The position numbers and the translations under genes were made by a program. A stretch of DNA of 59,680 nucleotides from Muribaculaceae bacterium (GTDB taxonomy: Bacteria; Bacteroidota; Bacteroidia; Bacteroidales; Muribaculaceae): NCBI GenBank assembly GCA_023663365.1, contig JAMPHP010000008.1:1-59680 (forward strand). The letters are read 5' to 3'. The notes beneath the pieces were generated by a model, which ran no database searches, was not told the origin of the DNA, and saw only the letters and a list, made by a program, of their open reading frames with translations. Shown here piece by piece: positions 1 through 59,680 of the stretch (the stretch's first letter is position 1; each line of letters begins with the position of its first letter).

Positions 1-14
1 TAATCCCGAAAGTG

Positions 15-22
15 TATCTTTG
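15..22 (+). promoter_or_regulatory. Bacteroidetes -7 box TATCTTTG
   Basis: Perfect match to the Bacteroidetes TAnnTTTG -7 element. Its -33 region would lie at or beyond the window edge, so only half can be judged. No ORF follows on this strand; a plus-oriented terminator comes about 55 bases later, so the product would be a short RNA. Confidence 0.4.
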
Positions 23-74
23 TAGACATTTAATTTGTTTTATGCCACTAAGTTACGAAAACTTTTTGACATGG

Positions 75-113
75 CAAAGCCTCGGCTTGGGAAAGTCGAG
101 GCTTTGTTTTGTG
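75..113 (+). terminator. Intrinsic terminator, plus orientation
   Basis: Ten-base stem CAAAGCCTCG (75-84) / CGAGGCTTTG (97-106) with a 12-base loop, followed by a T-rich run on the plus strand. It ends either a gene left of the window or a short transcript from the promoter at 15-22. Confidence 0.7.
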
Positions 114-131
114 TTTTTCAACATATTACGA

Positions 132-167
132 AAAGAGGGTGCATCAGAATTTTGATGCACCCTCTTT
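132..167 (-). terminator. Intrinsic terminator of the 558-aa LRR gene
   Basis: Perfect 15-bp stem (132-146 with 153-167) around a 6-base loop. On the minus strand it ends in a CTCTTTT tract. It lies about 30 bases past the stop codon of the LRR gene at 198-1874. The stem is symmetrical enough to work in both directions. Confidence 0.8.
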
Positions 168-197
168 AATTCTTGCTATAAAATAAGAACGAAGCTC

Positions 198-1874
198 TTA
201 TCTTACTACGAGTTTGCTGACAGCGCTGTCAACTTTCACAATATAGACACCGGCTGCGAGCGGAAGCTCGCGTGTGTCGCTGCCGATAAGCTCGTGTGCA
301 ATTGTCATGCCCGAGGTGGTGAATATAGCCAGTTGATGACCTGCAGCACCGGTGATGCGGACACCACCTGCTATGGCCGTGATTTCGATGGCGGCGCTTT
401 CTGCAGAGTCAATACCCGATGGCGCTTCATCGAGTGCCTTGATGCTGATGAAATTTTTCCAAACATCGGCGGTCTTATAGGCTTCCACGGATTCGCGAGG
501 GACGTAAAGGGGGATGTCGTAATCTGAGAAAAAGTCTTGTTCTGCTGCTGGAGGAGTAATCGCCGAACATTCAATGCTTTTGAGATTCGAGCAAACAAAG
601 AATGCCCCTTTACCGATAGTCGTCACAGAATTCGGGATTGTCAAAGTGCCTGTAAAACCTGAGCATCCGTTGAAAACGAAGTATTCGAGAGTTGTCACAG
701 AATTCGGAATTGTCAAATTTCCTGTAAAACCGGAGCAACCCCAGAAAGCAGCCTCACCGATAGATGTCACAGAATTCGGGATAGTCAAAGCGCCTGTAAA
801 ACCGGAGCAACCCGAGAATGCGGCGTGTTCGATAGTTGTCACGGAATTTGGGATAGTCAAAGTGCCTGTAAATCCTGAGCAACCGAAGAAAGCGGAGTAT
901 TCGAGAGTTGTCACAGAATTCGGGATAGTCAAAGCGCCTGTAAATCCTGAGCAGCCTTTGAAAGCACTGAAGCCGATATTCGTCACCGAATTCGGGATAA
1001 TCAAATTTCCTGTCAATCCTGAGCAATTGTGGAAGGCTTCCCGTTCAATAGAAGACACCGTATTCGGGATTTTCAAAGTTCCTGTAAAGCCTGAACAACC
1101 CGAGAAAGCGTTGTCCCTGATAACCTTCACCAAATTCGGGATAGTCAAATCTCCTGTGAATCCTGAGCAATTGTGGAAAGCAAACCCTCCAATAGAAAAT
1201 ACCGTATTCGGGATTTTCAAATTTCCTGTAAAACCGGAGCAACCCCAGAAAGCGCCGTGTCCGATAGATGTCACAGAATTCGGGATTTTCAAAGTTCCTG
1301 TAAAGCCTGAACAACCCGAGAAAGCACCATTATCGATAGATGTCACCGTATTCGGGATAGTCAAATTGCCTGTAAAACCGGAGCATTCCTCGAAAGCGTA
1401 ACTACCGATAAACGTCACGGAATTTGGGATAGTCAAATCTCCTGTAAATCCTGAGCAGCCTTTGAATGCGTAAGTACCGATAAACGTCACGGAATTCGGG
1501 ATAGTCAAATCTCCCGTAAACCCGGAGCAACCGCGGAAAGCGCGCTCATGGATATATTTCACAGAACTGGGGATTGTCAACCGCCCCGTAATTTTAGTAC
1601 AATCCATAAATGCGTACGATCCTATTTGGGTAACCATATACTTTGCATTGTTGTAGGTCACTTCACCTGGGATTGTAAGGTTGTGAATCTCCATGGATTC
1701 ATCGGCAAGCCCTAATACGGACGCTGTTTTAGTCGATGAATCGAGGTCATATTTGAGATTGTCTATCGTTATAGTCTGTGCCGATGCCATGGCGGGCAGG
1801 CATAGGAAGATAGCTAAAGCAATCGCCCTTATGGCAGGGAGAGAATGGCGGATAAAATAAATGAGTTCTTTCAT
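198..1874 (-). CDS. BspA-like leucine-rich repeat surface protein, T9SS-like C-terminus
   Basis: A 558-aa secreted protein. Residues 1-32 form a signal peptide (hydrophobic core ending near VSA/ASA-Q). Residues ~75-440 hold about fourteen 23-residue repeats of the BspA/LRR_5 type, with core GxLTIPNSVTxIGxxAFxGC. A short non-repeat segment (SAITPP, then YVPRESVEAYK) closes the array, as is usual for LRR_5 proteins. The last ~70 residues (from SGIDSAES to VSKLVVR) resemble a Por/type IX sorting domain with GVYIVKV and a terminal KLVV-R. Known family members are surface or secreted adhesins; the ligand cannot be predicted. First ~35 and last ~90 residues are nearly identical to those of the neighbouring 1050-aa protein, so the genes are duplicates that differ in repeat content. 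No promoter lies directly upstream, so it may be co-transcribed with that gene. Confidence 0.9.
   Translation of the reverse strand: MKELIYFIRHSLPAIRAIALAIFLCLPAMASAQTITIDNLKYDLDSSTKTASVLGLADESMEIHNLTIPGEVTYNNAKYMVTQIGSYAFMDCTKITGRLTIPSSVKYIHERAFRGCSGFTGDLTIPNSVTFIGTYAFKGCSGFTGDLTIPNSVTFIGSYAFEECSGFTGNLTIPNTVTSIDNGAFSGCSGFTGTLKIPNSVTSIGHGAFWGCSGFTGNLKIPNTVFSIGGFAFHNCSGFTGDLTIPNLVKVIRDNAFSGCSGFTGTLKIPNTVSSIEREAFHNCSGLTGNLIIPNSVTNIGFSAFKGCSGFTGALTIPNSVTTLEYSAFFGCSGFTGTLTIPNSVTTIEHAAFSGCSGFTGALTIPNSVTSIGEAAFWGCSGFTGNLTIPNSVTTLEYFVFNGCSGFTGTLTIPNSVTTIGKGAFFVCSNLKSIECSAITPPAAEQDFFSDYDIPLYVPRESVEAYKTADVWKNFISIKALDEAPSGIDSAESAAIEITAIAGGVRITGAAGHQLAIFTTSGMTIAHELIGSDTRELPLAAGVYIVKVDSAVSKLVVR
600..1590 (-). 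repeat. Intragenic 69-bp tandem repeats (LRR units)
   Basis: The 23-residue LRR units recur at DNA level with a 69-base period. On the plus strand each carries a near-constant block reading like GAATTCGGGATAGTCAAA and then CCTGTAAA. Units are close enough in sequence to allow slippage or recombination inside the gene and with the sister gene. Confidence 0.85.
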
Positions 1875-1907
1875 ATTGATTAGTGGTTTTGATTGGCGTG
1901 GTTAACG

Positions 1908-1962
1908 CTTGAGGTCACCGCTTGGAGCGGAATGAGAGGGTGCACTAAGCGGTGACCTCAAG
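1908..1962 (-). repeat. 16-bp perfect inverted repeat after the 1050-aa LRR gene
   Basis: Arms 1908-1923 (CTTGAGGTCACCGCTT) and 1947-1962 match perfectly around a 23-base loop. It begins 2 bases past the stop of the LRR gene at 1965. There is no clear T-tract, so it may be a weak terminator, an mRNA-stabilising 3' hairpin, or a processing site between two co-transcribed LRR genes. Confidence 0.6.
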
Positions 1963-1964
1963 GT

Positions 1965-4900
1965 TTATCGAACAACGAGTTTGCTGACTGTATTATCAAC
2001 TTTCACGATATAGACACCGGCAGCGAGGGAGAGCTCGTGCTTGTCGCTGCCGATAAGCTCGTGTGCAATTGTCATGCCCGAGGTGGTGAATATGGCCAGT
2101 TGATGACCGGCAGCCCCAGTGATGCGTACACCGCCTGCTATGGCCGTGATCTCGACGGTGGCACTTACAGCGGAGTCTATGCCCGATGGCGCTTCATCGA
2201 GGGGCTTGATGCTGAAGAAGTCTTTCCATACGTCGGCGGTCTTATAGGCTTCTACGGATTCGCGAGGAACGTATAGCGGGATGTCGTAATTTGAGAATGT
2301 GCTCTGGGCTGCAGTAGGCGGCGTAACAGCAGAACATATAATGCTATTGAAACCATTACATCCGTTGAAAGCGCCACTTTCTATAGTAATCACCGAATTT
2401 GGAATAATCAAATCTCCTGAAAATCCTGAGCAATCTTGGAATGCACGTTCTCCGATAGATGTCACTGAATTTGGCATTTTCAAAGTTCCTGTAAATCCGG
2501 AGCATCCCTCGAAAGCGGCACTTCCTATAGTAATCACTGAATTGGGGATAATCAAATCACCAGTGAATCCGGAGCATCCTAAGAAAGCGGCAGGTCCTAT
2601 AGTGATTACTGAATTTGGGATTTTCAAAGTTCCTGTAAATCCTGAGCATCCGCAGAAAGCCCACCCCCCAATACCCGTTATGGAATTGGGAATCGTCAAA
2701 GTTCCAGTAAATCCGGAGCAATTGAAGAAAGCCCACGAACCGATATGTGTTACGGAATTGGGAATAATCAAATCTCCAGTTAAGCCGTAGCATCCACTGA
2801 AAGCGTCGTTATCAATAGATGTAATATTCTTGCCAATTGTTAGTGTGCCAAGGAGTTGGTTATTTGTGAACGCGTAACTGCCAATTGAAGTAACTGAGTA
2901 TACTTCGCCATGGTGAGCTGTGACGTCGGGAATTGTAGGGTTGAAAAGAAGTGTACTCGGGATTTTCTGACCAGTAATGGTGGCAGTCTTATCAAAATCT
3001 TTATAATTGAAAGAAAACGGAGTGTCGACCACTATGGATATTTTGCATTCAGCCGAGAGATTGTATACGGTAGTGGCGGTAATTGTTGCGTTGCCTATTT
3101 TGATGCCCGTCACTTTGCCTGCGTCATCGACGGTGACCACGCTCTCGTCGGAGCTACTCCATGCCACTGGAAGGTCGTAGACACCCTCGGGAAGTACTGT
3201 CGCTGTGAGTGCGAGTGATTGGCTCACTGCAATATCAGCTCCGGTACGGTCAAGGGTAAGGCCATCGAAGGGATTGATGGACCCGAATCGATTCCATTCG
3301 GATCCATTCCTATAGCGTTTCAAGGATTCGCGAGGGACGTATAGCGAGGTACCGTAATTTGGGAATGCGTTATGACCGGCAGTTGGCGGCATTATAGCAA
3401 AACATATAATGATTCCGAATCTGCAATACTCAAAAGCGTAGCCATCGATCCTAGGCCCGGAATTCGGGATTATCAAAGCACCTGTAAAACCGGAGCAATT
3501 GGAGAAAGCCCCGGCACCGATAGTAGTCACTGAATCGGGGATAATCAAATCTCCTGTAAATCCCGGACATTCCTCGAAAGCCCGTGCACCGATAGTTGTG
3601 ACCGAATTCGGAATTGTCAAATCTCCGGTAAACCCCGAGCAGCCGCTGAAAGCCCATTCATCGATAGTTGTGACTGAATTCGGGATAGTCAAAGTGCCTG
3701 TAAATCCTGAGCAATCGTAGAAAGCGTAGTCTCCGATAGAAGTAATATTCTTGCTAATTGTTAGAGTACCGCTAAGAAGTGTGTTATTCTTGAACGCTTC
3801 ATTTCCGATTGCAGTAACTATGTATTCTTCGCCATTGTGGCCTGTGATGTCAGGTATTACAGGATTGACAAGTGGTGTGTCAGGACTTTTCAAGCCCGTA
3901 ACGGTGGCCGTCTTTTCGGCCTCATTGTAAGTGAAAGTAAACGGGGTGTCGTCATCTACGACAACTTTACATTCAGCCGAGAGGCCGTTGACTGTAGTTG
4001 CTGTAATTGTTGTGATACCTATTTTGATGCCCACCACTTTGCCGGTGGCATCGACTGTGGCCACGGTCTCGTCAGAGCTGCTCCATGTCACAGACTGGTC
4101 GTCGTGCACTGTCGCTGTAATCGTGAGCGATTCTCCCACGATTACCTTAGCCATGATGGGATCAAGAGCAATGCCAAAGATTGGTTTGATCTTTGAGAAT
4201 CTTTTCCATATGTTGGCAGTCTTATAGGCATGCCAGGATTCGCAAGGAACGAATAGCGCGATGCTGAAATTTGAAAAAGAATCATTGAAAACTGTTGGCG
4301 GTCTTGTCGCCGTGCATTCAACTCTTTGGATGCCATAGCATCTGAAGAAAGCGAAGTCACCAATATATGCCACTGAATTCGGAATCGTCAAAGAGCCTGT
4401 AAATCCGGAGCATTTGTAGAAAGCGCTGCCATCAATACTATTCACTGAATTTGGGATTGTCAAAGCACCCGTAAAACCGGAGCATTCGTAGAAAGCCTTC
4501 CCACCGATCTTAGTCACTGAATTTGGGATAATCAAATCTCCTGTAAATCCTGAGCATCCCTCGAAAGCCGCATAACTGATAGAAGTCACTGAGTTCGGGA
4601 TAGTCAAAGTTCCTGTAAATCCGGAGCAATGGCGGAAAGCACTGACATCGATCCTATTCACTGAATTCGGAATTGTCAAATCTCCTTTAAATCCGGAGCA
4701 TTCTTCGAAAGCGGAGATGCCGATAGTCGTCACTGAATTCGGGATAGTCAAAGTGCCTGTAAATCCTGAGCAACCGAAGAAAGCGGAGTTACCGATAGTC
4801 ATTACGGAATTGGGTATAGTCAAATGGCCGATAATATTAGTGCAATTCCAGAAGGCCTTGACTCCAATTTCGACAACCGAGTACTTTGCATTGTTGTAAG

Positions 4901-5117
4901 TTACTTCACTTGGAATTGTAAGGTTGTGAATCTCAATAGATGCATCAGCAAGCCCTAATACGGACGCTGTTTTGGTCGACGAAGAGAGTGAGTATTTAAG
5001 ATTTCCTACCGTTACAATCTGAGCCGATACCATGGCGGGCAGGCATAGGAAAATCGCCAATGCAATCATCCTTATCGCGGGGATTGAATGGCGGATAAAA
5101 TAAATGAGTTCTTTCAT
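1965..5117 (-). CDS. Large BspA-like LRR protein with two Big_2 Ig-like domains
   Basis: A 1050-aa secreted protein: signal peptide (1-32), then three LRR_5 blocks separated by two bacterial Ig-like (Big_2) domains. Big_2 signatures are VTWSSSDETVATVDATGKV with ITATTVNGLSAECKV, and VAWSSSDESVVTVDDAGKV with ITATTVYNLSAECKI. Each LRR block ends with a PPT motif and a PRES/PCES-like capping segment. The C-terminus is a Por/T9SS-like sorting domain almost identical to that of the 558-aa neighbour. The architecture (LRR, Ig, LRR, Ig, LRR) fits an extended surface adhesin; the binding partner is unknown. It starts 27 bases after the stop codon of the MBL hydrolase gene, with no TAnnTTTG box between them, so co-transcription is likely. 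Confidence 0.9.
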   Translation of the reverse strand: MKELIYFIRHSIPAIRMIALAIFLCLPAMVSAQIVTVGNLKYSLSSSTKTASVLGLADASIEIHNLTIPSEVTYNNAKYSVVEIGVKAFWNCTNIIGHLTIPNSVMTIGNSAFFGCSGFTGTLTIPNSVTTIGISAFEECSGFKGDLTIPNSVNRIDVSAFRHCSGFTGTLTIPNSVTSISYAAFEGCSGFTGDLIIPNSVTKIGGKAFYECSGFTGALTIPNSVNSIDGSAFYKCSGFTGSLTIPNSVAYIGDFAFFRCYGIQRVECTATRPPTVFNDSFSNFSIALFVPCESWHAYKTANIWKRFSKIKPIFGIALDPIMAKVIVGESLTITATVHDDQSVTWSSSDETVATVDATGKVVGIKIGITTITATTVNGLSAECKVVVDDDTPFTFTYNEAEKTATVTGLKSPDTPLVNPVIPDITGHNGEEYIVTAIGNEAFKNNTLLSGTLTISKNITSIGDYAFYDCSGFTGTLTIPNSVTTIDEWAFSGCSGFTGDLTIPNSVTTIGARAFEECPGFTGDLIIPDSVTTIGAGAFSNCSGFTGALIIPNSGPRIDGYAFEYCRFGIIICFAIMPPTAGHNAFPNYGTSLYVPRESLKRYRNGSEWNRFGSINPFDGLTLDRTGADIAVSQSLALTATVLPEGVYDLPVAWSSSDESVVTVDDAGKVTGIKIGNATITATTVYNLSAECKISIVVDTPFSFNYKDFDKTATITGQKIPSTLLFNPTIPDVTAHHGEVYSVTSIGSYAFTNNQLLGTLTIGKNITSIDNDAFSGCYGLTGDLIIPNSVTHIGSWAFFNCSGFTGTLTIPNSITGIGGWAFCGCSGFTGTLKIPNSVITIGPAAFLGCSGFTGDLIIPNSVITIGSAAFEGCSGFTGTLKMPNSVTSIGERAFQDCSGFSGDLIIPNSVITIESGAFNGCNGFNSIICSAVTPPTAAQSTFSNYDIPLYVPRESVEAYKTADVWKDFFSIKPLDEAPSGIDSAVSATVEITAIAGGVRITGAAGHQLAIFTTSGMTIAHELIGSDKHELSLAAGVYIVKVDNTVSKLVVR

Positions 5118-5144
5118 AAAGATTAGTGATTTTGATTGGCGTGT

Positions 5145-6317
5145 TTAACGTATGTGGAAGGATGTTGAATATATGCTTGCCGGATTTTCGGTAACTGATG
5201 TTACGAAAGAGCCTTCATTGATTAGCGAGCTAATCAATGTTGATGAGGGGTGCCTGTATCTGTTATTGATACCGTGACTTATTATGCACATACAGGCTCG
5301 GAGGCAATTCTTGAAGGGGCGTTGTTTGACTATCAGCTCCCCATGACTGCTATAAGAACCGTGATGTGGTATTTGGATAAATGACACACTCTTCAAACGT
5401 GTCTCTTTGAGTTCTTTGTAGAATTTTGGTAACCACTGGGTGGATATTGTGGCATCACCAAAGTACATGATAGAGGCGTTATAAAATTCTCTCATACCTA
5501 ACTCTTGGTGGAGCCAATGGAGGTATTCAAGAAACCTGTTCGGAGCCCAGCTTCGATTCATATATTGGCCTAAATACAGGGATTCCACATATCTCAGAGA
5601 ACCTGAATATACCACCAAGGAATGTCTGTTCTTGTTTCCCAAAGCATTGTAGATTTTCTTGATTTCCGCGAAATGCTTCGTGAAGTATTGGCCATATTGA
5701 AGCGACTCCCAGACTAAATGTTTTCCGTTAACGGCTTTCTTGAAATCTTGAGCATACCTGTCAATATTGGGATTATAAGGAATATACTCCCATAGCGGGC
5801 AGTCGCTGCTGTACAGCTTTACGCTTATTTCTGCATTGGATTTCAGATAGACTGTACCGATACGGTGTTGACTTGTAAGATCGATTTGAAACGAAGTTAA
5901 GCTCTCTCGTTCAGTCGGTTCAATGTCGTCAGGCATAATCCTTATAATCTGCGCCTCGGGGAACACTCGCTCGGGGTGCAGAGCCATATCAATGTCAAAA
6001 TCACTGCCGTCGATGCGTGCTTGAGCCATAAGGTAGATGCAGAGGTCGTGGCTGAGGAATGGCATCATCACTCGCTTGGGATTCAAAGCGGGGATGCCGT
6101 TGATGTGGTCGCGGTCGAAGTGCGACACTATGAGCAGGTCGACCGCGGTGTCGGAGCCTAAGTCGGAAGCGGCCTTTTTCTGCATGTCCTTATCTGTCAA
6201 CGTGGAGCTGCCGCAGTCGTAGACCATGCGGAACAGCCGGCCTCCGGATTTCTCGCTGATTTCCTCGGAGTAGAAAGCCCCTTGCCCTACGGTATGAAAG
6301 GTGCGTTGGAATAGCAT
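5145..6317 (-). CDS. MBL-fold metallo-hydrolase (ComEC-like signature)
   Basis: A 390-aa cytoplasmic protein with no signal peptide. The metallo-beta-lactamase metal motif is SHFDRDH (residues 65-71), an HxDxDH variant of HxHxDH like that of ComEC-type MBL domains. A second family signature is IQIPHHGSYSSHGE in the C-terminal third, followed by ISHGINNRYRHPSS, which recalls the end of ComEC MBL domains. There are no membrane segments, so it is not ComEC itself. Substrate unknown; stand-alone proteins of this type include phosphodiesterase or nuclease-like enzymes and occur in some defence loci, but no partner gene is visible here. It is the first gene after a structured leader (6370-6760) and has no other recognisable promoter. 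Confidence 0.75.
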   Translation of the reverse strand: MLFQRTFHTVGQGAFYSEEISEKSGGRLFRMVYDCGSSTLTDKDMQKKAASDLGSDTAVDLLIVSHFDRDHINGIPALNPKRVMMPFLSHDLCIYLMAQARIDGSDFDIDMALHPERVFPEAQIIRIMPDDIEPTERESLTSFQIDLTSQHRIGTVYLKSNAEISVKLYSSDCPLWEYIPYNPNIDRYAQDFKKAVNGKHLVWESLQYGQYFTKHFAEIKKIYNALGNKNRHSLVVYSGSLRYVESLYLGQYMNRSWAPNRFLEYLHWLHQELGMREFYNASIMYFGDATISTQWLPKFYKELKETRLKSVSFIQIPHHGSYSSHGELIVKQRPFKNCLRACMCIISHGINNRYRHPSSTLISSLINEGSFVTSVTENPASIYSTSFHIR

Positions 6318-6369
6318 GGCGCAAGTTATGCCCCCGGCTCACAGTCTTGGCATCAGATTGGTTTATAAT

Positions 6370-6727
6370 AAAAAAAGCGTGAGAGCCATACTTGTTGCCC
6401 GTTCCGCTGTCAGAGGCCTTCGCATTGCCCATCATTGTAGAACGAGCAAACTTGCAGAAGCCTCACGCAGAATATGCCAATCGCCCGCATCGGGCGCTCA
6501 CGCGCCGATCCGGACGGAATATACATATCCACATAAGCCATCTACCGTTTGCTACATCCTTGACAATGATTTGAAAGTTGCGAAGTTTCTAACAGCCAAG
6601 AAATAGCGCCGAGTAAACGCTTTTTATAATGTCTTTGTCGACCCCCACCCGCATATCCCTCGACCGGGCTTGGCACCAGCGTGCTCAGGCCTCTGCCGCG
6701 GGGCAATCTGCGTGAAGCGGTCGGCAC
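6370..6727 (-). ncRNA. Candidate structured non-coding RNA or transcription attenuator
   Basis: Gene-free stretch with a promoter (6730-6760) at one end and a hairpin plus seven T's (minus strand, ending ~6370) at the other, giving a ~350-nt RNA. Visible pairings in the transcript: a 12-bp long-range helix (6707-6718 with 6460-6471, one G-U); an outer 3' stem GCGTGAG/CTCACGC (6462-6468 with 6377-6383) directly before the T-tract; an inner 10-bp stem (6440-6449 with 6394-6403, one G-U); and a GC-rich hairpin with a GTGA tetraloop near 6488-6511. The long-range helix and the terminator stem share the same strand, so they exclude each other. RNase P, tmRNA and SRP RNA signatures are absent. It may be a free sRNA or a cis-acting leader of the MBL/LRR genes. 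Confidence 0.55.
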
Positions 6728-6729
6728 GG

Positions 6730-6760
6730 CAAAGATAATAACTATTTTTCACATATACAA
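6730..6760 (-). promoter_or_regulatory. Promoter of the candidate ncRNA/leader
   Basis: Minus-strand TATCTTTG (6730-6737) with TTG (6758-6760) exactly 20 bases upstream, the canonical Bacteroidetes arrangement. Transcription would start near 6722-6725. Confidence 0.7.
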
Positions 6761-6788
6761 TATCTTGCTCAAAATCTGCGGTAAACAG

Positions 6789-6820
6789 AAAAAATAGCCC
6801 CACGCCGGCGGCGTGAGGCT
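6789..6820 (-). terminator. Intrinsic terminator of the small lipoprotein gene
   Basis: Eleven-base stem (6796-6806 with 6810-6820, one mismatch) followed on the minus strand by ATTTTTT. It begins 7 bases past the lipoprotein stop codon and separates that gene from the ncRNA promoter. Confidence 0.85.
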
Positions 6821-6826
6821 GGGTGT

Positions 6827-7243
6827 TTATCGTCGGGCATTGTTGGAGCCGCCGGTGGATGCTTGCGGCAGCTTGGTGGGGCGCGCTGTGGGCAGGCCTC
6901 CGTTGCCGGGCCTTTCGATGCCGCCGACTTGCGAGGGCACGTTGATCACCGGGCCGGGCGCTTGCTGCGGCGGCATGGGTGCCTGCTGCGGCGGGCGTGG
7001 CTGCGAGGGCATGCCTATGGAGCCGGGGCCGTTGCCGATCAGTGGTGGCCGTGGCGGCGTGGGGCGGTAGATGGGGCCGTAGTTCCACACGGGGGTATCC
7101 CAGTAGGTGTTGCCGAGGTATCCGTTGCCGTACCAGTATGGGTTGCCGACTTCCGAGTCGACGTCGACACCGAAGCCGAGGTCGGCACAGGCTGTCAATG
7201 CTGCCGCGGCGGCAAAAAGTGCGATATATAGTGTGCGTTTCAT
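6827..7243 (-). CDS. Small proline-rich lipoprotein, function unknown
   Basis: A 138-aa protein with a lipoprotein signal peptide (MKRTLYIALF, lipobox LTAC, Cys ~19). The mature N-terminus is rich in Tyr, Trp, Gly and Asn (residues ~32-60, e.g. NPYWYGNGYLGNTYWD). The C-terminal half is low-complexity Pro/Gln/Gly, including PPQQAPMPPQQAPGP. It should sit in the envelope, anchored by lipid; the Pro-rich tail may cross or bind peptidoglycan, but that is a guess. Monocistronic: own terminator downstream, divergent rsgA upstream. No enzyme motif is visible. Confidence 0.75.
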   Translation of the reverse strand: MKRTLYIALFAAAAALTACADLGFGVDVDSEVGNPYWYGNGYLGNTYWDTPVWNYGPIYRPTPPRPPLIGNGPGSIGMPSQPRPPQQAPMPPQQAPGPVINVPSQVGGIERPGNGGLPTARPTKLPQASTGGSNNARR

Positions 7244-7318
7244 AGCTCTAATCTGTTATTCTTCTATATTATGAACAATTCGCGGGTCTAAAAAGTCGGC
7301 GCTTTGCCGATTTTTCCG

Positions 7319-7326
7319 TAATTTTG
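7319..7326 (+). promoter_or_regulatory. -7 box TAATTTTG directly before rsgA
   Basis: A TAnnTTTG match that ends 5 bases before the rsgA ATG (7332). Transcription from it would start at or within a few bases of the start codon, giving a leaderless or near-leaderless mRNA. No TTG is found at the usual 19-21 base spacing. Confidence 0.4.
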
Positions 7327-7331
7327 ACCTC

Positions 7332-8282
7332 ATGAAGCAAACAGCAACCATAATCCGCAACACGGGCTCGCACTATGTGGGCCGGCTGGCCGACGGCACC
7401 GAGGTGCGCTGCCTGGCCAAGGGCAACTTCCGCATCAAGGGCATCCGCACCACCAACCCGGTGGCTGTGGGCGACCATGTGGAGCTCTCGGAGCCTAGCC
7501 CCGACGGCACGGCTTTCATCAAGGCCGTGGTGCCCCGCCGCAACTATATAATACGCCGCGCCAGCAATCTGTCGAAGGCGGCAAGCATCATCGCCGCCAA
7601 TGTGGACTGCGCTCTGCTGGTGGCCACGCTCGCGCACCCGGTGACGTCCTTTACTTTTATCGACCGCTTCCTGGCCACCTGCCAGGCCTACGGCGTGCCC
7701 GGCGCGCTGCTCATCAACAAGATAGACTTGCTCGACGAGCCCGAGGACCGCGAGCTCATCGATGCCGTGCTCTATCTCTACCGCTCGATCGGCTACCCTG
7801 CCATGGCGGTGTCGGCGGCTACGGGCGAGGGGCTCGACGGCCTTTCCGCTTTCCTCCGCGACAAGGTGACGCTTTTCTCTGGCAACTCGGGTGTGGGTAA
7901 GTCGAGCCTCATCAACGCTCTCATCCCCGGCATCGACCTGCGCACCGCCGAGATTTCGGCGGCGCACGACACGGGTATGCACACCACTACCTTCTCGGAG
8001 ATGTACGACCTGCCCGGCGGCGGCGAGATCATCGACACTCCCGGCGTGCGCGGCTTCGGTGTGGTGGAGTTCGACCGCGAGGAGGTGGGGCATTTCTTCC
8101 CCGAGATTTTCAAGACCTCGGCGCAGTGCCGCTTCGGCAACTGCACCCACACACACGAGCCCGGCTGTGCCGTGCTCGAGGCTCTCGAGCAGCAGCGCAT
8201 AGCTCAGTCGCGCTACAACTCCTACATCAGCATCCTCGACGAGATTGCCGACACCGACGATAAATACAGAAAAGGATATTGA
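7332..8282 (+). CDS. rsgA: Ribosome small subunit-dependent GTPase A (RsgA/YjeQ)
   Basis: A 316-aa circularly permuted GTPase that assists late 30S subunit maturation. An N-terminal OB-fold (residues ~1-70) precedes the G domain, whose motifs appear in permuted order: G4 NKID (129-132), G1 P-loop GNSGVGKSS (184-192), G3 DTPG (235-238). The C-terminal zinc-binding segment has the Cys/His pattern CRFGNCTHTHEPGC (266-279). Length is normal for the family. First gene of a tight plus-strand set, 16 bases before the HipA-like kinase gene. Housekeeping function is secure. Confidence 0.96.
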   Translation: MKQTATIIRNTGSHYVGRLADGTEVRCLAKGNFRIKGIRTTNPVAVGDHVELSEPSPDGTAFIKAVVPRRNYIIRRASNLSKAASIIAANVDCALLVATLAHPVTSFTFIDRFLATCQAYGVPGALLINKIDLLDEPEDRELIDAVLYLYRSIGYPAMAVSAATGEGLDGLSAFLRDKVTLFSGNSGVGKSSLINALIPGIDLRTAEISAAHDTGMHTTTFSEMYDLPGGGEIIDTPGVRGFGVVEFDREEVGHFFPEIFKTSAQCRFGNCTHTHEPGCAVLEALEQQRIAQSRYNSYISILDEIADTDDKYRKGY

Positions 8283-8298
8283 AAACAGATTGAATATC

Positions 8299-9081
8299 AT
8301 GCTACTTCGCGAAGCAAATCTTACCCGCTACATCACACCGCTGCGCGAGGGCGGCTCGCTGCCGGCGCTTGCCGAGGCCGACGACGACTTCAAGTATGTG
8401 GTGAAGCTGCGTGGCGGCGGCCATGGCGCCAAAGTGCTCATCGCCGAGCTCATAGGCGGCGAGGTGGCGCGTCGTGCCGGCCTGCGCGTGCCCGAGCTTG
8501 TGTTTCTCGACCTCGACGAGGACTTCGGCCGCACCGAGCCCGACGAGGAGGTGCAGGACCTCCTGCGCGCGAGCACGGGCCGCAACATCGGCCTCCACTT
8601 CCTCAGCGGTGCCTTGGGCTGGGACGTGAGCGTGAACCGCACCGATGCCCTCACGGCCTCGCGCATAGTGTGGGTGGATGCCTTCCTCACCAATGTTGAC
8701 CGCACCTTCCGCAACACCAACATGCTGCTGTGGAACCGCGAGCTCTGGCTCATCGACCACGGCTCCTCGCTCTTCTTCCACCACTCGTGGGAGGGCTGGG
8801 AGAAGGCCGCCCTCTCGCCCTTTGCATATATCAAGGACCATGCCTTGCTGCGCGATGCCTCGCGCCTCGAGGAGGTCGACGCCGAGATGCACCGCCTCAT
8901 CACGCCCGACTTCCTCGCCGGGCTCGTGGCCGCCATCCCCGACGACTGGCTGCTGCAGGCCTCGGCCACGGTCAGCCCCGAGGAGCAGCGCCGCGTCTAC
9001 CTCTCCTTCCTCACCTCCCGTCTTGCCAACTCTCAAATATTCACACACCATGCAATCGAAGCCCGAAAAGCACTTATATGA
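8299..9081 (+). CDS. HipA-like kinase family protein (HipA_2)
   Basis: A 260-aa protein of the short HipA-like kinase family that lacks the HipA N-terminal subdomain. Evidence: the substrate-loop-like KLRGGGHGAKVLIAEL near the N-terminus; the catalytic segment DAFLTNVDRTFRNTN with Asp and Asn; and the metal-binding LIDHG. The ATG at 8299 is preferred over an upstream in-frame start at 8245, which would overlap rsgA. Its 3' end overlaps the DUF3037 gene by 32 bases. HipA_2 and DUF3037 proteins are commonly neighbours, so they probably act together. No HipB-like antitoxin is present, so calling it a toxin is not supported. Confidence 0.85.
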   Translation: MLLREANLTRYITPLREGGSLPALAEADDDFKYVVKLRGGGHGAKVLIAELIGGEVARRAGLRVPELVFLDLDEDFGRTEPDEEVQDLLRASTGRNIGLHFLSGALGWDVSVNRTDALTASRIVWVDAFLTNVDRTFRNTNMLLWNRELWLIDHGSSLFFHHSWEGWEKAALSPFAYIKDHALLRDASRLEEVDAEMHRLITPDFLAGLVAAIPDDWLLQASATVSPEEQRRVYLSFLTSRLANSQIFTHHAIEARKALI

Positions 9082-9439
9082 ATATGCCGTGGTGCGCTAC
9101 GTGCCGCGGGTGGAGCGAGGCGAGTATATCAACGTCGGGCTGGTGATGATGTGCAAGCGCCGCCGGTGGCTGCGTGCGCGCATAGCCCTCGACAGCACCC
9201 GCGCCCTGGCACTGTGCCCCGATGCCGACCTCGCCTCCGTGCAGGCACAGCTGGGCTCCTTCGCCGCCATTGCCGACGGCCACTCAGCATCGCCCATAGC
9301 CGCGCTCGACGCGCACGAGCGCTTCCGCTGGCTCACGGCGGTGCGCAGCGCCTGCATCAGCACCTCGCGCCCGCATCCGGGCCTGTGCGCCGACCTCGAC
9401 GCCACTTTCGACCGCCTCTTCGCGGAGTTGGTGGAATGA
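9050..9439 (+). CDS. DUF3037 family protein
   Basis: A 129-aa protein starting at the ATG at 9050, inside the 3' end of the kinase gene. The N-terminus (YEYAVVRYVPRVERGEYINVGLVM) is the DUF3037 signature. Rich in Arg and Ala, without signal peptide or membrane segment. The overlap implies translational coupling with the HipA-like kinase, its usual genomic partner. Molecular function is unknown. Confidence 0.85.
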   Translation: MQSKPEKHLYEYAVVRYVPRVERGEYINVGLVMMCKRRRWLRARIALDSTRALALCPDADLASVQAQLGSFAAIADGHSASPIAALDAHERFRWLTAVRSACISTSRPHPGLCADLDATFDRLFAELVE

Positions 9440-9458
9440 AAAATTTTGGTTAAATTTG
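9428..9458 (+). promoter_or_regulatory. Promoter before the thioesterase gene
   Basis: TTG (9428-9430), 20 bases, then TAAATTTG (9451-9458), 23 bases before the ATG at 9482. It would let the thioesterase and dprA be transcribed apart from the upstream rsgA-kinase-DUF3037 genes. Confidence 0.65.
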
Positions 9459-9481
9459 CTACGCAAACATCACCGACGGCT

Positions 9482-9883
9482 ATGAGCGACGATTACATAT
9501 ACGAACTTACAATCAAGGTGCGCGACTACGAGGTCGATGCAGAGGGCATCGTCAACAATGCCAACTACCTGCACTACCTCGAGCACACACGCCATGAGTT
9601 CTGCGAGCAGGCGGGCCTCTCGTTCCGTGCCATGCACGAGCAGGGTCTCGACCCTGTGGTGACGCATATCGACATCCGCTACGTGCACTCGCTCGGCCTC
9701 GGCGACACCATGGTGAGCAAGCTCAAGCTCTCGCGCCGCGGGCCCGTGTTTGTGTTTGTGCAGGATATTTTCACCCCCGAGGGAGAGACCGTGGTGAGGG
9801 CTACTGTCGATGTAGTATCGTTCGAGAACGGACGTCTCTCCCGCGGCGACGCCCTCGCCGAAGCCTTCAGCAGCTACCTATGA
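9482..9883 (+). CDS. Acyl-CoA thioesterase, hotdog fold (4HBT/YbgC-like)
   Basis: A 133-aa cytoplasmic single-domain hotdog thioesterase. The motif YEVDAEGIVNNANYLHYLEHTR, read in two parts (YEVDAEGIVNN and YLHYLEHTR), matches the 4HBT catalytic region, where the Asp-x-x-Gly-Ile-Val-Asn stretch carries the active Asp. It hydrolyses acyl-CoA (or acyl-ACP) thioesters; chain preference cannot be told. The ATG at 9482 is chosen over a TTG at 9446, because the -7 box lies between them. Its stop overlaps the dprA start (ATGA). Confidence 0.88.
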   Translation: MSDDYIYELTIKVRDYEVDAEGIVNNANYLHYLEHTRHEFCEQAGLSFRAMHEQGLDPVVTHIDIRYVHSLGLGDTMVSKLKLSRRGPVFVFVQDIFTPEGETVVRATVDVVSFENGRLSRGDALAEAFSSYL

Positions 9884-11010
9884 TGCTACCCGGCGACGAA
9901 ACAATCTACCGCATCGCTTTCGCGCGCTACCCCAAGATCACTCTCGACACCGCACGCCGCTTCGAGGGGCGGGGCATCACGCCCGAGGAATTTTTCACCC
10001 TCGGTGCCGACACTCTCGGAGCCATTACCAACGGCCTGCGCAGCGACTACTTCGACAGCCGCCGCCGTGCCGAGGTGCTCGACACAGCCCGCCAGGAGTA
10101 TGGCTTCGTGTGCGCCAACAGCATCCACGCCATCTACCACACCGACGCCGCCTATCCGCAGCGCCTTGCTGAGTGCGGCGATGCTCCGGCTATGCTCTAT
10201 GCCACCGGCCACCCCGAAGCGGCAGCGGCGCCACACAGCGTGGCTATTGTGGGCACGCGCCACTGCACGCACTACGGCGCCGACTTCACGCGCCGTCTTG
10301 TGGCCGACCTTGCCGAAGCTCTCGACGGCTTGCTCGTGGTGAGCGGCCTTGCCTACGGCATCGACATAGCGGCACACCGCGCCGCCATCGACGCCGGGGT
10401 GCCCACGGCTGCCATCCTCGCCCACGGCCTCAACACCATCTACCCCGCCGACCACCGCAGCGATGCCATGCGCATAGTGCGCGAGGGCGGCTTCCTGGCC
10501 ACGGAGTATCTTTCCACCGACCGCATACATCGCGGCAACTTCCTCGCCCGCAACCGACTCATTGCCGCCCTTGCCGATGTCACCGTGGTGGTGGAGAGCG
10601 ACATCAAAGGCGGCGCCATGGCCACGGCGCGCCTTGCCGCAGCCTACGACCGCGAGGTGATGGCTCTGCCCGGGCGCATCAACGACACTTACAGCCGCGG
10701 CTGCAACGAGCTCATAGCCACAAACGCCGCAGCCCTCATCCGCGATGCCTCCGACCTCATAGAGCTCATGCGCTGGACCACCCGACCGCAGCCCGGCAGC
10801 CAGCAGGAGATGCACTTCGACACTCCCGAGCGCTTCATCCCCATCCTCGACTACGTGCGCGAGCACCCGGGAGCCACGGCAAACGAGCTCTGCGCACGCC
10901 TCGACATCCCCTTCTCGCGACTCAGCCCCATCCTTTTCGAGATGGAAATCGAGGACTATATCCTCGCACTCCCCGGCGGCCGATACGACATCTCCACCGC
11001 CGCGCGCTAA
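9880..11010 (+). CDS. dprA: DNA-processing protein DprA
   Basis: A 376-aa protein that loads RecA on incoming single-stranded DNA during natural transformation. The Rossmann-like DprA/Smf domain (residues ~100-310) shows VAIVGTRHCTHYG, SGLAYGIDIAAHRAA, GLNTIYPADH, FLARNRLIAALAD and ALPGRINDTYSRGCNELI. A SAM-like N-terminal segment precedes it and a winged-helix domain (~325-376) follows. Normal length and intact motifs. Overlaps the thioesterase gene by 4 bases. DprA is widespread in Bacteroidetes even where competence is unproven. Confidence 0.95.
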   Translation: MMLPGDETIYRIAFARYPKITLDTARRFEGRGITPEEFFTLGADTLGAITNGLRSDYFDSRRRAEVLDTARQEYGFVCANSIHAIYHTDAAYPQRLAECGDAPAMLYATGHPEAAAAPHSVAIVGTRHCTHYGADFTRRLVADLAEALDGLLVVSGLAYGIDIAAHRAAIDAGVPTAAILAHGLNTIYPADHRSDAMRIVREGGFLATEYLSTDRIHRGNFLARNRLIAALADVTVVVESDIKGGAMATARLAAAYDREVMALPGRINDTYSRGCNELIATNAAALIRDASDLIELMRWTTRPQPGSQQEMHFDTPERFIPILDYVREHPGATANELCARLDIPFSRLSPILFEMEIEDYILALPGGRYDISTAAR

Positions 11011-11093
11011 CATTTGCGCCCACTCCTTTGTTTAACCCATTAAGTACAGGCAATCTCTCCGCCAATCTTACCCTAACAAAAACACACAGAAGC

Positions 11094-11972
11094 ATGTCCA
11101 CAAAAAAAATCATCCCCGCGTCGGAACTCATCATCAACCCCGACGGCACAATATTCCACATCCACCTTCGCCCCGAGCAGCTTACCGACCGCATAATCCT
11201 CGTAGGCGACCCCGGCCGCGTCGACATGGTAGCATCTTTCTTCGACACCAAGACCTTCGAGGTCAGCGCCCGTGAGTTTCACACCATAGGCGGCACCTAC
11301 AAGGGCAAGCCTATCATGTGCATAAGCCACGGCATAGGCCCCGACAACATCGACATCGTGATCACCGAGCTCGATGCCCTGGCCAATGTAGACTTCGCCA
11401 CACGCGAGGTGCGCGACACCCTGCGCCGCCTCACCATGGTGCGCATAGGCACCTCCGGCGCACTTCAGCCCGAGCTCTCGCTCGGCACGCCGGTCATCGC
11501 CGAGAAGTCGATAGGCTTCGACGGCGTGCTCAACTACTATGCCGGCCGCAATGAAGTGGCCGACCTCGACTTCGAGCGCGCCCTCTGCGAGCACACCAAG
11601 TGGAACCCCCTCTGGGCCAAACCCTACGTGGTGGATGCCGACGAAGAGCTCGTGGCACGCATCGGTGGCGACGACATGGTGCGCGGCAATACTATCTCGG
11701 CCGTGGGATTCTATGGTCCGCAGGGTCGTGAGGTGCGTCTGCCCCTGGCAAACCCCGACCTCAACCGCCTCATTGAGAGCTTCGAGTACAAAGGCCGACA
11801 CATCACCAACTACGAGATGGAGAGCGCGCCTCTTGCCGGCATGGGCCGCCTGATGGGGCACCGCTGCATGACAGTCTGCTCAATCATCGCCAACCGCTTC
11901 AACAACGATGCCAACCCCAACTACAAAGACGGCATACGCTCCCTCGTAGCCACCGTGCTCGACCGCATCTAA
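11094..11972 (+). CDS. Nucleoside phosphorylase (uridine phosphorylase type)
   Basis: A 292-aa NP-I family enzyme that cleaves nucleosides with phosphate to base plus (deoxy)ribose 1-phosphate. Motifs: VGDPGRVD near residues 42-49 (phosphate site), SHGIGPDNIDIVI, RIGTSGALQPEL, and NYEMESAPL, the conserved Glu-Met-Glu segment that binds ribose. Uridine is the probable substrate for this length and motif set, but purine specificity cannot be excluded. The ATG at 11094 starts 83 bases after dprA; no clear promoter box is seen between them. Confidence 0.88.
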   Translation: MSTKKIIPASELIINPDGTIFHIHLRPEQLTDRIILVGDPGRVDMVASFFDTKTFEVSAREFHTIGGTYKGKPIMCISHGIGPDNIDIVITELDALANVDFATREVRDTLRRLTMVRIGTSGALQPELSLGTPVIAEKSIGFDGVLNYYAGRNEVADLDFERALCEHTKWNPLWAKPYVVDADEELVARIGGDDMVRGNTISAVGFYGPQGREVRLPLANPDLNRLIESFEYKGRHITNYEMESAPLAGMGRLMGHRCMTVCSIIANRFNNDANPNYKDGIRSLVATVLDRI

Positions 11973-11994
11973 GAGTATAATACGAATATATAGG

Positions 11995-12030
11995 CGCAGC
12001 CCTGAAGACCGTGCGGTTTTCAGGGCTGCG
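11995..12030. terminator. Bidirectional terminator between convergent genes
   Basis: Perfect 12-bp stem (11995-12006 with 12019-12030) placed between the nucleoside phosphorylase stop (plus) and the GH27 stop (minus). It can end both transcripts, including the long carbohydrate operon. Confidence 0.8.
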
Positions 12031-12049
12031 TTATTGATAGGAATAAGGC

Positions 12050-13606
12050 TTACTTCTTGGAGAGTCGCATCACTTTCACTCCGTGAGTGGGAATCGACAC
12101 CTTGGCCGAGCCTTTCATGTCGGGGAGGTCGACGCGGTCGAGCGGGTTGCGGGCCTTGTAGCTGGCCTCGGGGTCGAGAGCGTCGATTGAAGCGAGGTCG
12201 ATGGTGTAGTCGGCGGGCTCATCGTTGAGGTTTACGGCAGCTACGGCCACGTCGCCGTTGGCAAGGTCTTTCACCCACAGCTGCACGCCGCCTGTCTCAC
12301 CCATATACTCGGCACACTGGCCCATGGGGTCCTGATTGATGGCAATAAGCTCGGGATTGGTGATCACGGCCAGATCTTCGGGCGCGATGGAGTCGCGGGC
12401 ATCGAGCGAGAGCATCAGCGGCGAGCTCCACATGCACCACATCACAAACTCGGTGTGAGCCTCGTCGGTGCTCATGCCGAAGTACTGCTTGCCGTCTTTG
12501 AGGAACATTCCGTCCTCCTTGCGGCGCGACACGCCGTCGAGAAGGATGCTCGACGACACACCACGGCCACGGATGCCTATGCAGAGCATGTCGGCATCGT
12601 TGAAGTGGTTCACTCCGGTATACGACCAGAATTCGGGCCATATCTTCAGTGCCTGCCACACGCCTATGCCATGGCGGTGGATATCTTCCTGAAGGTGGCG
12701 ACCCATCCAGCCGTCGCGGTGGTCGTGAGTTGAGCGCCACAGAGGAGCGCCAACCTTGTGCGCCCATCGCCAGGGCTCGGTGCTGCCCCACTCGCACATA
12801 TAGAGCACGATGGGGCGCCCGGTGCGCTTGAGGGCATCGGCCATGCGGCCGTAGAGGTAAAGAGCCGTCTCGGGGTCTTCCGACACCCCTTTGCCAAGGT
12901 GCAGCTCAGGCACGAAGCAGTAGTCGTACTTGAGGAAGTCGACTCCCCACTCGGCATATTTGCGAGCGTCGGCATCCTCGTAGCGGTATGAGCCGTACTT
13001 GCTGTCGCAGGTGAGGTCGGCGGCGGTGGAGTAGATGCCGAATTTGAAGCCGCGGTCGTGGAGATAGTCGCCCACGGCTTTCATGCCGTCGGGGAAGCGC
13101 ACGGGGTCGGGCGCGGCGATGCCGTCGGCCGGACGCTCGCGGCCCGAGTGCCAGTCGTCGTCGATGCCGAGCCATCGGTAGCCGGCCTCGCGGAGGCCTT
13201 TGTCGGCAAAAGCGTCGGCCACCTCGTAGACGGCCGATGCCGACACATTCTCCATCACGGTGTTCCAGCTCAGCCAGCCCATCATGGGTGTGGGCATGGG
13301 CAGGGCCGAGCTCACGGTGAGGTGCACGGGCACGGTGTCGATGCCGTTAACCACTATGCCGTAGCTGTAGTCGCCTTCGGTGTCGATGCGGCCTTCCACC
13401 AGCCGGCGGCGCTCATTCCAGCGCAGGCCTTCGGGCAGGCGGATGGCCTCGACGGTGGCGGCGCTGTCGGAGGGGCGTATCTTGTGCATGTAGGGCGTGC
13501 CGGGCAGCGAGTAGGTGCGGTCGGAGCAGCGCAGCAGCACGCTCTGTGCCAAAGCCGGGGCCACAAACAGGCCGGCTGCGAAAATACTTGCAAATAAGCG
13601 TTTCAT
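12050..13606 (-). CDS. GH27 alpha-galactosidase, secreted
   Basis: A 518-aa protein with signal peptide (1-20, ...PALAQ). After an Ig-like N-terminal module (~21-100), the TIM barrel starts at GWLSWN (110-115). GH27 features: LGIDDDWH (147-153), KYDYC (226-230) with nucleophile Asp 228, and a region WRSTHDHRDGW (290-300) with the acid/base Asp. A C-terminal beta-sandwich ends with GVKVMRL. Hydrolyses terminal alpha-galactosyl residues, in the periplasm or outside the cell; alpha-GalNAc or beta-L-arabinopyranose activity also occurs in GH27. Last gene of the DUF4855 operon, 6 bases after the GH36 gene. Two alpha-galactosidase families side by side imply a substrate with more than one type of alpha-galactosyl linkage. 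Confidence 0.9.
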   Translation of the reverse strand: MKRLFASIFAAGLFVAPALAQSVLLRCSDRTYSLPGTPYMHKIRPSDSAATVEAIRLPEGLRWNERRRLVEGRIDTEGDYSYGIVVNGIDTVPVHLTVSSALPMPTPMMGWLSWNTVMENVSASAVYEVADAFADKGLREAGYRWLGIDDDWHSGRERPADGIAAPDPVRFPDGMKAVGDYLHDRGFKFGIYSTAADLTCDSKYGSYRYEDADARKYAEWGVDFLKYDYCFVPELHLGKGVSEDPETALYLYGRMADALKRTGRPIVLYMCEWGSTEPWRWAHKVGAPLWRSTHDHRDGWMGRHLQEDIHRHGIGVWQALKIWPEFWSYTGVNHFNDADMLCIGIRGRGVSSSILLDGVSRRKEDGMFLKDGKQYFGMSTDEAHTEFVMWCMWSSPLMLSLDARDSIAPEDLAVITNPELIAINQDPMGQCAEYMGETGGVQLWVKDLANGDVAVAAVNLNDEPADYTIDLASIDALDPEASYKARNPLDRVDLPDMKGSAKVSIPTHGVKVMRLSKK

Positions 13607-13612
13607 ATTACT

Positions 13613-15799
13613 TTACTTAGAGATTGCGTCGAGGCGCAGCACGCGGCTCGAGTAGTCCGACATCATGGTATCGTGACGGTAGGGCAGCTCGAGGCCGTTG
13701 GCCATGAGCCACGCGCCGGTGTACTCTTTGCCCTCGCAGGCCAGCGGCTTGTTGTCGATGCGGTTGAGCTCAGTCACGCGGTAGAGCTTGTCGGGGTCGA
13801 GGCCGTCCATGGTCACGCGGGGGTAGTGGTGGTTGCAGAAGTCGCCGGTCTTGTACCAGAAGAACACTGCATGGTCGCGGGGTTCGTCGACATACATCAG
13901 CGCGGCCACACCGTTGCCCTCGTAAGGCGAGTGCAGGCGGTATTGGTCGCCGAGCTGCACGGTGGGTCGTATCTGCTTATAAGTGGCGATTGCATCCTTG
14001 CAGAATTTACGCTCGAATTCGGTCATGTGCTTGGGCTGGAGCTCGAGGCCGAGGCGACCGCTCATAGCCACGTCCACGCGGTACTTGATGGGTGTGGCAC
14101 GATGCGTGGCATGGCATGGCGATGCCGAGATATGCTGCGCCATGGCTATGGCAGGGAAGAAGTAGCTCGTGCCCCACTGCATATACACGCGCTGGAGCGG
14201 GTCGGTGTTGTCGCTCACCCAAAATTCGTCGAAGTAGGGTAGTATGCCCCAGTTGGCACGCCCGCCGCCGCTGGCGCAGGCCTGCACCGTCACGTCGGGG
14301 TACTTCTCGCGGATGCGCTTGCACACATTCTCGAAGCCGCGGTGGTAGTCGATGAGCAGCCGGCTCTGGGCGTCGGCTTTCTGGTAGTTGGAGCCATGGT
14401 TGCGGAGGCACATGTTGGCATCCCACTTGATATAGTCAATAGCCGGATATTCCGTCATGAGCCGGTCGAAGACATCGAACACGTGCTCCTGCACGGCCGG
14501 ATTTCCGAGGTCGAGCACCATCTGCGTGCCGCCACGGCCGTACACCGGTTCGCGTCCGGGAGCTTTGATGATCCAGTCGGGATGCTTCTCGTAGAGCTCG
14601 CTCTCTTTGTTGACCATCTCGGGCTCTATCCATATTCCGAATTTCAAGCCTTTTGCGTCGGCCGACTTCAGCAGGTCGGCGATGCCGTTGGGCAGGCGCT
14701 TGCGGTCGATATCCCAGTCGCCGAGGCCGGCTTTATCGTTGACGCGCGGGTATTTGTTGCCGAACCAACCGTCGTCGAGCACGAAGAGCTCACCGCCCAT
14801 TGCGGCGATGTCGCCCATCATCTCCTCAAGCACGGGCTCATTAACGTCGAAGTAGATGCCTTCCCACGAATTGAGCAGGATGAGACGCTCAGTGTCGCCG
14901 TGCTGCAGGCGGTACTTGCGGCCCCAACGGTGCAGTTTGCGGCTCACGCCGGAGGTGCCTTCGTCGCTGAAAGTGAGCGCGAGTGCCGGTGTGACGAAAG
15001 TCTCGCCGGGAGCCAGCATATAAGCCTGGTTCTCGGGGTCGATGCCGGCCGTGAAGTGATGGAATGCCGAAGCGTCGGTGTTGAAGGCGAGCTCGTAGTT
15101 GCCGCCGTAGCACAGCGCCGCGCCTATGGTGCGGCCTTTGCGCTCGTCGGGCTTGCCGTCGAGGCTGAGCATCACTTCGGCGTGCGAGTTCTGCGAGTTG
15201 CGGATACCGTCGACGTTCTCCACGATTTTTATGCCGGGGGTGAGTCGCTCCTGATTGAGGTTGCCTTCATTGCCCCAAGCGCCGTTGAGGTGGCTGAGCC
15301 ATACGTCGCCTCTGCGCACGGGCAGGTAGGCTGAGGCGTATTTGGTGAGCCGCACGGGCTTTTTCTCTCGGTTGGTGATTTCGGCCCACGTCTCTATCAC
15401 ATCGCAGCCGGGGCGGGTGAGGTAGCATACGTCCACGAAGAAGGGGTAGAGCTTGTCCTTGAGCGTCACCCTTGTGAGTGTGCCTCCGTCGGGGCGGCTC
15501 TCGGTGCCAACCTTATCCACCACCATCTCGGTGGCCATCGAGCCATCGGCGTGAGTGGCGGCAAGGGCGTAGGGATTGTATGAGTCCATGCCGTAGACGG
15601 GGTAGGCACCGGCGCGGTTCTCCGAAGCCATCACAGCCGGGACGTCGGCCTCGGCCAAGGGTGCGCCGTAGTACACGAAGCTGAATTTCTCGCCCGGAGT
15701 GGCATCGAGCAGCAGAGAAGTGCCCGGGGTGCCCACATGGAGCTGTGCCGCCGCGGGGAGCACGGCGGCCAGGCAGAGTGCTGAAAGGATGTGCTTCAT
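13613..15799 (-). CDS. GH36 alpha-galactosidase, secreted
   Basis: A 728-aa protein with signal peptide (1-19). The N-terminal beta-supersandwich (~20-290) is followed by the TIM barrel. Diagnostic motifs: LDDGWFG (341-347), IWIEPEMV (389-396), KWDAN (458-462) with nucleophile Asp 460, CASGGGR (508-514), and VSDNTDP (528-534) with the acid/base Asp 530. Length is typical of GH36 (700-750 aa). It removes alpha-1,6-linked or other alpha-galactose from oligosaccharides. Its start codon overlaps the stop of the upstream GDPD-EEP gene by 4 bases, so the two are translationally coupled. Confidence 0.93.
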   Translation of the reverse strand: MKHILSALCLAAVLPAAAQLHVGTPGTSLLLDATPGEKFSFVYYGAPLAEADVPAVMASENRAGAYPVYGMDSYNPYALAATHADGSMATEMVVDKVGTESRPDGGTLTRVTLKDKLYPFFVDVCYLTRPGCDVIETWAEITNREKKPVRLTKYASAYLPVRRGDVWLSHLNGAWGNEGNLNQERLTPGIKIVENVDGIRNSQNSHAEVMLSLDGKPDERKGRTIGAALCYGGNYELAFNTDASAFHHFTAGIDPENQAYMLAPGETFVTPALALTFSDEGTSGVSRKLHRWGRKYRLQHGDTERLILLNSWEGIYFDVNEPVLEEMMGDIAAMGGELFVLDDGWFGNKYPRVNDKAGLGDWDIDRKRLPNGIADLLKSADAKGLKFGIWIEPEMVNKESELYEKHPDWIIKAPGREPVYGRGGTQMVLDLGNPAVQEHVFDVFDRLMTEYPAIDYIKWDANMCLRNHGSNYQKADAQSRLLIDYHRGFENVCKRIREKYPDVTVQACASGGGRANWGILPYFDEFWVSDNTDPLQRVYMQWGTSYFFPAIAMAQHISASPCHATHRATPIKYRVDVAMSGRLGLELQPKHMTEFERKFCKDAIATYKQIRPTVQLGDQYRLHSPYEGNGVAALMYVDEPRDHAVFFWYKTGDFCNHHYPRVTMDGLDPDKLYRVTELNRIDNKPLACEGKEYTGAWLMANGLELPYRHDTMMSDYSSRVLRLDAISK

Positions 15800-17277
15800 T
15801 TCGAGAAATCTACGAGGATGGTCGATACGATGGGGAGGTGGTCGGAGGCTGCGTAGGGCGAGATGGGGCCTTCTGCGGTCTTTTCAAGACGGAAGGCAGC
15901 CTTGGGGAAGCCGAAGATATAGTCGAGGCGCTTGTCGGGAGCCTTGGCAGGATAGGTGGGGGCATCGCCGCAGAGCATGGCACCCTCTTCCTCGAGTATT
16001 TTCACAGCGGGCATGTCGGGTGTGGCGTTGAAGTCGCCGGCGAGCACGGCGGGGATGGAGTCGGCGCCGAGCAGCTTCACTATGTAGCGGGCCTGCTCCT
16101 CGCGCTGCGAGGCGTCTTCGACAGAGAGGTGTGTCGAGGCAAACACGAAAGGCTTGTGACCGTCGAGCAGGAATTCGCCCTTGAGCATCACGCGCGGCTC
16201 CACGTTCTTGTAGTTCGGCAGGTCGAGGCTCTCAACCTTCACTGTGGGGTGGCGCGAGAGGATTGCGATGCCGTAGTAGCCGTCCTTCACGCTGAAGTTC
16301 ACGGTGCGGCCGAAGTAGCCGAACATGCCCGTGTGCATGGCGAGCTCGTTGATGAAGTTGCGGCCGTTGTTGTGCGGCGCTATGTTGCGGAAGCTGTTCA
16401 CGTCCACTTCCTGCAGGGCTACAAAGTCGGGGTTCTGCTCCTTGATTTCCTTGGCGATGCGCTCCATCGAGGCGAGTTCGCCGAAGCGGATGTTGTAGCT
16501 CATCACCTTGATTTCGCGGGGAGCGTAAGCCTTGGCGATGAGCTTCTGGGCGAGCTCGGGTTCGTTGGTGGTGATGAGGTCGGCACCGTGGTCGATGCAC
16601 CACTGGATGTCGGCTTCGGAGTCGACGGTCCAGATGTTGACGGGCATACCCTGTGCGTGGAGCTCATCAATCCACTCGGGATGGCGGCGGAAGTGGTTGA
16701 TGTGGTAGTCGGCACCGGCACCGCCGATTTCTTTGAGGACTTTAGGTGTGACGGCGTTGAGGTAGAGCACCGGGCGTCCGCTCTCACGCACGAGGATGTC
16801 GAAAGCGTGGCGCGAGAAGGTGATGTAGCTCGTGCGGTCGGTGAGGCCTTTGTCGGCGATCATCTTGATAATCATGGGCACGGCCACATCCTCGCGCTTG
16901 TTGTCCTTGTGAGGCTTCACCTCCAGCACGAGGTCTATGCCGAGGGTGCGGGCGGTGTCGAGGAAGGCATCGAGGCGGGGCGGAGTCTCGCCGTTGCGGA
17001 GGTGGCAGCGGTCGAGGCGCTCTGAGTCGGCGGTTTCGATCACTACGCCGTCGACATCGGCATTATGGTTCACATACAGCACATCGTCGGCACTGATCCA
17101 TACGTCGAACTCGCACTTTTCGGCGCCTATGGAGTCGGCTTTGACAAGTGCGCGGATAGAGTTTTCGGCAGAGCCCGGGGCACGGTGATAGCCACGGTGC
17201 GCCACCACTTCGGGGACTACCGCCCAAGCACCGGCAGCAGTGCACAGCAGTGTGATGATTGCAAGGAATTTTTTCAT
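15796..17277 (-). CDS. Secreted GDPD-EEP fusion: two phosphodiesterase/phosphatase domains
   Basis: A 493-aa protein with signal peptide (1-19). Residues ~22-240 are a glycerophosphodiester phosphodiesterase domain: VVAHRGYHRAPGSAENS (catalytic His-Arg and Glu-Asn), CEFDVWIS, VNHN, and LEVKPH. Residues ~250-493 are an endonuclease/exonuclease/phosphatase domain: MSYNIRFG, FVALQEVD, STHLSV, AGDFNATPD, and SDHLPI at the end. Both active sites look complete. GDPD cleaves glycerophosphodiesters; secreted EEP domains act on phosphodiesters or phosphomonoesters such as sphingomyelin, sugar phosphates or nucleic acids. Its place between DUF4855 genes and two alpha-galactosidases suggests a phosphate-bearing glycan or glycolipid, which is inference. 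Confidence 0.88.
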   Translation of the reverse strand: MKKFLAIITLLCTAAGAWAVVPEVVAHRGYHRAPGSAENSIRALVKADSIGAEKCEFDVWISADDVLYVNHNADVDGVVIETADSERLDRCHLRNGETPPRLDAFLDTARTLGIDLVLEVKPHKDNKREDVAVPMIIKMIADKGLTDRTSYITFSRHAFDILVRESGRPVLYLNAVTPKVLKEIGGAGADYHINHFRRHPEWIDELHAQGMPVNIWTVDSEADIQWCIDHGADLITTNEPELAQKLIAKAYAPREIKVMSYNIRFGELASMERIAKEIKEQNPDFVALQEVDVNSFRNIAPHNNGRNFINELAMHTGMFGYFGRTVNFSVKDGYYGIAILSRHPTVKVESLDLPNYKNVEPRVMLKGEFLLDGHKPFVFASTHLSVEDASQREEQARYIVKLLGADSIPAVLAGDFNATPDMPAVKILEEEGAMLCGDAPTYPAKAPDKRLDYIFGFPKAAFRLEKTAEGPISPYAASDHLPIVSTILVDFSK

Positions 17278-17302
17278 GATATATCTTATATCTAAAGGAT
17301 GT

Positions 17303-18499
17303 TTATTTCACGTAAAGTTTCAAGGATGAGCCGCGGCCGTCGGTGGCGATGTAGATGCCGGGCTCGCAGCTGTGGATGCCTTCCCCTGAGTGAATCAGGC
17401 TGCCGGCAAGGCTGTAAACCGCAGCGTGGGGAGCGCCTGCGATTTCGATAGTGCCCTTACCGGCCTTGGCGAAAGGGGCCTCCGACGCTTCGGGGGCGGT
17501 GATGCCGGACTCGTCGCCGCTGATGGTCATGTGGCCTTCGGCATCGATGCTGAAGAGTGCGGGCTTGCCACCGGAGTAGCCACGGTAGGCGAACACGCCG
17601 GGGGCGGCAGCACGACATTCGTCGGTCTCGGGAGTCTTGAACCAGGTGTAGATGCCGTGCCAGCGTGTCACGTCGCCCTGGTGCACGGTGTAGGAGCCCA
17701 TGAGCTTATGGTAGCTTTTGGTGTAGCTGTTGCCGATGAACACCACATCGTCGTCGGCCACGCAGTTGCGTGAGCCAAGGCCGTAGGAGCGGTCCATCCA
17801 TGCAGCCTGATAGGCTGTGGGCGAGTGCTCCACGAAGGTGCAGAAATTCGGCGCCGAAGCCTTGCTGAAGCGGTTGACACCGGCCACGGGAGTCCAGATG
17901 AAGTATTCACCGCCGGGAGTCAGAATTTCGGTTTCGCCCATAAACATCGACTGCATGCCGTAATAGCGGTCGACCAGCTGAGGCAGAGGCTCCATGTACT
18001 CGTGCTGCGCATATATCTCCACGCTGTTTCCGGCCACGGTATAGGTCATGGTCTCGCGGGCAAAGACGCGGGTCTCCGAAGCGGGCATCAGGAGCGTGTT
18101 CACCACCTTGATGGTGAGCACATCGCCCTCGGCCTTTTGGCGCTTGGTGATGTCGAGGGGCTTGCCGTCGAGCTCCACCTCCACGCTCTCGGTGCGTGCC
18201 GAGCGCATCTCGGTGCCGTTCGAGGGATTTGTGTGGTTGCCGCCTGTCCATCCCGAAGGAATCAGGAAGGGTCCGATGTTGTCGCTGTCGGTGTGGTTGA
18301 CCTCAGTGCCGTCGACGGTGATTGAGCTGAAGGTGAAAAGATTGTTTGCCATGCAGCGGGCGAAGGAAATGCCGATGCTGCCCGAGGCATCGGTGCCGTC
18401 GGAGGTGTATGTAAGCTTCCCGTTCTGGGTCCTTACAGTGGCTGCCGACAGCCCTAAGGCTGCCGACAGCATGAGTGTGCATATAAGATGCTTTTTCAT
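17303..18499 (-). CDS. Secreted protein of unknown function with T9SS-like C-terminus
   Basis: A 398-aa protein. The ATG at 18499 is chosen because a good signal peptide follows (MKKHLICTLMLSAALGLSAA) and it overlaps the upstream stop by 4 bases. The body (residues ~20-330) looks all-beta, with distinctive stretches DSDNIGPFLIPSGWTGGNHT, YYGMQSMF and WMDRSYGLGSRNC. The last ~45 residues (IEIAGAPHAAVYSLAGSLIH, then EPGIYIATDG and KLYVK) resemble the C-terminal modules of the two single-domain DUF4855 proteins and a Por/T9SS sorting signal. I do not recognise a family. By context it acts on, or binds, the same polymer as the DUF4855 proteins; a lyase, isomerase or carbohydrate-binding role are all possible. 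Confidence 0.75.
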   Translation of the reverse strand: MKKHLICTLMLSAALGLSAATVRTQNGKLTYTSDGTDASGSIGISFARCMANNLFTFSSITVDGTEVNHTDSDNIGPFLIPSGWTGGNHTNPSNGTEMRSARTESVEVELDGKPLDITKRQKAEGDVLTIKVVNTLLMPASETRVFARETMTYTVAGNSVEIYAQHEYMEPLPQLVDRYYGMQSMFMGETEILTPGGEYFIWTPVAGVNRFSKASAPNFCTFVEHSPTAYQAAWMDRSYGLGSRNCVADDDVVFIGNSYTKSYHKLMGSYTVHQGDVTRWHGIYTWFKTPETDECRAAAPGVFAYRGYSGGKPALFSIDAEGHMTISGDESGITAPEASEAPFAKAGKGTIEIAGAPHAAVYSLAGSLIHSGEGIHSCEPGIYIATDGRGSSLKLYVK

Positions 18500-20589
18500 T
18501 TTGAAGTAGGTACGAGGTTGGGGTTGTAGCGGCGGTTCACTATGATGCGTGCCACCTGATCCATCATGGCCTGGTTCTCGGGGCTCGGCTGGTTTTTCAT
18601 GTCGAGGAAGCATTTGCTGCCGGTGTACCATGCCACGGCACTGTTGTCCCACACGCCATGGCGCGTGAAGGCGTCGATATAAGCCTGCATACGCTCCATC
18701 TTGCTATTGGGGAACTGCGACAGAGCCTCGGAATCGCACTCGAACTCCATGCCGAAGCCGTAGCGCTTGGCCACGTCGATAGCCTCATCGAGGCGCTTGT
18801 CGGGCTTGGTCCACTCGAAGAAGTGTCCGGGCTGCATATATGCTATGTCGAAGCCCATCTCTTCGCGGCGCTCGTAGCCACGGCCCTTGAAGTAGGGTAT
18901 CCATGAGAACTGCAGGCCTTTGTGATGCACGTATGGCTCAACGCATTTAGGATAATCCTTGGTGTGGATCAGATCTTCGTCGAGATAGTATATTCCGTAG
19001 AGATCGAGATTGTTGTATCCGCCTTTGTTGAAGCGCTCGATTACTTGATCAATATACCATTTGGCGGCAGCCTCGCGGTCGGCATCGATGTCGAAGTCGA
19101 GAGCGCGACCGTCGATTTCTCCCCAGTGTTTGTTGCCGCAGACTGCCACAGGTATCATCACCTCAAGCTTGTGGCGGAATGGCGGGTTGCCGAGTTCGCC
19201 CTTGAGGTTCTCGATGCACTTGTTGAGGGCGTCGATGCCGCGGCCATCGGCGAAGAGGCGGTCGAGATACTCCTGCCAGTCGGCTTTGGTGGCACCTTCA
19301 TAATTGACCCATGTTATGAAGCGGATTTTGCCGTCGAGGTCACCTTCGAGGAATACAAAGCCATCGAAGAGCCAGTTCTTGCTGCCGTCGGCAAAGGTGT
19401 GGGCTACGTAGGGCTCGAACTGCTCGGCGTTCCACTCAATGCGGCGGTCGGCACCGTGCCAGATAAGGGCGAGGTCGCGGATGGGGTCGACAGGGAATTT
19501 CAGCGACTCAGCCTTGGCTTTCTGTCGCTTTGCCACGATGCGTGCCATGCGGTCGGCAATCTCGTGGTTTTTGGGGTCGCTGCTGCGGGCGAGGTCGAGA
19601 TAGCCTTTTGTGCCTGAGTACCAAGCCACGGCAGCTTCATCGAATACGCCTTTTTTCTCAAACACGTCGATGTAGTCCTCCAGGCGGGTGAAGTAGCTGT
19701 CGGGGTCGTCGTGCTGAAGGCGGCTCGTACCCTGTGTCTCGAATTCCATCTCGAGGCCGAGGCCGTAGCGCTTGCTCTCGTCGCAGGCATCCTCGAGGCG
19801 GCTCTTGGGCACGCTGCGGTCGAAGAAGTAGTTGGGCTGCTGATAGGCAATGTCGAAGCCGTATTTATCGTGCCAGTTCCATTTGAACTGCTCGTTGTCG
19901 GGGTAGTAGGGTATCCAGTAGGAGCGCAGGCAGTTGCGGTAAATCCAGTCGTTGACCACGGGCACCACCTCATCGTTGGTGTAGAGTCCTTCTTCTATCC
20001 AGTATATGCCGGTGAGGTCGATGTTGTCGAAGGGCTGCGCGTAGTTTCGCTTCACGATTTCGCTCACATACCACTTCGCGGCTTTGATGCGGTCCTCGGT
20101 ATTGCCGAAGTCGAGGCGCTCGCCGTTGATTTCGCCCCACTGTGTGCCCTGGGCTTTGATGGGCGCGGGTATACCGAGCACGGCCTTGTGGCGCAGGCGA
20201 GGCTCTCCTATGGTGGCCTTGCCTTGGGCTATGGCGCTGTCGAGCGAGGCGATGGTGGCAAACTGCTTGTCGAGGAGATTGATCCAGTCGGTCTTGTCGG
20301 CGAAATTTTTGCCGACACCGTTCTGGAAGCCCTTGTCGGTGGAGCCGCTGGTGAACTCAAGCACGAGGAAGGCATCGAAGAACCAATCCTTGGTGCCGTC
20401 GGCGTAAGTGTGGACCACGTAGGGCATGAGGTTGTCGGAGTTCCAGTCGGGACGCCGGTCCGAGCCCGAGTATATCAGTGCGAGGTCGGAGGTCTCGTCG
20501 GTGGCGTAGCGGTTGAACTCTGTGTAGGCGCTCGCGGCAAAAGCCGTGGCAGCGAGGCCTATAGCTGTGAGATAAGTGCGTATTGACAT
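18496..20589 (-). CDS. Tandem DUF4855 protein (two domains), secreted
   Basis: A 697-aa protein with signal peptide (1-21) and two DUF4855 domains (~30-345 and ~360-690). Each shows the same landmarks: ADGTKDWFFDAF or ADGSKNWLFDGF; RLRHK or PFRHK; WGEINGERLDF or WGEIDGRALDF; DLTGIYWIEE (191-200) or DLYGIYYLDE; SYWIPY or FSWIPY; GFDIAYQQPNYFF or GFDIAYMQPGHFF; and GLGLEMEFE (277-285) or GFGMEFECD. Alternating beta and alpha segments with acidic residues at strand ends suggest a TIM-barrel glycosidase-like fold (inference; the family has no assigned function that I know of). Thirteen bases separate it from the upstream paralogue. No sorting-type C-terminus. Confidence 0.85.
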   Translation of the reverse strand: MSIRTYLTAIGLAATAFAASAYTEFNRYATDETSDLALIYSGSDRRPDWNSDNLMPYVVHTYADGTKDWFFDAFLVLEFTSGSTDKGFQNGVGKNFADKTDWINLLDKQFATIASLDSAIAQGKATIGEPRLRHKAVLGIPAPIKAQGTQWGEINGERLDFGNTEDRIKAAKWYVSEIVKRNYAQPFDNIDLTGIYWIEEGLYTNDEVVPVVNDWIYRNCLRSYWIPYYPDNEQFKWNWHDKYGFDIAYQQPNYFFDRSVPKSRLEDACDESKRYGLGLEMEFETQGTSRLQHDDPDSYFTRLEDYIDVFEKKGVFDEAAVAWYSGTKGYLDLARSSDPKNHEIADRMARIVAKRQKAKAESLKFPVDPIRDLALIWHGADRRIEWNAEQFEPYVAHTFADGSKNWLFDGFVFLEGDLDGKIRFITWVNYEGATKADWQEYLDRLFADGRGIDALNKCIENLKGELGNPPFRHKLEVMIPVAVCGNKHWGEIDGRALDFDIDADREAAAKWYIDQVIERFNKGGYNNLDLYGIYYLDEDLIHTKDYPKCVEPYVHHKGLQFSWIPYFKGRGYERREEMGFDIAYMQPGHFFEWTKPDKRLDEAIDVAKRYGFGMEFECDSEALSQFPNSKMERMQAYIDAFTRHGVWDNSAVAWYTGSKCFLDMKNQPSPENQAMMDQVARIIVNRRYNPNLVPTSK

Positions 20590-20602
20590 TATTGTGATAT
20601 GG

Positions 20603-22654
20603 TTATTTCTTATGGTTCAGGGCCGGATTTGCACGGCGCTCCACTATTTTGCGGGCGAGGCGGTCGGCCACGGCCTGATTTTCGGGCGAAGGGTTCTCGA
20701 ACATTTCGAGCAGCGCCTTGCTGCCGGTGTAGTAGGCTATGGCCGAGGTCTGCCACACGCCGTAGCGCTCGAAGGCGTCGATGTAGGCGTGCATGCGGTC
20801 GATTTTGCTATCGGGGTGCTGCGAGAGGGCGAAGTGGTCGCACTCGAACTCCATGGCCAGGCCGTGGTGGAGCGAGATGTCGATGGCTTCGTCGAGGCGC
20901 TTGTCGGGCAGCGGGTCGAAGAAATGGTTGGGCTGGTGGTAGGCGATGTCGAAGCCGAGCTCACGCCATTTCTCGTAGCCACGGCCCTTGAAGTAAGGTA
21001 TCCATGAGAATTCGAGGCCCTCAGCGTGGATGTAGGGGGCTATGAGCGCCGGGAAGTCCTTGGCGGCGATGTTGTCCTCGCCGAACCAGTAGATGCCGTG
21101 CAGCTCAAGATTTTCGTAGCCGGCAGCGCGGAAGCGGCTTATCATGCGGTCGAGATACCACTTGGCCGCCGTGAGTTTGTCGGCATCATTGGAGAAGTCG
21201 AGCATGCGTCCGTCGAGCTCGCCCCACTCCTTGGCGCGGCTGTCGGGAATCTGCAGTGTGAGCACCACCTTGTGCTTGAAGCCGGGGTCGCCGATTTCTT
21301 TCTTGAGCTTGCCTATGCACTTGTCGAGGGCATCGAGGCTCTTGCCGCTCTCGTACACACGGTCGATGTACCACTCCCATGTGGCCTTGTTGCAAGTCTC
21401 CATATTGTCGAGGAAGAGGTAGCCGTCGAAGAGCCAGTCGCGGCTGCCGTCGGCGAAGGTGTGTGCCACGTAGGGCACGAACTGCTCTTCGGTCCAGTCG
21501 ATGCGGCGTGTGTTGCCTTGATATATGAGGCCGAGGTCGCGGATGGTGTTGGTGGGGAAGGTGAGCGAGGCTGCTTTGGCGGCCTGTCGCTTTGCCACGA
21601 TGCGTGCCATGCGGTCGGCTATCTCGTGGTCCTTGGCATCGGTGCTCTGTGTCAGATGCGGGAAGCCCTGTGTGCCGGAGTACCAGGCCACGGCGGCGCT
21701 GTCGAACACTCCTTTTTTCTCGAAAGTGTCGAGGTAGTCGACAAGGCGCGAGTAGTAGCTGTCGGGGTCGGAGTGTTGCACACGGCTGTTGCCCTGGGTC
21801 TCGAACTCCATCTCGAGGCCGAGGCCGTAGCGCTTGCTCTCGTCGCAGGCATCTTCGAGGCGGCTCAGAGGCACGCTGCGGTCGAAGAAATAGTTGGGCT
21901 GCTGGTAGGCCACGTCGAAGCCGTACTTATCACGCCAGTTGAAGCGGAACTCCTCGTTGTTCTCATAGTAAGGAATCCAATAGGAGCGCATGGTGTTGCG
22001 GTAAATCCAGTCGGTGATCACGGGCACAACCTCATCGTTGGTGAAAAGGCTCTCCTCGAGCCAGTAGATGCCCGAGAGGTCGATGTTGGCGAACTCACGC
22101 GCGGCGAAGCGACGGCGGATTTCGGTCACATACCACTTGGAGGCGGCGATGCGGTCGTCGGTCTTGCCGAAGTCGAGCTGCCTGCCGTCGAGCTCACCCC
22201 AAGCTGTACCCTGAGCCTTGATGGGCGCGGGCATACCGAGCACTATCTTGTGGCGCAGGCGCGGCATACCTAAAGTGGCTTTGCCGCGCGCCACGGCGCT
22301 GTCGAGAGAGGCCGCGGTGGCGATGTGCTTCTCAAGGAGCCACTCCCAGTCGGCGCGGGTGGCGTATTTTTTCTCGTTCACACCGTTCTGGAAGCCGATG
22401 TCGGTGGAGCCTGAGCTGAACTCCAGCACCAGGAAACCGTCGAAGAACCAGTCCTTTGTGCCGTCGGCATAGGTGTGCACCACGTAGGGCATGAGATTGT
22501 CGGCATTCCACTGCGGGCGTCGGTCGGAGCCCGAGTAGATGAGCGCGAGGTCGGAAATCACGTCGGTGCCGTAGCTGTTTACCTCAGTGTAGGCCGCGGC
22601 TGTTAATGTCGAAAATGCAAGCGCGAGGCTTGCCAGATAATTGTGCACTCTCAT
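20603..22654 (-). CDS. Tandem DUF4855 protein (two domains), paralogue of the next gene
   Basis: A 683-aa protein with signal peptide (1-20) and two DUF4855 domains. It aligns end to end with the 697-aa neighbour, so one arose from the other by tandem duplication. Landmarks: DLSGIYWLEE (192-201), SYWIPYY, GFDVAYQQPNYFF, GLGLEMEFE in domain 1; ELHGIYWFGE, FSWIPYF, GFDIAYHQPNHFF, GLAMEFECD in domain 2. Domain 2 has Gly-Glu where other copies have Glu-Glu or Asp-Glu, so the last Glu is the invariant residue of that motif. Ends at HKK without a sorting module. Six bases after the upstream single-domain gene. Confidence 0.85.
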   Translation of the reverse strand: MRVHNYLASLALAFSTLTAAAYTEVNSYGTDVISDLALIYSGSDRRPQWNADNLMPYVVHTYADGTKDWFFDGFLVLEFSSGSTDIGFQNGVNEKKYATRADWEWLLEKHIATAASLDSAVARGKATLGMPRLRHKIVLGMPAPIKAQGTAWGELDGRQLDFGKTDDRIAASKWYVTEIRRRFAAREFANIDLSGIYWLEESLFTNDEVVPVITDWIYRNTMRSYWIPYYENNEEFRFNWRDKYGFDVAYQQPNYFFDRSVPLSRLEDACDESKRYGLGLEMEFETQGNSRVQHSDPDSYYSRLVDYLDTFEKKGVFDSAAVAWYSGTQGFPHLTQSTDAKDHEIADRMARIVAKRQAAKAASLTFPTNTIRDLGLIYQGNTRRIDWTEEQFVPYVAHTFADGSRDWLFDGYLFLDNMETCNKATWEWYIDRVYESGKSLDALDKCIGKLKKEIGDPGFKHKVVLTLQIPDSRAKEWGELDGRMLDFSNDADKLTAAKWYLDRMISRFRAAGYENLELHGIYWFGEDNIAAKDFPALIAPYIHAEGLEFSWIPYFKGRGYEKWRELGFDIAYHQPNHFFDPLPDKRLDEAIDISLHHGLAMEFECDHFALSQHPDSKIDRMHAYIDAFERYGVWQTSAIAYYTGSKALLEMFENPSPENQAVADRLARKIVERRANPALNHKK

Positions 22655-22660
22655 AGTGGG

Positions 22661-24034
22661 TTATTTTACGGCGATTTTCACCGCGCGGTTCTTGCCGTCG
22701 GTGGCGATATAGATGCCTGCGGGGCAGGAGAAACGTCCTTCACCGCTGTGCACCACGGCACCGGTGATGCTGTAGACCACAGCTTCGGGAGCGTTGGAGA
22801 TGAAGATTTCGCCCTTGCCGGGGTATGCAAACGGAGCTTCGGGAGCCGCCTCGGGCGCGTCGATGCCGCTTTGCTCGGCAAAAGCAGTCTGGCGTTTGCG
22901 CACGAGCTCTGCCAGGCGGTCCATGGTGGCCTGGTTCACGGGGTCGTTGCTGTTGAGCATGTCGAGCATACCTTTCGAGCCGGAGTAGTGAGCCACGCCC
23001 GAAGTCTCCCACACGAGTTTTTCCTCGAAAGCGTCGAGATAGTCGATCAGGCGCTGGTGCATGTGCGGAGCCACATTGTGGAGGCCGTTGCTGGTGCCCG
23101 AAGTCTCGAACTCGAGCTCGAGGCCGAGGCCGTAGCGCTTGCTCATGGTGATGCAGTCGGTGAGCTGCGTCTTCTCGGGGAGGGTGCCGTTCTTGTAGAA
23201 GAAATAATTGGGCTGGCGGTATACCATGTCGAAGGCATAGTTCTTCCACTCGTGGGCGTAGACGTCGTTGCCGGTGCCCCAGTAGGGTATCCAGTAGGTG
23301 CGCAGGCCTTTGCTGCGGATGTAGAGGTTGACCGTCTTGATAAAATCTTTCACGGACCAGAGCGTCTCCTCGGCACAGTAGATGCCGGCAAGGTCCAAAT
23401 TGCGGTAGCCGGCTTCGCCAAAGCGGCGTATCACTTCGTCGACGGCCCATTTGGAAGCCTCGATGCGGTGGTCGGGCTGTGAGAAGTCCATGTCGGTGTC
23501 GTTTATGGTGCCGAAGTCAAATTTCTTCCACTCGCAGGCTGTGGGTGTGCCGCGGCCGTCCTTGCAGGGGAAGGGTATGCCGATGATCACCTTGTGGCGC
23601 AGGCGCGGCTCACCGAGCTCCTCGCGGTAGGAGTCGATGGCGCGGTCGAGAGCGGCGATGTCGTGCTCGGGTGAGAAGATGTGGTCGAAGTATGCGTCCC
23701 ACTCGGCCTTTGTGGCCGGAAGCTGGCCGCCGGAGGCGTTGATGAGCACGCGCGTCTCGGTCTTGCCGGAGGCTGTGCGTGTGGTCCAGTTGGTCTCGTT
23801 GAAGATGAAAGCGTCGTAGAGCCAGTCGCGGGTGCCGTCGGCATAGAGGTGGGTGAGATAGGGGCGGAGGTTCTGCTCCGTCCAGAGGGCGCGCTTGGCG
23901 AGACCTCCCGTATAAATAAGCACGGGGTCGCACACCTCGGTGTCGACTCCGAACTTATTCACGGGCCTGGCGCCTAACGCGGCCGAAGCCACGCCCGCGA
24001 GGAGAGTGATTAAAGTGAGTATTCTTAATTTCAT
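22661..24034 (-). CDS. Single-domain DUF4855 protein with T9SS-like C-terminus
   Basis: A 457-aa protein. The ATG at 24034 is preferred over an upstream in-frame start at 24100, because it begins a clear signal peptide and lies just after a promoter box. DUF4855 spans ~28-390: DLAGIYCAEE (214-223), YWIPY (247-251), FDMVYRQPNYFF (268-279), GLGLELEFE (302-310). The last ~45 residues (GEIFISNAPEAVVYSITGAV ... CPAGIYIATDG ... AVKIAVK) form the same sorting-like module as in the neighbours. Function unknown; a secreted glycan-active enzyme is the best inference from operon context. Most similar to the adjacent 456-aa protein. Confidence 0.85.
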   Translation of the reverse strand: MKLRILTLITLLAGVASAALGARPVNKFGVDTEVCDPVLIYTGGLAKRALWTEQNLRPYLTHLYADGTRDWLYDAFIFNETNWTTRTASGKTETRVLINASGGQLPATKAEWDAYFDHIFSPEHDIAALDRAIDSYREELGEPRLRHKVIIGIPFPCKDGRGTPTACEWKKFDFGTINDTDMDFSQPDHRIEASKWAVDEVIRRFGEAGYRNLDLAGIYCAEETLWSVKDFIKTVNLYIRSKGLRTYWIPYWGTGNDVYAHEWKNYAFDMVYRQPNYFFYKNGTLPEKTQLTDCITMSKRYGLGLELEFETSGTSNGLHNVAPHMHQRLIDYLDAFEEKLVWETSGVAHYSGSKGMLDMLNSNDPVNQATMDRLAELVRKRQTAFAEQSGIDAPEAAPEAPFAYPGKGEIFISNAPEAVVYSITGAVVHSGEGRFSCPAGIYIATDGKNRAVKIAVK

Positions 24035-24056
24035 TATAGATGTGAATTGTGTATTG

Positions 24057-24064
24057 CAAAGATA
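24057..24064 (-). promoter_or_regulatory. Internal -7 box TATCTTTG within the DUF4855 operon
   Basis: Minus-strand TATCTTTG located 22 bases upstream of the ATG at 24034, in the only intergenic gap over 50 bases in the operon. No TTG at the usual spacing. It may give extra transcription of the seven downstream genes. Confidence 0.5.
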
Positions 24065-24086
24065 GTGAAAAATGTGGTGTGGCGAG

Positions 24087-25457
24087 CTATCGCACGGCAA
24101 CTTTTACGGCGCTGCCCTGCCCGTCGGTCACGATATACAGGCCCGGATCACATGCCTTGCGGCCTTCGCCGCGCATCACGGGCACACCCGAGAGGGTGTA
24201 GACCACTGCCGAGGGGGCATCGAAAATATACAGCTCGCCTACGCCGGCAATCACGAAGGGGCAGCTCTGCCCGGGCAGCTCCACCTCGTCGATGCCGCTG
24301 AAGATGCCGCGGCGCTTCACCACGAGGTCGGCAAGGCGGTCGATGGTGGCGTGGTCCACTTCGTCCTTGCTCTTGGCCATATCCACGAAGCCGTAGCTGC
24401 CGCAGTAGTGTGCCACGCCCGATTCATCCCACACGCCGTAGTCCTCGAATTTGTCGATATAGTCGATCAGGCGACGGTGCATCCATGGCTGTATGCCGTT
24501 GAGCGCCATGCTTGTGCCTATAGTCTCGAACTCAAGCTCGAGGCCGAGACCGTAGACCTTGCTCTGCTCGATGCAGTCGATGAGCTGAGTGATTTCGGGC
24601 AGTGTGCCATCCTTTTTGTAGAACATGTAGTTGGGCTGGCGGTAGGCGATGTCGAAGCCGTACTCTTTCCACTCGAGGGCATAGACGTCGTTGTTGGTCC
24701 AGTAAGGTATCCAGTAGGAGTGCAGCCCGAGCTTGTGAATGTGGGCGTTGACGCTTTTGATGAATTCTTTCACGGTCCAGAGCGTCTCTTCGGGGCAGTA
24801 CATGCCGGCGAGCTCGATGTTCTCGAAGTTCTCGGCTGCGAAGCGCTCCACTATTTCGTCGATAATCCAGTTGGTGGCTACTGTGCGGTGGCGCACAGTC
24901 GAGAAATTCATGACCACGCCGTTGAGCTCACCCCAGTCGAATTTCTTCCAAGTACATTCGGTGGGAGTTCCGCGGCCGTCCTTGCAAGCAGTGGGGAAGC
25001 CGAGGATTACCTTGTGCTTGAAGCCCGGCTCGCCGAGCTCGGCTTTCATCTCGCCGATGAGGTCGTCGAGGGCGTGCAGGTCGTGGTCGGGGGCGAAGAT
25101 GTGGTCGACGTAGGCGAGCCAGTCTTCTTTTACTGCGGGCAGCTGACCGCCGCCGGCGTTGGTGAGCACGCGGGTCTCGGTGCCGCCGCCAGGCAACTTC
25201 ACGGTCCACGAAGTCTCGTTGAAGATGAAGGAGTCGAAGAACCAGTCGCGATGCCCGTCGGCATAGTCGTGGATGAGGTAGGGGGTAAGGTTCTCCTTTG
25301 TCCAGGCTATTCGCTTGGGCAGGCCGCCGGTGGGAATGAGTACGGGGTCGGAAACTTCGGTGTCGACACCGTAGGCGTTGTATTCTGTTTTAGCAACGGC
25401 AACAGATGAAGCTGCGATGCCGAAGGCCAGGGCGAGTGCTATTGCTTTATTTTTCAT
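24087..25457 (-). CDS. Single-domain DUF4855 protein with T9SS-like C-terminus
   Basis: A 456-aa protein with signal peptide (1-22). DUF4855 covers ~26-390: ELAGMYCPEE (215-224), YWIPY (248-252), GFDIAYRQPNYMFY, and GLGLELEFE (303-311). It shares with the 457-aa neighbour an extra motif CKDGRGTPT before KKFD that is missing in the double-domain proteins, so the single-domain proteins form their own subgroup. The C-terminal ~45 residues (ELYIFDAPSAVVYTLSGVPV ... CDPGLYIVTDG ... AVKVAVR) are sorting-like. Its start overlaps the stop of the GH3-esterase gene by 4 bases. Confidence 0.85.
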   Translation of the reverse strand: MKNKAIALALAFGIAASSVAVAKTEYNAYGVDTEVSDPVLIPTGGLPKRIAWTKENLTPYLIHDYADGHRDWFFDSFIFNETSWTVKLPGGGTETRVLTNAGGGQLPAVKEDWLAYVDHIFAPDHDLHALDDLIGEMKAELGEPGFKHKVILGFPTACKDGRGTPTECTWKKFDWGELNGVVMNFSTVRHRTVATNWIIDEIVERFAAENFENIELAGMYCPEETLWTVKEFIKSVNAHIHKLGLHSYWIPYWTNNDVYALEWKEYGFDIAYRQPNYMFYKKDGTLPEITQLIDCIEQSKVYGLGLELEFETIGTSMALNGIQPWMHRRLIDYIDKFEDYGVWDESGVAHYCGSYGFVDMAKSKDEVDHATIDRLADLVVKRRGIFSGIDEVELPGQSCPFVIAGVGELYIFDAPSAVVYTLSGVPVMRGEGRKACDPGLYIVTDGQGSAVKVAVR

Positions 25458-28400
25458 TTGTCGAGGATTTTGCGCAGCACGGGCAGCAGTGCATCGCAGT
25501 AGCTGCGGAAGCCGCGGTCGGTGAAGTGAATGGAGTCGGAAGAGCCGTCGCCGTCGGCGGGCACAATCTTATCGGCGCTTATGTAGTAAGTGTTGTCGAG
25601 GCCTTCGGCCACCAGTCGCTCGTACATGGCTTTTATGGCGGCGTTCTTGGCGTCGATAGTGGCTTTTATCTTGGTGTCGGTCTGCGAATGGGTGAAGTAG
25701 GGGTCTTCGATGAATACCAAAGGCACGTCGGGGCGGCGTTCGCGCAGGATTTTCACGAAGGGCTCTGTCTTCTCGTTGATTTCCCACACAAGGGCGTTGG
25801 GTACGAAGTCGAGCACATAGACCGAGGCATCGACATCGGCCATCATGCGTGCTATCTCATAGTCGAGGTGGGCGTTTGCGCTGAAGCCGAGGTTGATGAT
25901 ATCGGTGTTGAGCTCGCGGCGGAGGATGTTGTTGGCGGCCATGCCGGGGCGCGAGGCGGTGGCACCGTGGGCTATGGAGCTGCCGTAGATCACCACAGGC
26001 TTGACGGCAGCACGGGGGCTGTCGACTGCAGGTGCCTCAATCACGGCATCGGGAGCCACGCCTATGCGGCAGTACTCGAGGCCGTCGTAGAGCGGCAGAT
26101 GGAGCATATACTCGCGCATCTTGGGCTCCATATTCTCTATGATGAGTGTGGTGGTGGCGGGGTCGCCGTAAGGGATAGCCGGGGCGAGGAAGCGCCATTG
26201 GCCCTCGTCGTTGAGGTAGTAGAGGTCGGCGCCGCGCGAGCCAAGGGCTGCCATGTGTGCCATGGCACCGCCGTAGCGGTTCTTCCAGTCGAGGGCTATG
26301 CGGGGCGAGTCGGTGCGGAAGCGCACTGCCATGCCTGTGGAGTGACGGCCGAGCGAGAAGAGGGCGTCGCGTGTGCCGTCGTGGAGGAAGTCGGGGATGC
26401 GGGTGTAGATGGGGAGCGAGTCGGGGTAGCAGCGGCCCAGCAGGCGGAAGTCGGATGCTTCGTGCCAGCTCATGTCCTCGGTGGGTGAGGGCACCACTTC
26501 ACGCATACGCATGGTGCGGGCTTTCTCCACAGGGGCGAGGATGTCGGCCACCTTGCGCACCGATGCTTTCTTCACGTTGAAGGGCAGGCTCACGATGTAG
26601 TCTCCCACGGAGCGGCCCAGGCGTGCCTGGTAAGTGCCTGCGGCAGTCTCCCACTGCGATGCTTTGTCGTTGAACGAAGCGAGCTCGCGGTCGGTCACGG
26701 TGATGCTCACGCGCTGGCTCTCGCCGGGGGCGAGTTCGCGGGTTTTGGTGAAGCCGCGGAGCTCGGCCTTGGGCTTGGCAAGGCCGCCTTCGGGAGCGCT
26801 CACATAGAGCTGCACCACCTCGCGGCCCGGGTGTCGGCCTGTGTTTGTCACGGTTACGGTCACGGTTGTGCGGTCGCCTTTGCGGCTTACTTTGGCGTCG
26901 GAGTAGTCGAAGTCGGTATAGCTCAGGCCGTAGCCGAAGGGATATGCCACGCGGCGGCCTGTGGTGTCGAACCAGCGGTATCCCATCCAGATGTCTTCTT
27001 CGTAGAAAGTATAGTCGAAGTTTCGGCCTTCGGTCTGGCCGGGCGAGGGGAAGTTGCCTGCCGAGGGCATGTCGGCATAGTGCACGGGCCAGGTCATGGG
27101 GAGGCGTCCCGAGGGGTTGACCTTGCCCGAGAGTACATCGGCCACGGCGTAGCCGCACTCTTGTCCGGGCATCCATGCCACCACGATAGCATCGGGGGCT
27201 GCGCTCCACGAGGCTGTCTCCATGGTGCCGCACACATTGAGCACCACCACCACGGGCTTGCCCTTGGCGTGGAAGGCGCTGCACACTTTCCTAACCATAG
27301 TCTGCTCGGCGGCGGTGAGGTTGAAGTCGTTGCCGACCTTGCGGTCGCCCACTTCACCGCTCATGCGGCCTATCACCACCACGGCTGCCTCGTTGGCTGC
27401 CGCGCGGCTTTCTATCATGGTGTTGGCTTTGGCAAGGTCCATCTCGTCGATCACGGGGCGATGGTACGATACTTTCTGCCACTCGGGGCAGTTGGGGTGG
27501 CTGTCGTTAAGGCGCGCCTGCTGCTCGCAGTAGCTGCGGTAGAGGCCGGCGAGCTCGCTGTCGACATTGTAGCCGGCATCCTCGAGGCCTCGGTCGATGT
27601 CGACCACGTAGCGCTTGTTGACATTCGATGAGCCGGTGCCGCCGGCTATGCTCTGATATGCTGAGGCACCGAAGAGGGCCACCTTAGTGCCCTCTTTCAG
27701 AGGCAGGAGGCTGTCGTTGTTCTTGAGGAGCACCATTGCCTCGGCACCAAGGAGGCGCGATACGGCGGCATTGGCTTCGAGGTCAGGCACCGACGGTTTC
27801 CATCCCTTCGCCGATAGCGAGCGTGCGGCCAGGCGCAGCACGTCGGCCACACAGCTGTCGAGGGCGGCGCCGCTGACGCTGCCGTCGGCTACACATGCAA
27901 GAATTTCCTGCACGATTTTCTCGCTGCCGGGCATGATGAGGCCGGTGCGGGCGTTCAGAAGGTCGGCGGTGGGGCGGTACACGGTCCAGTCGGTGACTAC
28001 GGTGCCGTCGAAGCCCCACTCCTTGCGGAGGAGGTCGAGGAGAAGTTCCTTATTTGTCTGGGTGTATTCCCCGGCGATTTTATTGTAGGAGGTCATCACG
28101 GTCCAGGGTTTGGCCTCGCGCACCACCCGCTCGAAAGCCGGCAGGTAGATTTCGCGCAGGGCACGCTGGCTCATCACGGGGTCGTTGACCTTCTTGCCTG
28201 TCTGCTGGGTGTTTGCCACGAAGTGCTTGAGGCTGGTGCCCACGCCCTGTGCCTGCACGCCCTTGATAAGCTCGGCGGCGAGCGCGCCTGCCAGCAGAGG
28301 ATCCTCGGAATAGTACTCGAAGTTTCGGCCGCACAGCGGGTTGCGCATCATGTTGATGCCGGGAGTGAGAAGCACGTCCACGCCGTATGCGGCACATTCC

Positions 28401-28858
28401 TTACCCATCACTTCGCCTTGTGCTGCGGCAGCCTCGCGGTCGAAGGTAGCGGCCAGAGCCGTGGTCGACGGGAATGCCGTGCACCACTGCGGGCGTGCAT
28501 CGGCAGGAGCTTCTCCCTCCACCACTTCATCGTGTGGCAGGCCGCTCTCATCGTAGACTACACGGGTCGAAATCCAGGGCATGGGGTTGATGCGCGGCCC
28601 CACGGGGCCGTCGGCAAGGTTGAGGCCGGGGATACCTTCCGAAGGTATCGCGAAAGTCCAGCCGGCAGCGCCGGAAGTGAAGTGACTTGGAGCGTCGGTT
28701 GATGCCGACGTGCCTACGAGCAGACGTGCTTTCTGCTCGGTGCTCAAAGATTTCAGGATGCGCGGTATGTCAGCCTCGCTCAGCTGAGCACTCGCACTGT
28801 GTGCTATCGCGCCCGCAAGCATCATTGCCGCTGCAAGGGCGATGTGAAGTCGTTTCAT
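25454..28858 (-). CDS. GH3 beta-glycosidase fused to an SGNH/GDSL esterase
   Basis: A 1134-aa protein with signal peptide (1-24). GH3 N-domain (~30-350) with KHFVANTQQ (211-219) and GFDGTVVTDW (282-291), nucleophile Asp 290. GH3 C-domain (~370-610) has VVIGRMSGEVGDR, where the acid/base Glu lies; a fibronectin III-like domain (~665-735) follows. Residues ~780-940 resemble the beta-sandwich that precedes many Bacteroidetes SGNH esterases, and ~955-1134 are the esterase: YGSSIAHG (Ser 961), NLGFSANAH, DFVPNAL, DSIHFTD (Asp 1108, His 1111). It probably removes ester groups (such as acetyl) and beta-linked sugars from one substrate. First gene of the operon, with a strong promoter upstream. Confidence 0.9.
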   Translation of the reverse strand: MKRLHIALAAAMMLAGAIAHSASAQLSEADIPRILKSLSTEQKARLLVGTSASTDAPSHFTSGAAGWTFAIPSEGIPGLNLADGPVGPRINPMPWISTRVVYDESGLPHDEVVEGEAPADARPQWCTAFPSTTALAATFDREAAAAQGEVMGKECAAYGVDVLLTPGINMMRNPLCGRNFEYYSEDPLLAGALAAELIKGVQAQGVGTSLKHFVANTQQTGKKVNDPVMSQRALREIYLPAFERVVREAKPWTVMTSYNKIAGEYTQTNKELLLDLLRKEWGFDGTVVTDWTVYRPTADLLNARTGLIMPGSEKIVQEILACVADGSVSGAALDSCVADVLRLAARSLSAKGWKPSVPDLEANAAVSRLLGAEAMVLLKNNDSLLPLKEGTKVALFGASAYQSIAGGTGSSNVNKRYVVDIDRGLEDAGYNVDSELAGLYRSYCEQQARLNDSHPNCPEWQKVSYHRPVIDEMDLAKANTMIESRAAANEAAVVVIGRMSGEVGDRKVGNDFNLTAAEQTMVRKVCSAFHAKGKPVVVVLNVCGTMETASWSAAPDAIVVAWMPGQECGYAVADVLSGKVNPSGRLPMTWPVHYADMPSAGNFPSPGQTEGRNFDYTFYEEDIWMGYRWFDTTGRRVAYPFGYGLSYTDFDYSDAKVSRKGDRTTVTVTVTNTGRHPGREVVQLYVSAPEGGLAKPKAELRGFTKTRELAPGESQRVSITVTDRELASFNDKASQWETAAGTYQARLGRSVGDYIVSLPFNVKKASVRKVADILAPVEKARTMRMREVVPSPTEDMSWHEASDFRLLGRCYPDSLPIYTRIPDFLHDGTRDALFSLGRHSTGMAVRFRTDSPRIALDWKNRYGGAMAHMAALGSRGADLYYLNDEGQWRFLAPAIPYGDPATTTLIIENMEPKMREYMLHLPLYDGLEYCRIGVAPDAVIEAPAVDSPRAAVKPVVIYGSSIAHGATASRPGMAANNILRRELNTDIINLGFSANAHLDYEIARMMADVDASVYVLDFVPNALVWEINEKTEPFVKILRERRPDVPLVFIEDPYFTHSQTDTKIKATIDAKNAAIKAMYERLVAEGLDNTYYISADKIVPADGDGSSDSIHFTDRGFRSYCDALLPVLRKILDK

Positions 28859-28891
28859 TGAGTTGTTTTGTGCTTATATGTGTATTTCCCA

Positions 28892-28922
28892 CAAAGTTAC
28901 AAAGACTTTTTCATAGTTGCAA
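28892..28922 (-). promoter_or_regulatory. Promoter of the DUF4855/GH3 operon
   Basis: Minus-strand TAACTTTG (28892-28899) with TTG (28920-28922) exactly 20 bases upstream. The mRNA would start near 28885, with a leader of about 27 bases. It drives all genes from 28858 down to 12050. Confidence 0.75.
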
Positions 28923-28988
28923 TTATTTTTTTGATTTTGAGCGGGCGTGCTCCGTAAAGTGTTAAATGGAGTTAAAATTTGAGATTTT

Positions 28989-29013
28989 AAGGTACTATGT
29001 ATTGCAAGGTACT
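28989..29013. promoter_or_regulatory. Direct repeat AAGGTACT, possible PadR operator
   Basis: Two copies of AAGGTACT (28989-28996 and 29006-29013), 17 bases apart, flank and overlap the -33 TTG (29002-29004) of the padR promoter. The position suits an autoregulatory operator. PadR sites are usually ATGT/ACAT palindromes; only ATGTATTGC is seen here, so this is an inference from placement. Confidence 0.4.
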
Positions 29014-29032
29014 GTGAAAGTGCATAACTTTG
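29002..29032 (+). promoter_or_regulatory. Promoter of the padR-pspC operon
   Basis: TTG (29002-29004), 20 bases, TAACTTTG (29025-29032). The transcript would start near 29038, leaving a leader of ~62 bases before the padR ATG at 29101. Confidence 0.75.
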
Positions 29033-29100
29033 CATCGTAAAACTTAGAGCCCCCTCTGATAATCTACTACAATCTACATTAAAAACATTCAATCAATCTT

Positions 29101-29442
29101 ATGGCAACTAACATCGACAATCTGAAGTCGCAGATGCGAAAGGGGATGCTGGAGTTTTGCGTGTTGCTGCTGCTGAGGCGGCGCGATGCCTACGCTTCCG
29201 AAATCATAGAAAAGATGAAGGAAGCCCATCTTATAGTGATGGAAGGCACGCTATATCCGCTTCTCACGCGCCTCAAGAACGACGGGCTGCTGGCCTACCG
29301 CTGGGAAGAGTCGCCTTCGGGACCACCACGCAAATACTACTCCATCACATCGCTCGGCACCGACTTTCTCGAGCAGCTCCAGACCTCATGGGGCGAAATC
29401 ACCCACACTGTAAACCATCTGCTTAACTCCGACAATCTATGA
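29101..29442 (+). CDS. PadR family transcriptional regulator
   Basis: A 113-aa winged-helix protein: MRKGMLEFCVLLLLRRRDAY, then SEIIEKMKEAHLIVMEGTLY and PLLTRLKNDGLLAY, ending with the wing sequence PPRKYYSITSLG. These are standard PadR features; the short C-terminal helix is the dimer element. PadR proteins repress neighbouring genes, often envelope or transport genes. It overlaps the PspC-domain gene by 4 bases, a pairing common in Bacteroidetes, so it probably controls its own operon. Confidence 0.92.
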   Translation: MATNIDNLKSQMRKGMLEFCVLLLLRRRDAYASEIIEKMKEAHLIVMEGTLYPLLTRLKNDGLLAYRWEESPSGPPRKYYSITSLGTDFLEQLQTSWGEITHTVNHLLNSDNL

Positions 29443-30473
29443 AACGGACATATCCCGCAAACATCGACGGACAAATATTCTATATCGATGAAGATGCCTT
29501 TCTCCTTCTTCAGAATTATCTCCAGAAGCTCAAGCTCACATTCACCGGCGCCGAGGGCACCGAGATTGTAGGCGATATCGAGAGCCGCATCCGCGAGCAT
29601 TTCGACGAAAAAATCCGCTCGGGCAAGAATGTGATTGTGCTTGCCGACGTAAACACAGTAATCGAGACTATGGGTCGGCCCGAGGACCTCAACCCGGAGT
29701 GCGATGCCGAAGCCTCCGGCGATGAGTGCAAGGCACGCCCGCTGGACTTATCGGTGGAAATGACCGACAGCAACGGTAAGCGCAAGAAGCTCTACCGCAA
29801 TATGAAGAATAAGGTATTCGGCGGTGTGCTCGGAGGCTTGTCGGTATTACTGGGCTGGAATGCCAACATCATGCGCCTGCTGCTCATTGTGCTGGTGATA
29901 GCCACCACGGGCATATTGCACATGTGGCCTTTTATCCTTGCATATCTCATTGCCTGGATGATAATCCCGCCGGCAGTCACTCCCCGCCAGATACTTCAGA
30001 TGCGTGGAGCGCCGGTCAATGTCGACACCGTGGGCCAGACCGTGATGGAGGATTCGGGCGTGACTCCTCCACCGGTAGAAAGCGCCGGCAGCGGCTTGGT
30101 GAGCACCTTTTTCAGCATCATAGGCAAGTGCATCATGGCCTTTATCGGTTTTCTGGGCTCGTGCATCTCATTCGCATGTCTGGTGGGCTTCATGGCCACG
30201 CTGGTAGGGCTGATAGTGTATTTGAGCGCGGGCAACCTCACGGTGCTCAGCGGCATGAAGCTCGATCCATTCATTCAGGGCTGGTATTATCTCGGAGCCG
30301 CCATGAGTGCCCTCATGCTGGGTACGATAATATTCGGCATGGTTGGCTGGGGTGGACTGTCGACCCTCTTCTGTATTCCTAAAATGTCGAAAGCCTGGGT
30401 TATTTCGCTCGTGATTACCTCGATTATACTTATCGCACTCTGCGTGGCTCTCAGCCTTTTCGGCATGATATAA
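29439..30473 (+). CDS. PspC-domain membrane protein
   Basis: A 344-aa inner-membrane protein. The N-terminal ~95 residues are soluble and acidic (DGQIFYIDEDAFLLLQNYL, IVGDIESRIREHF). The PspC domain (~115-180) has KLYRNMKNKVFGGVLGGL and ends at AWMIIPP with two membrane helices. At least three further helices follow (~215-340): MAFIGFLGSCISFACLVGFM, the segment around SALMLGTIIFGMVGW, and WVISLVITSIILIALCV. Probably an envelope-stress protein whose level is set by the coupled PadR regulator. Signal sensed is unknown. Confidence 0.88.
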   Translation: MKRTYPANIDGQIFYIDEDAFLLLQNYLQKLKLTFTGAEGTEIVGDIESRIREHFDEKIRSGKNVIVLADVNTVIETMGRPEDLNPECDAEASGDECKARPLDLSVEMTDSNGKRKKLYRNMKNKVFGGVLGGLSVLLGWNANIMRLLLIVLVIATTGILHMWPFILAYLIAWMIIPPAVTPRQILQMRGAPVNVDTVGQTVMEDSGVTPPPVESAGSGLVSTFFSIIGKCIMAFIGFLGSCISFACLVGFMATLVGLIVYLSAGNLTVLSGMKLDPFIQGWYYLGAAMSALMLGTIIFGMVGWGGLSTLFCIPKMSKAWVISLVITSIILIALCVALSLFGMI

Positions 30474-30486
30474 AATGCTCGAAGGC

Positions 30487-30529
30487 TTTAGCTTATTTAG
30501 CTAATATAGCTTCTTTAGCTTATATAGCC
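30487..30529. repeat. AT-rich short tandem repeats
   Basis: Four imperfect copies of TTTAGCTTAT/TATAGCTT in a row, just past the pspC stop. They supply the last residues of the minus-strand ORF at 30520. No function is evident. Confidence 0.6.
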
Positions 30530-31350
30530 TTTGCGGTGGCACCGCGGTTTTTCAATATGTCAATGTGCTCTTTGCTGCGGTTTGGCTTTGGGCCGCGGGG
30601 CAGCTGCCGCTTCCTTCGGAGTTTTGAGATGAGAGTTATGAGATATGAGTTCGTTTTTGGCGGCGGGGGGTGGTGGGCTATTCGTGCGACTCTGCTTTTC
30701 CCCAGTCTGCCTTTCCTGGGTTTGGAAACCCCACTGTAGGGTTGCGGGGGATTCGGAGATCCCCCGCGGCGGAGAGGGTTGCGGGGGATTCGGAGATCCC
30801 CCGCGGCGGGGGTGGTGAGGGTGCGGTAGTCGGCGAGGGAGATTTGTGGCTCGAACTTTGAGGGGAGGTCGGGGATGCGTCGGTTCTCGGGGGTGTGGTA
30901 TATGAGGACTGTGCCGGGGTAGTCGTTGATGAGGATGGGGTTGATGACGCGGTTGATGATGCGCGCGTAGGCCGGATGGAGGCCGTGGACGAGGCATATC
31001 TGGAAGGTGGTGCCGCGGATGCGGTCGACTCTCGCGTGGCTCGCAGTGGAGGTGGGCGGGCGGTAGAGTCGCAGTCCGAGTGCCTTTGCTACGGGGCGAC
31101 GCTCGGCTATGATGCAGGTGTCGAGGTCGGGGTTGAGGTGCTGAAGCCAGCTGATGTATGAGAGGAGGACTTCGGTGCTGTCGTGCCCCGGCGGGTCGAT
31201 GATGTGTGCACGGACTACGCCCGTGCGCCTGCGCTGTCGCTCCATGGTGAATATGGCGCTCCGCTCGCTCCAACGCAGTGGAGCCCCGTGCCATCGGCGG
31301 AACGGGGCTGTGATGTCGACTCTGCGATATGTGCGGGCGTGGTGCTGCAT
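30520..31350 (-). CDS. Hypothetical protein, C-terminus made of repeat DNA
   Basis: A 276-aa ORF. Residues 1 to ~173 look like a real soluble protein with mixed composition (VVRAHIIDPPGHD, SYISWLQHLNPDLDTCIIAE, ILINDYPGTVLIYHTPEN). I do not recognise the family; it has no signal peptide or membrane segment. From residue ~174 the frame runs through palindromic repeats (30711-30812) and the AT-rich repeat, giving a basic Pro/Arg-rich tail unlikely to be a folded domain. The original stop may have been displaced by repeat insertion, or the repeat may be read as a disordered tail. Bordered by related repeats on both sides. Confidence 0.5.
   Translation of the reverse strand: MQHHARTYRRVDITAPFRRWHGAPLRWSERSAIFTMERQRRRTGVVRAHIIDPPGHDSTEVLLSYISWLQHLNPDLDTCIIAERRPVAKALGLRLYRPPTSTASHARVDRIRGTTFQICLVHGLHPAYARIINRVINPILINDYPGTVLIYHTPENRRIPDLPSKFEPQISLADYRTLTTPAAGDLRIPRNPLRRGGSPNPPQPYSGVSKPRKGRLGKSRVARIAHHPPPPKTNSYLITLISKLRRKRQLPRGPKPNRSKEHIDILKNRGATAKAI
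30533..30552 (+). terminator. Possible weak terminator after pspC
   Basis: Five-bp stem GCGGT/ACCGC (30533-30537 with 30541-30545), 3-base loop, then GG and five T's on the plus strand, 60 bases past the pspC stop. The stem is short. Confidence 0.35.
30711..30812. repeat. Palindromic repeat cluster A
   Basis: Contains a small hairpin, GGGT-TTGGAA-ACCC, at 30718-30731 and two ~30-base units (30741-30770 and 30778-30807), each a near-perfect hairpin GCGGGGGAT-TCGGAG-ATCCCCCGC. The whole block recurs at 31461-31575. It resembles REP-type intergenic repeats and lies inside the 3' part of the hypothetical ORF. Confidence 0.8.
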
Positions 31351-31460
31351 ATTGCGCGCAAAGATAGAGGCTCGGCAGGGGGATGTGTGCGGGCTTTTCC
31401 CTTTTTAAGGGCTTTAGGGGCTTTAAGGTCGGTAGGGACATTAAGGCGGCTGCGCTTCTT

Positions 31461-31575
31461 ACTTTCCTGGGTTCGGAGACCCCACTGCAGGGTTGCGGGG
31501 GATTCGGAGATCCCCCGCGGCAGGAGGGGTGCGGGGGATAATGAAATCCCCCGCGGCATGAGATCCCCCGCGGCA
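31461..31575. repeat. Palindromic repeat cluster B
   Basis: Second copy of the cluster at 30711, in the same orientation: hairpin GGGT-TCGGAG-ACCC, one full unit (31492-31521), one variant with loop AATGAA (31529-31557), and a partial unit (31561-31574). It lies 110 bases upstream of the hypothetical gene, so the two clusters bracket that gene. Confidence 0.8.
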
Positions 31576-31585
31576 AGAAAATGTT

Positions 31586-31620
31586 CAAAGGCCGGGGGAT
31601 AGGGTATCCACCGGCCTTTG
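31586..31620 (-). terminator. Intrinsic terminator of the Ala-rich protein gene
   Basis: Perfect 10-bp stem CAAAGGCCGG/CCGGCCTTTG (31586-31595 with 31611-31620), 15-base loop, followed on the minus strand by AACATTTTC. It lies 20 bases past the stop at 31641. Confidence 0.7.
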
Positions 31621-31640
31621 AGAGCTTTTATGCGTCGGAT

Positions 31641-32033
31641 TTATTTGTGCATTTTATCGGCGAGGTCATGAGCCTTGTCGGCGAGAGTCTCGAGCAGGTC
31701 GCCGCCTTTGTCGGCAAGGTTTCCTGCTATGTCTTTGGCACGGTCGGCAAGATTGCCGGCCTTTTCTTTTGCCTGGTTGAGCACCGAGTCGGGGTCGTCC
31801 TGCTGCTGCTGGATTTTCTCTTTTACACTCGACACTGCATCGGCCACGGTCTGCTGAGCTACACCTGCAGCTGCCGCCGCTTTGTCGCGGAGATTGGCTG
31901 CGGCATCGCCTGCATCGGCTTTCACGGCCTTGGCCTTTTCTTCTACTGCTACTGACGCCGCGTCGGCCGATACCTTTGCGGCTGCTTCTGATACTTTTGC
32001 GGCTGCCTGAGCCGCCTTTCCGTTTGTATTCAT
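31641..32033 (-). CDS. Ala/Lys/Asp-rich helical protein (LEA-like)
   Basis: A 130-aa protein with no signal peptide, aromatic-poor and highly charged. Residues 5-70 repeat AAKVS and AAA motifs (AAQAAAKVSEAAAKVSADAA); residues 75-128 hold 11-residue-like repeats (EKAGNLADRAKDIAGNLADK, DLLETLADKAHDLADKMHK). The pattern predicts a continuous amphipathic helix like LEA/apolipoprotein-type or YtxH-tail proteins, which are linked to stress or desiccation tolerance. That role is an inference from composition. A 13-bp inverted repeat ends 5 bases before its start codon. Confidence 0.75.
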   Translation of the reverse strand: MNTNGKAAQAAAKVSEAAAKVSADAASVAVEEKAKAVKADAGDAAANLRDKAAAAAGVAQQTVADAVSSVKEKIQQQQDDPDSVLNQAKEKAGNLADRAKDIAGNLADKGGDLLETLADKAHDLADKMHK

Positions 32034-32038
32034 AATAA

Positions 32039-32088
32039 GGAGGTGTTTATCGTTGGTTTCCCATGATAAACACCTCCGGAGCTTTTTT
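32039..32088. terminator. Strong hairpin between DUF3298 gene and Ala-rich gene
   Basis: Perfect 13-bp stem (32039-32051 with 32065-32077). On the plus strand it is followed by GGAGCTTTTTT; on the minus strand it follows the DUF3298 stop and runs into CCTCCTTATTATG, the start of the next gene. It can end the DUF3298 transcript weakly and can also hide the start region of the Ala-rich gene. Confidence 0.6.
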
Positions 32089-32096
32089 GGTTCACA

Positions 32097-32927
32097 TCAG
32101 AGAAGGAGAGCCGTGCCTACAGGGGTAAGATACTCCGACAGCAGATAGGCCGGGATAGGTATCTGAATTTCGCCCTGTGCATACGATGCCACTTCGTAGG
32201 GCTGGTAGGCGAAAACTATTGTGCTCTCGGGTGTGAGGTAGAAGTTGCCTCCGGCAGGGAGTGCCGCGATGTCGGTGTTGCCTATGGCGGCCTGCATCTT
32301 CACGGCAGTGTCGCGGATGATTTCGGGAAGGGCTTCGAGGCCTTCGGCGGTGAAAAGGTCGTGCAGGGTGATGAGGCAGCCGGCGTTGAGGTCGTAGTTG
32401 ATATAAACGGTGCCGTAGTTGCCGTGTGCTGCGCTTGGCTGATAGCTGGAGCGCGTCACGGCATAGGAGAGATAGCGCGGCGAGAGGGTCTCGATGTCGC
32501 CCTCGGCGGAGTAGAAGCCGTCGTAGCGGGGCAGAAAGCGAGGCACGGCTGCTATGAGCGAGTCGGGCAGGACTGTGTCGGTGATGTTGTAGCCAACCTC
32601 GCGGGCGATTCGGGGCATGGCGCCTGCGAGCACAGCCTCGATGTCGGCGCCGGTGCTGTCGACTGCGGCGGAGAGGATGGTGTCGCGGAGAGCGTCGAGC
32701 GAATGGCCGTAGATGGCAACTGGCATAATCAGCTCGGCCTGGCAGCCATACGAGAGGTCAGCACCGCTGAGGTAGTCGTCGGCCGAGCCTGCGAGGCGGT
32801 AGCTGCGCTGCACTTCAATTTTCTGCAGCGTGATGGTGTCGGTGGCAGTTTCGGTGTTGCTGCACGATGTGGCGCAGAGTGCGGCTATTGCCAGTGCGCC
32901 TGCTATGGAGATTGATAGAGCCTTCAT
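32097..32927 (-). CDS. DUF3298/DUF4163-type lipoprotein (RsiV-like fold)
   Basis: A 276-aa lipoprotein: signal peptide with lipobox ATSC (Cys ~22). An N-terminal DUF4163-like region (YRLAGSADDYLSGADLSYGC) is followed by the DUF3298 domain (~160-270), with TVYINYDLNAGCLITLHDLF, NFYLTPESTIVFAYQPYEVA and ASYAQGEIQIPIPAYLLSEY. Related domains occur in the lysozyme-binding anti-sigma factor RsiV and in many Bacteroidetes lipoproteins of unknown role. No anti-sigma segment or neighbouring sigma gene is present, so a regulatory role is not supported. Confidence 0.85.
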   Translation of the reverse strand: MKALSISIAGALAIAALCATSCSNTETATDTITLQKIEVQRSYRLAGSADDYLSGADLSYGCQAELIMPVAIYGHSLDALRDTILSAAVDSTGADIEAVLAGAMPRIAREVGYNITDTVLPDSLIAAVPRFLPRYDGFYSAEGDIETLSPRYLSYAVTRSSYQPSAAHGNYGTVYINYDLNAGCLITLHDLFTAEGLEALPEIIRDTAVKMQAAIGNTDIAALPAGGNFYLTPESTIVFAYQPYEVASYAQGEIQIPIPAYLLSEYLTPVGTALLL

Positions 32928-32960
32928 TGAGCGTTATGTTTGAAATCGTTTATTGTAGTA

Positions 32961-33003
32961 ACGCCCGAAACCGCTTATGGTTGCACGGTTTCAGGCGTTT
33001 TTT
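32961..33003 (-). terminator. Terminator hairpin after the M23 peptidase gene
   Basis: Thirteen-base stem (32961-32973 with 32986-32998, one mismatch). It sits 24 bases past the M23 stop and before the DUF3298 start. The best T-run is on the plus strand (GTTTTTTC), so efficiency on the minus strand is uncertain. Confidence 0.6.
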
Positions 33004-33026
33004 CTTATCTGCTGTGTAAAGGAGGA

Positions 33027-34001
33027 TCAGCGGAGCTTCAGCCGCTGTCCTACCTGCAGCTTCGATGTGGTCTTGAGGCCGTTGAGTCGGCAGAGAGTAG
33101 CCACGGTAGTGCCGTTGCGCGAAGCTATTTTGCTCAGGGAGTCGCCCTTTCGCACGCGGTAGGTCGAAGCGCCGCCTTTCTTTGTCGACGATGCCATGCT
33201 GCTTTTGCTGCGCGAGTAGGGTTTGTTGGGGTTCTTCTTCAAGTACTCCTTGGCATACTCCGAGTTGGCTGCCGGCGAGAAGTTGCGGGCGTTCTGGTAT
33301 GTGTTCTTATCGAAGGTGTAGGTGTCGGTGTGTGTGGTCTGGTTGGCGAAGTCGAAGATCGCGCAAGGGTTGATGGCGTAGCCCATGTAGCGAGTCTCGA
33401 AGTGGAGGTGCGGGCCTGTGGAGCGGCCTGTGTTGCCACCCAGAGCAATGGGGTCGCCTGCCTTGACGTAGGCTCCGGGCTCAACGAGGAAGCCGGAGAG
33501 GTGCCCGTAGACGGTCTCGAGGTCGTTGGTGTGGCGCACTACCACGTAGTTGCCGTAGCCTCGGCGCTCGAAGTTGGTGATGCGTACGCGGCCGTCGAAG
33601 GCAGCGCGGATGGTGTCGCCTATATTCACCTTGAGGTCCACACCCTTGTGCATACGGCGGAAGCGGCGGCGGTAGCCGTAGGGCGATGTGATGTAACCGG
33701 GATGCGGCATGGCGAATTTCGATACGTCGATTACTGCCGACTGCGGCACTGCCACGCCGGCGTAGCAGTTCACTCGCTGGCTGTCCCAGCCTTCGGTGTA
33801 GATGTCGAACTCGGGCTCTTCTTCTTCGCCAAAGAGCTCTTCGAGGTATTTAGCTGTGTTTTCAACCGATATGCCGGCATTGCCTTGGTTGGCAAGAAGG
33901 TCGCCATGCTTTGATGCGTGACGGTCGGGGAGCACATAGGTCTGTGCCGAAGCCCCGAAAGCAAAGAGTGCGGCAGCGGCTGCTATGAGGAGGGGTTTCA
34001 T
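33027..34001 (-). CDS. M23 metallopeptidase with C-terminal LysM
   Basis: A 324-aa secreted peptidoglycan hydrolase. Signal peptide (1-19, ...GASAQ). The LytM/M23 domain (~100-215) has HKGVDLK (zinc His and Asp) and GNTGRSTGPHLHFE (His-x-His). A low-complexity linker (KPYSRSKSSMASSTKKGG) leads to one LysM domain (~278-324: YRVRKGDSLSKIASRNGT ... LQVGQRLKL). It should cut peptide cross-links in peptidoglycan or, like some LytM proteins, control amidases. 43 bases separate it from ndk. Confidence 0.93.
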   Translation of the reverse strand: MKPLLIAAAAALFAFGASAQTYVLPDRHASKHGDLLANQGNAGISVENTAKYLEELFGEEEEPEFDIYTEGWDSQRVNCYAGVAVPQSAVIDVSKFAMPHPGYITSPYGYRRRFRRMHKGVDLKVNIGDTIRAAFDGRVRITNFERRGYGNYVVVRHTNDLETVYGHLSGFLVEPGAYVKAGDPIALGGNTGRSTGPHLHFETRYMGYAINPCAIFDFANQTTHTDTYTFDKNTYQNARNFSPAANSEYAKEYLKKNPNKPYSRSKSSMASSTKKGGASTYRVRKGDSLSKIASRNGTTVATLCRLNGLKTTSKLQVGQRLKLR

Positions 34002-34044
34002 TCTTCGAAGTGAGAATTATCTATAGCGGTTTATAAATACGGTA

Positions 34045-34506
34045 TTAACGCTCGTCGGGAGCATAGAGGGCTGTGAGAGTGATGAGGTCGTAGTCGAATA
34101 TTTCTTCGGGCTTGAAGAAGCGCGCCACTTCGATGGCTGCGTTCTCGGGGCTGTCGGAGGCATGCACGATGTTTTCCTGTCCGCTCATGCCGAAGTCGCC
34201 TCGGATGGTGCCGGGGGCAGCCTTGCGGCAGTTTGTGGCGCCTACCATGGAGCGAACGACAGTCACGGCATCGTTGCCGCGGAGCACCATCACAATCACG
34301 GGTGTTGCCATCATGGAGCGGAGCAAATCGGGGAAGAAGGGGCGATCCACCAGGTGTGCATAGTGCTCGCGCAGCACGGGCTCGTCGAGCTGCATCATTT
34401 TCATGCCTGCTATGATGAGGCCTTTGCGCTGAAATCGGGTGATGACATCACCAACTAAGCCACGGCTGATGGTGGAAGGTTTGAGGATTATAAAAGTCTG
34501 CTCCAT
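34045..34506 (-). CDS. ndk: Nucleoside-diphosphate kinase
   Basis: A 153-aa cytoplasmic enzyme that transfers the gamma-phosphate of ATP to nucleoside diphosphates. Starts with EQTFIILKPSTISRGLVG; active-site motif NIVHASDS (112-119) with phospho-His 115; MVGATNCRKAAPGTIRGDFG upstream binds nucleotide. Normal length. Its promoter box is at 34550-34557. Confidence 0.96.
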   Translation of the reverse strand: MEQTFIILKPSTISRGLVGDVITRFQRKGLIIAGMKMMQLDEPVLREHYAHLVDRPFFPDLLRSMMATPVIVMVLRGNDAVTVVRSMVGATNCRKAAPGTIRGDFGMSGQENIVHASDSPENAAIEVARFFKPEEIFDYDLITLTALYAPDER

Positions 34507-34517
34507 AACGGTGAGTG

Positions 34518-34557
34518 TTAACGCGTGTTAATTTATGCGTTGGTTCCCCCAAAGATA
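34518..34557 (-). promoter_or_regulatory. ndk promoter and leader palindrome
   Basis: Minus-strand TATCTTTG (34550-34557); -33 element not clear. The ~37-base leader holds a near-palindrome TTAACGCGTGTTAA (34518-34531), a possible regulatory site or small hairpin. Confidence 0.5.
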
Positions 34558-34560
34558 GTG

Positions 34561-34693
34561 ATTTTGCGCCTCTTTGCCTAATCAATGCGGTATAAAAATT
34601 CTAAAGGCGTGTGAAAACTGCTCATTTTCCTTCGTGTAAACGGGTGAAAAATAAAGCGGTACGCAAAAACATGTTTTACAACATAAAATGAAG
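34561..34693. other. Intergenic stretch upstream of ndk
   Basis: AT-rich, with no ORF of note. Only a 12-bp perfect palindrome AAAACATGTTTT (34666-34677) stands out; no partner gene suggests its role. Confidence 0.4.
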
Positions 34694-34726
34694 AAAAGCC
34701 CTCCGGCAGTTGTTGCCGAAGGGCTT
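34690..34726 (-). terminator. Terminator of the gal operon
   Basis: Thirteen-base stem AAGCCCT..CGGCA / TGCCG..AGGGCTT with one mismatch (34696-34708 with 34713-34725), short loop, and TTTTCTTC on the minus strand. Placed 26 bases past the nucleotidyltransferase stop. Confidence 0.85.
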
Positions 34727-34751
34727 GTGCAGTTAAAAAGTTCTAAAGCTG

Positions 34752-35660
34752 TTACTTCTTGAACAGGGGAGTGGGGTAGGTGCCGTCGGCGTGCAGCTGA
34801 GCGAATTTCTCAACCACTGCAGGGCGGTCGGCGCTGTATGTCACGCCGAACCAGCGCGAGTCGGTGTCGAGCACGCGCACGGTGGCTTCGCCGCTGTTGA
34901 TGAGGGCATCGATGCACAGGGGGATGAAGAACTCGGCCTTGGGAGTGTTGATGTCCTTGTCGAGGAATTTGCGGAACTCACGGTCGGAATACTCGAAGTA
35001 GTCGGGAGTAAAACCCCAGAGGTTCATCGACACGGGAGTGGTGGGCTCGAGAGTCTGCTCGGCACCGTTCTCGTCGGTGAATACGATGTTGTGGTCCTTG
35101 TCGTAGCTGATAGCGGTGCGCTCTACCACTGAGGTGAGGAGGCCGTCCTTGGTCTCGCATACGCCACGTGCAACAGAGCCGTTCTCTGTCATGGTGTTGC
35201 CTACGCGGAAGCCTACCATGCAGTAGTCGCCCTTGCGGTCGCGGGGGCGGCTGAGCTCCTTGGCGATAACCTCGAAGGCGTTGCGGCCGTAGAAGTCGTC
35301 GGCGTTGATCACTGCGAAGGGTTCTTTGATGGCATCCTTGCCCATGAGCACGGCGTGGTTGGTGCCCCAGGGTTTGGAGCGGTCGGCGGGGCATGTGTAG
35401 CCTTCGGGGAGGGCGTCGATCGACTGGAATACTACCTCGGTAGGCACTACGCCTTCATATTTGCTGAGCACCTTCTCGCGGAAGTCTGCCTCGAAGTCTT
35501 TGCGGATAACGAACACTACTTTGCCGAAGCCGGCTTTGATGGCGTCGAACACGGAGTAGTCCATGATGGTCTCGCCGTTGGGGCCGAGACCGTCGAGCTG
35601 CTTGAGGCCGCCGTAACGGCTACCCATGCCGGCAGCAAGAACGAATAATGTGGGCTTCAT
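34752..35660 (-). CDS. Sugar nucleotidyltransferase, candidate galT substitute
   Basis: A 302-aa NTP_transferase-family protein. N-terminus LFVLAAGMGSRYGGLKQ is the nucleotide-binding signature (GxGxR...K). Further motifs: FVIRKDFEADFREKV, PWGTNHAVLMG and VINADDFYGRNAF (metal-binding Asp-Asp), and a late KAEFFIPLCIDAL. The family couples NTP with a sugar 1-phosphate to give an NDP-sugar. It is the last gene after galK, galE and galM, and no galT (GalT HIT-type) gene is in the window; it may therefore make UDP-galactose or UDP-glucose directly from the 1-phosphate. A different sugar specificity is possible. Confidence 0.85.
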   Translation of the reverse strand: MKPTLFVLAAGMGSRYGGLKQLDGLGPNGETIMDYSVFDAIKAGFGKVVFVIRKDFEADFREKVLSKYEGVVPTEVVFQSIDALPEGYTCPADRSKPWGTNHAVLMGKDAIKEPFAVINADDFYGRNAFEVIAKELSRPRDRKGDYCMVGFRVGNTMTENGSVARGVCETKDGLLTSVVERTAISYDKDHNIVFTDENGAEQTLEPTTPVSMNLWGFTPDYFEYSDREFRKFLDKDINTPKAEFFIPLCIDALINSGEATVRVLDTDSRWFGVTYSADRPAVVEKFAQLHADGTYPTPLFKK

Positions 35661-35687
35661 AATCAGGTATGAACTTTATGAATTTGG

Positions 35688-36737
35688 TTAATTTGCTGTG
35701 AATTTGAAGTTGATGTGGCGGGTGTAGGTGCTGCCGGGGCGCAGGAGCACACCGGGGAAGGCGGGCACGTTGGGCGCGTCGGGGAAGTCCTGGCACTCGA
35801 TGGCCACGCCGTCGTAGTCCTCGTAGGGGCGGCCGGCCTTGTTGGCGGGCGAGCCTGCGAGCCAGTTGCCGGTGTAGATCTGCACGCCGGGCTGGTCGGT
35901 GTCGACAGTGAGTGTGCGGCCCGAGGCGGCATCGGAGAGCACGGCCACGGTCTGCACTTTGCCGGGGGCGTAGTCGTCGATAGCCCAGCAGTTGTCGTAG
36001 CCCTTGCCATAAATCAATGCGGGGAACTCGAGCTTGATGTCGCGGCCCAGAGCCTTGGCGGTGGTGAAGTCCATCGGGCAGCCTTCCACAGGCACGAGCA
36101 CGCCCTCGGGGATGAGGGTGTCGTCGGTGGGAAGGTAGCGCGAAGCCTTGAGCCATAGTGTCTGAGCCAGCGAGGCTTCGGCTCCGGCGTTGTGACCGGC
36201 GAGGTTCCAGTAGGCGTGGTTGGTGAGGTTTACCACTGTGGCGGCGTCGGTGGTGGCGCTGAGGGTGAGGCAGAGCTCGCAGGCATCGGTCCAGCGGTAA
36301 GTGGCTGTGGCTGTGAGCTTGCCGGGGTATCCGGCCTCGCCGTCGGCGGCGGTGTAGCTCATCACCACGGTGTCGCCGTCGGCCTTAACGAGCTCCCAGA
36401 TGCGGTTCTGGAAACCTTCGGGGCCGCCGTGCAGGTGGTTGGGGCCGTTGTTGACGGGCAGGCTGTAGACCTTGCCGTCGATTTCGAGGTGTCCGCGGGC
36501 AATGCGGTTGGCGTAGCGTCCGGGCACTTTGCCTGCGCAGGGGCCGTCGGCGATATAGTCGGCGGCATCGGCATAGCCCAGTACCACATCGGCGAGCTTG
36601 CCGCTGCGGTCGGGCACATTCACCTCCACGATGCCGGCTCCGAGTGTGCTGAGCACTACCGAGGCACCGGAGGCATTGGTGATGGTGACAAGGGTGATGT
36701 CGCCAAGGGGCGACGCTGCTTTGCGGGTGGAGAGCAT
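35688..36737 (-). CDS. galM: Aldose 1-epimerase (galactose mutarotase)
   Basis: A 349-aa protein without signal peptide. It converts beta-D-galactose to the alpha anomer used by galactokinase. Motifs: GRYANRIARG (phosphate-free sugar site), NNGPNHLHGG (catalytic His), VVNLTNHAYWNLAG (second catalytic His), and FPGVLLRPGSTYT near the end; the C-terminal catalytic Glu is in VAIECQDFPDAPN. Overlapping spacing (1 base from galE) shows operon membership. Confidence 0.93.
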   Translation of the reverse strand: MLSTRKAASPLGDITLVTITNASGASVVLSTLGAGIVEVNVPDRSGKLADVVLGYADAADYIADGPCAGKVPGRYANRIARGHLEIDGKVYSLPVNNGPNHLHGGPEGFQNRIWELVKADGDTVVMSYTAADGEAGYPGKLTATATYRWTDACELCLTLSATTDAATVVNLTNHAYWNLAGHNAGAEASLAQTLWLKASRYLPTDDTLIPEGVLVPVEGCPMDFTTAKALGRDIKLEFPALIYGKGYDNCWAIDDYAPGKVQTVAVLSDAASGRTLTVDTDQPGVQIYTGNWLAGSPANKAGRPYEDYDGVAIECQDFPDAPNVPAFPGVLLRPGSTYTRHINFKFTAN

Positions 36738-36738
36738 A

Positions 36739-37764
36739 TTATTTGATATTACGGATTCGTTTTTCCCAGGCCCAGGCTGCGCGCAGGGTGTCGTCGATGT
36801 CGCGCTCGGCCTTCCAGCCCAGCTCTTCGTTGGCGCGCTTGGTGTCGGCCCACACAGCGGGCACGTCGCCGTCGCGGCGGCCTACCATCACATAGGGCAG
36901 ATCCACGCCTGTGGCTTTCATGAAGCGGGTGATGAGCTCGAGCACGGAGAGGGGTGTGCCGGTGCCTACGTTGAAGATTTCGTATTTTTCCTTCATCTTG
37001 CCCTCGACCATGCGGTCGACAGCAGCCACGTGAGCCTTGGCGAGGTCTACCACGTCGATGTAGTCGCGCAGGCAGGTGCCGTCGGGGGTGTTGTAGTCAC
37101 TGCCGAACACCGAGAGGCGCTCGCGGATGCCCGCAGCGGTCTGGGTGACGAAGGGGATGAGGTTGTTGGGCACACCGCGGGGGAGCTCGCCGATGAGCGC
37201 GCTGGGGTGTGCGCCGATGGGGTTGAAGTAGCGCAGAGCGATGCCGTAGAAGTCTTCGTAGGCACGGCAGCAGTCGCGGAGAATGTCTTCGGCAATCTGC
37301 TTGGTGTTGCCGTAGGGCGATGTGGCGGGCTTGCGGGGAGTCTGCTCTGTCACGGGCAGCACTTCGGCATCACCGTAGACAGTGGCCGACGAAGAGAAGA
37401 GCACGTTGGGGCGCTTGAACTCCTTCATGAGCTGAAGGATGTTCATGTAGGACACCAGATTGTTCTGATAGTACTTCAGGGGCTCTGCCATCGACTCGCC
37501 CACAGCCTTGTAGGCGGCGAAGTGTATCACTGTGGAGAACTCGTGGCGCTCGAACACGCTGCGCAGAGCTGCCAGGTCGCAGGTGTCGACTTCTTCAAAT
37601 GTGATTTTGCGACCTGTGATTTTTTCCACGCCTTCGATTGCGGAAGGCTCGGAGTTTGAGAAATTGTCGATTACAACAACGTCGTATCCGGCTTCGATAA
37701 GAGCTACCGTGGTGTGGGTGCCGATATATCCGGCGCCGCCGGAGACTAAGACTGTTCCTTTCAT
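36739..37764 (-). CDS. galE: UDP-glucose 4-epimerase
   Basis: A 341-aa NAD-dependent SDR-family epimerase. N-terminal dinucleotide motif SGGAGYIGTHTTVAL; YVVIDNFSNS-like segment after it; SSSATVYGD (catalytic Ser/Thr) and SPYGNTK (Tyr-x-x-x-Lys). It interconverts UDP-galactose and UDP-glucose, the step that links galactose to central metabolism. Length standard. 67 bases after galK, 1 base before galM. Confidence 0.96.
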   Translation of the reverse strand: MKGTVLVSGGAGYIGTHTTVALIEAGYDVVVIDNFSNSEPSAIEGVEKITGRKITFEEVDTCDLAALRSVFERHEFSTVIHFAAYKAVGESMAEPLKYYQNNLVSYMNILQLMKEFKRPNVLFSSSATVYGDAEVLPVTEQTPRKPATSPYGNTKQIAEDILRDCCRAYEDFYGIALRYFNPIGAHPSALIGELPRGVPNNLIPFVTQTAAGIRERLSVFGSDYNTPDGTCLRDYIDVVDLAKAHVAAVDRMVEGKMKEKYEIFNVGTGTPLSVLELITRFMKATGVDLPYVMVGRRDGDVPAVWADTKRANEELGWKAERDIDDTLRAAWAWEKRIRNIK

Positions 37765-37831
37765 TTTGATTACTGTTATACTTGTAGTACCGGGGCGGCA
37801 GCCTGCAGGCCACCGCCCCGGTAGAGGGGTG

Positions 37832-38971
37832 TTATTCCACGCGGCGCGCGCCGTCGCTGATGATTACTTCATATACTTTGGGCTCGTGGCCGTACTTCTC
37901 GTTGAAGCGGTGCTTGGCAGTCTCGATGAAGGAGGGCAGAAGCTCGTCCTTCACCAGGTTGATGGTGCAGCCGCCGAAGCCGCCGCCCATGATGCGGGAG
38001 CCTGTCACGCCACATTCGCGGGCAACGTCGTTGAGGAAGTCGAGCTCCTCGCAGCTCACCTCGTAGTCCTTCGAGAGGCCGTCGTGGGTGGCATACATGA
38101 GCTTGCCTACGGTTTCGTAGTCGCCTTTCACGAGTGCGTCGCACACGGCCAGCACGCGCTCTTTCTCTTCAATGACGAATTTTGCGCGGAAGTAGTCCTC
38201 GGCGGTGATGTCGGTCTTGATGGCATTGAGCATGTCCATGTCGGCGTCGCGGAGGGTCTCGATGCCGAGGCGTTTGGCCACGCGCTCGCACGAGGCGCGG
38301 CGCTTGTTGTAGGGTGAGTCGGCGAGCTCGTGCTTAACCACGGAGTCGACCAGCACGAGGGTGTGACCTTCGGGCTTGAAGGGGAAGTACTCGAACTCCA
38401 TCGAGCGGCAGTCGAGGCGCATCAGGTGATCCTTCTTGCCGAAGACGCTGGCAAACTGGTCCATGATGCCGCAGTTCACACCGCAGTAGTTGTGCTCGGT
38501 GCTCTGACCGATGCGGGCGAGCTCGAACTTGTCGATGGCGTTGTCGTTGAACATATCGTTGAGTGCGAAAGCGAAGCACGACTCGAGGGCGGCCGAAGAG
38601 CTCAGGCCTGCGCCCAGAGGCACGTTGCCGGCAAAGACGGCGTCGAAGCCTTCTACCTTGCCGCCGCGCTTGAGTATTTCGCGGCATACGCCGAAGATGT
38701 AGCGTGCCCACGACTGGGTGGGGGCGTCGGCTTCGTTGAGGCCGAACTCGGCGTAGTCATTGATGTCGATGGAGAACACGCGCACCGTGTCGGTGCCGTT
38801 GGCGCGAATTTCGGCCATGATCACCTTGTCGATAGCACCGGGGAATACGAAGCCGCCATTGTAGTCGGTGTGCTCACCGATGAGGTTGATACGGCCTGCC
38901 GAGGCATATACGGTGCCTTTGGCGCCGAAGCGCTCTTCAAAGGTCTTTTCGATTTTTGAACGGAGTTCCAT
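37832..38971 (-). CDS. galK: Galactokinase
   Basis: A 379-aa GHMP-family kinase that phosphorylates alpha-D-galactose at C1. Signature GRINLIGEHTDYNGG near residue 28, GHMP motif PLGAGLSSSAALE, catalytic-Asp region MDQFASVFG, and C-terminal GGGFGGCTINLV. First gene of the gal operon, behind a canonical promoter and directly downstream of the galactan PUL, so it takes the galactose that the PUL releases. Confidence 0.97.
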   Translation of the reverse strand: MELRSKIEKTFEERFGAKGTVYASAGRINLIGEHTDYNGGFVFPGAIDKVIMAEIRANGTDTVRVFSIDINDYAEFGLNEADAPTQSWARYIFGVCREILKRGGKVEGFDAVFAGNVPLGAGLSSSAALESCFAFALNDMFNDNAIDKFELARIGQSTEHNYCGVNCGIMDQFASVFGKKDHLMRLDCRSMEFEYFPFKPEGHTLVLVDSVVKHELADSPYNKRRASCERVAKRLGIETLRDADMDMLNAIKTDITAEDYFRAKFVIEEKERVLAVCDALVKGDYETVGKLMYATHDGLSKDYEVSCEELDFLNDVARECGVTGSRIMGGGFGGCTINLVKDELLPSFIETAKHRFNEKYGHEPKVYEVIISDGARRVE

Positions 38972-38999
38972 GATATTCGGGTTAAGTGTTAGACTTGTG

Positions 39000-39031
39000 C
39001 AAAATTACATTTTTTTCTTCAATCAAGCAAA
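39000..39031 (-). promoter_or_regulatory. Promoter of the galKEM operon
   Basis: Minus-strand TAATTTTG (39000-39007) with TTTG (39028-39031) exactly 20 bases upstream. The leader is about 23 bases. It overlaps the tail of the terminator that closes the PUL. Confidence 0.75.
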
Positions 39032-39033
39032 TA

Positions 39034-39069
39034 AAAATAAAGCCGGACAGGCGTGGTGTGTCCGGCTTT
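39034..39069 (-). terminator. Terminator of the galactan PUL
   Basis: Perfect 11-bp stem AAAGCCGGACA/TGTCCGGCTTT (39039-39049 with 39059-39069), 9-base loop, then ATTTTTATTT on the minus strand. It lies 20 bases after the GH2 stop. Confidence 0.88.
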
Positions 39070-39089
39070 AAAATTGTGCTGAAAGTAGC

Positions 39090-41546
39090 TTATTTCACTT
39101 CCACGGTGGCTTCGGCGGCCTTGAGGCCGGGAGCTGTGGCGCGGATGCGCAGGGTGCCCGGAGTCTTGGCGGAGCGGGCGATGGCGGTGGCCGCGCCGCT
39201 GAAGAGCTTCATCTCGGGTTTGTGGAAGGGCATCAGGCAGGTGGCGTCGCCGTTGGCGGTTGCCTCGAATGTGCCGGCGCCGCTTACGTCGAATTTCACC
39301 TTGTGGTCGGCCGCGGGCACGGGGTTGCCTTTAGCATCGACAGCGGTGACGGTGAAGTAGACGAGCTCGTCGCCGTCGGCGGCAATGCTGCTGCGGTTGG
39401 CTTCGATGCGGAGTGCCTTGGCTTTGCCGGCAGTGCGCACGGTGCGCTCTTCGGCGGGTGTGCCGTCGGCATTGTAGGCTACCACGCGGAGCTCGCCGGG
39501 CTCATATACCACGTCGTTCCAGCGGAGGCGGTAGCGGTCGATGGGGTTCGACTTGTCGAAGGAGCGTCGGCCTTGGCTCTTGCCGTTGATGAAGAGCTCG
39601 GCCTCGGGGTAGGATGTGTAGACGAATACCGGGGTGACTTTGCCTTCGCGGCCGGGCCAGGTCCAGTGCGGGAGCACGTGGAGGGTGGCGTCCTTGTCGT
39701 TCCACTGCGAGCGGTAGAGGTAGAAGCGGTCCTTGGGCAGCGAGGCCAGGTCGATGATGCCGAAGTAGGAGCTGTGGCTGGGCCATGCGTCGGTGTCGTA
39801 GGGCGAGGGTTCGCCGAGGTAGTCGAAGCCGGTCCACACGAACTGACCTATCACCCAGGGTCGGTCGTCGTCCATGGCGAAGTCGAGGTCGGGAGTGTTC
39901 GACCAGTAGCACGATTCGTTGTCGTAGCTGTTGCTCTGATTGTCGGGGTGCATGGCCACGTGGTGCTCGCCGAACTCCACAGGGAAGTGGTACACGCCGC
40001 GCGACGAAACCGTCGAGGCTGTCTCCGAGCCGAGGATGAGCTTCTGCGGGAGCATGGAGTAGGCTTTGTCGTAGAACTGGGGCTTGTAGTTGAAGCCGGG
40101 GATGTCGAGGGCGGCGGCGAAGCCGTTGTCGAGCACGGAGTTGATCTGGTCCATGCCGCAGGTCACGGGGCGGGTGGGGTCGAGTTCATGCACGAGGTCG
40201 CGCAGCATCACGAGCTCGTCCATGCCGGGCGCTCCCCACTGCGAGGGCACTTCATTGCCGATGGACCACATCACCACCGAGGGGCTGTTGCGGTAGTGCT
40301 CCACCATGTTGGTGATGTCGCGCCCGGCCCACTGCTCGAACACTGAGCCGTAGCCGTTGGGCGACTTGGGCCGGAAGCCCCAGTCGTCGAAGGGCTCTAC
40401 CATGAGCATGATACCCATCTCGTCGCAGAGCTCCACGAGCTCGGGGGCGGGCATATTGTGTGCGGTGCGCACCGAGTTCACGCCCATGTCCTTGAGCAGC
40501 TCGAGCTGGTGGCGGAGGGCCGAGCGGTTGACGGCGGCGCCGAGGGGGCCGAGGTCGTGGTGGTTGCACACGCCGCGGAACTTGGTGGGCTTGCCGTTAA
40601 GGAAGAAGCCTTTCTCGGGCACGTACTCTATTGAGCGGATGCCGAAGCGTGTGGAGTAGGTGTCGACAGTCTTGCCGCCTATGCTCAGGCTTGTGCGGGC
40701 GGTGTAGAGGGCAGGATTGTCGAGGTCCCAGAGCTCGGGCTTGTCGATGAGGAAGTTCTGGGCGAAGTCCTGTCCTCGGGCAATGTAGGTGGAGCTGTCG
40801 GAGGCCACGGCCTTGCCTTCGGGATTGTAGATCACGGTGGCTACTTCGATTTTCTCACCATTTGGCCACTCGGCCACGGGGCGCGTGCCGGCAATCTTCA
40901 TGCGGAGGTTCACCGAGGCATAGTCGGCGCTCACCTTGGGGGTGGTCACGTAGGTGCCCCAGACGGGTATGTGCACACGGTCGGTGTTGACTACGTGGAC
41001 GTTGCGGTAGAGGCCTGCGCCGGGGTACCAGCGCGATGCACGCTCGAAGTTCTCGAGCTCTACCACAAGCTCATTGTCGCCGGGGCGCACGGCATCGGTG
41101 GCATCGAAGTAGAACGAGTTGTAGCCGTAGGGCCATCGGCCCACTTCCTTGCCGTTGACGCTAACACGGGCGTTGCTCATTGCACCGTCGAACACGAGGG
41201 TGATGGCACGGCCTGCGGTGTCGGGCACGGCGAAGGATGTGCGGTACACACCCTTGCCGATGAATGGCAGGCCTCCGGTGCGGCCGGTCTTCACGGTCTC
41301 CTCTTTCTCGCCGTTCTGCTCCACGGCCACTTTCTGGAGGTCGTTGGCGCGGTCGAAGGGACCGTAGATGGCCCAGTCGTGGGGCACGCGCACACTCTGC
41401 CACTCAGTGGCGGGGGCTGCCTGTGTGCCCTTGGCGAAGGACCAGCCATCGTTGAGGGTGCTCACGGTGCGGTCGGCGCGTGCTCCCGGAGCCATCGCCC
41501 CGCAGAGGGCGATGACAGGGAGTATGTATCGGATGTTAAAAGTCAT
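39090..41546 (-). CDS. GH2 beta-galactosidase, secreted
   Basis: An 818-aa protein with signal peptide (1-24, ...GARAD). Sugar-binding N-domain (~30-200), Ig-like domain (~200-305), TIM barrel (~305-600). Catalytic residues: acid/base Glu 432 in MWSIGNEVPS, nucleophile Glu 508 in LILGSETAS. Typical GH2 marks: GVCNHHDLGPLGAAVN and NSVRTAHNMP. C-terminal modules include a DUF4982-like region and an Ig-like domain (RSSIAADGDELVYFTVTAVD). It should release galactose from beta-galactosides made by the GH53 enzyme. Last gene of the PUL. Confidence 0.93.
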   Translation of the reverse strand: MTFNIRYILPVIALCGAMAPGARADRTVSTLNDGWSFAKGTQAAPATEWQSVRVPHDWAIYGPFDRANDLQKVAVEQNGEKEETVKTGRTGGLPFIGKGVYRTSFAVPDTAGRAITLVFDGAMSNARVSVNGKEVGRWPYGYNSFYFDATDAVRPGDNELVVELENFERASRWYPGAGLYRNVHVVNTDRVHIPVWGTYVTTPKVSADYASVNLRMKIAGTRPVAEWPNGEKIEVATVIYNPEGKAVASDSSTYIARGQDFAQNFLIDKPELWDLDNPALYTARTSLSIGGKTVDTYSTRFGIRSIEYVPEKGFFLNGKPTKFRGVCNHHDLGPLGAAVNRSALRHQLELLKDMGVNSVRTAHNMPAPELVELCDEMGIMLMVEPFDDWGFRPKSPNGYGSVFEQWAGRDITNMVEHYRNSPSVVMWSIGNEVPSQWGAPGMDELVMLRDLVHELDPTRPVTCGMDQINSVLDNGFAAALDIPGFNYKPQFYDKAYSMLPQKLILGSETASTVSSRGVYHFPVEFGEHHVAMHPDNQSNSYDNESCYWSNTPDLDFAMDDDRPWVIGQFVWTGFDYLGEPSPYDTDAWPSHSSYFGIIDLASLPKDRFYLYRSQWNDKDATLHVLPHWTWPGREGKVTPVFVYTSYPEAELFINGKSQGRRSFDKSNPIDRYRLRWNDVVYEPGELRVVAYNADGTPAEERTVRTAGKAKALRIEANRSSIAADGDELVYFTVTAVDAKGNPVPAADHKVKFDVSGAGTFEATANGDATCLMPFHKPEMKLFSGAATAIARSAKTPGTLRIRATAPGLKAAEATVEVK

Positions 41547-41563
41547 ATTCTATTTTATGGTAG

Positions 41564-42613
41564 TTATTCTTTGAAGCAATCGAGTGCTTTGGTGGGAGTG
41601 CCGTTGTCGAAGCATCCTTTGGTGTATCCGCGGTCGGCGGGGGCTTCGGGTTCCCACCAGAAGATACCTTTGAGGTCTTCGGCGAGGCCCTTAGCCATCA
41701 TATCGCGCATCATGGCATCGGCAGCGTCGGCTTCCTTGTAGTCCAGACCAATCTCGCAGAGCATCACGGGCTTGCCATAGTCGGCTTTCACCTTGCGGAT
41801 GGTGGCGATGCAGGCATCGACACTCTTCTGCCAGTTGGAGGGGTCGGGATAGAGCGACATCCCTATCATATCATAACGCGCACCTTCGCCTGTTATTTTA
41901 CCGAAGAGGAAATCGTAGAGCCATACTTCGTCGCCACAGTCAACGTGCACAATCACGGAAGCCTCGGGGAATAAGGCTTTTACGGCATCATAGCCGGCGT
42001 TGACGAGCTGTGTAAAATTATCGCCGTTGTCGGTGCTTCCGAGCGGCCAGAGCATTCCGGTGCGGGTCTCGTTGCCGATCTGCACCCACTCGGGCTCAAT
42101 GCCCTGCGCCTTAAGGCGCGAGAGCATGTCGGTGACGTGGTCGGCCAGGGCCACCTTTGTCTCGTCGAGGCTGAGGCCCTCCCATTCGGCGGGGATATAC
42201 TGCTTGCCGGGGTCGGCCCAGGTGTCGCTGAAGTGGAAGTCGATCATCAGGCGCAGGCCGAGATTATTGGCGCGGATGGCCTTCACCATCACATCGTCGA
42301 TGTTGCTCCAGCCTTCCGAGGGGTTTACCCATACACGCAGGCGGATGGCGTTCACGCCGCAGTCGTCGCGCAGGAGCTCCATGAGCTCTTTCTGAGTGCC
42401 TTCGGCGTTTGAGAAGGTGTATCCGGCTGCTTCGAGCTCGGTAATCCAGCTCACGTCGGCGCCTTTGGCGAATGTTCCGCGCTCTATCTGCACGGGTTCC
42501 TTATCGGGACCCTCGCCTTCGGGCCATGTGGTCACGGGGCTGTCGTCGGTGCAAGCGCCCATGGCAAGCGCGGTGCCGAGGGCTGCGGTATATATGAGAT
42601 TCTTGAGTTTCAT
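41564..42613 (-). CDS. GH53 arabinogalactan endo-beta-1,4-galactanase, lipoprotein
   Basis: A 349-aa protein. Start at 42613 gives a lipoprotein signal with lipobox MGAC (Cys 21), so it sits on a membrane, likely the cell surface. GH53 motifs: FAKGADVSWI at the start of the barrel, AIRLRVWVNPSEGW, DFHFSDTWADPGKQ, QIGNETRTGMLWP with acid/base Glu 182, and PVMLCEIGL with nucleophile Glu 287. It cuts internal beta-1,4-galactosyl bonds in pectic galactan or type I arabinogalactan and thereby defines the PUL substrate. 5 bases after the SusE-like gene. Confidence 0.95.
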   Translation of the reverse strand: MKLKNLIYTAALGTALAMGACTDDSPVTTWPEGEGPDKEPVQIERGTFAKGADVSWITELEAAGYTFSNAEGTQKELMELLRDDCGVNAIRLRVWVNPSEGWSNIDDVMVKAIRANNLGLRLMIDFHFSDTWADPGKQYIPAEWEGLSLDETKVALADHVTDMLSRLKAQGIEPEWVQIGNETRTGMLWPLGSTDNGDNFTQLVNAGYDAVKALFPEASVIVHVDCGDEVWLYDFLFGKITGEGARYDMIGMSLYPDPSNWQKSVDACIATIRKVKADYGKPVMLCEIGLDYKEADAADAMMRDMMAKGLAEDLKGIFWWEPEAPADRGYTKGCFDNGTPTKALDCFKE

Positions 42614-42618
42614 GTCGA

Positions 42619-44328
42619 TTATTTCTGAGAGTAAGAGTAAGTGCCTTTTGCGAGGTCTACGGTGAGAATGATGGTGCTGCCTTCGGCGAAGTCGTTGTCG
42701 CCGGTGAAGCCGTCGCGGTAGAGGGCGAGTTCGCCGTCGGTGCCGTTGCCGCCGAAGAAGAGGTCCCAGTTGTCGTTGAGGATAATCTTCACGCCCCAGG
42801 GAGTGTTGGCGGTTTTCTGCAGCTCGGCGGTGAATACGCAGGGGCTGTCGGTGGCCGTCATGGGTGTGAGGTTCCAGTCGTCGTTCATGCCGGTGCAGCT
42901 TACCGAGGTCACGGGAGTGAGCTTGTAGAAGAGGCCCGAGAGGGAGATGTCCATCAGGTAGATGCCTTCTTCGGGGGCGGTGATGTTGTTTTTGCCCTGG
43001 AACTCGAGGCTGCCCTCGAAGGCGTTGCCGCCGGCCACCATGGTGTAGATGTCGCCCCAGTTGTCTTTCTCGATAGCAATCTGGTAGCCCCATTCCGACT
43101 TGATGTAGTTCACCGCGCCATAGGTCTTGTTGTCCTCATTGTATAGCTTCACGAAGGTCTCGAAATCCCAAGGATCGGTGATGCCGGGGAGGTAGAGCAG
43201 TTCGGGCACGATTTCGGGAGTCTCGAGCTCACCGGTGCCGAGCGTCCACTGCTTGGGGTTGCTCAGGTCGAGGATGAGGGTGGTCTCACCCGCCTGTGCC
43301 ACGGTGAAGCTCACAGGCGATGCTGTGGTGCCGAAGGAGAGGCCGTCGGCGCTGCCTGCGAAGCCTGCGGGCACGTCGGTGGCAGCGGGAGCGCCGTCGC
43401 CGGAGGTGTGGTCGTAGAGCGAGCCCTTGCCGCTGATGCTCACGCTATATGTGCGGGCGTCGGCCATGAAGGTGTAGCTCCAGAGGTTGGTCTTGCGGTC
43501 GTAGCTCATCACGCCGTCGATGTCGCCGGAGAGGGTGAGCTCAGGGAGGTAGAGTGCAGTCCACTCGTTGGCGCCGAGGTTCATCACGGTGTAGTAGCAG
43601 CCTGCGGGCTCGGGGAACCAGAGGTTCCACAGTGCGGCGTCGGTGCTGAGCTTGCCGAGCATGAAAGCCTTGCCGGGGTCGGAGGCTGTGCCCCAGATTT
43701 CGCCCGAGGGGTCGCGGAAGAACCAGTTCTCCCACGAGCCGGCACCGAAGAAGCCTGCGAACACATTGTCGGCATCGCCGCTGAGAGCCAGCGTGCGGCC
43801 CGAGTCGAGCTTGTTGCTGTCGAGGATGGCACCGATGGTCATATCCACCATGTAGGTAGTGAGGTTGAAGGAGATCACGTTGCTGTAGCGGGGCTCGATG
43901 TTGGCGCCGAGCACGCTCTTGAGGCGCACGTATACCTTTGCAGTGGTGCCGCTCTCCATGCCGCCGCGGAGTGCTGCGGAGTTGAGCTCGCCCACGGTGA
44001 ACTGGCGGTAGCATACGCCCTGCCCGAGGATTTCCTCGTAGGCTGTGGAGAAGTCCTCGAAGGCCGAGAGCTGGAAGGTGTTGGTGAACGCGCCTGCGGG
44101 AGCGGCCACCATGGGGTCGGAGAGGGTGATGTCGCCGTTGTCGTTCCAGTACACGGTGAGCGCCAGTGCATCGAGATTGTTCTCGTCGAGGACTATGTCG
44201 CGGCCCTGGTTCTCGAGGGTGGGGTCGGTGATTTCCGACACGTAGATTGTGTCGCCGTCTTTTTCGCAGGCTGCCAGGGCGAGAGCTCCGAGCGCCAGCG
44301 CGCCTATATATTTGGTGTGCAGTTTCAT
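42619..44328 (-). CDS. SusE/SusF-like surface glycan-binding lipoprotein
   Basis: A 569-aa lipoprotein (lipobox LAAC, Cys ~21). The N-terminal ~140 residues are a SusE-type Ig-like domain (LENQGRDIVLDENNLDALAL, LTVYWNDNGDITLSDP). Further beta-sandwich domains follow, with aromatic-rich loops such as GSWENWFFRDPSGEIWGT and DPWDFETFVKLYNEDN; the last (from ~460) recalls SusE/F starch-binding modules (GVKIILNDNWDLFFGG). By position between susD and GH53 it binds galactan at the cell surface. Confidence 0.85.
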   Translation of the reverse strand: MKLHTKYIGALALGALALAACEKDGDTIYVSEITDPTLENQGRDIVLDENNLDALALTVYWNDNGDITLSDPMVAAPAGAFTNTFQLSAFEDFSTAYEEILGQGVCYRQFTVGELNSAALRGGMESGTTAKVYVRLKSVLGANIEPRYSNVISFNLTTYMVDMTIGAILDSNKLDSGRTLALSGDADNVFAGFFGAGSWENWFFRDPSGEIWGTASDPGKAFMLGKLSTDAALWNLWFPEPAGCYYTVMNLGANEWTALYLPELTLSGDIDGVMSYDRKTNLWSYTFMADARTYSVSISGKGSLYDHTSGDGAPAATDVPAGFAGSADGLSFGTTASPVSFTVAQAGETTLILDLSNPKQWTLGTGELETPEIVPELLYLPGITDPWDFETFVKLYNEDNKTYGAVNYIKSEWGYQIAIEKDNWGDIYTMVAGGNAFEGSLEFQGKNNITAPEEGIYLMDISLSGLFYKLTPVTSVSCTGMNDDWNLTPMTATDSPCVFTAELQKTANTPWGVKIILNDNWDLFFGGNGTDGELALYRDGFTGDNDFAEGSTIILTVDLAKGTYSYSQK

Positions 44329-44334
44329 GGTGCC

Positions 44335-45900
44335 TTAGTAGAGTTCGTTTTTGAGGTTGGGGTTAGCCGAAAGCTCGGTAGCGGGGATGGGGTAGATGTT
44401 GTAGCGCTTGTCCACGGCACGACCGTCGAGCACGCCGCCCTTCCACTGCCATACGTAGGCGTCGGTGGTGAAGAGGCCGAAGCGCACAAGGTCGGTGCGG
44501 CGGTGCAGCTCGTGGTAGAGTTCGCGGCCACGCTCGGCGATGATGAACTCGAGGTTGAGCTGTGCGTCGCTGATGTTGCCCGATGTGTCACCGTAGGCAC
44601 GTTTGCGCACTTCGTTGACGAGGCCGAGGGCTTCGGTGCGGCTCATGCCTGTGCCGCCGCGGACCACCGCTTCGGCAGCTGTGAGGTAGATTTCGGCGAG
44701 GCGGAACATGGGGAAGTCCGTGTTGACACCTATGTCGGTGATGCAAGCCTGCTGGCCGGCGTCGTCGAGGTTGGTCCACTTGTAGCTGCGGAAGCCTTCG
44801 CTGCCGGTCTCGATGCCGCCGGTGAAGTACTCGCTGCGGCCATCGGTGAGGAAGAGGAAGCGGCCATCGGCGCGGTCGAACTGTGCAGTGAACTCGCCGC
44901 GGGTCGAGAAGTTGCCCCATGCGGTGCCAACGCCGTAGAGGCCTGTCACGTCGTCGCCGTCGTTGGGGCAGGAGCCGGCCACGATGTAGGTAGCCGAGCC
45001 CCAGGTAGCCGAGTTGGCGTTGTCGGTGGCGAAAGCGAAGATGATTTCGTTGGTGCGACGGTCGTTGTCGGCGTTGAAGAGCTTGGTGTACTCAGGCTCA
45101 ATGGAGTAGCCCAGAGCCATCACTTTCTTGCAGTAGTCGATGGCATCGGTGGCGTGCGAGGTGCCGGTGTATACCTCGCCGTTGATGGCAAGGCGTGCGC
45201 CGAGGGCATAGGCAGCACCGCGGCCGGCACGGGCGTAGGAGGGCGAGGCGGGCATCAGGGGTGCTATCTCGTCGATTTCACCCTTGATGAAGTCGAAGAG
45301 CTGAGTGGAGGTGTAGGCCTCGGGGATGAAGCCGGTCATGGGGGAGTCCTCGTTCACGAAGGGGCCCTTGCCGAAGAGGTCGAGCACATAGAAGTAGGTG
45401 AGAGCGCGCATGAAGCGGGCCTCGAGGGCGTAGGTGCGGAGCTCCTCGCGGTCGGCATCGCTGAAGCCGGCGAATGAGCCTTCGTCGCAGTGGCGCAGGA
45501 ATTCATTGGTGAGCGCTATCACATAGTAGAGGCGGTAGTAGGCATCCGATACCCACACATCGGTGGCATCCCAGTTGATGAAGGAGATGTTGGTGAGGTT
45601 GTCGCCCGAGTTGTATTTGTATGCGGCCTCGTCGGTGGGGAGCTCCTGGAGGTTGAAGAGAGTGCGGATGAGGTCCTGGCCGTTGATGCTGCTCATGTCG
45701 GCGGAGCCGCCGCCACGCTCGGCACCGATGAGGCTGTAGGTGCTGTAGATTTTGGCGAGCACGCTCTGGTAGCCTTCAACGCTGCTGTAGACAGCCTCGG
45801 CGGTGGTGCCGATCACAGGCTTCTGGTCGAGGTCGCCGGTGCACGCGGTGCCCATAAGGAGAGCGGCAGCCGCGGCGATGAGGATATATATTTTTTTCAT
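44335..45900 (-). CDS. susD: SusD/RagB family outer membrane lipoprotein
   Basis: A 521-aa lipoprotein (lipobox GTAC, Cys ~20). SusD features: SVEGYQSVLAKIYSTYSLIG near the start, the AEARFMRALTYFYV-type helix (here ALEARFMRALTYFYVLDLFG, 20 residues), FPMFRLAEIYLTAAEAVVRG, and the C-terminal YNIYPIPATELSANPNLKN. It forms the lid of the SusC transporter and binds oligosaccharides. Translated 17 bases after susC and 6 bases before the SusE-like gene. Confidence 0.95.
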   Translation of the reverse strand: MKKIYILIAAAAALLMGTACTGDLDQKPVIGTTAEAVYSSVEGYQSVLAKIYSTYSLIGAERGGGSADMSSINGQDLIRTLFNLQELPTDEAAYKYNSGDNLTNISFINWDATDVWVSDAYYRLYYVIALTNEFLRHCDEGSFAGFSDADREELRTYALEARFMRALTYFYVLDLFGKGPFVNEDSPMTGFIPEAYTSTQLFDFIKGEIDEIAPLMPASPSYARAGRGAAYALGARLAINGEVYTGTSHATDAIDYCKKVMALGYSIEPEYTKLFNADNDRRTNEIIFAFATDNANSATWGSATYIVAGSCPNDGDDVTGLYGVGTAWGNFSTRGEFTAQFDRADGRFLFLTDGRSEYFTGGIETGSEGFRSYKWTNLDDAGQQACITDIGVNTDFPMFRLAEIYLTAAEAVVRGGTGMSRTEALGLVNEVRKRAYGDTSGNISDAQLNLEFIIAERGRELYHELHRRTDLVRFGLFTTDAYVWQWKGGVLDGRAVDKRYNIYPIPATELSANPNLKNELY

Positions 45901-45917
45901 TGTGTATGCGCTGTATA

Positions 45918-48900
45918 TTAGAAGTTAAGACCGATGGAGAGAGAGTAGGTGCGGGGGCGGGGATACATGTCGCTCTCGATGCCCCAGTCGCTTTCGGGGT
46001 CTACTCCCGAGTATTTGGTGATGGTGAACACATTCTGCATCATGGCCGATACTGTGAGGTCCACGTGCTTGCCGATGCGGCCGAAGTTGTAGCTCAGCTG
46101 GATATTGTCCATCTTGAGGAAGGAGGCGTTCTCGACGTAGTGGTCGGAGCCGTACTGCTTGTAGCGGAAGTTGGTGTCGAGGAAGCTCGACGAGAGGTTG
46201 TTGACCTGACCAACGTTCCACGACACGCACTCCCAGGCGCCTTTGTTGGCGGCAGTGCCGTTGTAGAGGTAGTTGCCTACCTGTGCGCGGAGGGCGGTGC
46301 TGAGGGTCCATTTCTTCCAACGGAGTGAGGTGCTGAGGCCGAAAATCCAGTCGGGCGAAGCCTTGTGGTAGTAGTACTGGTCCTCGTCGGTGATGCGTCC
46401 GTCGCCGTTGAGGTCGGCATACATGCCTTCGATGGGTCGGCCGGTCTCGGGATCGTAAATCTGCTTGAACACCTTGAAGGTATTGGGCGCGTAGCCGGTC
46501 TTGTAGACCATCACGGGAGTGCCTTCCATGTAGCCCACGCTGGTGTCGGCGGCGTCGGTGCCGGGCACGAGGCTGAGGTTGGTGATCTTGTTCTCCTGCC
46601 AGGTGGCGTTGAAGGTGGCGGTCCAGCTCCAGTCCTTGGTGTCGATGATGTTGGCGTTGAGGGCGATTTCGACACCCTTGCTGCTTACATTACCCACGTT
46701 GGTGAGCATGGTCTTGTTGAAGTTGATGCCGGCAGGCACGGGCACGGTGGCCAGAAGGTCCTCGGTCTTGCGGGTGTAGAAGTCCACGGTGCCGCTGATG
46801 CGGTTGTTGAGGAAGCCGAAGTCGATACCGAAGTTCCAGCTCTTGGTGGTCTCCCAGCGCAGGTCGGGGTTATATGCCTGGGGGCGGTAGAGGGGTATCC
46901 ACTGACCGTTGAACCAGTAGTATGCGCCGGGGTTGGAGATGGTGTAGTTCGAGAGGTAGCCGTAGTTCTCGATGCCGTCCTGCTGGCCGGTGACACCGTA
47001 GCTGGCGCGGATTTTGAAGTCGTTCATCACAGTGCGGGCGTTCTCGAAGAAGTCTTCGCCGGCCACTCGCCATGCAAGGGCCACGGAGGGGAATGTGCCC
47101 CAGCGGTTGTTCTTGGCGAAGCGGCTTGAGCCGTCGCGGCGGAAGGTGGCGGTGAGCAGGTAGCGGCTGTCGTAGCTGTAGTTGACGCGGCCGTAGTAGG
47201 AGAGCAGCGTGTGGCGGTTGTCGTAGGCGGTGCTGGTGTTGGTCACTTCACCGGCCTCGTTGGTGGTGTCGTAGGCGGGATAGTCGTTGCGCCAGTACTG
47301 GTAGTCGTAGCCGACGGTGGCGTCGAGAGTCGAGCGGATGGCGTCGAAAGTCTTGTTGTAGTTGGCGTAGACTGTGAGCAGGCGGTTGGTGTTCTTCTGC
47401 GGGCCGCAGGTGTAGCGGTAGCCGCCTGAGGTGTAGTTGCCGAAGCTGTTCTGAGGCTCCCATTCGGTGCGCTTGCCGGTGGAGTAGTCGAGGCCGCCGG
47501 TCACGTGGAGGCGGAGCTCGGGCAGCGGATGCAGGCGGTAGTCGATGTCGAAGTTACCCACGAAGCGCCACACTTTCGAGCGGTTGTGGCGCTGCTCGAG
47601 CATGGCCACGGGGTTGGCGATTGCACCCTGTGCGGGGTTGTTGGCACCGTCGACCACTTCGTGGAAGCCGCCGAAGATAGGCTGTCCGTCGGGGGTCATG
47701 ATCTGGTTGCCGTTGGCATCGAGCGTGCCGTACACAGGCTGTGTGGGGTCGTAGGCCGAAGCATTCCAGATAGCGCCCGTGTTGGCATGGCGGTTGTGGG
47801 CGTAGGTGCCTTTACCGCTGAGGTTGATGCGGAGATGGTCGTTGAAGAACGACGGGTTGAGGTTGATGTTGGCGGTGTAGCGGTTGGAGTTGTCGGTGCG
47901 CAGGATACCGTCCTGGTAGAGCGCGCCCACAGCCACACGGAAAGGGAGCCAGGAGGCCACGCGGCCGGCCACGCTGAGGCTGTTGTCGGTGCCGAAAGCC
48001 GTGCGGAAGATTTCGTCGTTCCAGTTGGTGTCGTGCTCGCCCAGTAGAGCCACCTGGTCGGCGGTGCCGAATTGCTTGATGACGTCGCGGAACTGGCTGT
48101 TGCTAAGCACCTTTCCGGTGCGGCCTTTGTGCGATATGGAGTTTGTGGTCCGGAAGCTCACCTTCACGCCGTCGCCGCTGCCCTTCTTGGTGGTGATGAT
48201 GATCACACCGTTGGATGCGCGCGAGCCGTAGATGGCTGTCGACGAAGCATCTTTGAGGATGGTCATGCTCTCGATGTCGTTGGGGTTGATGAGGCTGAGG
48301 AAGTTGCCCGAGCCTTCGACACCGCCGCCTACTTCCATAGGCACGCCGTCGAGCACGATGAGGGGGTCGTTCGATGCGTTGAGCGAAGCACCGCCGCGCA
48401 CGCGGATGGTGGCGCCGGCATTGGGCGAGCCGCCCGAGTTGGTGATCTGCACACCGGCGATTTTGCCGTTGATGAGCTCTTCGGGCGAGCTGATGACGCC
48501 CTTGTTGAAGTCCTTCTCCGAGATAGCTGTCACGGAGCCGGTGAGGTCGTTTTTCTTGGTAGTACCGTAGCCGATAACCACCATCTCCTGAAGTGCCTGC
48601 GAGCCGGGGTCCATGGTCACGTCGAGGCGGTCGGAGGTAATCTCGAGCTCCTGAGTGGTGTAGCCTACATAGCTGAAGGAGATTTTGGTTGCGCCGGCAG
48701 GCACGGCGATGCGGTAGTTGCCGTCGATGTCGGTGGTAACACCCACATTCTGGCCGGGGATGGTCACGGAGACGCCGATCAGCGGTTCGCCGATTTCGTC
48801 GACGACCGTACCGCTGACAGTGCGGGCTGCCTGCGCCCACATCACGGCGGGCAGTGCAAGCGTAAGCATCACGGCCAGAAGGCCGCGCACCGAAAGTACG

Positions 48901-48929
48901 GTAGATAAGTGCTTATACATTTTCTTCAT
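45918..48929 (-). CDS. susC: SusC/RagA family TonB-linked outer membrane transporter
   Basis: A 1003-aa outer-membrane importer. Signal peptide (1-32), carboxypeptidase regulatory-like domain (~35-115: VSGTVVDEIGEPLIGVSVTI), TonB box region, plug domain (~120-235: IRVRGGASLNASNDPLIVLD and the YGSRASNGVIIITTKKG signature), and a C-terminal beta-barrel ending RTYSLSIGLNF with terminal Phe. Imports oligogalactosides with the SusD lid. No N-terminal STN domain, so it is not directly tied to an anti-sigma factor. 43 bases after the GH-A gene. Confidence 0.96.
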   Translation of the reverse strand: MKKMYKHLSTVLSVRGLLAVMLTLALPAVMWAQAARTVSGTVVDEIGEPLIGVSVTIPGQNVGVTTDIDGNYRIAVPAGATKISFSYVGYTTQELEITSDRLDVTMDPGSQALQEMVVIGYGTTKKNDLTGSVTAISEKDFNKGVISSPEELINGKIAGVQITNSGGSPNAGATIRVRGGASLNASNDPLIVLDGVPMEVGGGVEGSGNFLSLINPNDIESMTILKDASSTAIYGSRASNGVIIITTKKGSGDGVKVSFRTTNSISHKGRTGKVLSNSQFRDVIKQFGTADQVALLGEHDTNWNDEIFRTAFGTDNSLSVAGRVASWLPFRVAVGALYQDGILRTDNSNRYTANINLNPSFFNDHLRINLSGKGTYAHNRHANTGAIWNASAYDPTQPVYGTLDANGNQIMTPDGQPIFGGFHEVVDGANNPAQGAIANPVAMLEQRHNRSKVWRFVGNFDIDYRLHPLPELRLHVTGGLDYSTGKRTEWEPQNSFGNYTSGGYRYTCGPQKNTNRLLTVYANYNKTFDAIRSTLDATVGYDYQYWRNDYPAYDTTNEAGEVTNTSTAYDNRHTLLSYYGRVNYSYDSRYLLTATFRRDGSSRFAKNNRWGTFPSVALAWRVAGEDFFENARTVMNDFKIRASYGVTGQQDGIENYGYLSNYTISNPGAYYWFNGQWIPLYRPQAYNPDLRWETTKSWNFGIDFGFLNNRISGTVDFYTRKTEDLLATVPVPAGINFNKTMLTNVGNVSSKGVEIALNANIIDTKDWSWTATFNATWQENKITNLSLVPGTDAADTSVGYMEGTPVMVYKTGYAPNTFKVFKQIYDPETGRPIEGMYADLNGDGRITDEDQYYYHKASPDWIFGLSTSLRWKKWTLSTALRAQVGNYLYNGTAANKGAWECVSWNVGQVNNLSSSFLDTNFRYKQYGSDHYVENASFLKMDNIQLSYNFGRIGKHVDLTVSAMMQNVFTITKYSGVDPESDWGIESDMYPRPRTYSLSIGLNF

Positions 48930-48972
48930 TGTTTGTGGTATGGTTAGGTTAATTGGTTGCTTTTTAATGGTT

Positions 48973-51411
48973 TTATTGGAGGCTTACGCGGCACTTACGT
49001 GCTACGGAGCCGAGCCGGTCGGCCGATGCTTCGGGCAGGGAGAGCACCACACGCTCGATGTCGTGGATGAGCAGAGGGGTCACTGACTGCGGCTCGGGCT
49101 CGAAGCTGCGGCTCAGGAAGGAGGGGAATGGCTCCGGGATGAGCAGCGTTGGTGCCGGGCGCAGGCTTGCCAGATCGACCGTGCCTTTGCCGTCGGGGCC
49201 GAGGACTACATCGGCGCTGTAGGTGAAGCCGTCGCCGTTGACCAGCCCGAGCTTAATGTGCCCGGGGATGTCGGTGCCGTCGAGCTCCACAAGCACTGTG
49301 CTTGCCTTGCTGTCGGGCCACGTGCGGGTGATGTCGGCCACGTAGCGGCTGATGCTTGCTGTGCCCCGGTCGATGTCGTCGGGGGCAAGACTGCCGCCAA
49401 GAAGCGCCACAGGAGCGTCGGAGGGTAGAAGGTCGGTGCTGTAGGCCTCAACATCGCGTACCGACGAGCGGCCTGCGGCGAAGTCCCAGTCGAGCGGAGC
49501 GCCCACCTCCCCCGAAGGGAAGGTGACGGCCCGACCGCCGCTGTATGCCACTATATAGTATGCAAACCTCTCCTTTTCACCTTGTGGCTCTACAGTGGCT
49601 GAATAGCTGTATTTGCCCGTTTTCGTCATCGGGTATATCTTGTTGTCGTCGCGCCAGAAGTCCACATCGGCGGGATAGAGCATCACCGAGTCGACGGGCT
49701 CTGAGCAGAGCACCGTGGCTTCGACCGGCAGCGCGCTGCCCTTGGGGGCGCGTACGGCGGGAGTGTGCACCACAATGGGAGCGAAGTCGCCGCTGATGGG
49801 AGGCATCACATACTCGCCCACGCGGAGCTTGCGCTCGCTGTCGTAGATGCGGTCGGCGGGCCACTTGGCGAAGGCCGCCGGCTTGTTGCCGATCAGATAC
49901 ACGCCCGGCATCAGGCTCACATCGAGGCCGACGGCCTTGCCGCTGCCCCGCTTGCCCTCGTAGGCGAAGCCTTCCTTAAGTCCGGGCAGGCGCAGGCTCA
50001 GGGCTATCGGAGCGTCGATGGTCTTTGCCACCTCGCGGCTGAGCGAGGGGCGGGCAAAGGGGTCGGCTGTCAGCACTACGTCGGGCATCAGTTCGAGCCT
50101 CCAGGTGTTGGCATCGAGCTTGTCGATGAAGTAGGCGCCGGTACCGTCGGTGCTTACCACCGGCGAGGAGCCCACTGCGGCGATGCGGCTCAGCTTGCGG
50201 CCGTTGCGGGGAGCGTCGGCGGTGCTGTTGGTGTGGTAGTAGAGGCGGCCGTCGTTGAGCATGGCCAGATTGCGGCGGGCGCTCACGGTGAAGTCGCCGA
50301 AAATGGTGTCGGCAGGATATTTGCCGTAGTCCATGCCTGCGGGAGTGCGGCGCATCACCTCGGCGGCTATCGCCATGCCTATGGCCTTGCCGGGAGTGTA
50401 GGCAAGGTTGAGGAAGTGCGTCTGGTACTCGGTGTTGAAGCGCGCCATGTCGATGGGGTCGTAGGCGAACTGTGTGACCCAGTCGAAGCCCTCCTTGCGG
50501 AAGGTGCGGGCGGCGGCGGGGTAGAGGTAAGTCTCGAGCACGTCGGCGGGGTCGTATTCATAGATGAGCTTGGGCTGCGAGGCATAGCCTGCCACGGTGT
50601 CGAAGGGTATGTCGTAGCTGTCGAGCACGGGCAGGAAGTTGCCGCGTCGGCGGCTGCCTTTCACAAGCCCTGTGGGATACCACTGATAGGTGGTGCCGTC
50701 GATGTCGGCGCGGTAGAAGGCCGACGTGCGCCAGAGGTTGTGCGACACATTGTATATAATATCTTTCTTCCAACCTGCATCGCGCAGAGCCGCTGCCATG
50801 CGGTCGATGTAGGCGGCGATTTCGGAGTGCGAGCCGCTGTGGCAGGGCTCGTTGTTGATTTCGATGGCCAGGATGGCCGGGTCGTCGGCAAGGCTCTTGC
50901 CGGTGAGCGGGTTCACGCGGGCCACGAGGGCGCGGAGGTATCGCTCCTGAGCATCCTGCGCGGCAGGCTCGTCGTGCACGCGGCACTTGGCGAAGCGGTA
51001 GGAGAAAGCGCCGTTGGGGTCGGTGTTGCGCTCGGGGTAGCCGTTGCCGAAGTTGGTCTGCGCCGTGAGGATGATGCTTATGCCACGGCTCTCGAGCGAG
51101 GTGATAAGGCTGTCGAGCAGAGCAAGGTGCTCGTTGTCGAGGAGATTGCCCTCGCCGTCGCTGAGCTCCACATCCCACAGGTGGAGACGGAAGCCGTTGA
51201 AGCCGAGCAGTGCCATGTGGTAGACGTCGCGGTCGATGGCTTCGCCGCGGTCCACGCCAAGCTCGCCGAGGGCTCGGTAGGCGTGGGCGAAAGGCACCGT
51301 GTAGTTGGTGCCGTAGTATGCTCCCGGCACCCGGGCCGAGAGGGTAGCTGCGGCGCACATGGCAAGGGCGGCGCAAGCTACGATGTGTTTAAGTCGGTTA
51401 AGTATTTTCAT
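48973..51411 (-). CDS. Clan GH-A glycoside hydrolase, perhaps GH147-like
   Basis: An 812-aa protein with signal peptide (1-26). An N-terminal (beta/alpha)8 barrel (~28-400) has clan GH-A marks: FNGFRLHLWD (71-80), AIEINNEP (182-189) with acid/base Glu 188, and KLIYEYD (281-287) with nucleophile Glu 285. The C-terminal half is beta-rich with an Ig-like part (IVVHTPAVRAPKGSALPVEA). GH147 beta-galactosidases are GH-A-like enzymes of about this size reported from Bacteroides galactan PULs, so that family is plausible; a GH5-like enzyme is the alternative. First gene of the PUL, behind its promoter. Confidence 0.8.
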   Translation of the reverse strand: MKILNRLKHIVACAALAMCAAATLSARVPGAYYGTNYTVPFAHAYRALGELGVDRGEAIDRDVYHMALLGFNGFRLHLWDVELSDGEGNLLDNEHLALLDSLITSLESRGISIILTAQTNFGNGYPERNTDPNGAFSYRFAKCRVHDEPAAQDAQERYLRALVARVNPLTGKSLADDPAILAIEINNEPCHSGSHSEIAAYIDRMAAALRDAGWKKDIIYNVSHNLWRTSAFYRADIDGTTYQWYPTGLVKGSRRRGNFLPVLDSYDIPFDTVAGYASQPKLIYEYDPADVLETYLYPAAARTFRKEGFDWVTQFAYDPIDMARFNTEYQTHFLNLAYTPGKAIGMAIAAEVMRRTPAGMDYGKYPADTIFGDFTVSARRNLAMLNDGRLYYHTNSTADAPRNGRKLSRIAAVGSSPVVSTDGTGAYFIDKLDANTWRLELMPDVVLTADPFARPSLSREVAKTIDAPIALSLRLPGLKEGFAYEGKRGSGKAVGLDVSLMPGVYLIGNKPAAFAKWPADRIYDSERKLRVGEYVMPPISGDFAPIVVHTPAVRAPKGSALPVEATVLCSEPVDSVMLYPADVDFWRDDNKIYPMTKTGKYSYSATVEPQGEKERFAYYIVAYSGGRAVTFPSGEVGAPLDWDFAAGRSSVRDVEAYSTDLLPSDAPVALLGGSLAPDDIDRGTASISRYVADITRTWPDSKASTVLVELDGTDIPGHIKLGLVNGDGFTYSADVVLGPDGKGTVDLASLRPAPTLLIPEPFPSFLSRSFEPEPQSVTPLLIHDIERVVLSLPEASADRLGSVARKCRVSLQ

Positions 51412-51427
51412 GATATTTCGGTCAATG

Positions 51428-51459
51428 CAAAATTACAAAACCGACCCCCGGGGGCGCAA
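51428..51459 (-). promoter_or_regulatory. Promoter of the galactan PUL
   Basis: Minus-strand TAATTTTG (51428-51435) with TTG (51457-51459) 21 bases upstream; the spacer contains a perfect CCCCCGGGGG palindrome (51445-51454). The mRNA leader would be only ~10 bases. No hybrid two-component or sigma/anti-sigma regulator gene lies nearby. Confidence 0.65.
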
Positions 51460-51491
51460 GCACAGAACGGACAAGTTAGGACACAAAACGG

Positions 51492-51515
51492 ACAAAAGAC
51501 GCCCTGAGGGGCGCC
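51492..51515 (-). terminator. Terminator of the fimbrial operon
   Basis: GC-rich short hairpin GCGCCC-CTCA-GGGCGT on the minus strand (within 51498-51515) followed by CTTTTG. It lies about 40 bases past the stop of the DUF4906-like gene and before the PUL promoter. Confidence 0.6.
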
Positions 51516-51556
51516 TTTCGCACTTTTATGTCTTTTTTATATCCTTGCCTGTCCGA

Positions 51557-54500
51557 TTACTTGTGCACCGGTTTTATGGGTAGAGCATCGGGCTTGCTGT
51601 CGTAGAGGTAGAGGTCTCCTTGGTTAAGATAAGAGGCCATATAGTTGCCCGAATTGTAGTCGATGGCTATACCTTTGCCCTTTTCATTACCACTGTTTAC
51701 CCAGTAGCCGCCACCCTTCTGCGAGGGCAAATCCCATGCCATAGGGCGGTAATGGTCGGAACCGGAATCTCGGTCGAGGCGGAAGTCAACTGTGCCATAT
51801 CTCATGTAGCCGTAGGATTTTTTGTGAGAGTGGCCGGAGTCGAGACCACGGCTCTTGCGGCGTGCATGACCTGTGGCTCCGAGGGGGAAGTGCACGTTGT
51901 CGCCATTCGACTTTGCATACACAATCACGCCTCGCACGCCTTTCCTGCTGTCCTCGCCCTTGTTGTCATAGTCGGTGTATGAGTAGGCATCGGAAGTCAG
52001 CAGCGTGGTGATGGCACCATCGGCGTATGTGATGCCGAAAGCGTAGTTATAGTCGTTGATATATTCGTTGGGAATTTGAGTAAGTGCCCCCGAGGATTTA
52101 GGGTCATCTTTTGTCACGATGCCTATCTCGGTAAGGTCATCGAAGGTAGGAAGACGGTAATTAATTTTTCCTTCCTGAATATGATTATAGAGCTGCATGC
52201 CGGTAAACGCCGCGGTCGCAGGATTTGTAGAGCAAGGAATATCCTCCCACTTGGTGCCCTTCTGTCCGAAGATACGGAAGGTGTCGGTCTGTAAGGGATG
52301 GATACCTACACCGAAGCGCTCGTTGTTGACCTCCATAATCGGGTAGTCGAGTGTGCTGTGACGGCGGAAAAGTGAGCCTACCGACAGCGGCGAGCGGGTA
52401 AGATGCTCTTTGTTGTAGACATTGAATGTCGACCATTTCACCGTGCCGTGAGTGCCAATGACGTGGGGAGCGTAGCCTTGGCGCACAAGGATTTTGTGCG
52501 TGCAGCTGTTGTTGTGGTAGGTCACGGCGATGATAGCGCCTCGCGACTTGGTGTTGTCGGTCAGCTTGCCATTGGGGCGGTAGATGAATTGCACCGGCGT
52601 GAGCGTGCGGCCTGTGATGGACTGGCCTTCGCCGCTTGCCGTCTGTCCGTTGGCCGATATAGACACCAGCCCGGCAGGGTCCTTCTCTATCGTTGCCGTC
52701 CACGGGCCGCGGGAAATCAACTCCTCAAAGTTGTCGCCGTCGGCATCGGGCGTGAGAAGCTCGTAGCACAGGCGCACATGGAAGGCGTCGGAGTTGTTGT
52801 AGCGGCGGTATATGCCACGCGGATTGTCGATGCGTCGTGCCTGCATCACATTGGTGAGTGAGCTCTCGGAGTAGCTGTCGCCCTTAACTTTCGGTTTTCC
52901 CGAAGAAGGGTTGTACTTGTAGTGCGCCGTGAACTTAATCTTGGCGTAGCGCTGGTGCTCGTAGAAAGCGTTTGCGCCCGAGTACACCGCCCATGAGTCG
53001 AGGGTCTTGGCGCGGGTAAAGAGGGGTATCACGCCCACATAGTCCACCTCGTCGAGATTGTTGGGGTTGGTTGTGCGTGTGAAAGTGTATGTGCCGTCGA
53101 CCTCATCGGTGTGCGTCACCGTGCCGTCGGCAGTGGGCAGGTCGGTGTATTCGCGCCAGTTCAGAGGGCCGTTAACGTCAGTCTGATCCGGTTCGAGATG
53201 CGGACAGAAATATGCACGGCGGAAGCGGCGCACCAATTCGGACAGAGTCACACCGGCGGTGTTGCCGCCGAACTCCTTGGTCACGGTCTTCACCTCGCGC
53301 AGCGACAAGAAGCCGAATTCGGTATTATTGGCCATGTCGTCGTCGCGCTTGTAGAAGAGGTTGCCGTCCCATCCGCCTTCTTTTGAAGGGTCGGTTGTCC
53401 ATTTGGTGGCATAGCTGTCTTTACCATCGCGCTGCATATCCCAGGCGGTGGCGTTGTAGAGGTGGCGGCACTCGTCGGCGGGGTAGGGCACCCATTGGTT
53501 CTCGAGGATTACGGCCTCGAAGCTCACGAAGTCGTAGCCGGGCTGCGGGGTGGCACGCACGGTGGTGGTGGCGGGCTGATTGTAGAGGTACGACACGTAG
53601 GTGGTATCCTGCGTGAACAGACCCGGCTTTGCTTCCTCCTTGTAGTCGATGTGGAAGTCGATGTCGTTGGCGTTGCCGTTGAAGCGCATCGTCAGTCGGT
53701 AGTGATGATTTCGCTCGGCCTCGTAGTTGATTTTGGTGTCTTTGCCGAGCATGAATCGGTATATGATGTCGCCCTTGCCGGGATGCTCACCGCCGTTGTT
53801 CTCGTAGTACGCCTCGATTTCGATGTATGAGCCCCACTGCTTGCCGTCTTTCCAGCCCTTTTCGTAGGCATCCTCGTTGAGGTTGCCGCCGGTATGATTG
53901 TCGTCGTAGGTGCCGTAGGGGTATGTCACGGTGATGTTGTTGCCGCTCACATCCTGTCGCTTGTCGGTCACGGTGCCTTCAATGCCGTCGGGCTGCATGT
54001 TCTCGTAGAAGTATAGCGCGCGAGCCGACTCGCTGTGCTCACGGGCAAGGCGAGTGGCATAGTCGGTTCCGCGGGCAGGTTTGCCGTGGGTGTCGGAGTA
54101 GAGGCCGAATATGGTGTCGCCCGCAGCTATCACAGGCCACGATGAGTGGTTGGTCTTACCATTGTGGCCGCTCTGCGCACCTTTGAAGAGGATGGTCTCA
54201 CCGTCGACGAGCTTGCTCTCGAGGGTGTAGTTGTCGGCACCGACAGCATTGTCCTTGTCGAGATAGCAGTGCTTGGGTATATCTTTCACGGTGATTGACT
54301 TCAGGTAGATATACACATTCTCGTTGAGGCTCTTGGTGTCGAAGGCGATGGTGAGCTTCGAGGCAGCGCGGCGCACCCATGCGTGAAGCGATGAGCTGTT
54401 GTCGCGGATAGTCACCACGGGAGCGTCGCTGCCATGGTCGGTGTTCTTGTCGCCGTTGACAAACCAGCCGAACATCTGTGCGTTCTGGCCTACATTTGCC

Positions 54501-54979
54501 GGATTTTCGGTCCAAGTGAGGTCGAGGGTCTTGAGCTTGTCGGGCGTGTCGATGAGCTCTTCGGCCACGATGCCGAGGTTGTGGTTTGCCACGGCGTAGA
54601 TGCGGTAGTAGCCGTTGGGCATTGTGAGCTTGAAAGTGACGTGCCCTGTGCTGCTCTCGCTCGACGGTGTGCCGTCGGGGCGTGTGTTCTCGTCGAGGCT
54701 CTCGCGGTTGAAGCCGGTGATTTCTTTCTTTACTATGAAAGTGCCGTTCTTGTCGTAGATTACGAGCCAGAGGGTGTTGATATTCTTGATCGCATTGCCT
54801 GCGGCGCGCCCCTCGAGAGCGGGCGTGAAAGCCTTGAATCCGAGCGACACATCCACAGTGCTGATGCCCTCGGGCAGAGGTGCACCGGGGTAGTCGAGAC
54901 GGTCTTCGCACGCACCCATAGCCAAAGCCATGGCAGCTGCGGCAGCAAGAGATATGAGGTATGAGAGTATGCGGTTCAT
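51557..54979 (-). CDS. Large fimbrial accessory/tip lipoprotein (DUF4906-like)
   Basis: A 1140-aa lipoprotein; start at 54979 gives a clean signal with lipobox MGAC (Cys ~24) and a 4-base overlap with the upstream gene. N-terminal fimbrillin-like fold (~30-300): VDVSLGFKAFTP, INTLWLVIYDKNGTFI, YYRIYAVANHNLG, WVRRAASKLTIAFD. The long C-terminal part has repeated beta-rich segments and ends with a region that reads like a formylglycine/surface-protein module (ATAAFTGMQLYNHIQEGKI, then INYRLPTFDDLTEIGIV). It fits proteins placed last in Bacteroidales Mfa/Fim loci and thought to form the pilus tip. Adhesive target unknown. Confidence 0.75.
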   Translation of the reverse strand: MNRILSYLISLAAAAAMALAMGACEDRLDYPGAPLPEGISTVDVSLGFKAFTPALEGRAAGNAIKNINTLWLVIYDKNGTFIVKKEITGFNRESLDENTRPDGTPSSESSTGHVTFKLTMPNGYYRIYAVANHNLGIVAEELIDTPDKLKTLDLTWTENPANVGQNAQMFGWFVNGDKNTDHGSDAPVVTIRDNSSSLHAWVRRAASKLTIAFDTKSLNENVYIYLKSITVKDIPKHCYLDKDNAVGADNYTLESKLVDGETILFKGAQSGHNGKTNHSSWPVIAAGDTIFGLYSDTHGKPARGTDYATRLAREHSESARALYFYENMQPDGIEGTVTDKRQDVSGNNITVTYPYGTYDDNHTGGNLNEDAYEKGWKDGKQWGSYIEIEAYYENNGGEHPGKGDIIYRFMLGKDTKINYEAERNHHYRLTMRFNGNANDIDFHIDYKEEAKPGLFTQDTTYVSYLYNQPATTTVRATPQPGYDFVSFEAVILENQWVPYPADECRHLYNATAWDMQRDGKDSYATKWTTDPSKEGGWDGNLFYKRDDDMANNTEFGFLSLREVKTVTKEFGGNTAGVTLSELVRRFRRAYFCPHLEPDQTDVNGPLNWREYTDLPTADGTVTHTDEVDGTYTFTRTTNPNNLDEVDYVGVIPLFTRAKTLDSWAVYSGANAFYEHQRYAKIKFTAHYKYNPSSGKPKVKGDSYSESSLTNVMQARRIDNPRGIYRRYNNSDAFHVRLCYELLTPDADGDNFEELISRGPWTATIEKDPAGLVSISANGQTASGEGQSITGRTLTPVQFIYRPNGKLTDNTKSRGAIIAVTYHNNSCTHKILVRQGYAPHVIGTHGTVKWSTFNVYNKEHLTRSPLSVGSLFRRHSTLDYPIMEVNNERFGVGIHPLQTDTFRIFGQKGTKWEDIPCSTNPATAAFTGMQLYNHIQEGKINYRLPTFDDLTEIGIVTKDDPKSSGALTQIPNEYINDYNYAFGITYADGAITTLLTSDAYSYTDYDNKGEDSRKGVRGVIVYAKSNGDNVHFPLGATGHARRKSRGLDSGHSHKKSYGYMRYGTVDFRLDRDSGSDHYRPMAWDLPSQKGGGYWVNSGNEKGKGIAIDYNSGNYMASYLNQGDLYLYDSKPDALPIKPVHK

Positions 54980-56430
54980 TGTTGTTCTTGTGCTTTTACG
55001 AGGCTGAGTTCCATCTTGGTCCAATCGAGGGTAAGCGTGTACTTGGCTTCTTCCATGCCTTTGAGCAGGCTTACTTTGCCCGGAGTGTCGGTATGGATCA
55101 GGAAGAGGGTGTTTTTCTCCGAGATTACGGCATCGTAGCGCGGGGCTATGCGGTTGCCCGGCGCAGTGAAAGCATCGGGCTTGGCTTCCGTACTTCTATT
55201 GATGGCAAAGTAGAATTCATTCCCTTCCTTGAGTGTCAGGGTGCGGGTGAATGACGAGCCGACCTTTGTCATTTCGAGCCCGGTGGTGCCGTCGTAAGTA
55301 GTGTTGCCGACAGTGCCTACGAGAAAAAGGGTGGCAGGCACTTCGGCTTCGGAGGGGATAGTACCGAAGTTTGGCTCGAGGTCGACCAGGGCGTAGGGTA
55401 TCACGTCGACTGTCCATTCGACGTCGGTCTCTTCGGGCTTTTTCTTTATGATGATTTTATACCAAAGGTTGCGCTCGAGGTTTCCGCGCTGAAGGCTTGC
55501 GTGGTTTTGGCTGTCGAAGCTGATGTATCGTTCTCCGATGATGCTCTCCTCGAAGTCGACGCGGATGCGGGCTTCGGGCATGTCCTTGTGGTTGTTGTCG
55601 TACTCGGGCACATAGAGCACGTAGTGCTTGTCGTCGATGCGCACGAAGGGCAGGTCGGAGGCCTGAGTGACGCCCTCGGGCAGGAAGGGGCGGCCTATGT
55701 AGTCGCGGTCCCACCGGTCCTTCACATATTCGCTCTGGCTGCTCACGGCGGGTGCGCATAGGCCCTTGGTGTTGTAGTTGGTGAGCTCGAGCTTGCTGAA
55801 GTGCCAGAAGTCGGAGGGGTCGTCGAGCACCACTTCGATTTTTGCAAGGGCTCGGATGAGGTGAATTGTGCCGAGGTTGGCGGCCACGCCGGGCTCTATC
55901 GCGGGCAGGTTGATGTCCTTGATGCCGTAGAGGGGGATGAGATTGTCGGGTGCGGGTTGCCGGCCGTCGAAGTCGAACTGCTGTGCCCACACCGCGCTCA
56001 GCGAGAGATCGGAGGGGTAGGAGGGCCAGTTGGCCAGCACCATCACCTTGAATTTGCCCGAGGAAATATCCACGTCGGTTGAGCCGAGGAGGTGGTAGCG
56101 CTTGGAGGTGTCGGTGGTGCCGATGGGCTCGATTATGAAATTTGTGATTTCGCCCCTGAATGTGCCGTCGGTGTCGTAGAGCACCACGCGCACATTGCCG
56201 GGCTTGTCGAGGTCGATGAAGTTCTCGATGCCGGCACCGGGATCGTAGTCACCCGCGGGTGTTCGCGAGTCCGGGTTGAGGCTTCCCACCGATAGGTAGA
56301 AGCCGGCCTGGTAGCGGAGCTCGGGGGTCACGTTCAAGCCGCCGCTGTTGCTGTCGGAGCACGCGCCGATGGCCACGGCAAGCAGCAGGCTTGCAGCGGC
56401 TATAAGGAGTGAGTGGAGGCGGTGGCTCAT
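54976..56430 (-). CDS. Fimbrillin-like lipoprotein, accessory subunit
   Basis: A 484-aa lipoprotein (lipobox IGAC, Cys ~24). Residues ~35-340 look like a Mfa/FimA-type subunit: NVRVVLYDTDGTFRGEIT, FKVMVLANWPSYP, LIRALAKIEVVLDD, and ERNLWYKIIIKKKPEE followed by VEWTVDVIPYALVDLEPNFG. The last ~110 residues form a separate beta domain (FLVGTVGNTTYDGTTGLEMT ... FYFAINRST) reminiscent of SusE/F-type modules, an unusual addition for a fimbrial subunit. 15 bases after mfa2. Confidence 0.75.
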   Translation of the reverse strand: MSHRLHSLLIAAASLLLAVAIGACSDSNSGGLNVTPELRYQAGFYLSVGSLNPDSRTPAGDYDPGAGIENFIDLDKPGNVRVVLYDTDGTFRGEITNFIIEPIGTTDTSKRYHLLGSTDVDISSGKFKVMVLANWPSYPSDLSLSAVWAQQFDFDGRQPAPDNLIPLYGIKDINLPAIEPGVAANLGTIHLIRALAKIEVVLDDPSDFWHFSKLELTNYNTKGLCAPAVSSQSEYVKDRWDRDYIGRPFLPEGVTQASDLPFVRIDDKHYVLYVPEYDNNHKDMPEARIRVDFEESIIGERYISFDSQNHASLQRGNLERNLWYKIIIKKKPEETDVEWTVDVIPYALVDLEPNFGTIPSEAEVPATLFLVGTVGNTTYDGTTGLEMTKVGSSFTRTLTLKEGNEFYFAINRSTEAKPDAFTAPGNRIAPRYDAVISEKNTLFLIHTDTPGKVSLLKGMEEAKYTLTLDWTKMELSLVKAQEQQ

Positions 56431-56445
56431 TGGATGGGGTCGGAG

Positions 56446-57492
56446 TTAGATGTCTTTGTTGATTTCGACTACCGTCCAGCTAAGGATATTTATGTAGCAC
56501 TTAGTCCAGCGGTAGTTTGCGTCGAGGAAGAAGATGAAGTTATAGTCGTCGCAGCGGTCGAGGTACTCCTGGTCGTCCATGGAGCGCAGGTTTGCGCTCT
56601 TCACGAGCAGAGCCATGTCAATCATGTCGACAGAGAACACGAGCTTGCCGTCGGACTTTCGACGTGCCTGAAGCCTCACTTTCTCGTCGGCCATGAGTCG
56701 GGCCGTGGTAAATTCTGCCACGGTGGCTGAGTAGACGCCGCCCGTATTGGGGTCGTCGGGGTTGATGTCGGCTTTGCCGTTGCGTATATCCCAAGGTTTG
56801 TACACCACGGGAGCGGCGTCGATGATGCTGTTGTCGTGCGCCATGCGGGCGTTGGCCGATGTTATCGTAATGTCGAAGTCGTTGCCGTCGATGGGAGTGC
56901 CGGAGAGGTGCTGGAGCACCACCTTGATAGCGTTGGTGTTCTTCTTCAAGGGCACTGTGTAGGTGTGCACGCCTTCGTCTTCGGGGAAATCGAGCTCGGC
57001 GGTGAGGCCGTGGTATAGACCTTTGAGGTCGCGGCTCACTTCGGTGCCTTCGGCGCCTGTGATGTCGGCGCGGCCCGGCTCGTCGGGCAGGAGGGTGCAG
57101 CGCAGCTCATCGAGCTTCGATGCCGGATGCACTGCAAAGGATTTGTTTCCGGGTTCGGCTCCTCCGCCACACCATGCGTGCAGGCGGTATTTGCCGGGCT
57201 TGATGATGTCGTCGAGAACAATCTCGTAGCCATCGGCAGCGAGAGCTTCGCCGCTTTCGGTGTGCGTGTGCACAATGTTGCCGTCGCTGTCGACTACGTT
57301 GAGCGTCACGTGGCTCACTTCGGCCGGAAAGGCGTCGGCGAACTTGAGGTTCCAGTCGTACTTGAGGCGCACACGGTAGTCGGGATCGCAGTCGCCCTCA
57401 TAGTCGTAGACGAAGCTGCGATCGCACGCGCCGAGCGCGAGCGCCAGTGCGCCTCCGAGGGCTAAGCGGCAGATGGTGTGTGAGATTTTCAT
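56446..57492 (-). CDS. FimB/Mfa2 family fimbrial anchor subunit
   Basis: A 348-aa lipoprotein (lipobox LGAC, Cys ~23). Begins CDRSFVYDYEGDCDPDYRVRL, split here as CDRSFVYDY and CDPDYRVRLKYDW, the usual start of Mfa2 proteins. Continues with HVTLNVVDSDGNIV, KYRLHAWC, LYHGL, and ends with YINILSWTVVEINKD, the typical Mfa2 C-terminus. Mfa2 anchors the fimbria in the outer membrane and limits its length. It follows the major subunit gene after a hairpin and an inverted-repeat element. Confidence 0.9.
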   Translation of the reverse strand: MKISHTICRLALGGALALALGACDRSFVYDYEGDCDPDYRVRLKYDWNLKFADAFPAEVSHVTLNVVDSDGNIVHTHTESGEALAADGYEIVLDDIIKPGKYRLHAWCGGGAEPGNKSFAVHPASKLDELRCTLLPDEPGRADITGAEGTEVSRDLKGLYHGLTAELDFPEDEGVHTYTVPLKKNTNAIKVVLQHLSGTPIDGNDFDITITSANARMAHDNSIIDAAPVVYKPWDIRNGKADINPDDPNTGGVYSATVAEFTTARLMADEKVRLQARRKSDGKLVFSVDMIDMALLVKSANLRSMDDQEYLDRCDDYNFIFFLDANYRWTKCYINILSWTVVEINKDI

Positions 57493-57544
57493 TGTGCGGA
57501 GATTGGTTTAATCGGGGTTGAGAGAGAGGGTGATGTAGAGTGAA

Positions 57545-57588
57545 AATCAAGGATTGCGGACTATGCGGATAATCCGCAATCCTTGATT
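57545..57588 (-). terminator. Attenuating terminator between mfa1 and mfa2
   Basis: Perfect 15-bp stem (57545-57559 with 57574-57588), 14-base loop, followed on the minus strand by TTTTCAC. It would cut most transcripts after mfa1, so minor subunits are made in smaller amounts. Confidence 0.7.
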
Positions 57589-57590
57589 GG

Positions 57591-57785
57591 TAAGTAAGTC
57601 TTAAAAATTAATACGCATAATGAACTTAGTAAGTCGAGAGGTGCTTTATATCCTCCGGGGCGACTTTCGGGTGCTTTCTTTCCTCGTCATCAGTCGTGTA
57701 GCTCGCTACACTCCTTCTTCCTCGCAAAGAAATCGCTCCGAAATTCATCCCCGTATGATATAAATTAATTTTTGCGACTTACTTA
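57591..57785. repeat. ~195-bp imperfect inverted-repeat element (MITE-like)
   Basis: 22-base ends (57591-57612 and 57764-57785) are inverted repeats with 3 mismatches. Inside, nested complementary pairs lie in the right order: GGGG/CCCC (57657/57749), TTTCGG/CCGAAA (57665/57738), TTTCTTT/AAAGAAA (57675/57726) and GTGTAG/CTACAC (57696/57706). The whole element can fold into one long hairpin. No transposase or clear target duplication is visible. Confidence 0.65.
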
Positions 57786-57795
57786 TGAGCTTGTT

Positions 57796-59658
57796 TTAGA
57801 TTTCTACGTTCTGAGAAACGACCTTCCACGAGAGGATGTTGATGTTCGACTCTACGTAGTAGGTGGGCTTCTTCACGGGAGGAGTGAGGGTTTCGGCTTC
57901 GTCGCCGCCAACGCTGTTGGGCACGAATACGCCTTCACCGAGGGTCTTCACGCGGTTGATGCGCACGTTGTACACGTGGTTGCGGACTACACCGTACTGG
58001 CCTTCAACGATTGCGCCTTCGGTAGCGGGGTTGTTGAGGTGCTCGATGCAGATGGGGTAGTAGGAAGCACCGTCGGTGTATGCCACGGCACGGTTCGAGC
58101 TGCCTTCGGTAGCCTTGGCAAGGCCTTCATTTACCTGAGCGGCAGTCTTGGCGATAGCATTGGGGATGGTCTGGGTGTAGCTGTGGTCGCCTTCCTCGTC
58201 GGTCCACTCGATGGTGGTGGTAGTGGTGCCGCTGAGGATGAAGTACTCGAGGGTCTCGTCGGCTACGGCGAGCTTCACAGAGCCTGTGCCCTGCTCGGCA
58301 GCGTTGCTGACCATCTTCACCTGCTCGGGAGTGAGAGTGGTGTACTCCCAGTTGGTGGTGCCGTCCTCGAAGGTGGGCTTGTCGGCGTTGGGCTTGCGGG
58401 TGTAGTAGGTGGTGGCGTTCTGGAGAGCCTTGGCGATGAAGTTGCTCTTCTCGAAGTTGAGGCCGAGGTAGTTCACGATCTGCGCGGGAGTGCCGGTGCC
58501 GTCGCAAACTACGGCGCGGAGCAGGATAGAGGTGGTCTTGGTGGGGTCAACATTGCCGTTCACGGTGCCGTTGTCGGTGATGTTGGCGGCGGTGTTGGTG
58601 TTCTCGTTGCAGTAGAGACGGGTGCCGTTGAATACGTCGGTACCTACAACCTGCACGAGGTCCTCATAGGTCTTGTCGGAAACATTGAGGGCAGCTGCGA
58701 GGTTCGCGCCGCTGAGATCGTAGGTGGTCGACTTGCCCCAGTAGCTGCGGTGGTAGTCGGGGTTGTTCCACTCCCATGCTGTGCCGCCGAAGGTGGTGGC
58801 GTCGTTCCAGCCGGTGAGGTCCTTCATGAAGTTGGTGCGCTTTGCGGTGGTGGTGAGCTCCCAGCCGGTGATGGCTACATAGAGCTTGGTTGCGGCAGCA
58901 TCGCCGATGTTGTCGTTGGGGTCGCCGGCAACGGAAGCGTCCACGCGGTAGAGGTCGTAGCTCTTGCCGTTCTCGGTGTACTGTACGCCTTCGAGCTTGG
59001 TGTTTTTGATGTCCTTGATGTCGACACCAATGCGCACGGCGAGGCGCTCAACGTATACCTGCACGCGGTCTTTCTCGTCGAACTGAACCTTGTCGGGAGT
59101 CTCCTGGTAGAAGTTGTTGTCGTTGAGCTTGGTGGCGAAGTAGTTCCAGTTCTGGCCGTTCTTGTTGTCGTCGCCGAAGTAGCTGGAGGTAGTCATAATG
59201 AACTTACCGTCGTCGCGGCGTGCGTTGTCGATCACGATAGCACCCATTGCGTCGAGGCTTGTGCCGGGCTTGAAGTCTTCGGGCTGGTTGAGCACGGTCA
59301 CCATCCACGAGGGATAGTTCTTGCCGGTGAGGTTTTCGAGGATCACGGTGTTGTCGCCGATGTACTCTACGTTCACTTCAGTGCCGGTGGCGCCGCCTGT
59401 CCAGCGGTTTGCTTCCATCACGTAGTTGCCGCTTTCGTCGTAGAAGTAGAAGTGGGCGCTTACCACGTCGTTTTCGCCCTTGTCGCCGTAGATATACTCT
59501 ACGTTGTTGCCGTTGGCATCGTTGATGTTGCCGTCGGCTTTCGAGCCGGCTACATCGTCGGCCGAAGTGATTTTGATGTTGAGGTAAGCAACATCACCCT
59601 TGGCGAGGCTGTTGCCACCCTGGTCGGTTCTAGTGGTCGGAAGAGTTGGCCCTCTCCC
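57796..59658 (-). CDS. Mfa1-type major fimbrillin, 5'-incomplete
   Basis: At least 556 residues, with coding sense continuing past the GTG at 59466: in-frame upstream codons read VAYLNIKITSADD and VEYIYGDKGENDV, typical of the Mfa1 N-terminal domain. Later: YVERLAVRIGVDIKDI, ALQNATTYYTRKP, YYPICIEHLNNP, VVRNHVYNVRINRVKTLGEG, and the C-terminal strand NINILSWKVVSQNVEI used in donor-strand polymerisation. The signal peptide and lipobox are missing. An in-frame TAA at 59659-59661 and odd sequence beyond ~59632 show that the native 5' end is lost at the window edge. Polymerises into the fimbrial shaft. Confidence 0.88.
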   Translation of the reverse strand, partial: GRGPTLPTTRTDQGGNSLAKGDVAYLNIKITSADDVAGSKADGNINDANGNNVEYIYGDKGENDVVSAHFYFYDESGNYVMEANRWTGGATGTEVNVEYIGDNTVILENLTGKNYPSWMVTVLNQPEDFKPGTSLDAMGAIVIDNARRDDGKFIMTTSSYFGDDNKNGQNWNYFATKLNDNNFYQETPDKVQFDEKDRVQVYVERLAVRIGVDIKDIKNTKLEGVQYTENGKSYDLYRVDASVAGDPNDNIGDAAATKLYVAITGWELTTTAKRTNFMKDLTGWNDATTFGGTAWEWNNPDYHRSYWGKSTTYDLSGANLAAALNVSDKTYEDLVQVVGTDVFNGTRLYCNENTNTAANITDNGTVNGNVDPTKTTSILLRAVVCDGTGTPAQIVNYLGLNFEKSNFIAKALQNATTYYTRKPNADKPTFEDGTTNWEYTTLTPEQVKMVSNAAEQGTGSVKLAVADETLEYFILSGTTTTTIEWTDEEGDHSYTQTIPNAIAKTAAQVNEGLAKATEGSSNRAVAYTDGASYYPICIEHLNNPATEGAIVEGQYGVVRNHVYNVRINRVKTLGEGVFVPNSVGGDEAETLTPPVKKPTYYVESNINILSWKVVSQNVEI

Positions 59659-59680
59659 TTAGTCTCTTCCTAAGTAGCTC

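What the first reader, a model, noticed from the sequence alone, without database searches (positions are those of the whole stretch)
12050..28858. SusC/SusD-free carbohydrate operon built around six DUF4855 domains
Nine tightly spaced minus-strand genes (gaps 4-53 bases, several ATGA overlaps) share one canonical promoter. They encode GH3-esterase, four DUF4855 proteins, a secreted unknown, GDPD-EEP, GH36 and GH27, all with signal peptides. Seen directly: gene order, signals, motifs. Known: GH3, GH27, GH36, SGNH and GDPD activities. Inference: DUF4855 proteins are the core depolymerising or debranching enzymes of a glycan with alpha-galactose, ester groups and phosphodiesters. Such a locus without its own importer suggests release of products for another transporter.
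Basis: partly seen in the sequence, partly recalled or inferred. Interest (0 to 1): 0.8.

Follow-up and report, generated by a model that had tools for sequence, protein, structure and literature searches.

The report
Split sugar-eating locus with unstudied enzymes
A Bacteroidales-type bacterium carries a nine-gene set of secreted enzymes, four of them of a family with no known function, which looks like the detached half of a conserved feeding locus for a phosphate-containing sugar polymer, possibly one from other microbes.

Summary
In detail: nine minus-strand genes (12050-28858) encode six DUF4855 domains (E 2e-67 to 3e-95), GH3-SGNH, an unknown protein (U4), GDPD-EEP, GH36 and GH27. "SusC/SusD-free" is only locally true. 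In two congeners the block lies downstream of SusC, SusD, DUF6259, NAGPA (phosphodiester glycosidase) and three further secreted proteins. In this genome those orthologues (SusC about 70%, DUF6259 about 81% identical) lie on another contig, so the operon is best read as the catalytic half of a split polysaccharide utilisation locus (PUL) with its importer in trans. Across 198 family genomes DUF6259 and U4 co-occur with DUF4855 (15 of 27 versus 1 of 171; 10 of 27 versus 2 of 171); U4 is fused to DUF4855 or EEP in relatives. DUF4855 is predicted (pLDDT 91.9) as a glycosidase-like barrel with invariant Glu after beta4 (62 of 62) and on beta7 (61 of 61). All six window copies keep both. NAGPA, GDPD and EEP together suggest a phosphodiester-containing, alpha-galactosylated, esterified glycan; a teichoic-acid-like polymer is my favoured but untested substrate. 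Some DUF4855 genes sit outside PULs, so the phosphate link is not universal. New variant of the PUL kind; substrate and activities are predictions.

The parts
25454..28858 (-). GH3 (N, C, Fn3-like) fused to GxDLY-SGNH esterase, first gene
   Evidence: Pfam; orthologues 69-71% in G032/G128
24087..25457 (-). DUF4855 protein d, single domain plus about 65-aa C-terminal tail
22661..24034 (-). DUF4855 protein c, single domain plus the same tail (start ATG 24034 preferred over the TTG at 24100)
20603..22654 (-). double DUF4855 protein b
18496..20589 (-). double DUF4855 protein a
15796..17277 (-). GDPD (residues 27-241) fused to endonuclease/exonuclease/phosphatase domain (259-480); the only GDPD match in this genome
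13613..15799 (-). GH36 alpha-galactosidase-like protein
12050..13606 (-). GH27 alpha-galactosidase-like protein, last gene
28892..28922 (-). candidate -33/-7 promoter TTGC-N19-TAACTTTG (consensus recalled)
   Evidence: read; not in the sigma-70 scan

Best explanation
The operon is the catalytic half of a split polysaccharide utilisation locus. The other half (SusC, SusD, DUF6259, NAGPA and three proteins without a clear family) lies on contig C22 at about 161-178 kb of the same genome. Shown: gene order, orthology, domain content, conserved candidate catalytic residues, co-occurrence. Inferred: (1) tail-bearing proteins (DUF4855 c/d, U4) act at the cell surface and the tail-less ones in the periplasm; (2) DUF4855 domains are retaining glycosidases using Glu after beta4 and Glu on beta7 (E161 and E239 of the modelled domain) that cut the backbone or different linkages of one glycan; (3) SusC/D from C22 imports the fragments; (4) SGNH removes ester groups, GH27/GH36 remove alpha-galactose, GH3 and DUF6259 remove other sugars, NAGPA cuts sugar-1-phosphodiester bonds, GDPD cuts glycerol-type phosphodiesters and EEP removes the remaining phosphate or cuts another phosphodiester; (5) galactose enters the galactose-pathway genes at 34752-38971. 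The substrate is thus a phosphodiester-bearing, alpha-galactosylated, acylated glycan, most likely from another microbe (teichoic-acid-like or a phosphate-containing capsule).
Against: No transcript or biochemical data. The split could in principle be an assembly error, although both halves are inside contigs (C22 361 kb; window contig 59.7 kb). The operon's and the C22 SusC upstream regions share no word longer than 9 bases, so co-regulation is not shown. NAGPA is not within 15 kb in 23 of 35 clusters; GDPD is near 4 of 35 (0.89 expected; three of the four are this operon and its two orthologues) and His_Phos_2 near 1 of 35 (0.69 expected). G003 has the SusC/D-DUF6259-GH3-DUF4855 locus without NAGPA in it. 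U4 of G032 carries an internal stop. Two genomes have U4 without DUF4855, and in G146 the U4 genes are on other contigs than DUF4855. Counts are not phylogenetically independent. GDPD-EEP homologues also occur away from DUF4855, one beside GH43. Foldseek's own list mixes glycosidases with aldolases and other barrels (best E 1.2e-5, TM about 0.5).
Confidence: 0.6

Rival explanations
1. One reading: a self-standing hydrolase operon without importer that releases products for an unrelated transporter, for example the SusC/D with GH53 in the same window.
For: No SusC/D between 12050 and 28858; a SusC/D/E locus with GH53 and GH2, and galactokinase, epimerase and mutarotase genes, lie on the same strand at 34752-48929.
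Against: In six other genomes (G128, G032, G004, G046, G027, G003) the GH3 and DUF4855 genes lie beside one homologous SusC/D type, which this genome also has on C22. The window's other SusC is only 29% identical to the C22 SusC.
Confidence: 0.1
2. A PUL for a eukaryotic phosphoglycan (GPI-anchor glycans, plant or fungal glycosyl inositol phosphoceramides, or yeast phosphomannan); EEP and GDPD act as phospholipase C/D-like enzymes.
For: The EEP domain has a weak match to the PGAP2IP nuclease-like domain, below the cut-off in the window (24.1 against 27 bits) and just above it in the U4-EEP fusion of G028 (27.9 bits); alpha-galactosidases and GH20 could fit such glycans (recalled). A GH2 with glucosaminidase/mannosidase-type Ig domains lies in L059.
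Against: No mannosidase or inositol-specific family among the nine operon proteins or the seven L055 proteins scanned; the plain Exo_endo_phos family scores far higher than PGAP2IP.
Confidence: 0.17
3. A PUL for an ordinary neutral or acetylated alpha-galactoside glycan; GDPD-EEP merely scavenges glycerophosphodiesters for phosphate, being the only GDPD of the genome.
For: G000, G032 and G128 each have a single GDPD match, the one in this operon; GDPD is only weakly linked to DUF4855 elsewhere.
Against: NAGPA, a phosphodiester glycosidase family, recurs beside DUF4855 in several clades, and an EEP domain is fused to U4 in G028.
Confidence: 0.18

Closest known systems
Bacteroidota polysaccharide utilisation loci (SusC/SusD PULs)
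   Same: Co-directional block of CAZyme genes with signal-peptide-like starts; conserved SusC/D partner in relatives and in this genome
B. thetaiotaomicron BT0439-BT0443 operon (BT0442 is named a DUF4855 protein in PMC10434189, passage seen)
   Same: DUF4855 in a SusC/D operon; [quoted passage not shown]
   Different: An alpha-N-acetylglucosaminidase (GH89, BT0438) is its neighbour rather than GH27/GH36; I could not fetch the locus, so orthology is untested
Clan GH-A type glycosidases (GH5, GH113; family names partly recalled) and the PgaB glycosidase domain
   Different: No sequence match in the PDB; residue before the beta4 Glu is not Asn; many glycosidase families tie in Z
B. subtilis teichoic acid hydrolases GlpQ and PhoD
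   Same: GlpQ as a functional parallel: a phosphodiesterase acting on teichoic acid (PMC11188070, passages seen; that GlpQ is of the GDPD family is recalled)
   Different: Different organism; GDPD fused to EEP here; no evidence here of teichoic acid use

Membership tests
Polysaccharide utilisation locus | adjacent SusC/SusD pair | tested here: not met
   none within 12050-28858
Polysaccharide utilisation locus | conserved SusC/SusD pair linked to the same gene block in relatives and present in the genome | tested here: met
DUF4855 (PF16147) | full-length profile match over cut-off | tested here: met
   six domains
Clan GH-A glycosidases | (beta/alpha)8 barrel with Glu at ends of strands 4 and 7 | tested here: met
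   (predicted structure)
Clan GH-A glycosidases | Asn before the beta4 acid/base Glu (criterion recalled) | tested here: not met
   in the six window domains the preceding residue is Gly, Glu or Asp
GH27 / GH36 / GH3 / SGNH / GDPD / EEP | Pfam match over curated cut-off | tested here: met
Type IX secretion cargo | translocon SprA in genome | tested here: met
   2691 bits
Type IX secretion cargo | C-terminal sorting domain TIGR04183 | tested here: inconclusive
   tails of U4, c and d give no NCBIfam match even at E 10, although they resemble it by eye
Teichoic acid degradation system | activity on a glycerol or ribitol phosphate polymer | not testable with these tools
   needs assay

The most novel reading that the evidence does not exclude
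DUF4855 (with DUF6259 and U4) is an undescribed set of glycosidase families for phosphodiester-linked microbial cell-wall or capsule glycans, and this is a dedicated teichoic-acid-type PUL, here split so that importer and degrading enzymes are genetically unlinked.
Probability: 0.22. Interest if true: 0.8.

Novelty: new variant of a known kind. Interest (0 to 1): 0.5.

Why it matters
DUF4855 is named in only one paper of the library searched, and the B. [quoted passage not shown] The conserved partners found here (NAGPA, DUF6259, U4, GDPD-EEP) give a concrete substrate class to test, four DUF4855 proteins with intact predicted active sites, and an importer to knock out. If the substrate is a Gram-positive phosphopolymer, it would show Bacteroidales feeding on their neighbours' cell walls. 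The split also warns that PUL finders based on adjacency to SusC/D will miss such blocks.

Tried and rejected
Rejected: 'no importer' (C22 SusC/D found). His_Phos_2 as a general partner (1 of 35 clusters, 0.69 expected). alpha-Galactosidases as a general partner of DUF4855 (only the three genomes with the full block, plus one GH27-like gene in L069). A shared regulatory motif between the window operon and C22 SusC (nothing beyond 9 bases; shared words of 10-11 bases with the SusC upstream regions of G032 and G128 were not tested against chance).

Led nowhere: AlphaFold of U4 (pLDDT 47.5), so no fold search was made with it. PDB sequence or profile searches for DUF4855, U4 and DUF6259 gave nothing significant. 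Paper searches: DUF6259, phosphodiester glycosidase plus polysaccharide utilization, DUF2233 plus Bacteroides plus phosphodiester, 7WW4, and Muribaculaceae plus PUL plus alpha-galactosidase plus GH27 were empty. BT0442 gave three papers, two of them unrelated. Teichoic acid, polysaccharide utilization loci, Bacteroides and GDPD (at least 3 of 4) gave 12 papers of which I saw only the listing; none was on the point by title. PMC8225759 (GH89, BT0438) was seen in passages only and names no substrate for the PUL there. Whether the operon's flanking genes mark an ancestral empty site stayed unresolved: the PspC gene and the gene at 11094-11972 are on separate contigs in G128 and G032 and about 4.7 kb apart in G102, with other genes between. 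The order of duplication of DUF4855 a/b is contradictory between its N and C domains. DUF4855 fold matches tie over many glycosidase families, so no family name is claimed.

Limits: gene calls in fetched loci come from my own codon-usage caller. Annotation of neighbours by phmmer with few queries gives lower bounds for SusC/D and others. In one search, 71 DUF4855 hits were found and 9, spanning under 200 model positions, were dropped, leaving 62; L037 and L038 were left out as duplicates of G128 and G032. One search used 45 of the 198 genomes; one search repeated it on 198. G099 (DUF4855 below cut-off) was left out of the neighbour counts. One search used incomplete row lists for GDPD, NAGPA and His_Phos_2; one search is the recount with all rows and is the one cited. 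DUF6259 of G128 and G032 lies just over 15 kb from the DUF4855 anchor and counts as a miss there (13 of 35 at 20 kb). The Poisson and Fisher values ignore relatedness; the genus-level ones reduce it.

Full report
Observation. The window is one contig (C33, 59,680 bases) of a 2.86 Mb genome. Nine minus-strand genes run from 28858 down to 12050: GH3-SGNH, DUF4855 d, DUF4855 c, double DUF4855 b, double DUF4855 a, U4, GDPD-EEP, GH36, GH27. Three neighbouring pairs overlap by 4 bases; the other five gaps are 52, 6, 13, 25 and 6 bases. Six DUF4855 domains are full length and a seventh lies on contig C1, next to a His_Phos_2 phosphatase gene. U4 matches nothing in Pfam or NCBIfam at E 0.01. None of the nine shows a lipobox by a simple pattern. 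A -33/-7 type promoter (consensus recalled) precedes the first gene at 28922-28892.

Surroundings. On the same strand at 39090-48929 lie GH2, GH53, SusE-like, SusD and SusC genes (and a gene at 48973-51411 with a sub-cut-off GH5 match), and at 34752-38971 an aldose epimerase, an NAD-dependent epimerase, a galactokinase and a weakly matched nucleotidyltransferase: a galactan-type PUL with galactose-pathway genes. Its SusC is 29% identical to the operon's conserved partner SusC.

The importer. DUF4855 occurs in 28 of 198 family genomes (27 over the cut-off) and in 5 of 295 order genomes including this one. In G128 and G032, of the same genus, the block GH3-SGNH, DUF4855, 2xDUF4855, U4, GDPD-EEP, GH36, GH27 is present in the same order with one single-domain and one double DUF4855 gene; in G032 the U4 frame carries an internal stop. 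Upstream, co-directionally, are SusC, SusD, DUF6259, NAGPA, and three proteins without a clear family (X439, X1094, X448), then GH3-SGNH. In the window's genome the DUF6259 match and the one NAGPA match over the cut-off are on contig C22. Reading C22 gave SusC, SusD, DUF6259, NAGPA, X439-like, X1094-like and X448-like genes in the same order, with SusC 69-70%, SusD 62-63%, DUF6259 81-82%, NAGPA 49-53% and the others 39-58% identical to G128 and G032. So the PUL is split here between two loci, both inside contigs. GH3 and DUF4855 genes follow a homologous SusC/D pair with DUF6259 also in G004, G046, G027 and G003; details vary (in G027 DUF4855 precedes GH3; G003 has no NAGPA there). In G028 and G045 the two halves are on short separate contigs, consistent with one locus.

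Functional coupling. DUF6259 over its cut-off is in 15 of 27 DUF4855 genomes and 1 of 171 others; U4 in 10 of 27 and 2 of 171; counted by genus 7 of 12 versus 1 of 18 for each. NAGPA lies within 15 kb of 12 of 35 DUF4855 clusters (1.2 expected), DUF6259 11 of 35 (0.27), GDPD 4 of 35 (0.89), His_Phos_2 1 of 35 (0.69). U4 is fused to DUF4855 in G045 and G019 and to an EEP domain in G028. L042 has SusC, SusD, DUF5018, DUF4855, NAGPA, a weakly matched esterase and an MFS transporter; L044 has DUF4855 on both sides of a GDPD fused to a 3-keto-disaccharide hydrolase domain. Against generality, some DUF4855 genes have other neighbours: NusA and IF-2 (L053), CNNM and a kinase (L067), a glycosyltransferase (L066), a flippase-like gene (L075).

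Surface location. A tail of about 65 residues is shared by U4, DUF4855 c/d and, among the fetched loci, by DUF4855, U4 and X439/X1094-like proteins of the related loci (14 further proteins or so, E down to 1e-6; two DUF4855 proteins of L048 score weakly). The double proteins a and b lack it. The genome has SprA, the type IX secretion translocon, but the tail does not match the known sorting domain. Surface display is therefore plausible and unproven.

Substrate. NAGPA (phosphodiester glycosidase), GDPD and EEP in one system argue for phosphodiester bonds; SGNH for esters; GH27 and GH36 for alpha-galactose. Among known glycans a glycerol-phosphate polymer with alpha-galactose and D-alanyl esters (teichoic-acid-like; recalled) fits these enzyme classes, and GlpQ degrades teichoic acid in B. 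subtilis (PMC11188070, passages seen). GPI glycans, inositol phosphoceramides and phosphomannan remain rivals; a PGAP2IP-type match of the EEP domain, just over the cut-off in G028, speaks for the first two. Against a strict phosphate link, GDPD is only weakly associated with DUF4855 generally, and this GDPD is the only one in the genome.

Literature. DUF4855 occurs in one paper of the library, as BT0442 in a table (PMC10434189, passage seen). [quoted passage not shown] the SusC BT_0439 was detected in galactooligosaccharide and milk-oligosaccharide cultures (PMC5238430, passages seen). DUF6259 is in no paper held.

Verdict. Its main inference, an importer-less locus, is replaced by a split PUL. 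The interest lies in an uncharacterised, probably catalytic family with a recurrent set of partners that point to a testable, phosphate-containing substrate.

Noticed in passing
window 34752-51411: Galactan-type PUL (GH2, GH53, SusE-like, SusD, SusC, weak GH5-like) with galactokinase, epimerase and mutarotase genes on the same strand.
   Followed up: partly
window 198-1874 and 1965-5117: Two paralogous BspA-type leucine-rich repeat proteins ending in DUF6383; the first has a sub-threshold T9SS type A tail match (E 0.0028).
   Followed up: partly
window 51557-57492: Fimbrial genes: an Mfa2-type anchor and a weak, sub-cut-off FimA match.
   Followed up: no
L045 9505-11998 (G000 contig C1): Seventh DUF4855 gene beside a histidine phosphatase (branch 2) gene.
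   Followed up: partly
G004 contig C51, 16-31 kb: Five NAGPA genes in a row next to a GDPD gene.
   Followed up: no
G000 contig C34 41780-42694: Second U4 homologue in this genome, away from the operon.
   Followed up: no
L053, L066, L067, L075: DUF4855 genes outside recognisable PULs: beside NusA/IF-2, a glycosyltransferase, CNNM and a kinase, and a polysaccharide flippase-like gene.
   Followed up: partly
window 15796-17277, residues 23-251: The GDPD domain matches PDB chains 7ww4 and 7wwc, labelled beta-1,3(4)-glucanase (E 8e-34); the basis of the label was not found.
   Followed up: partly
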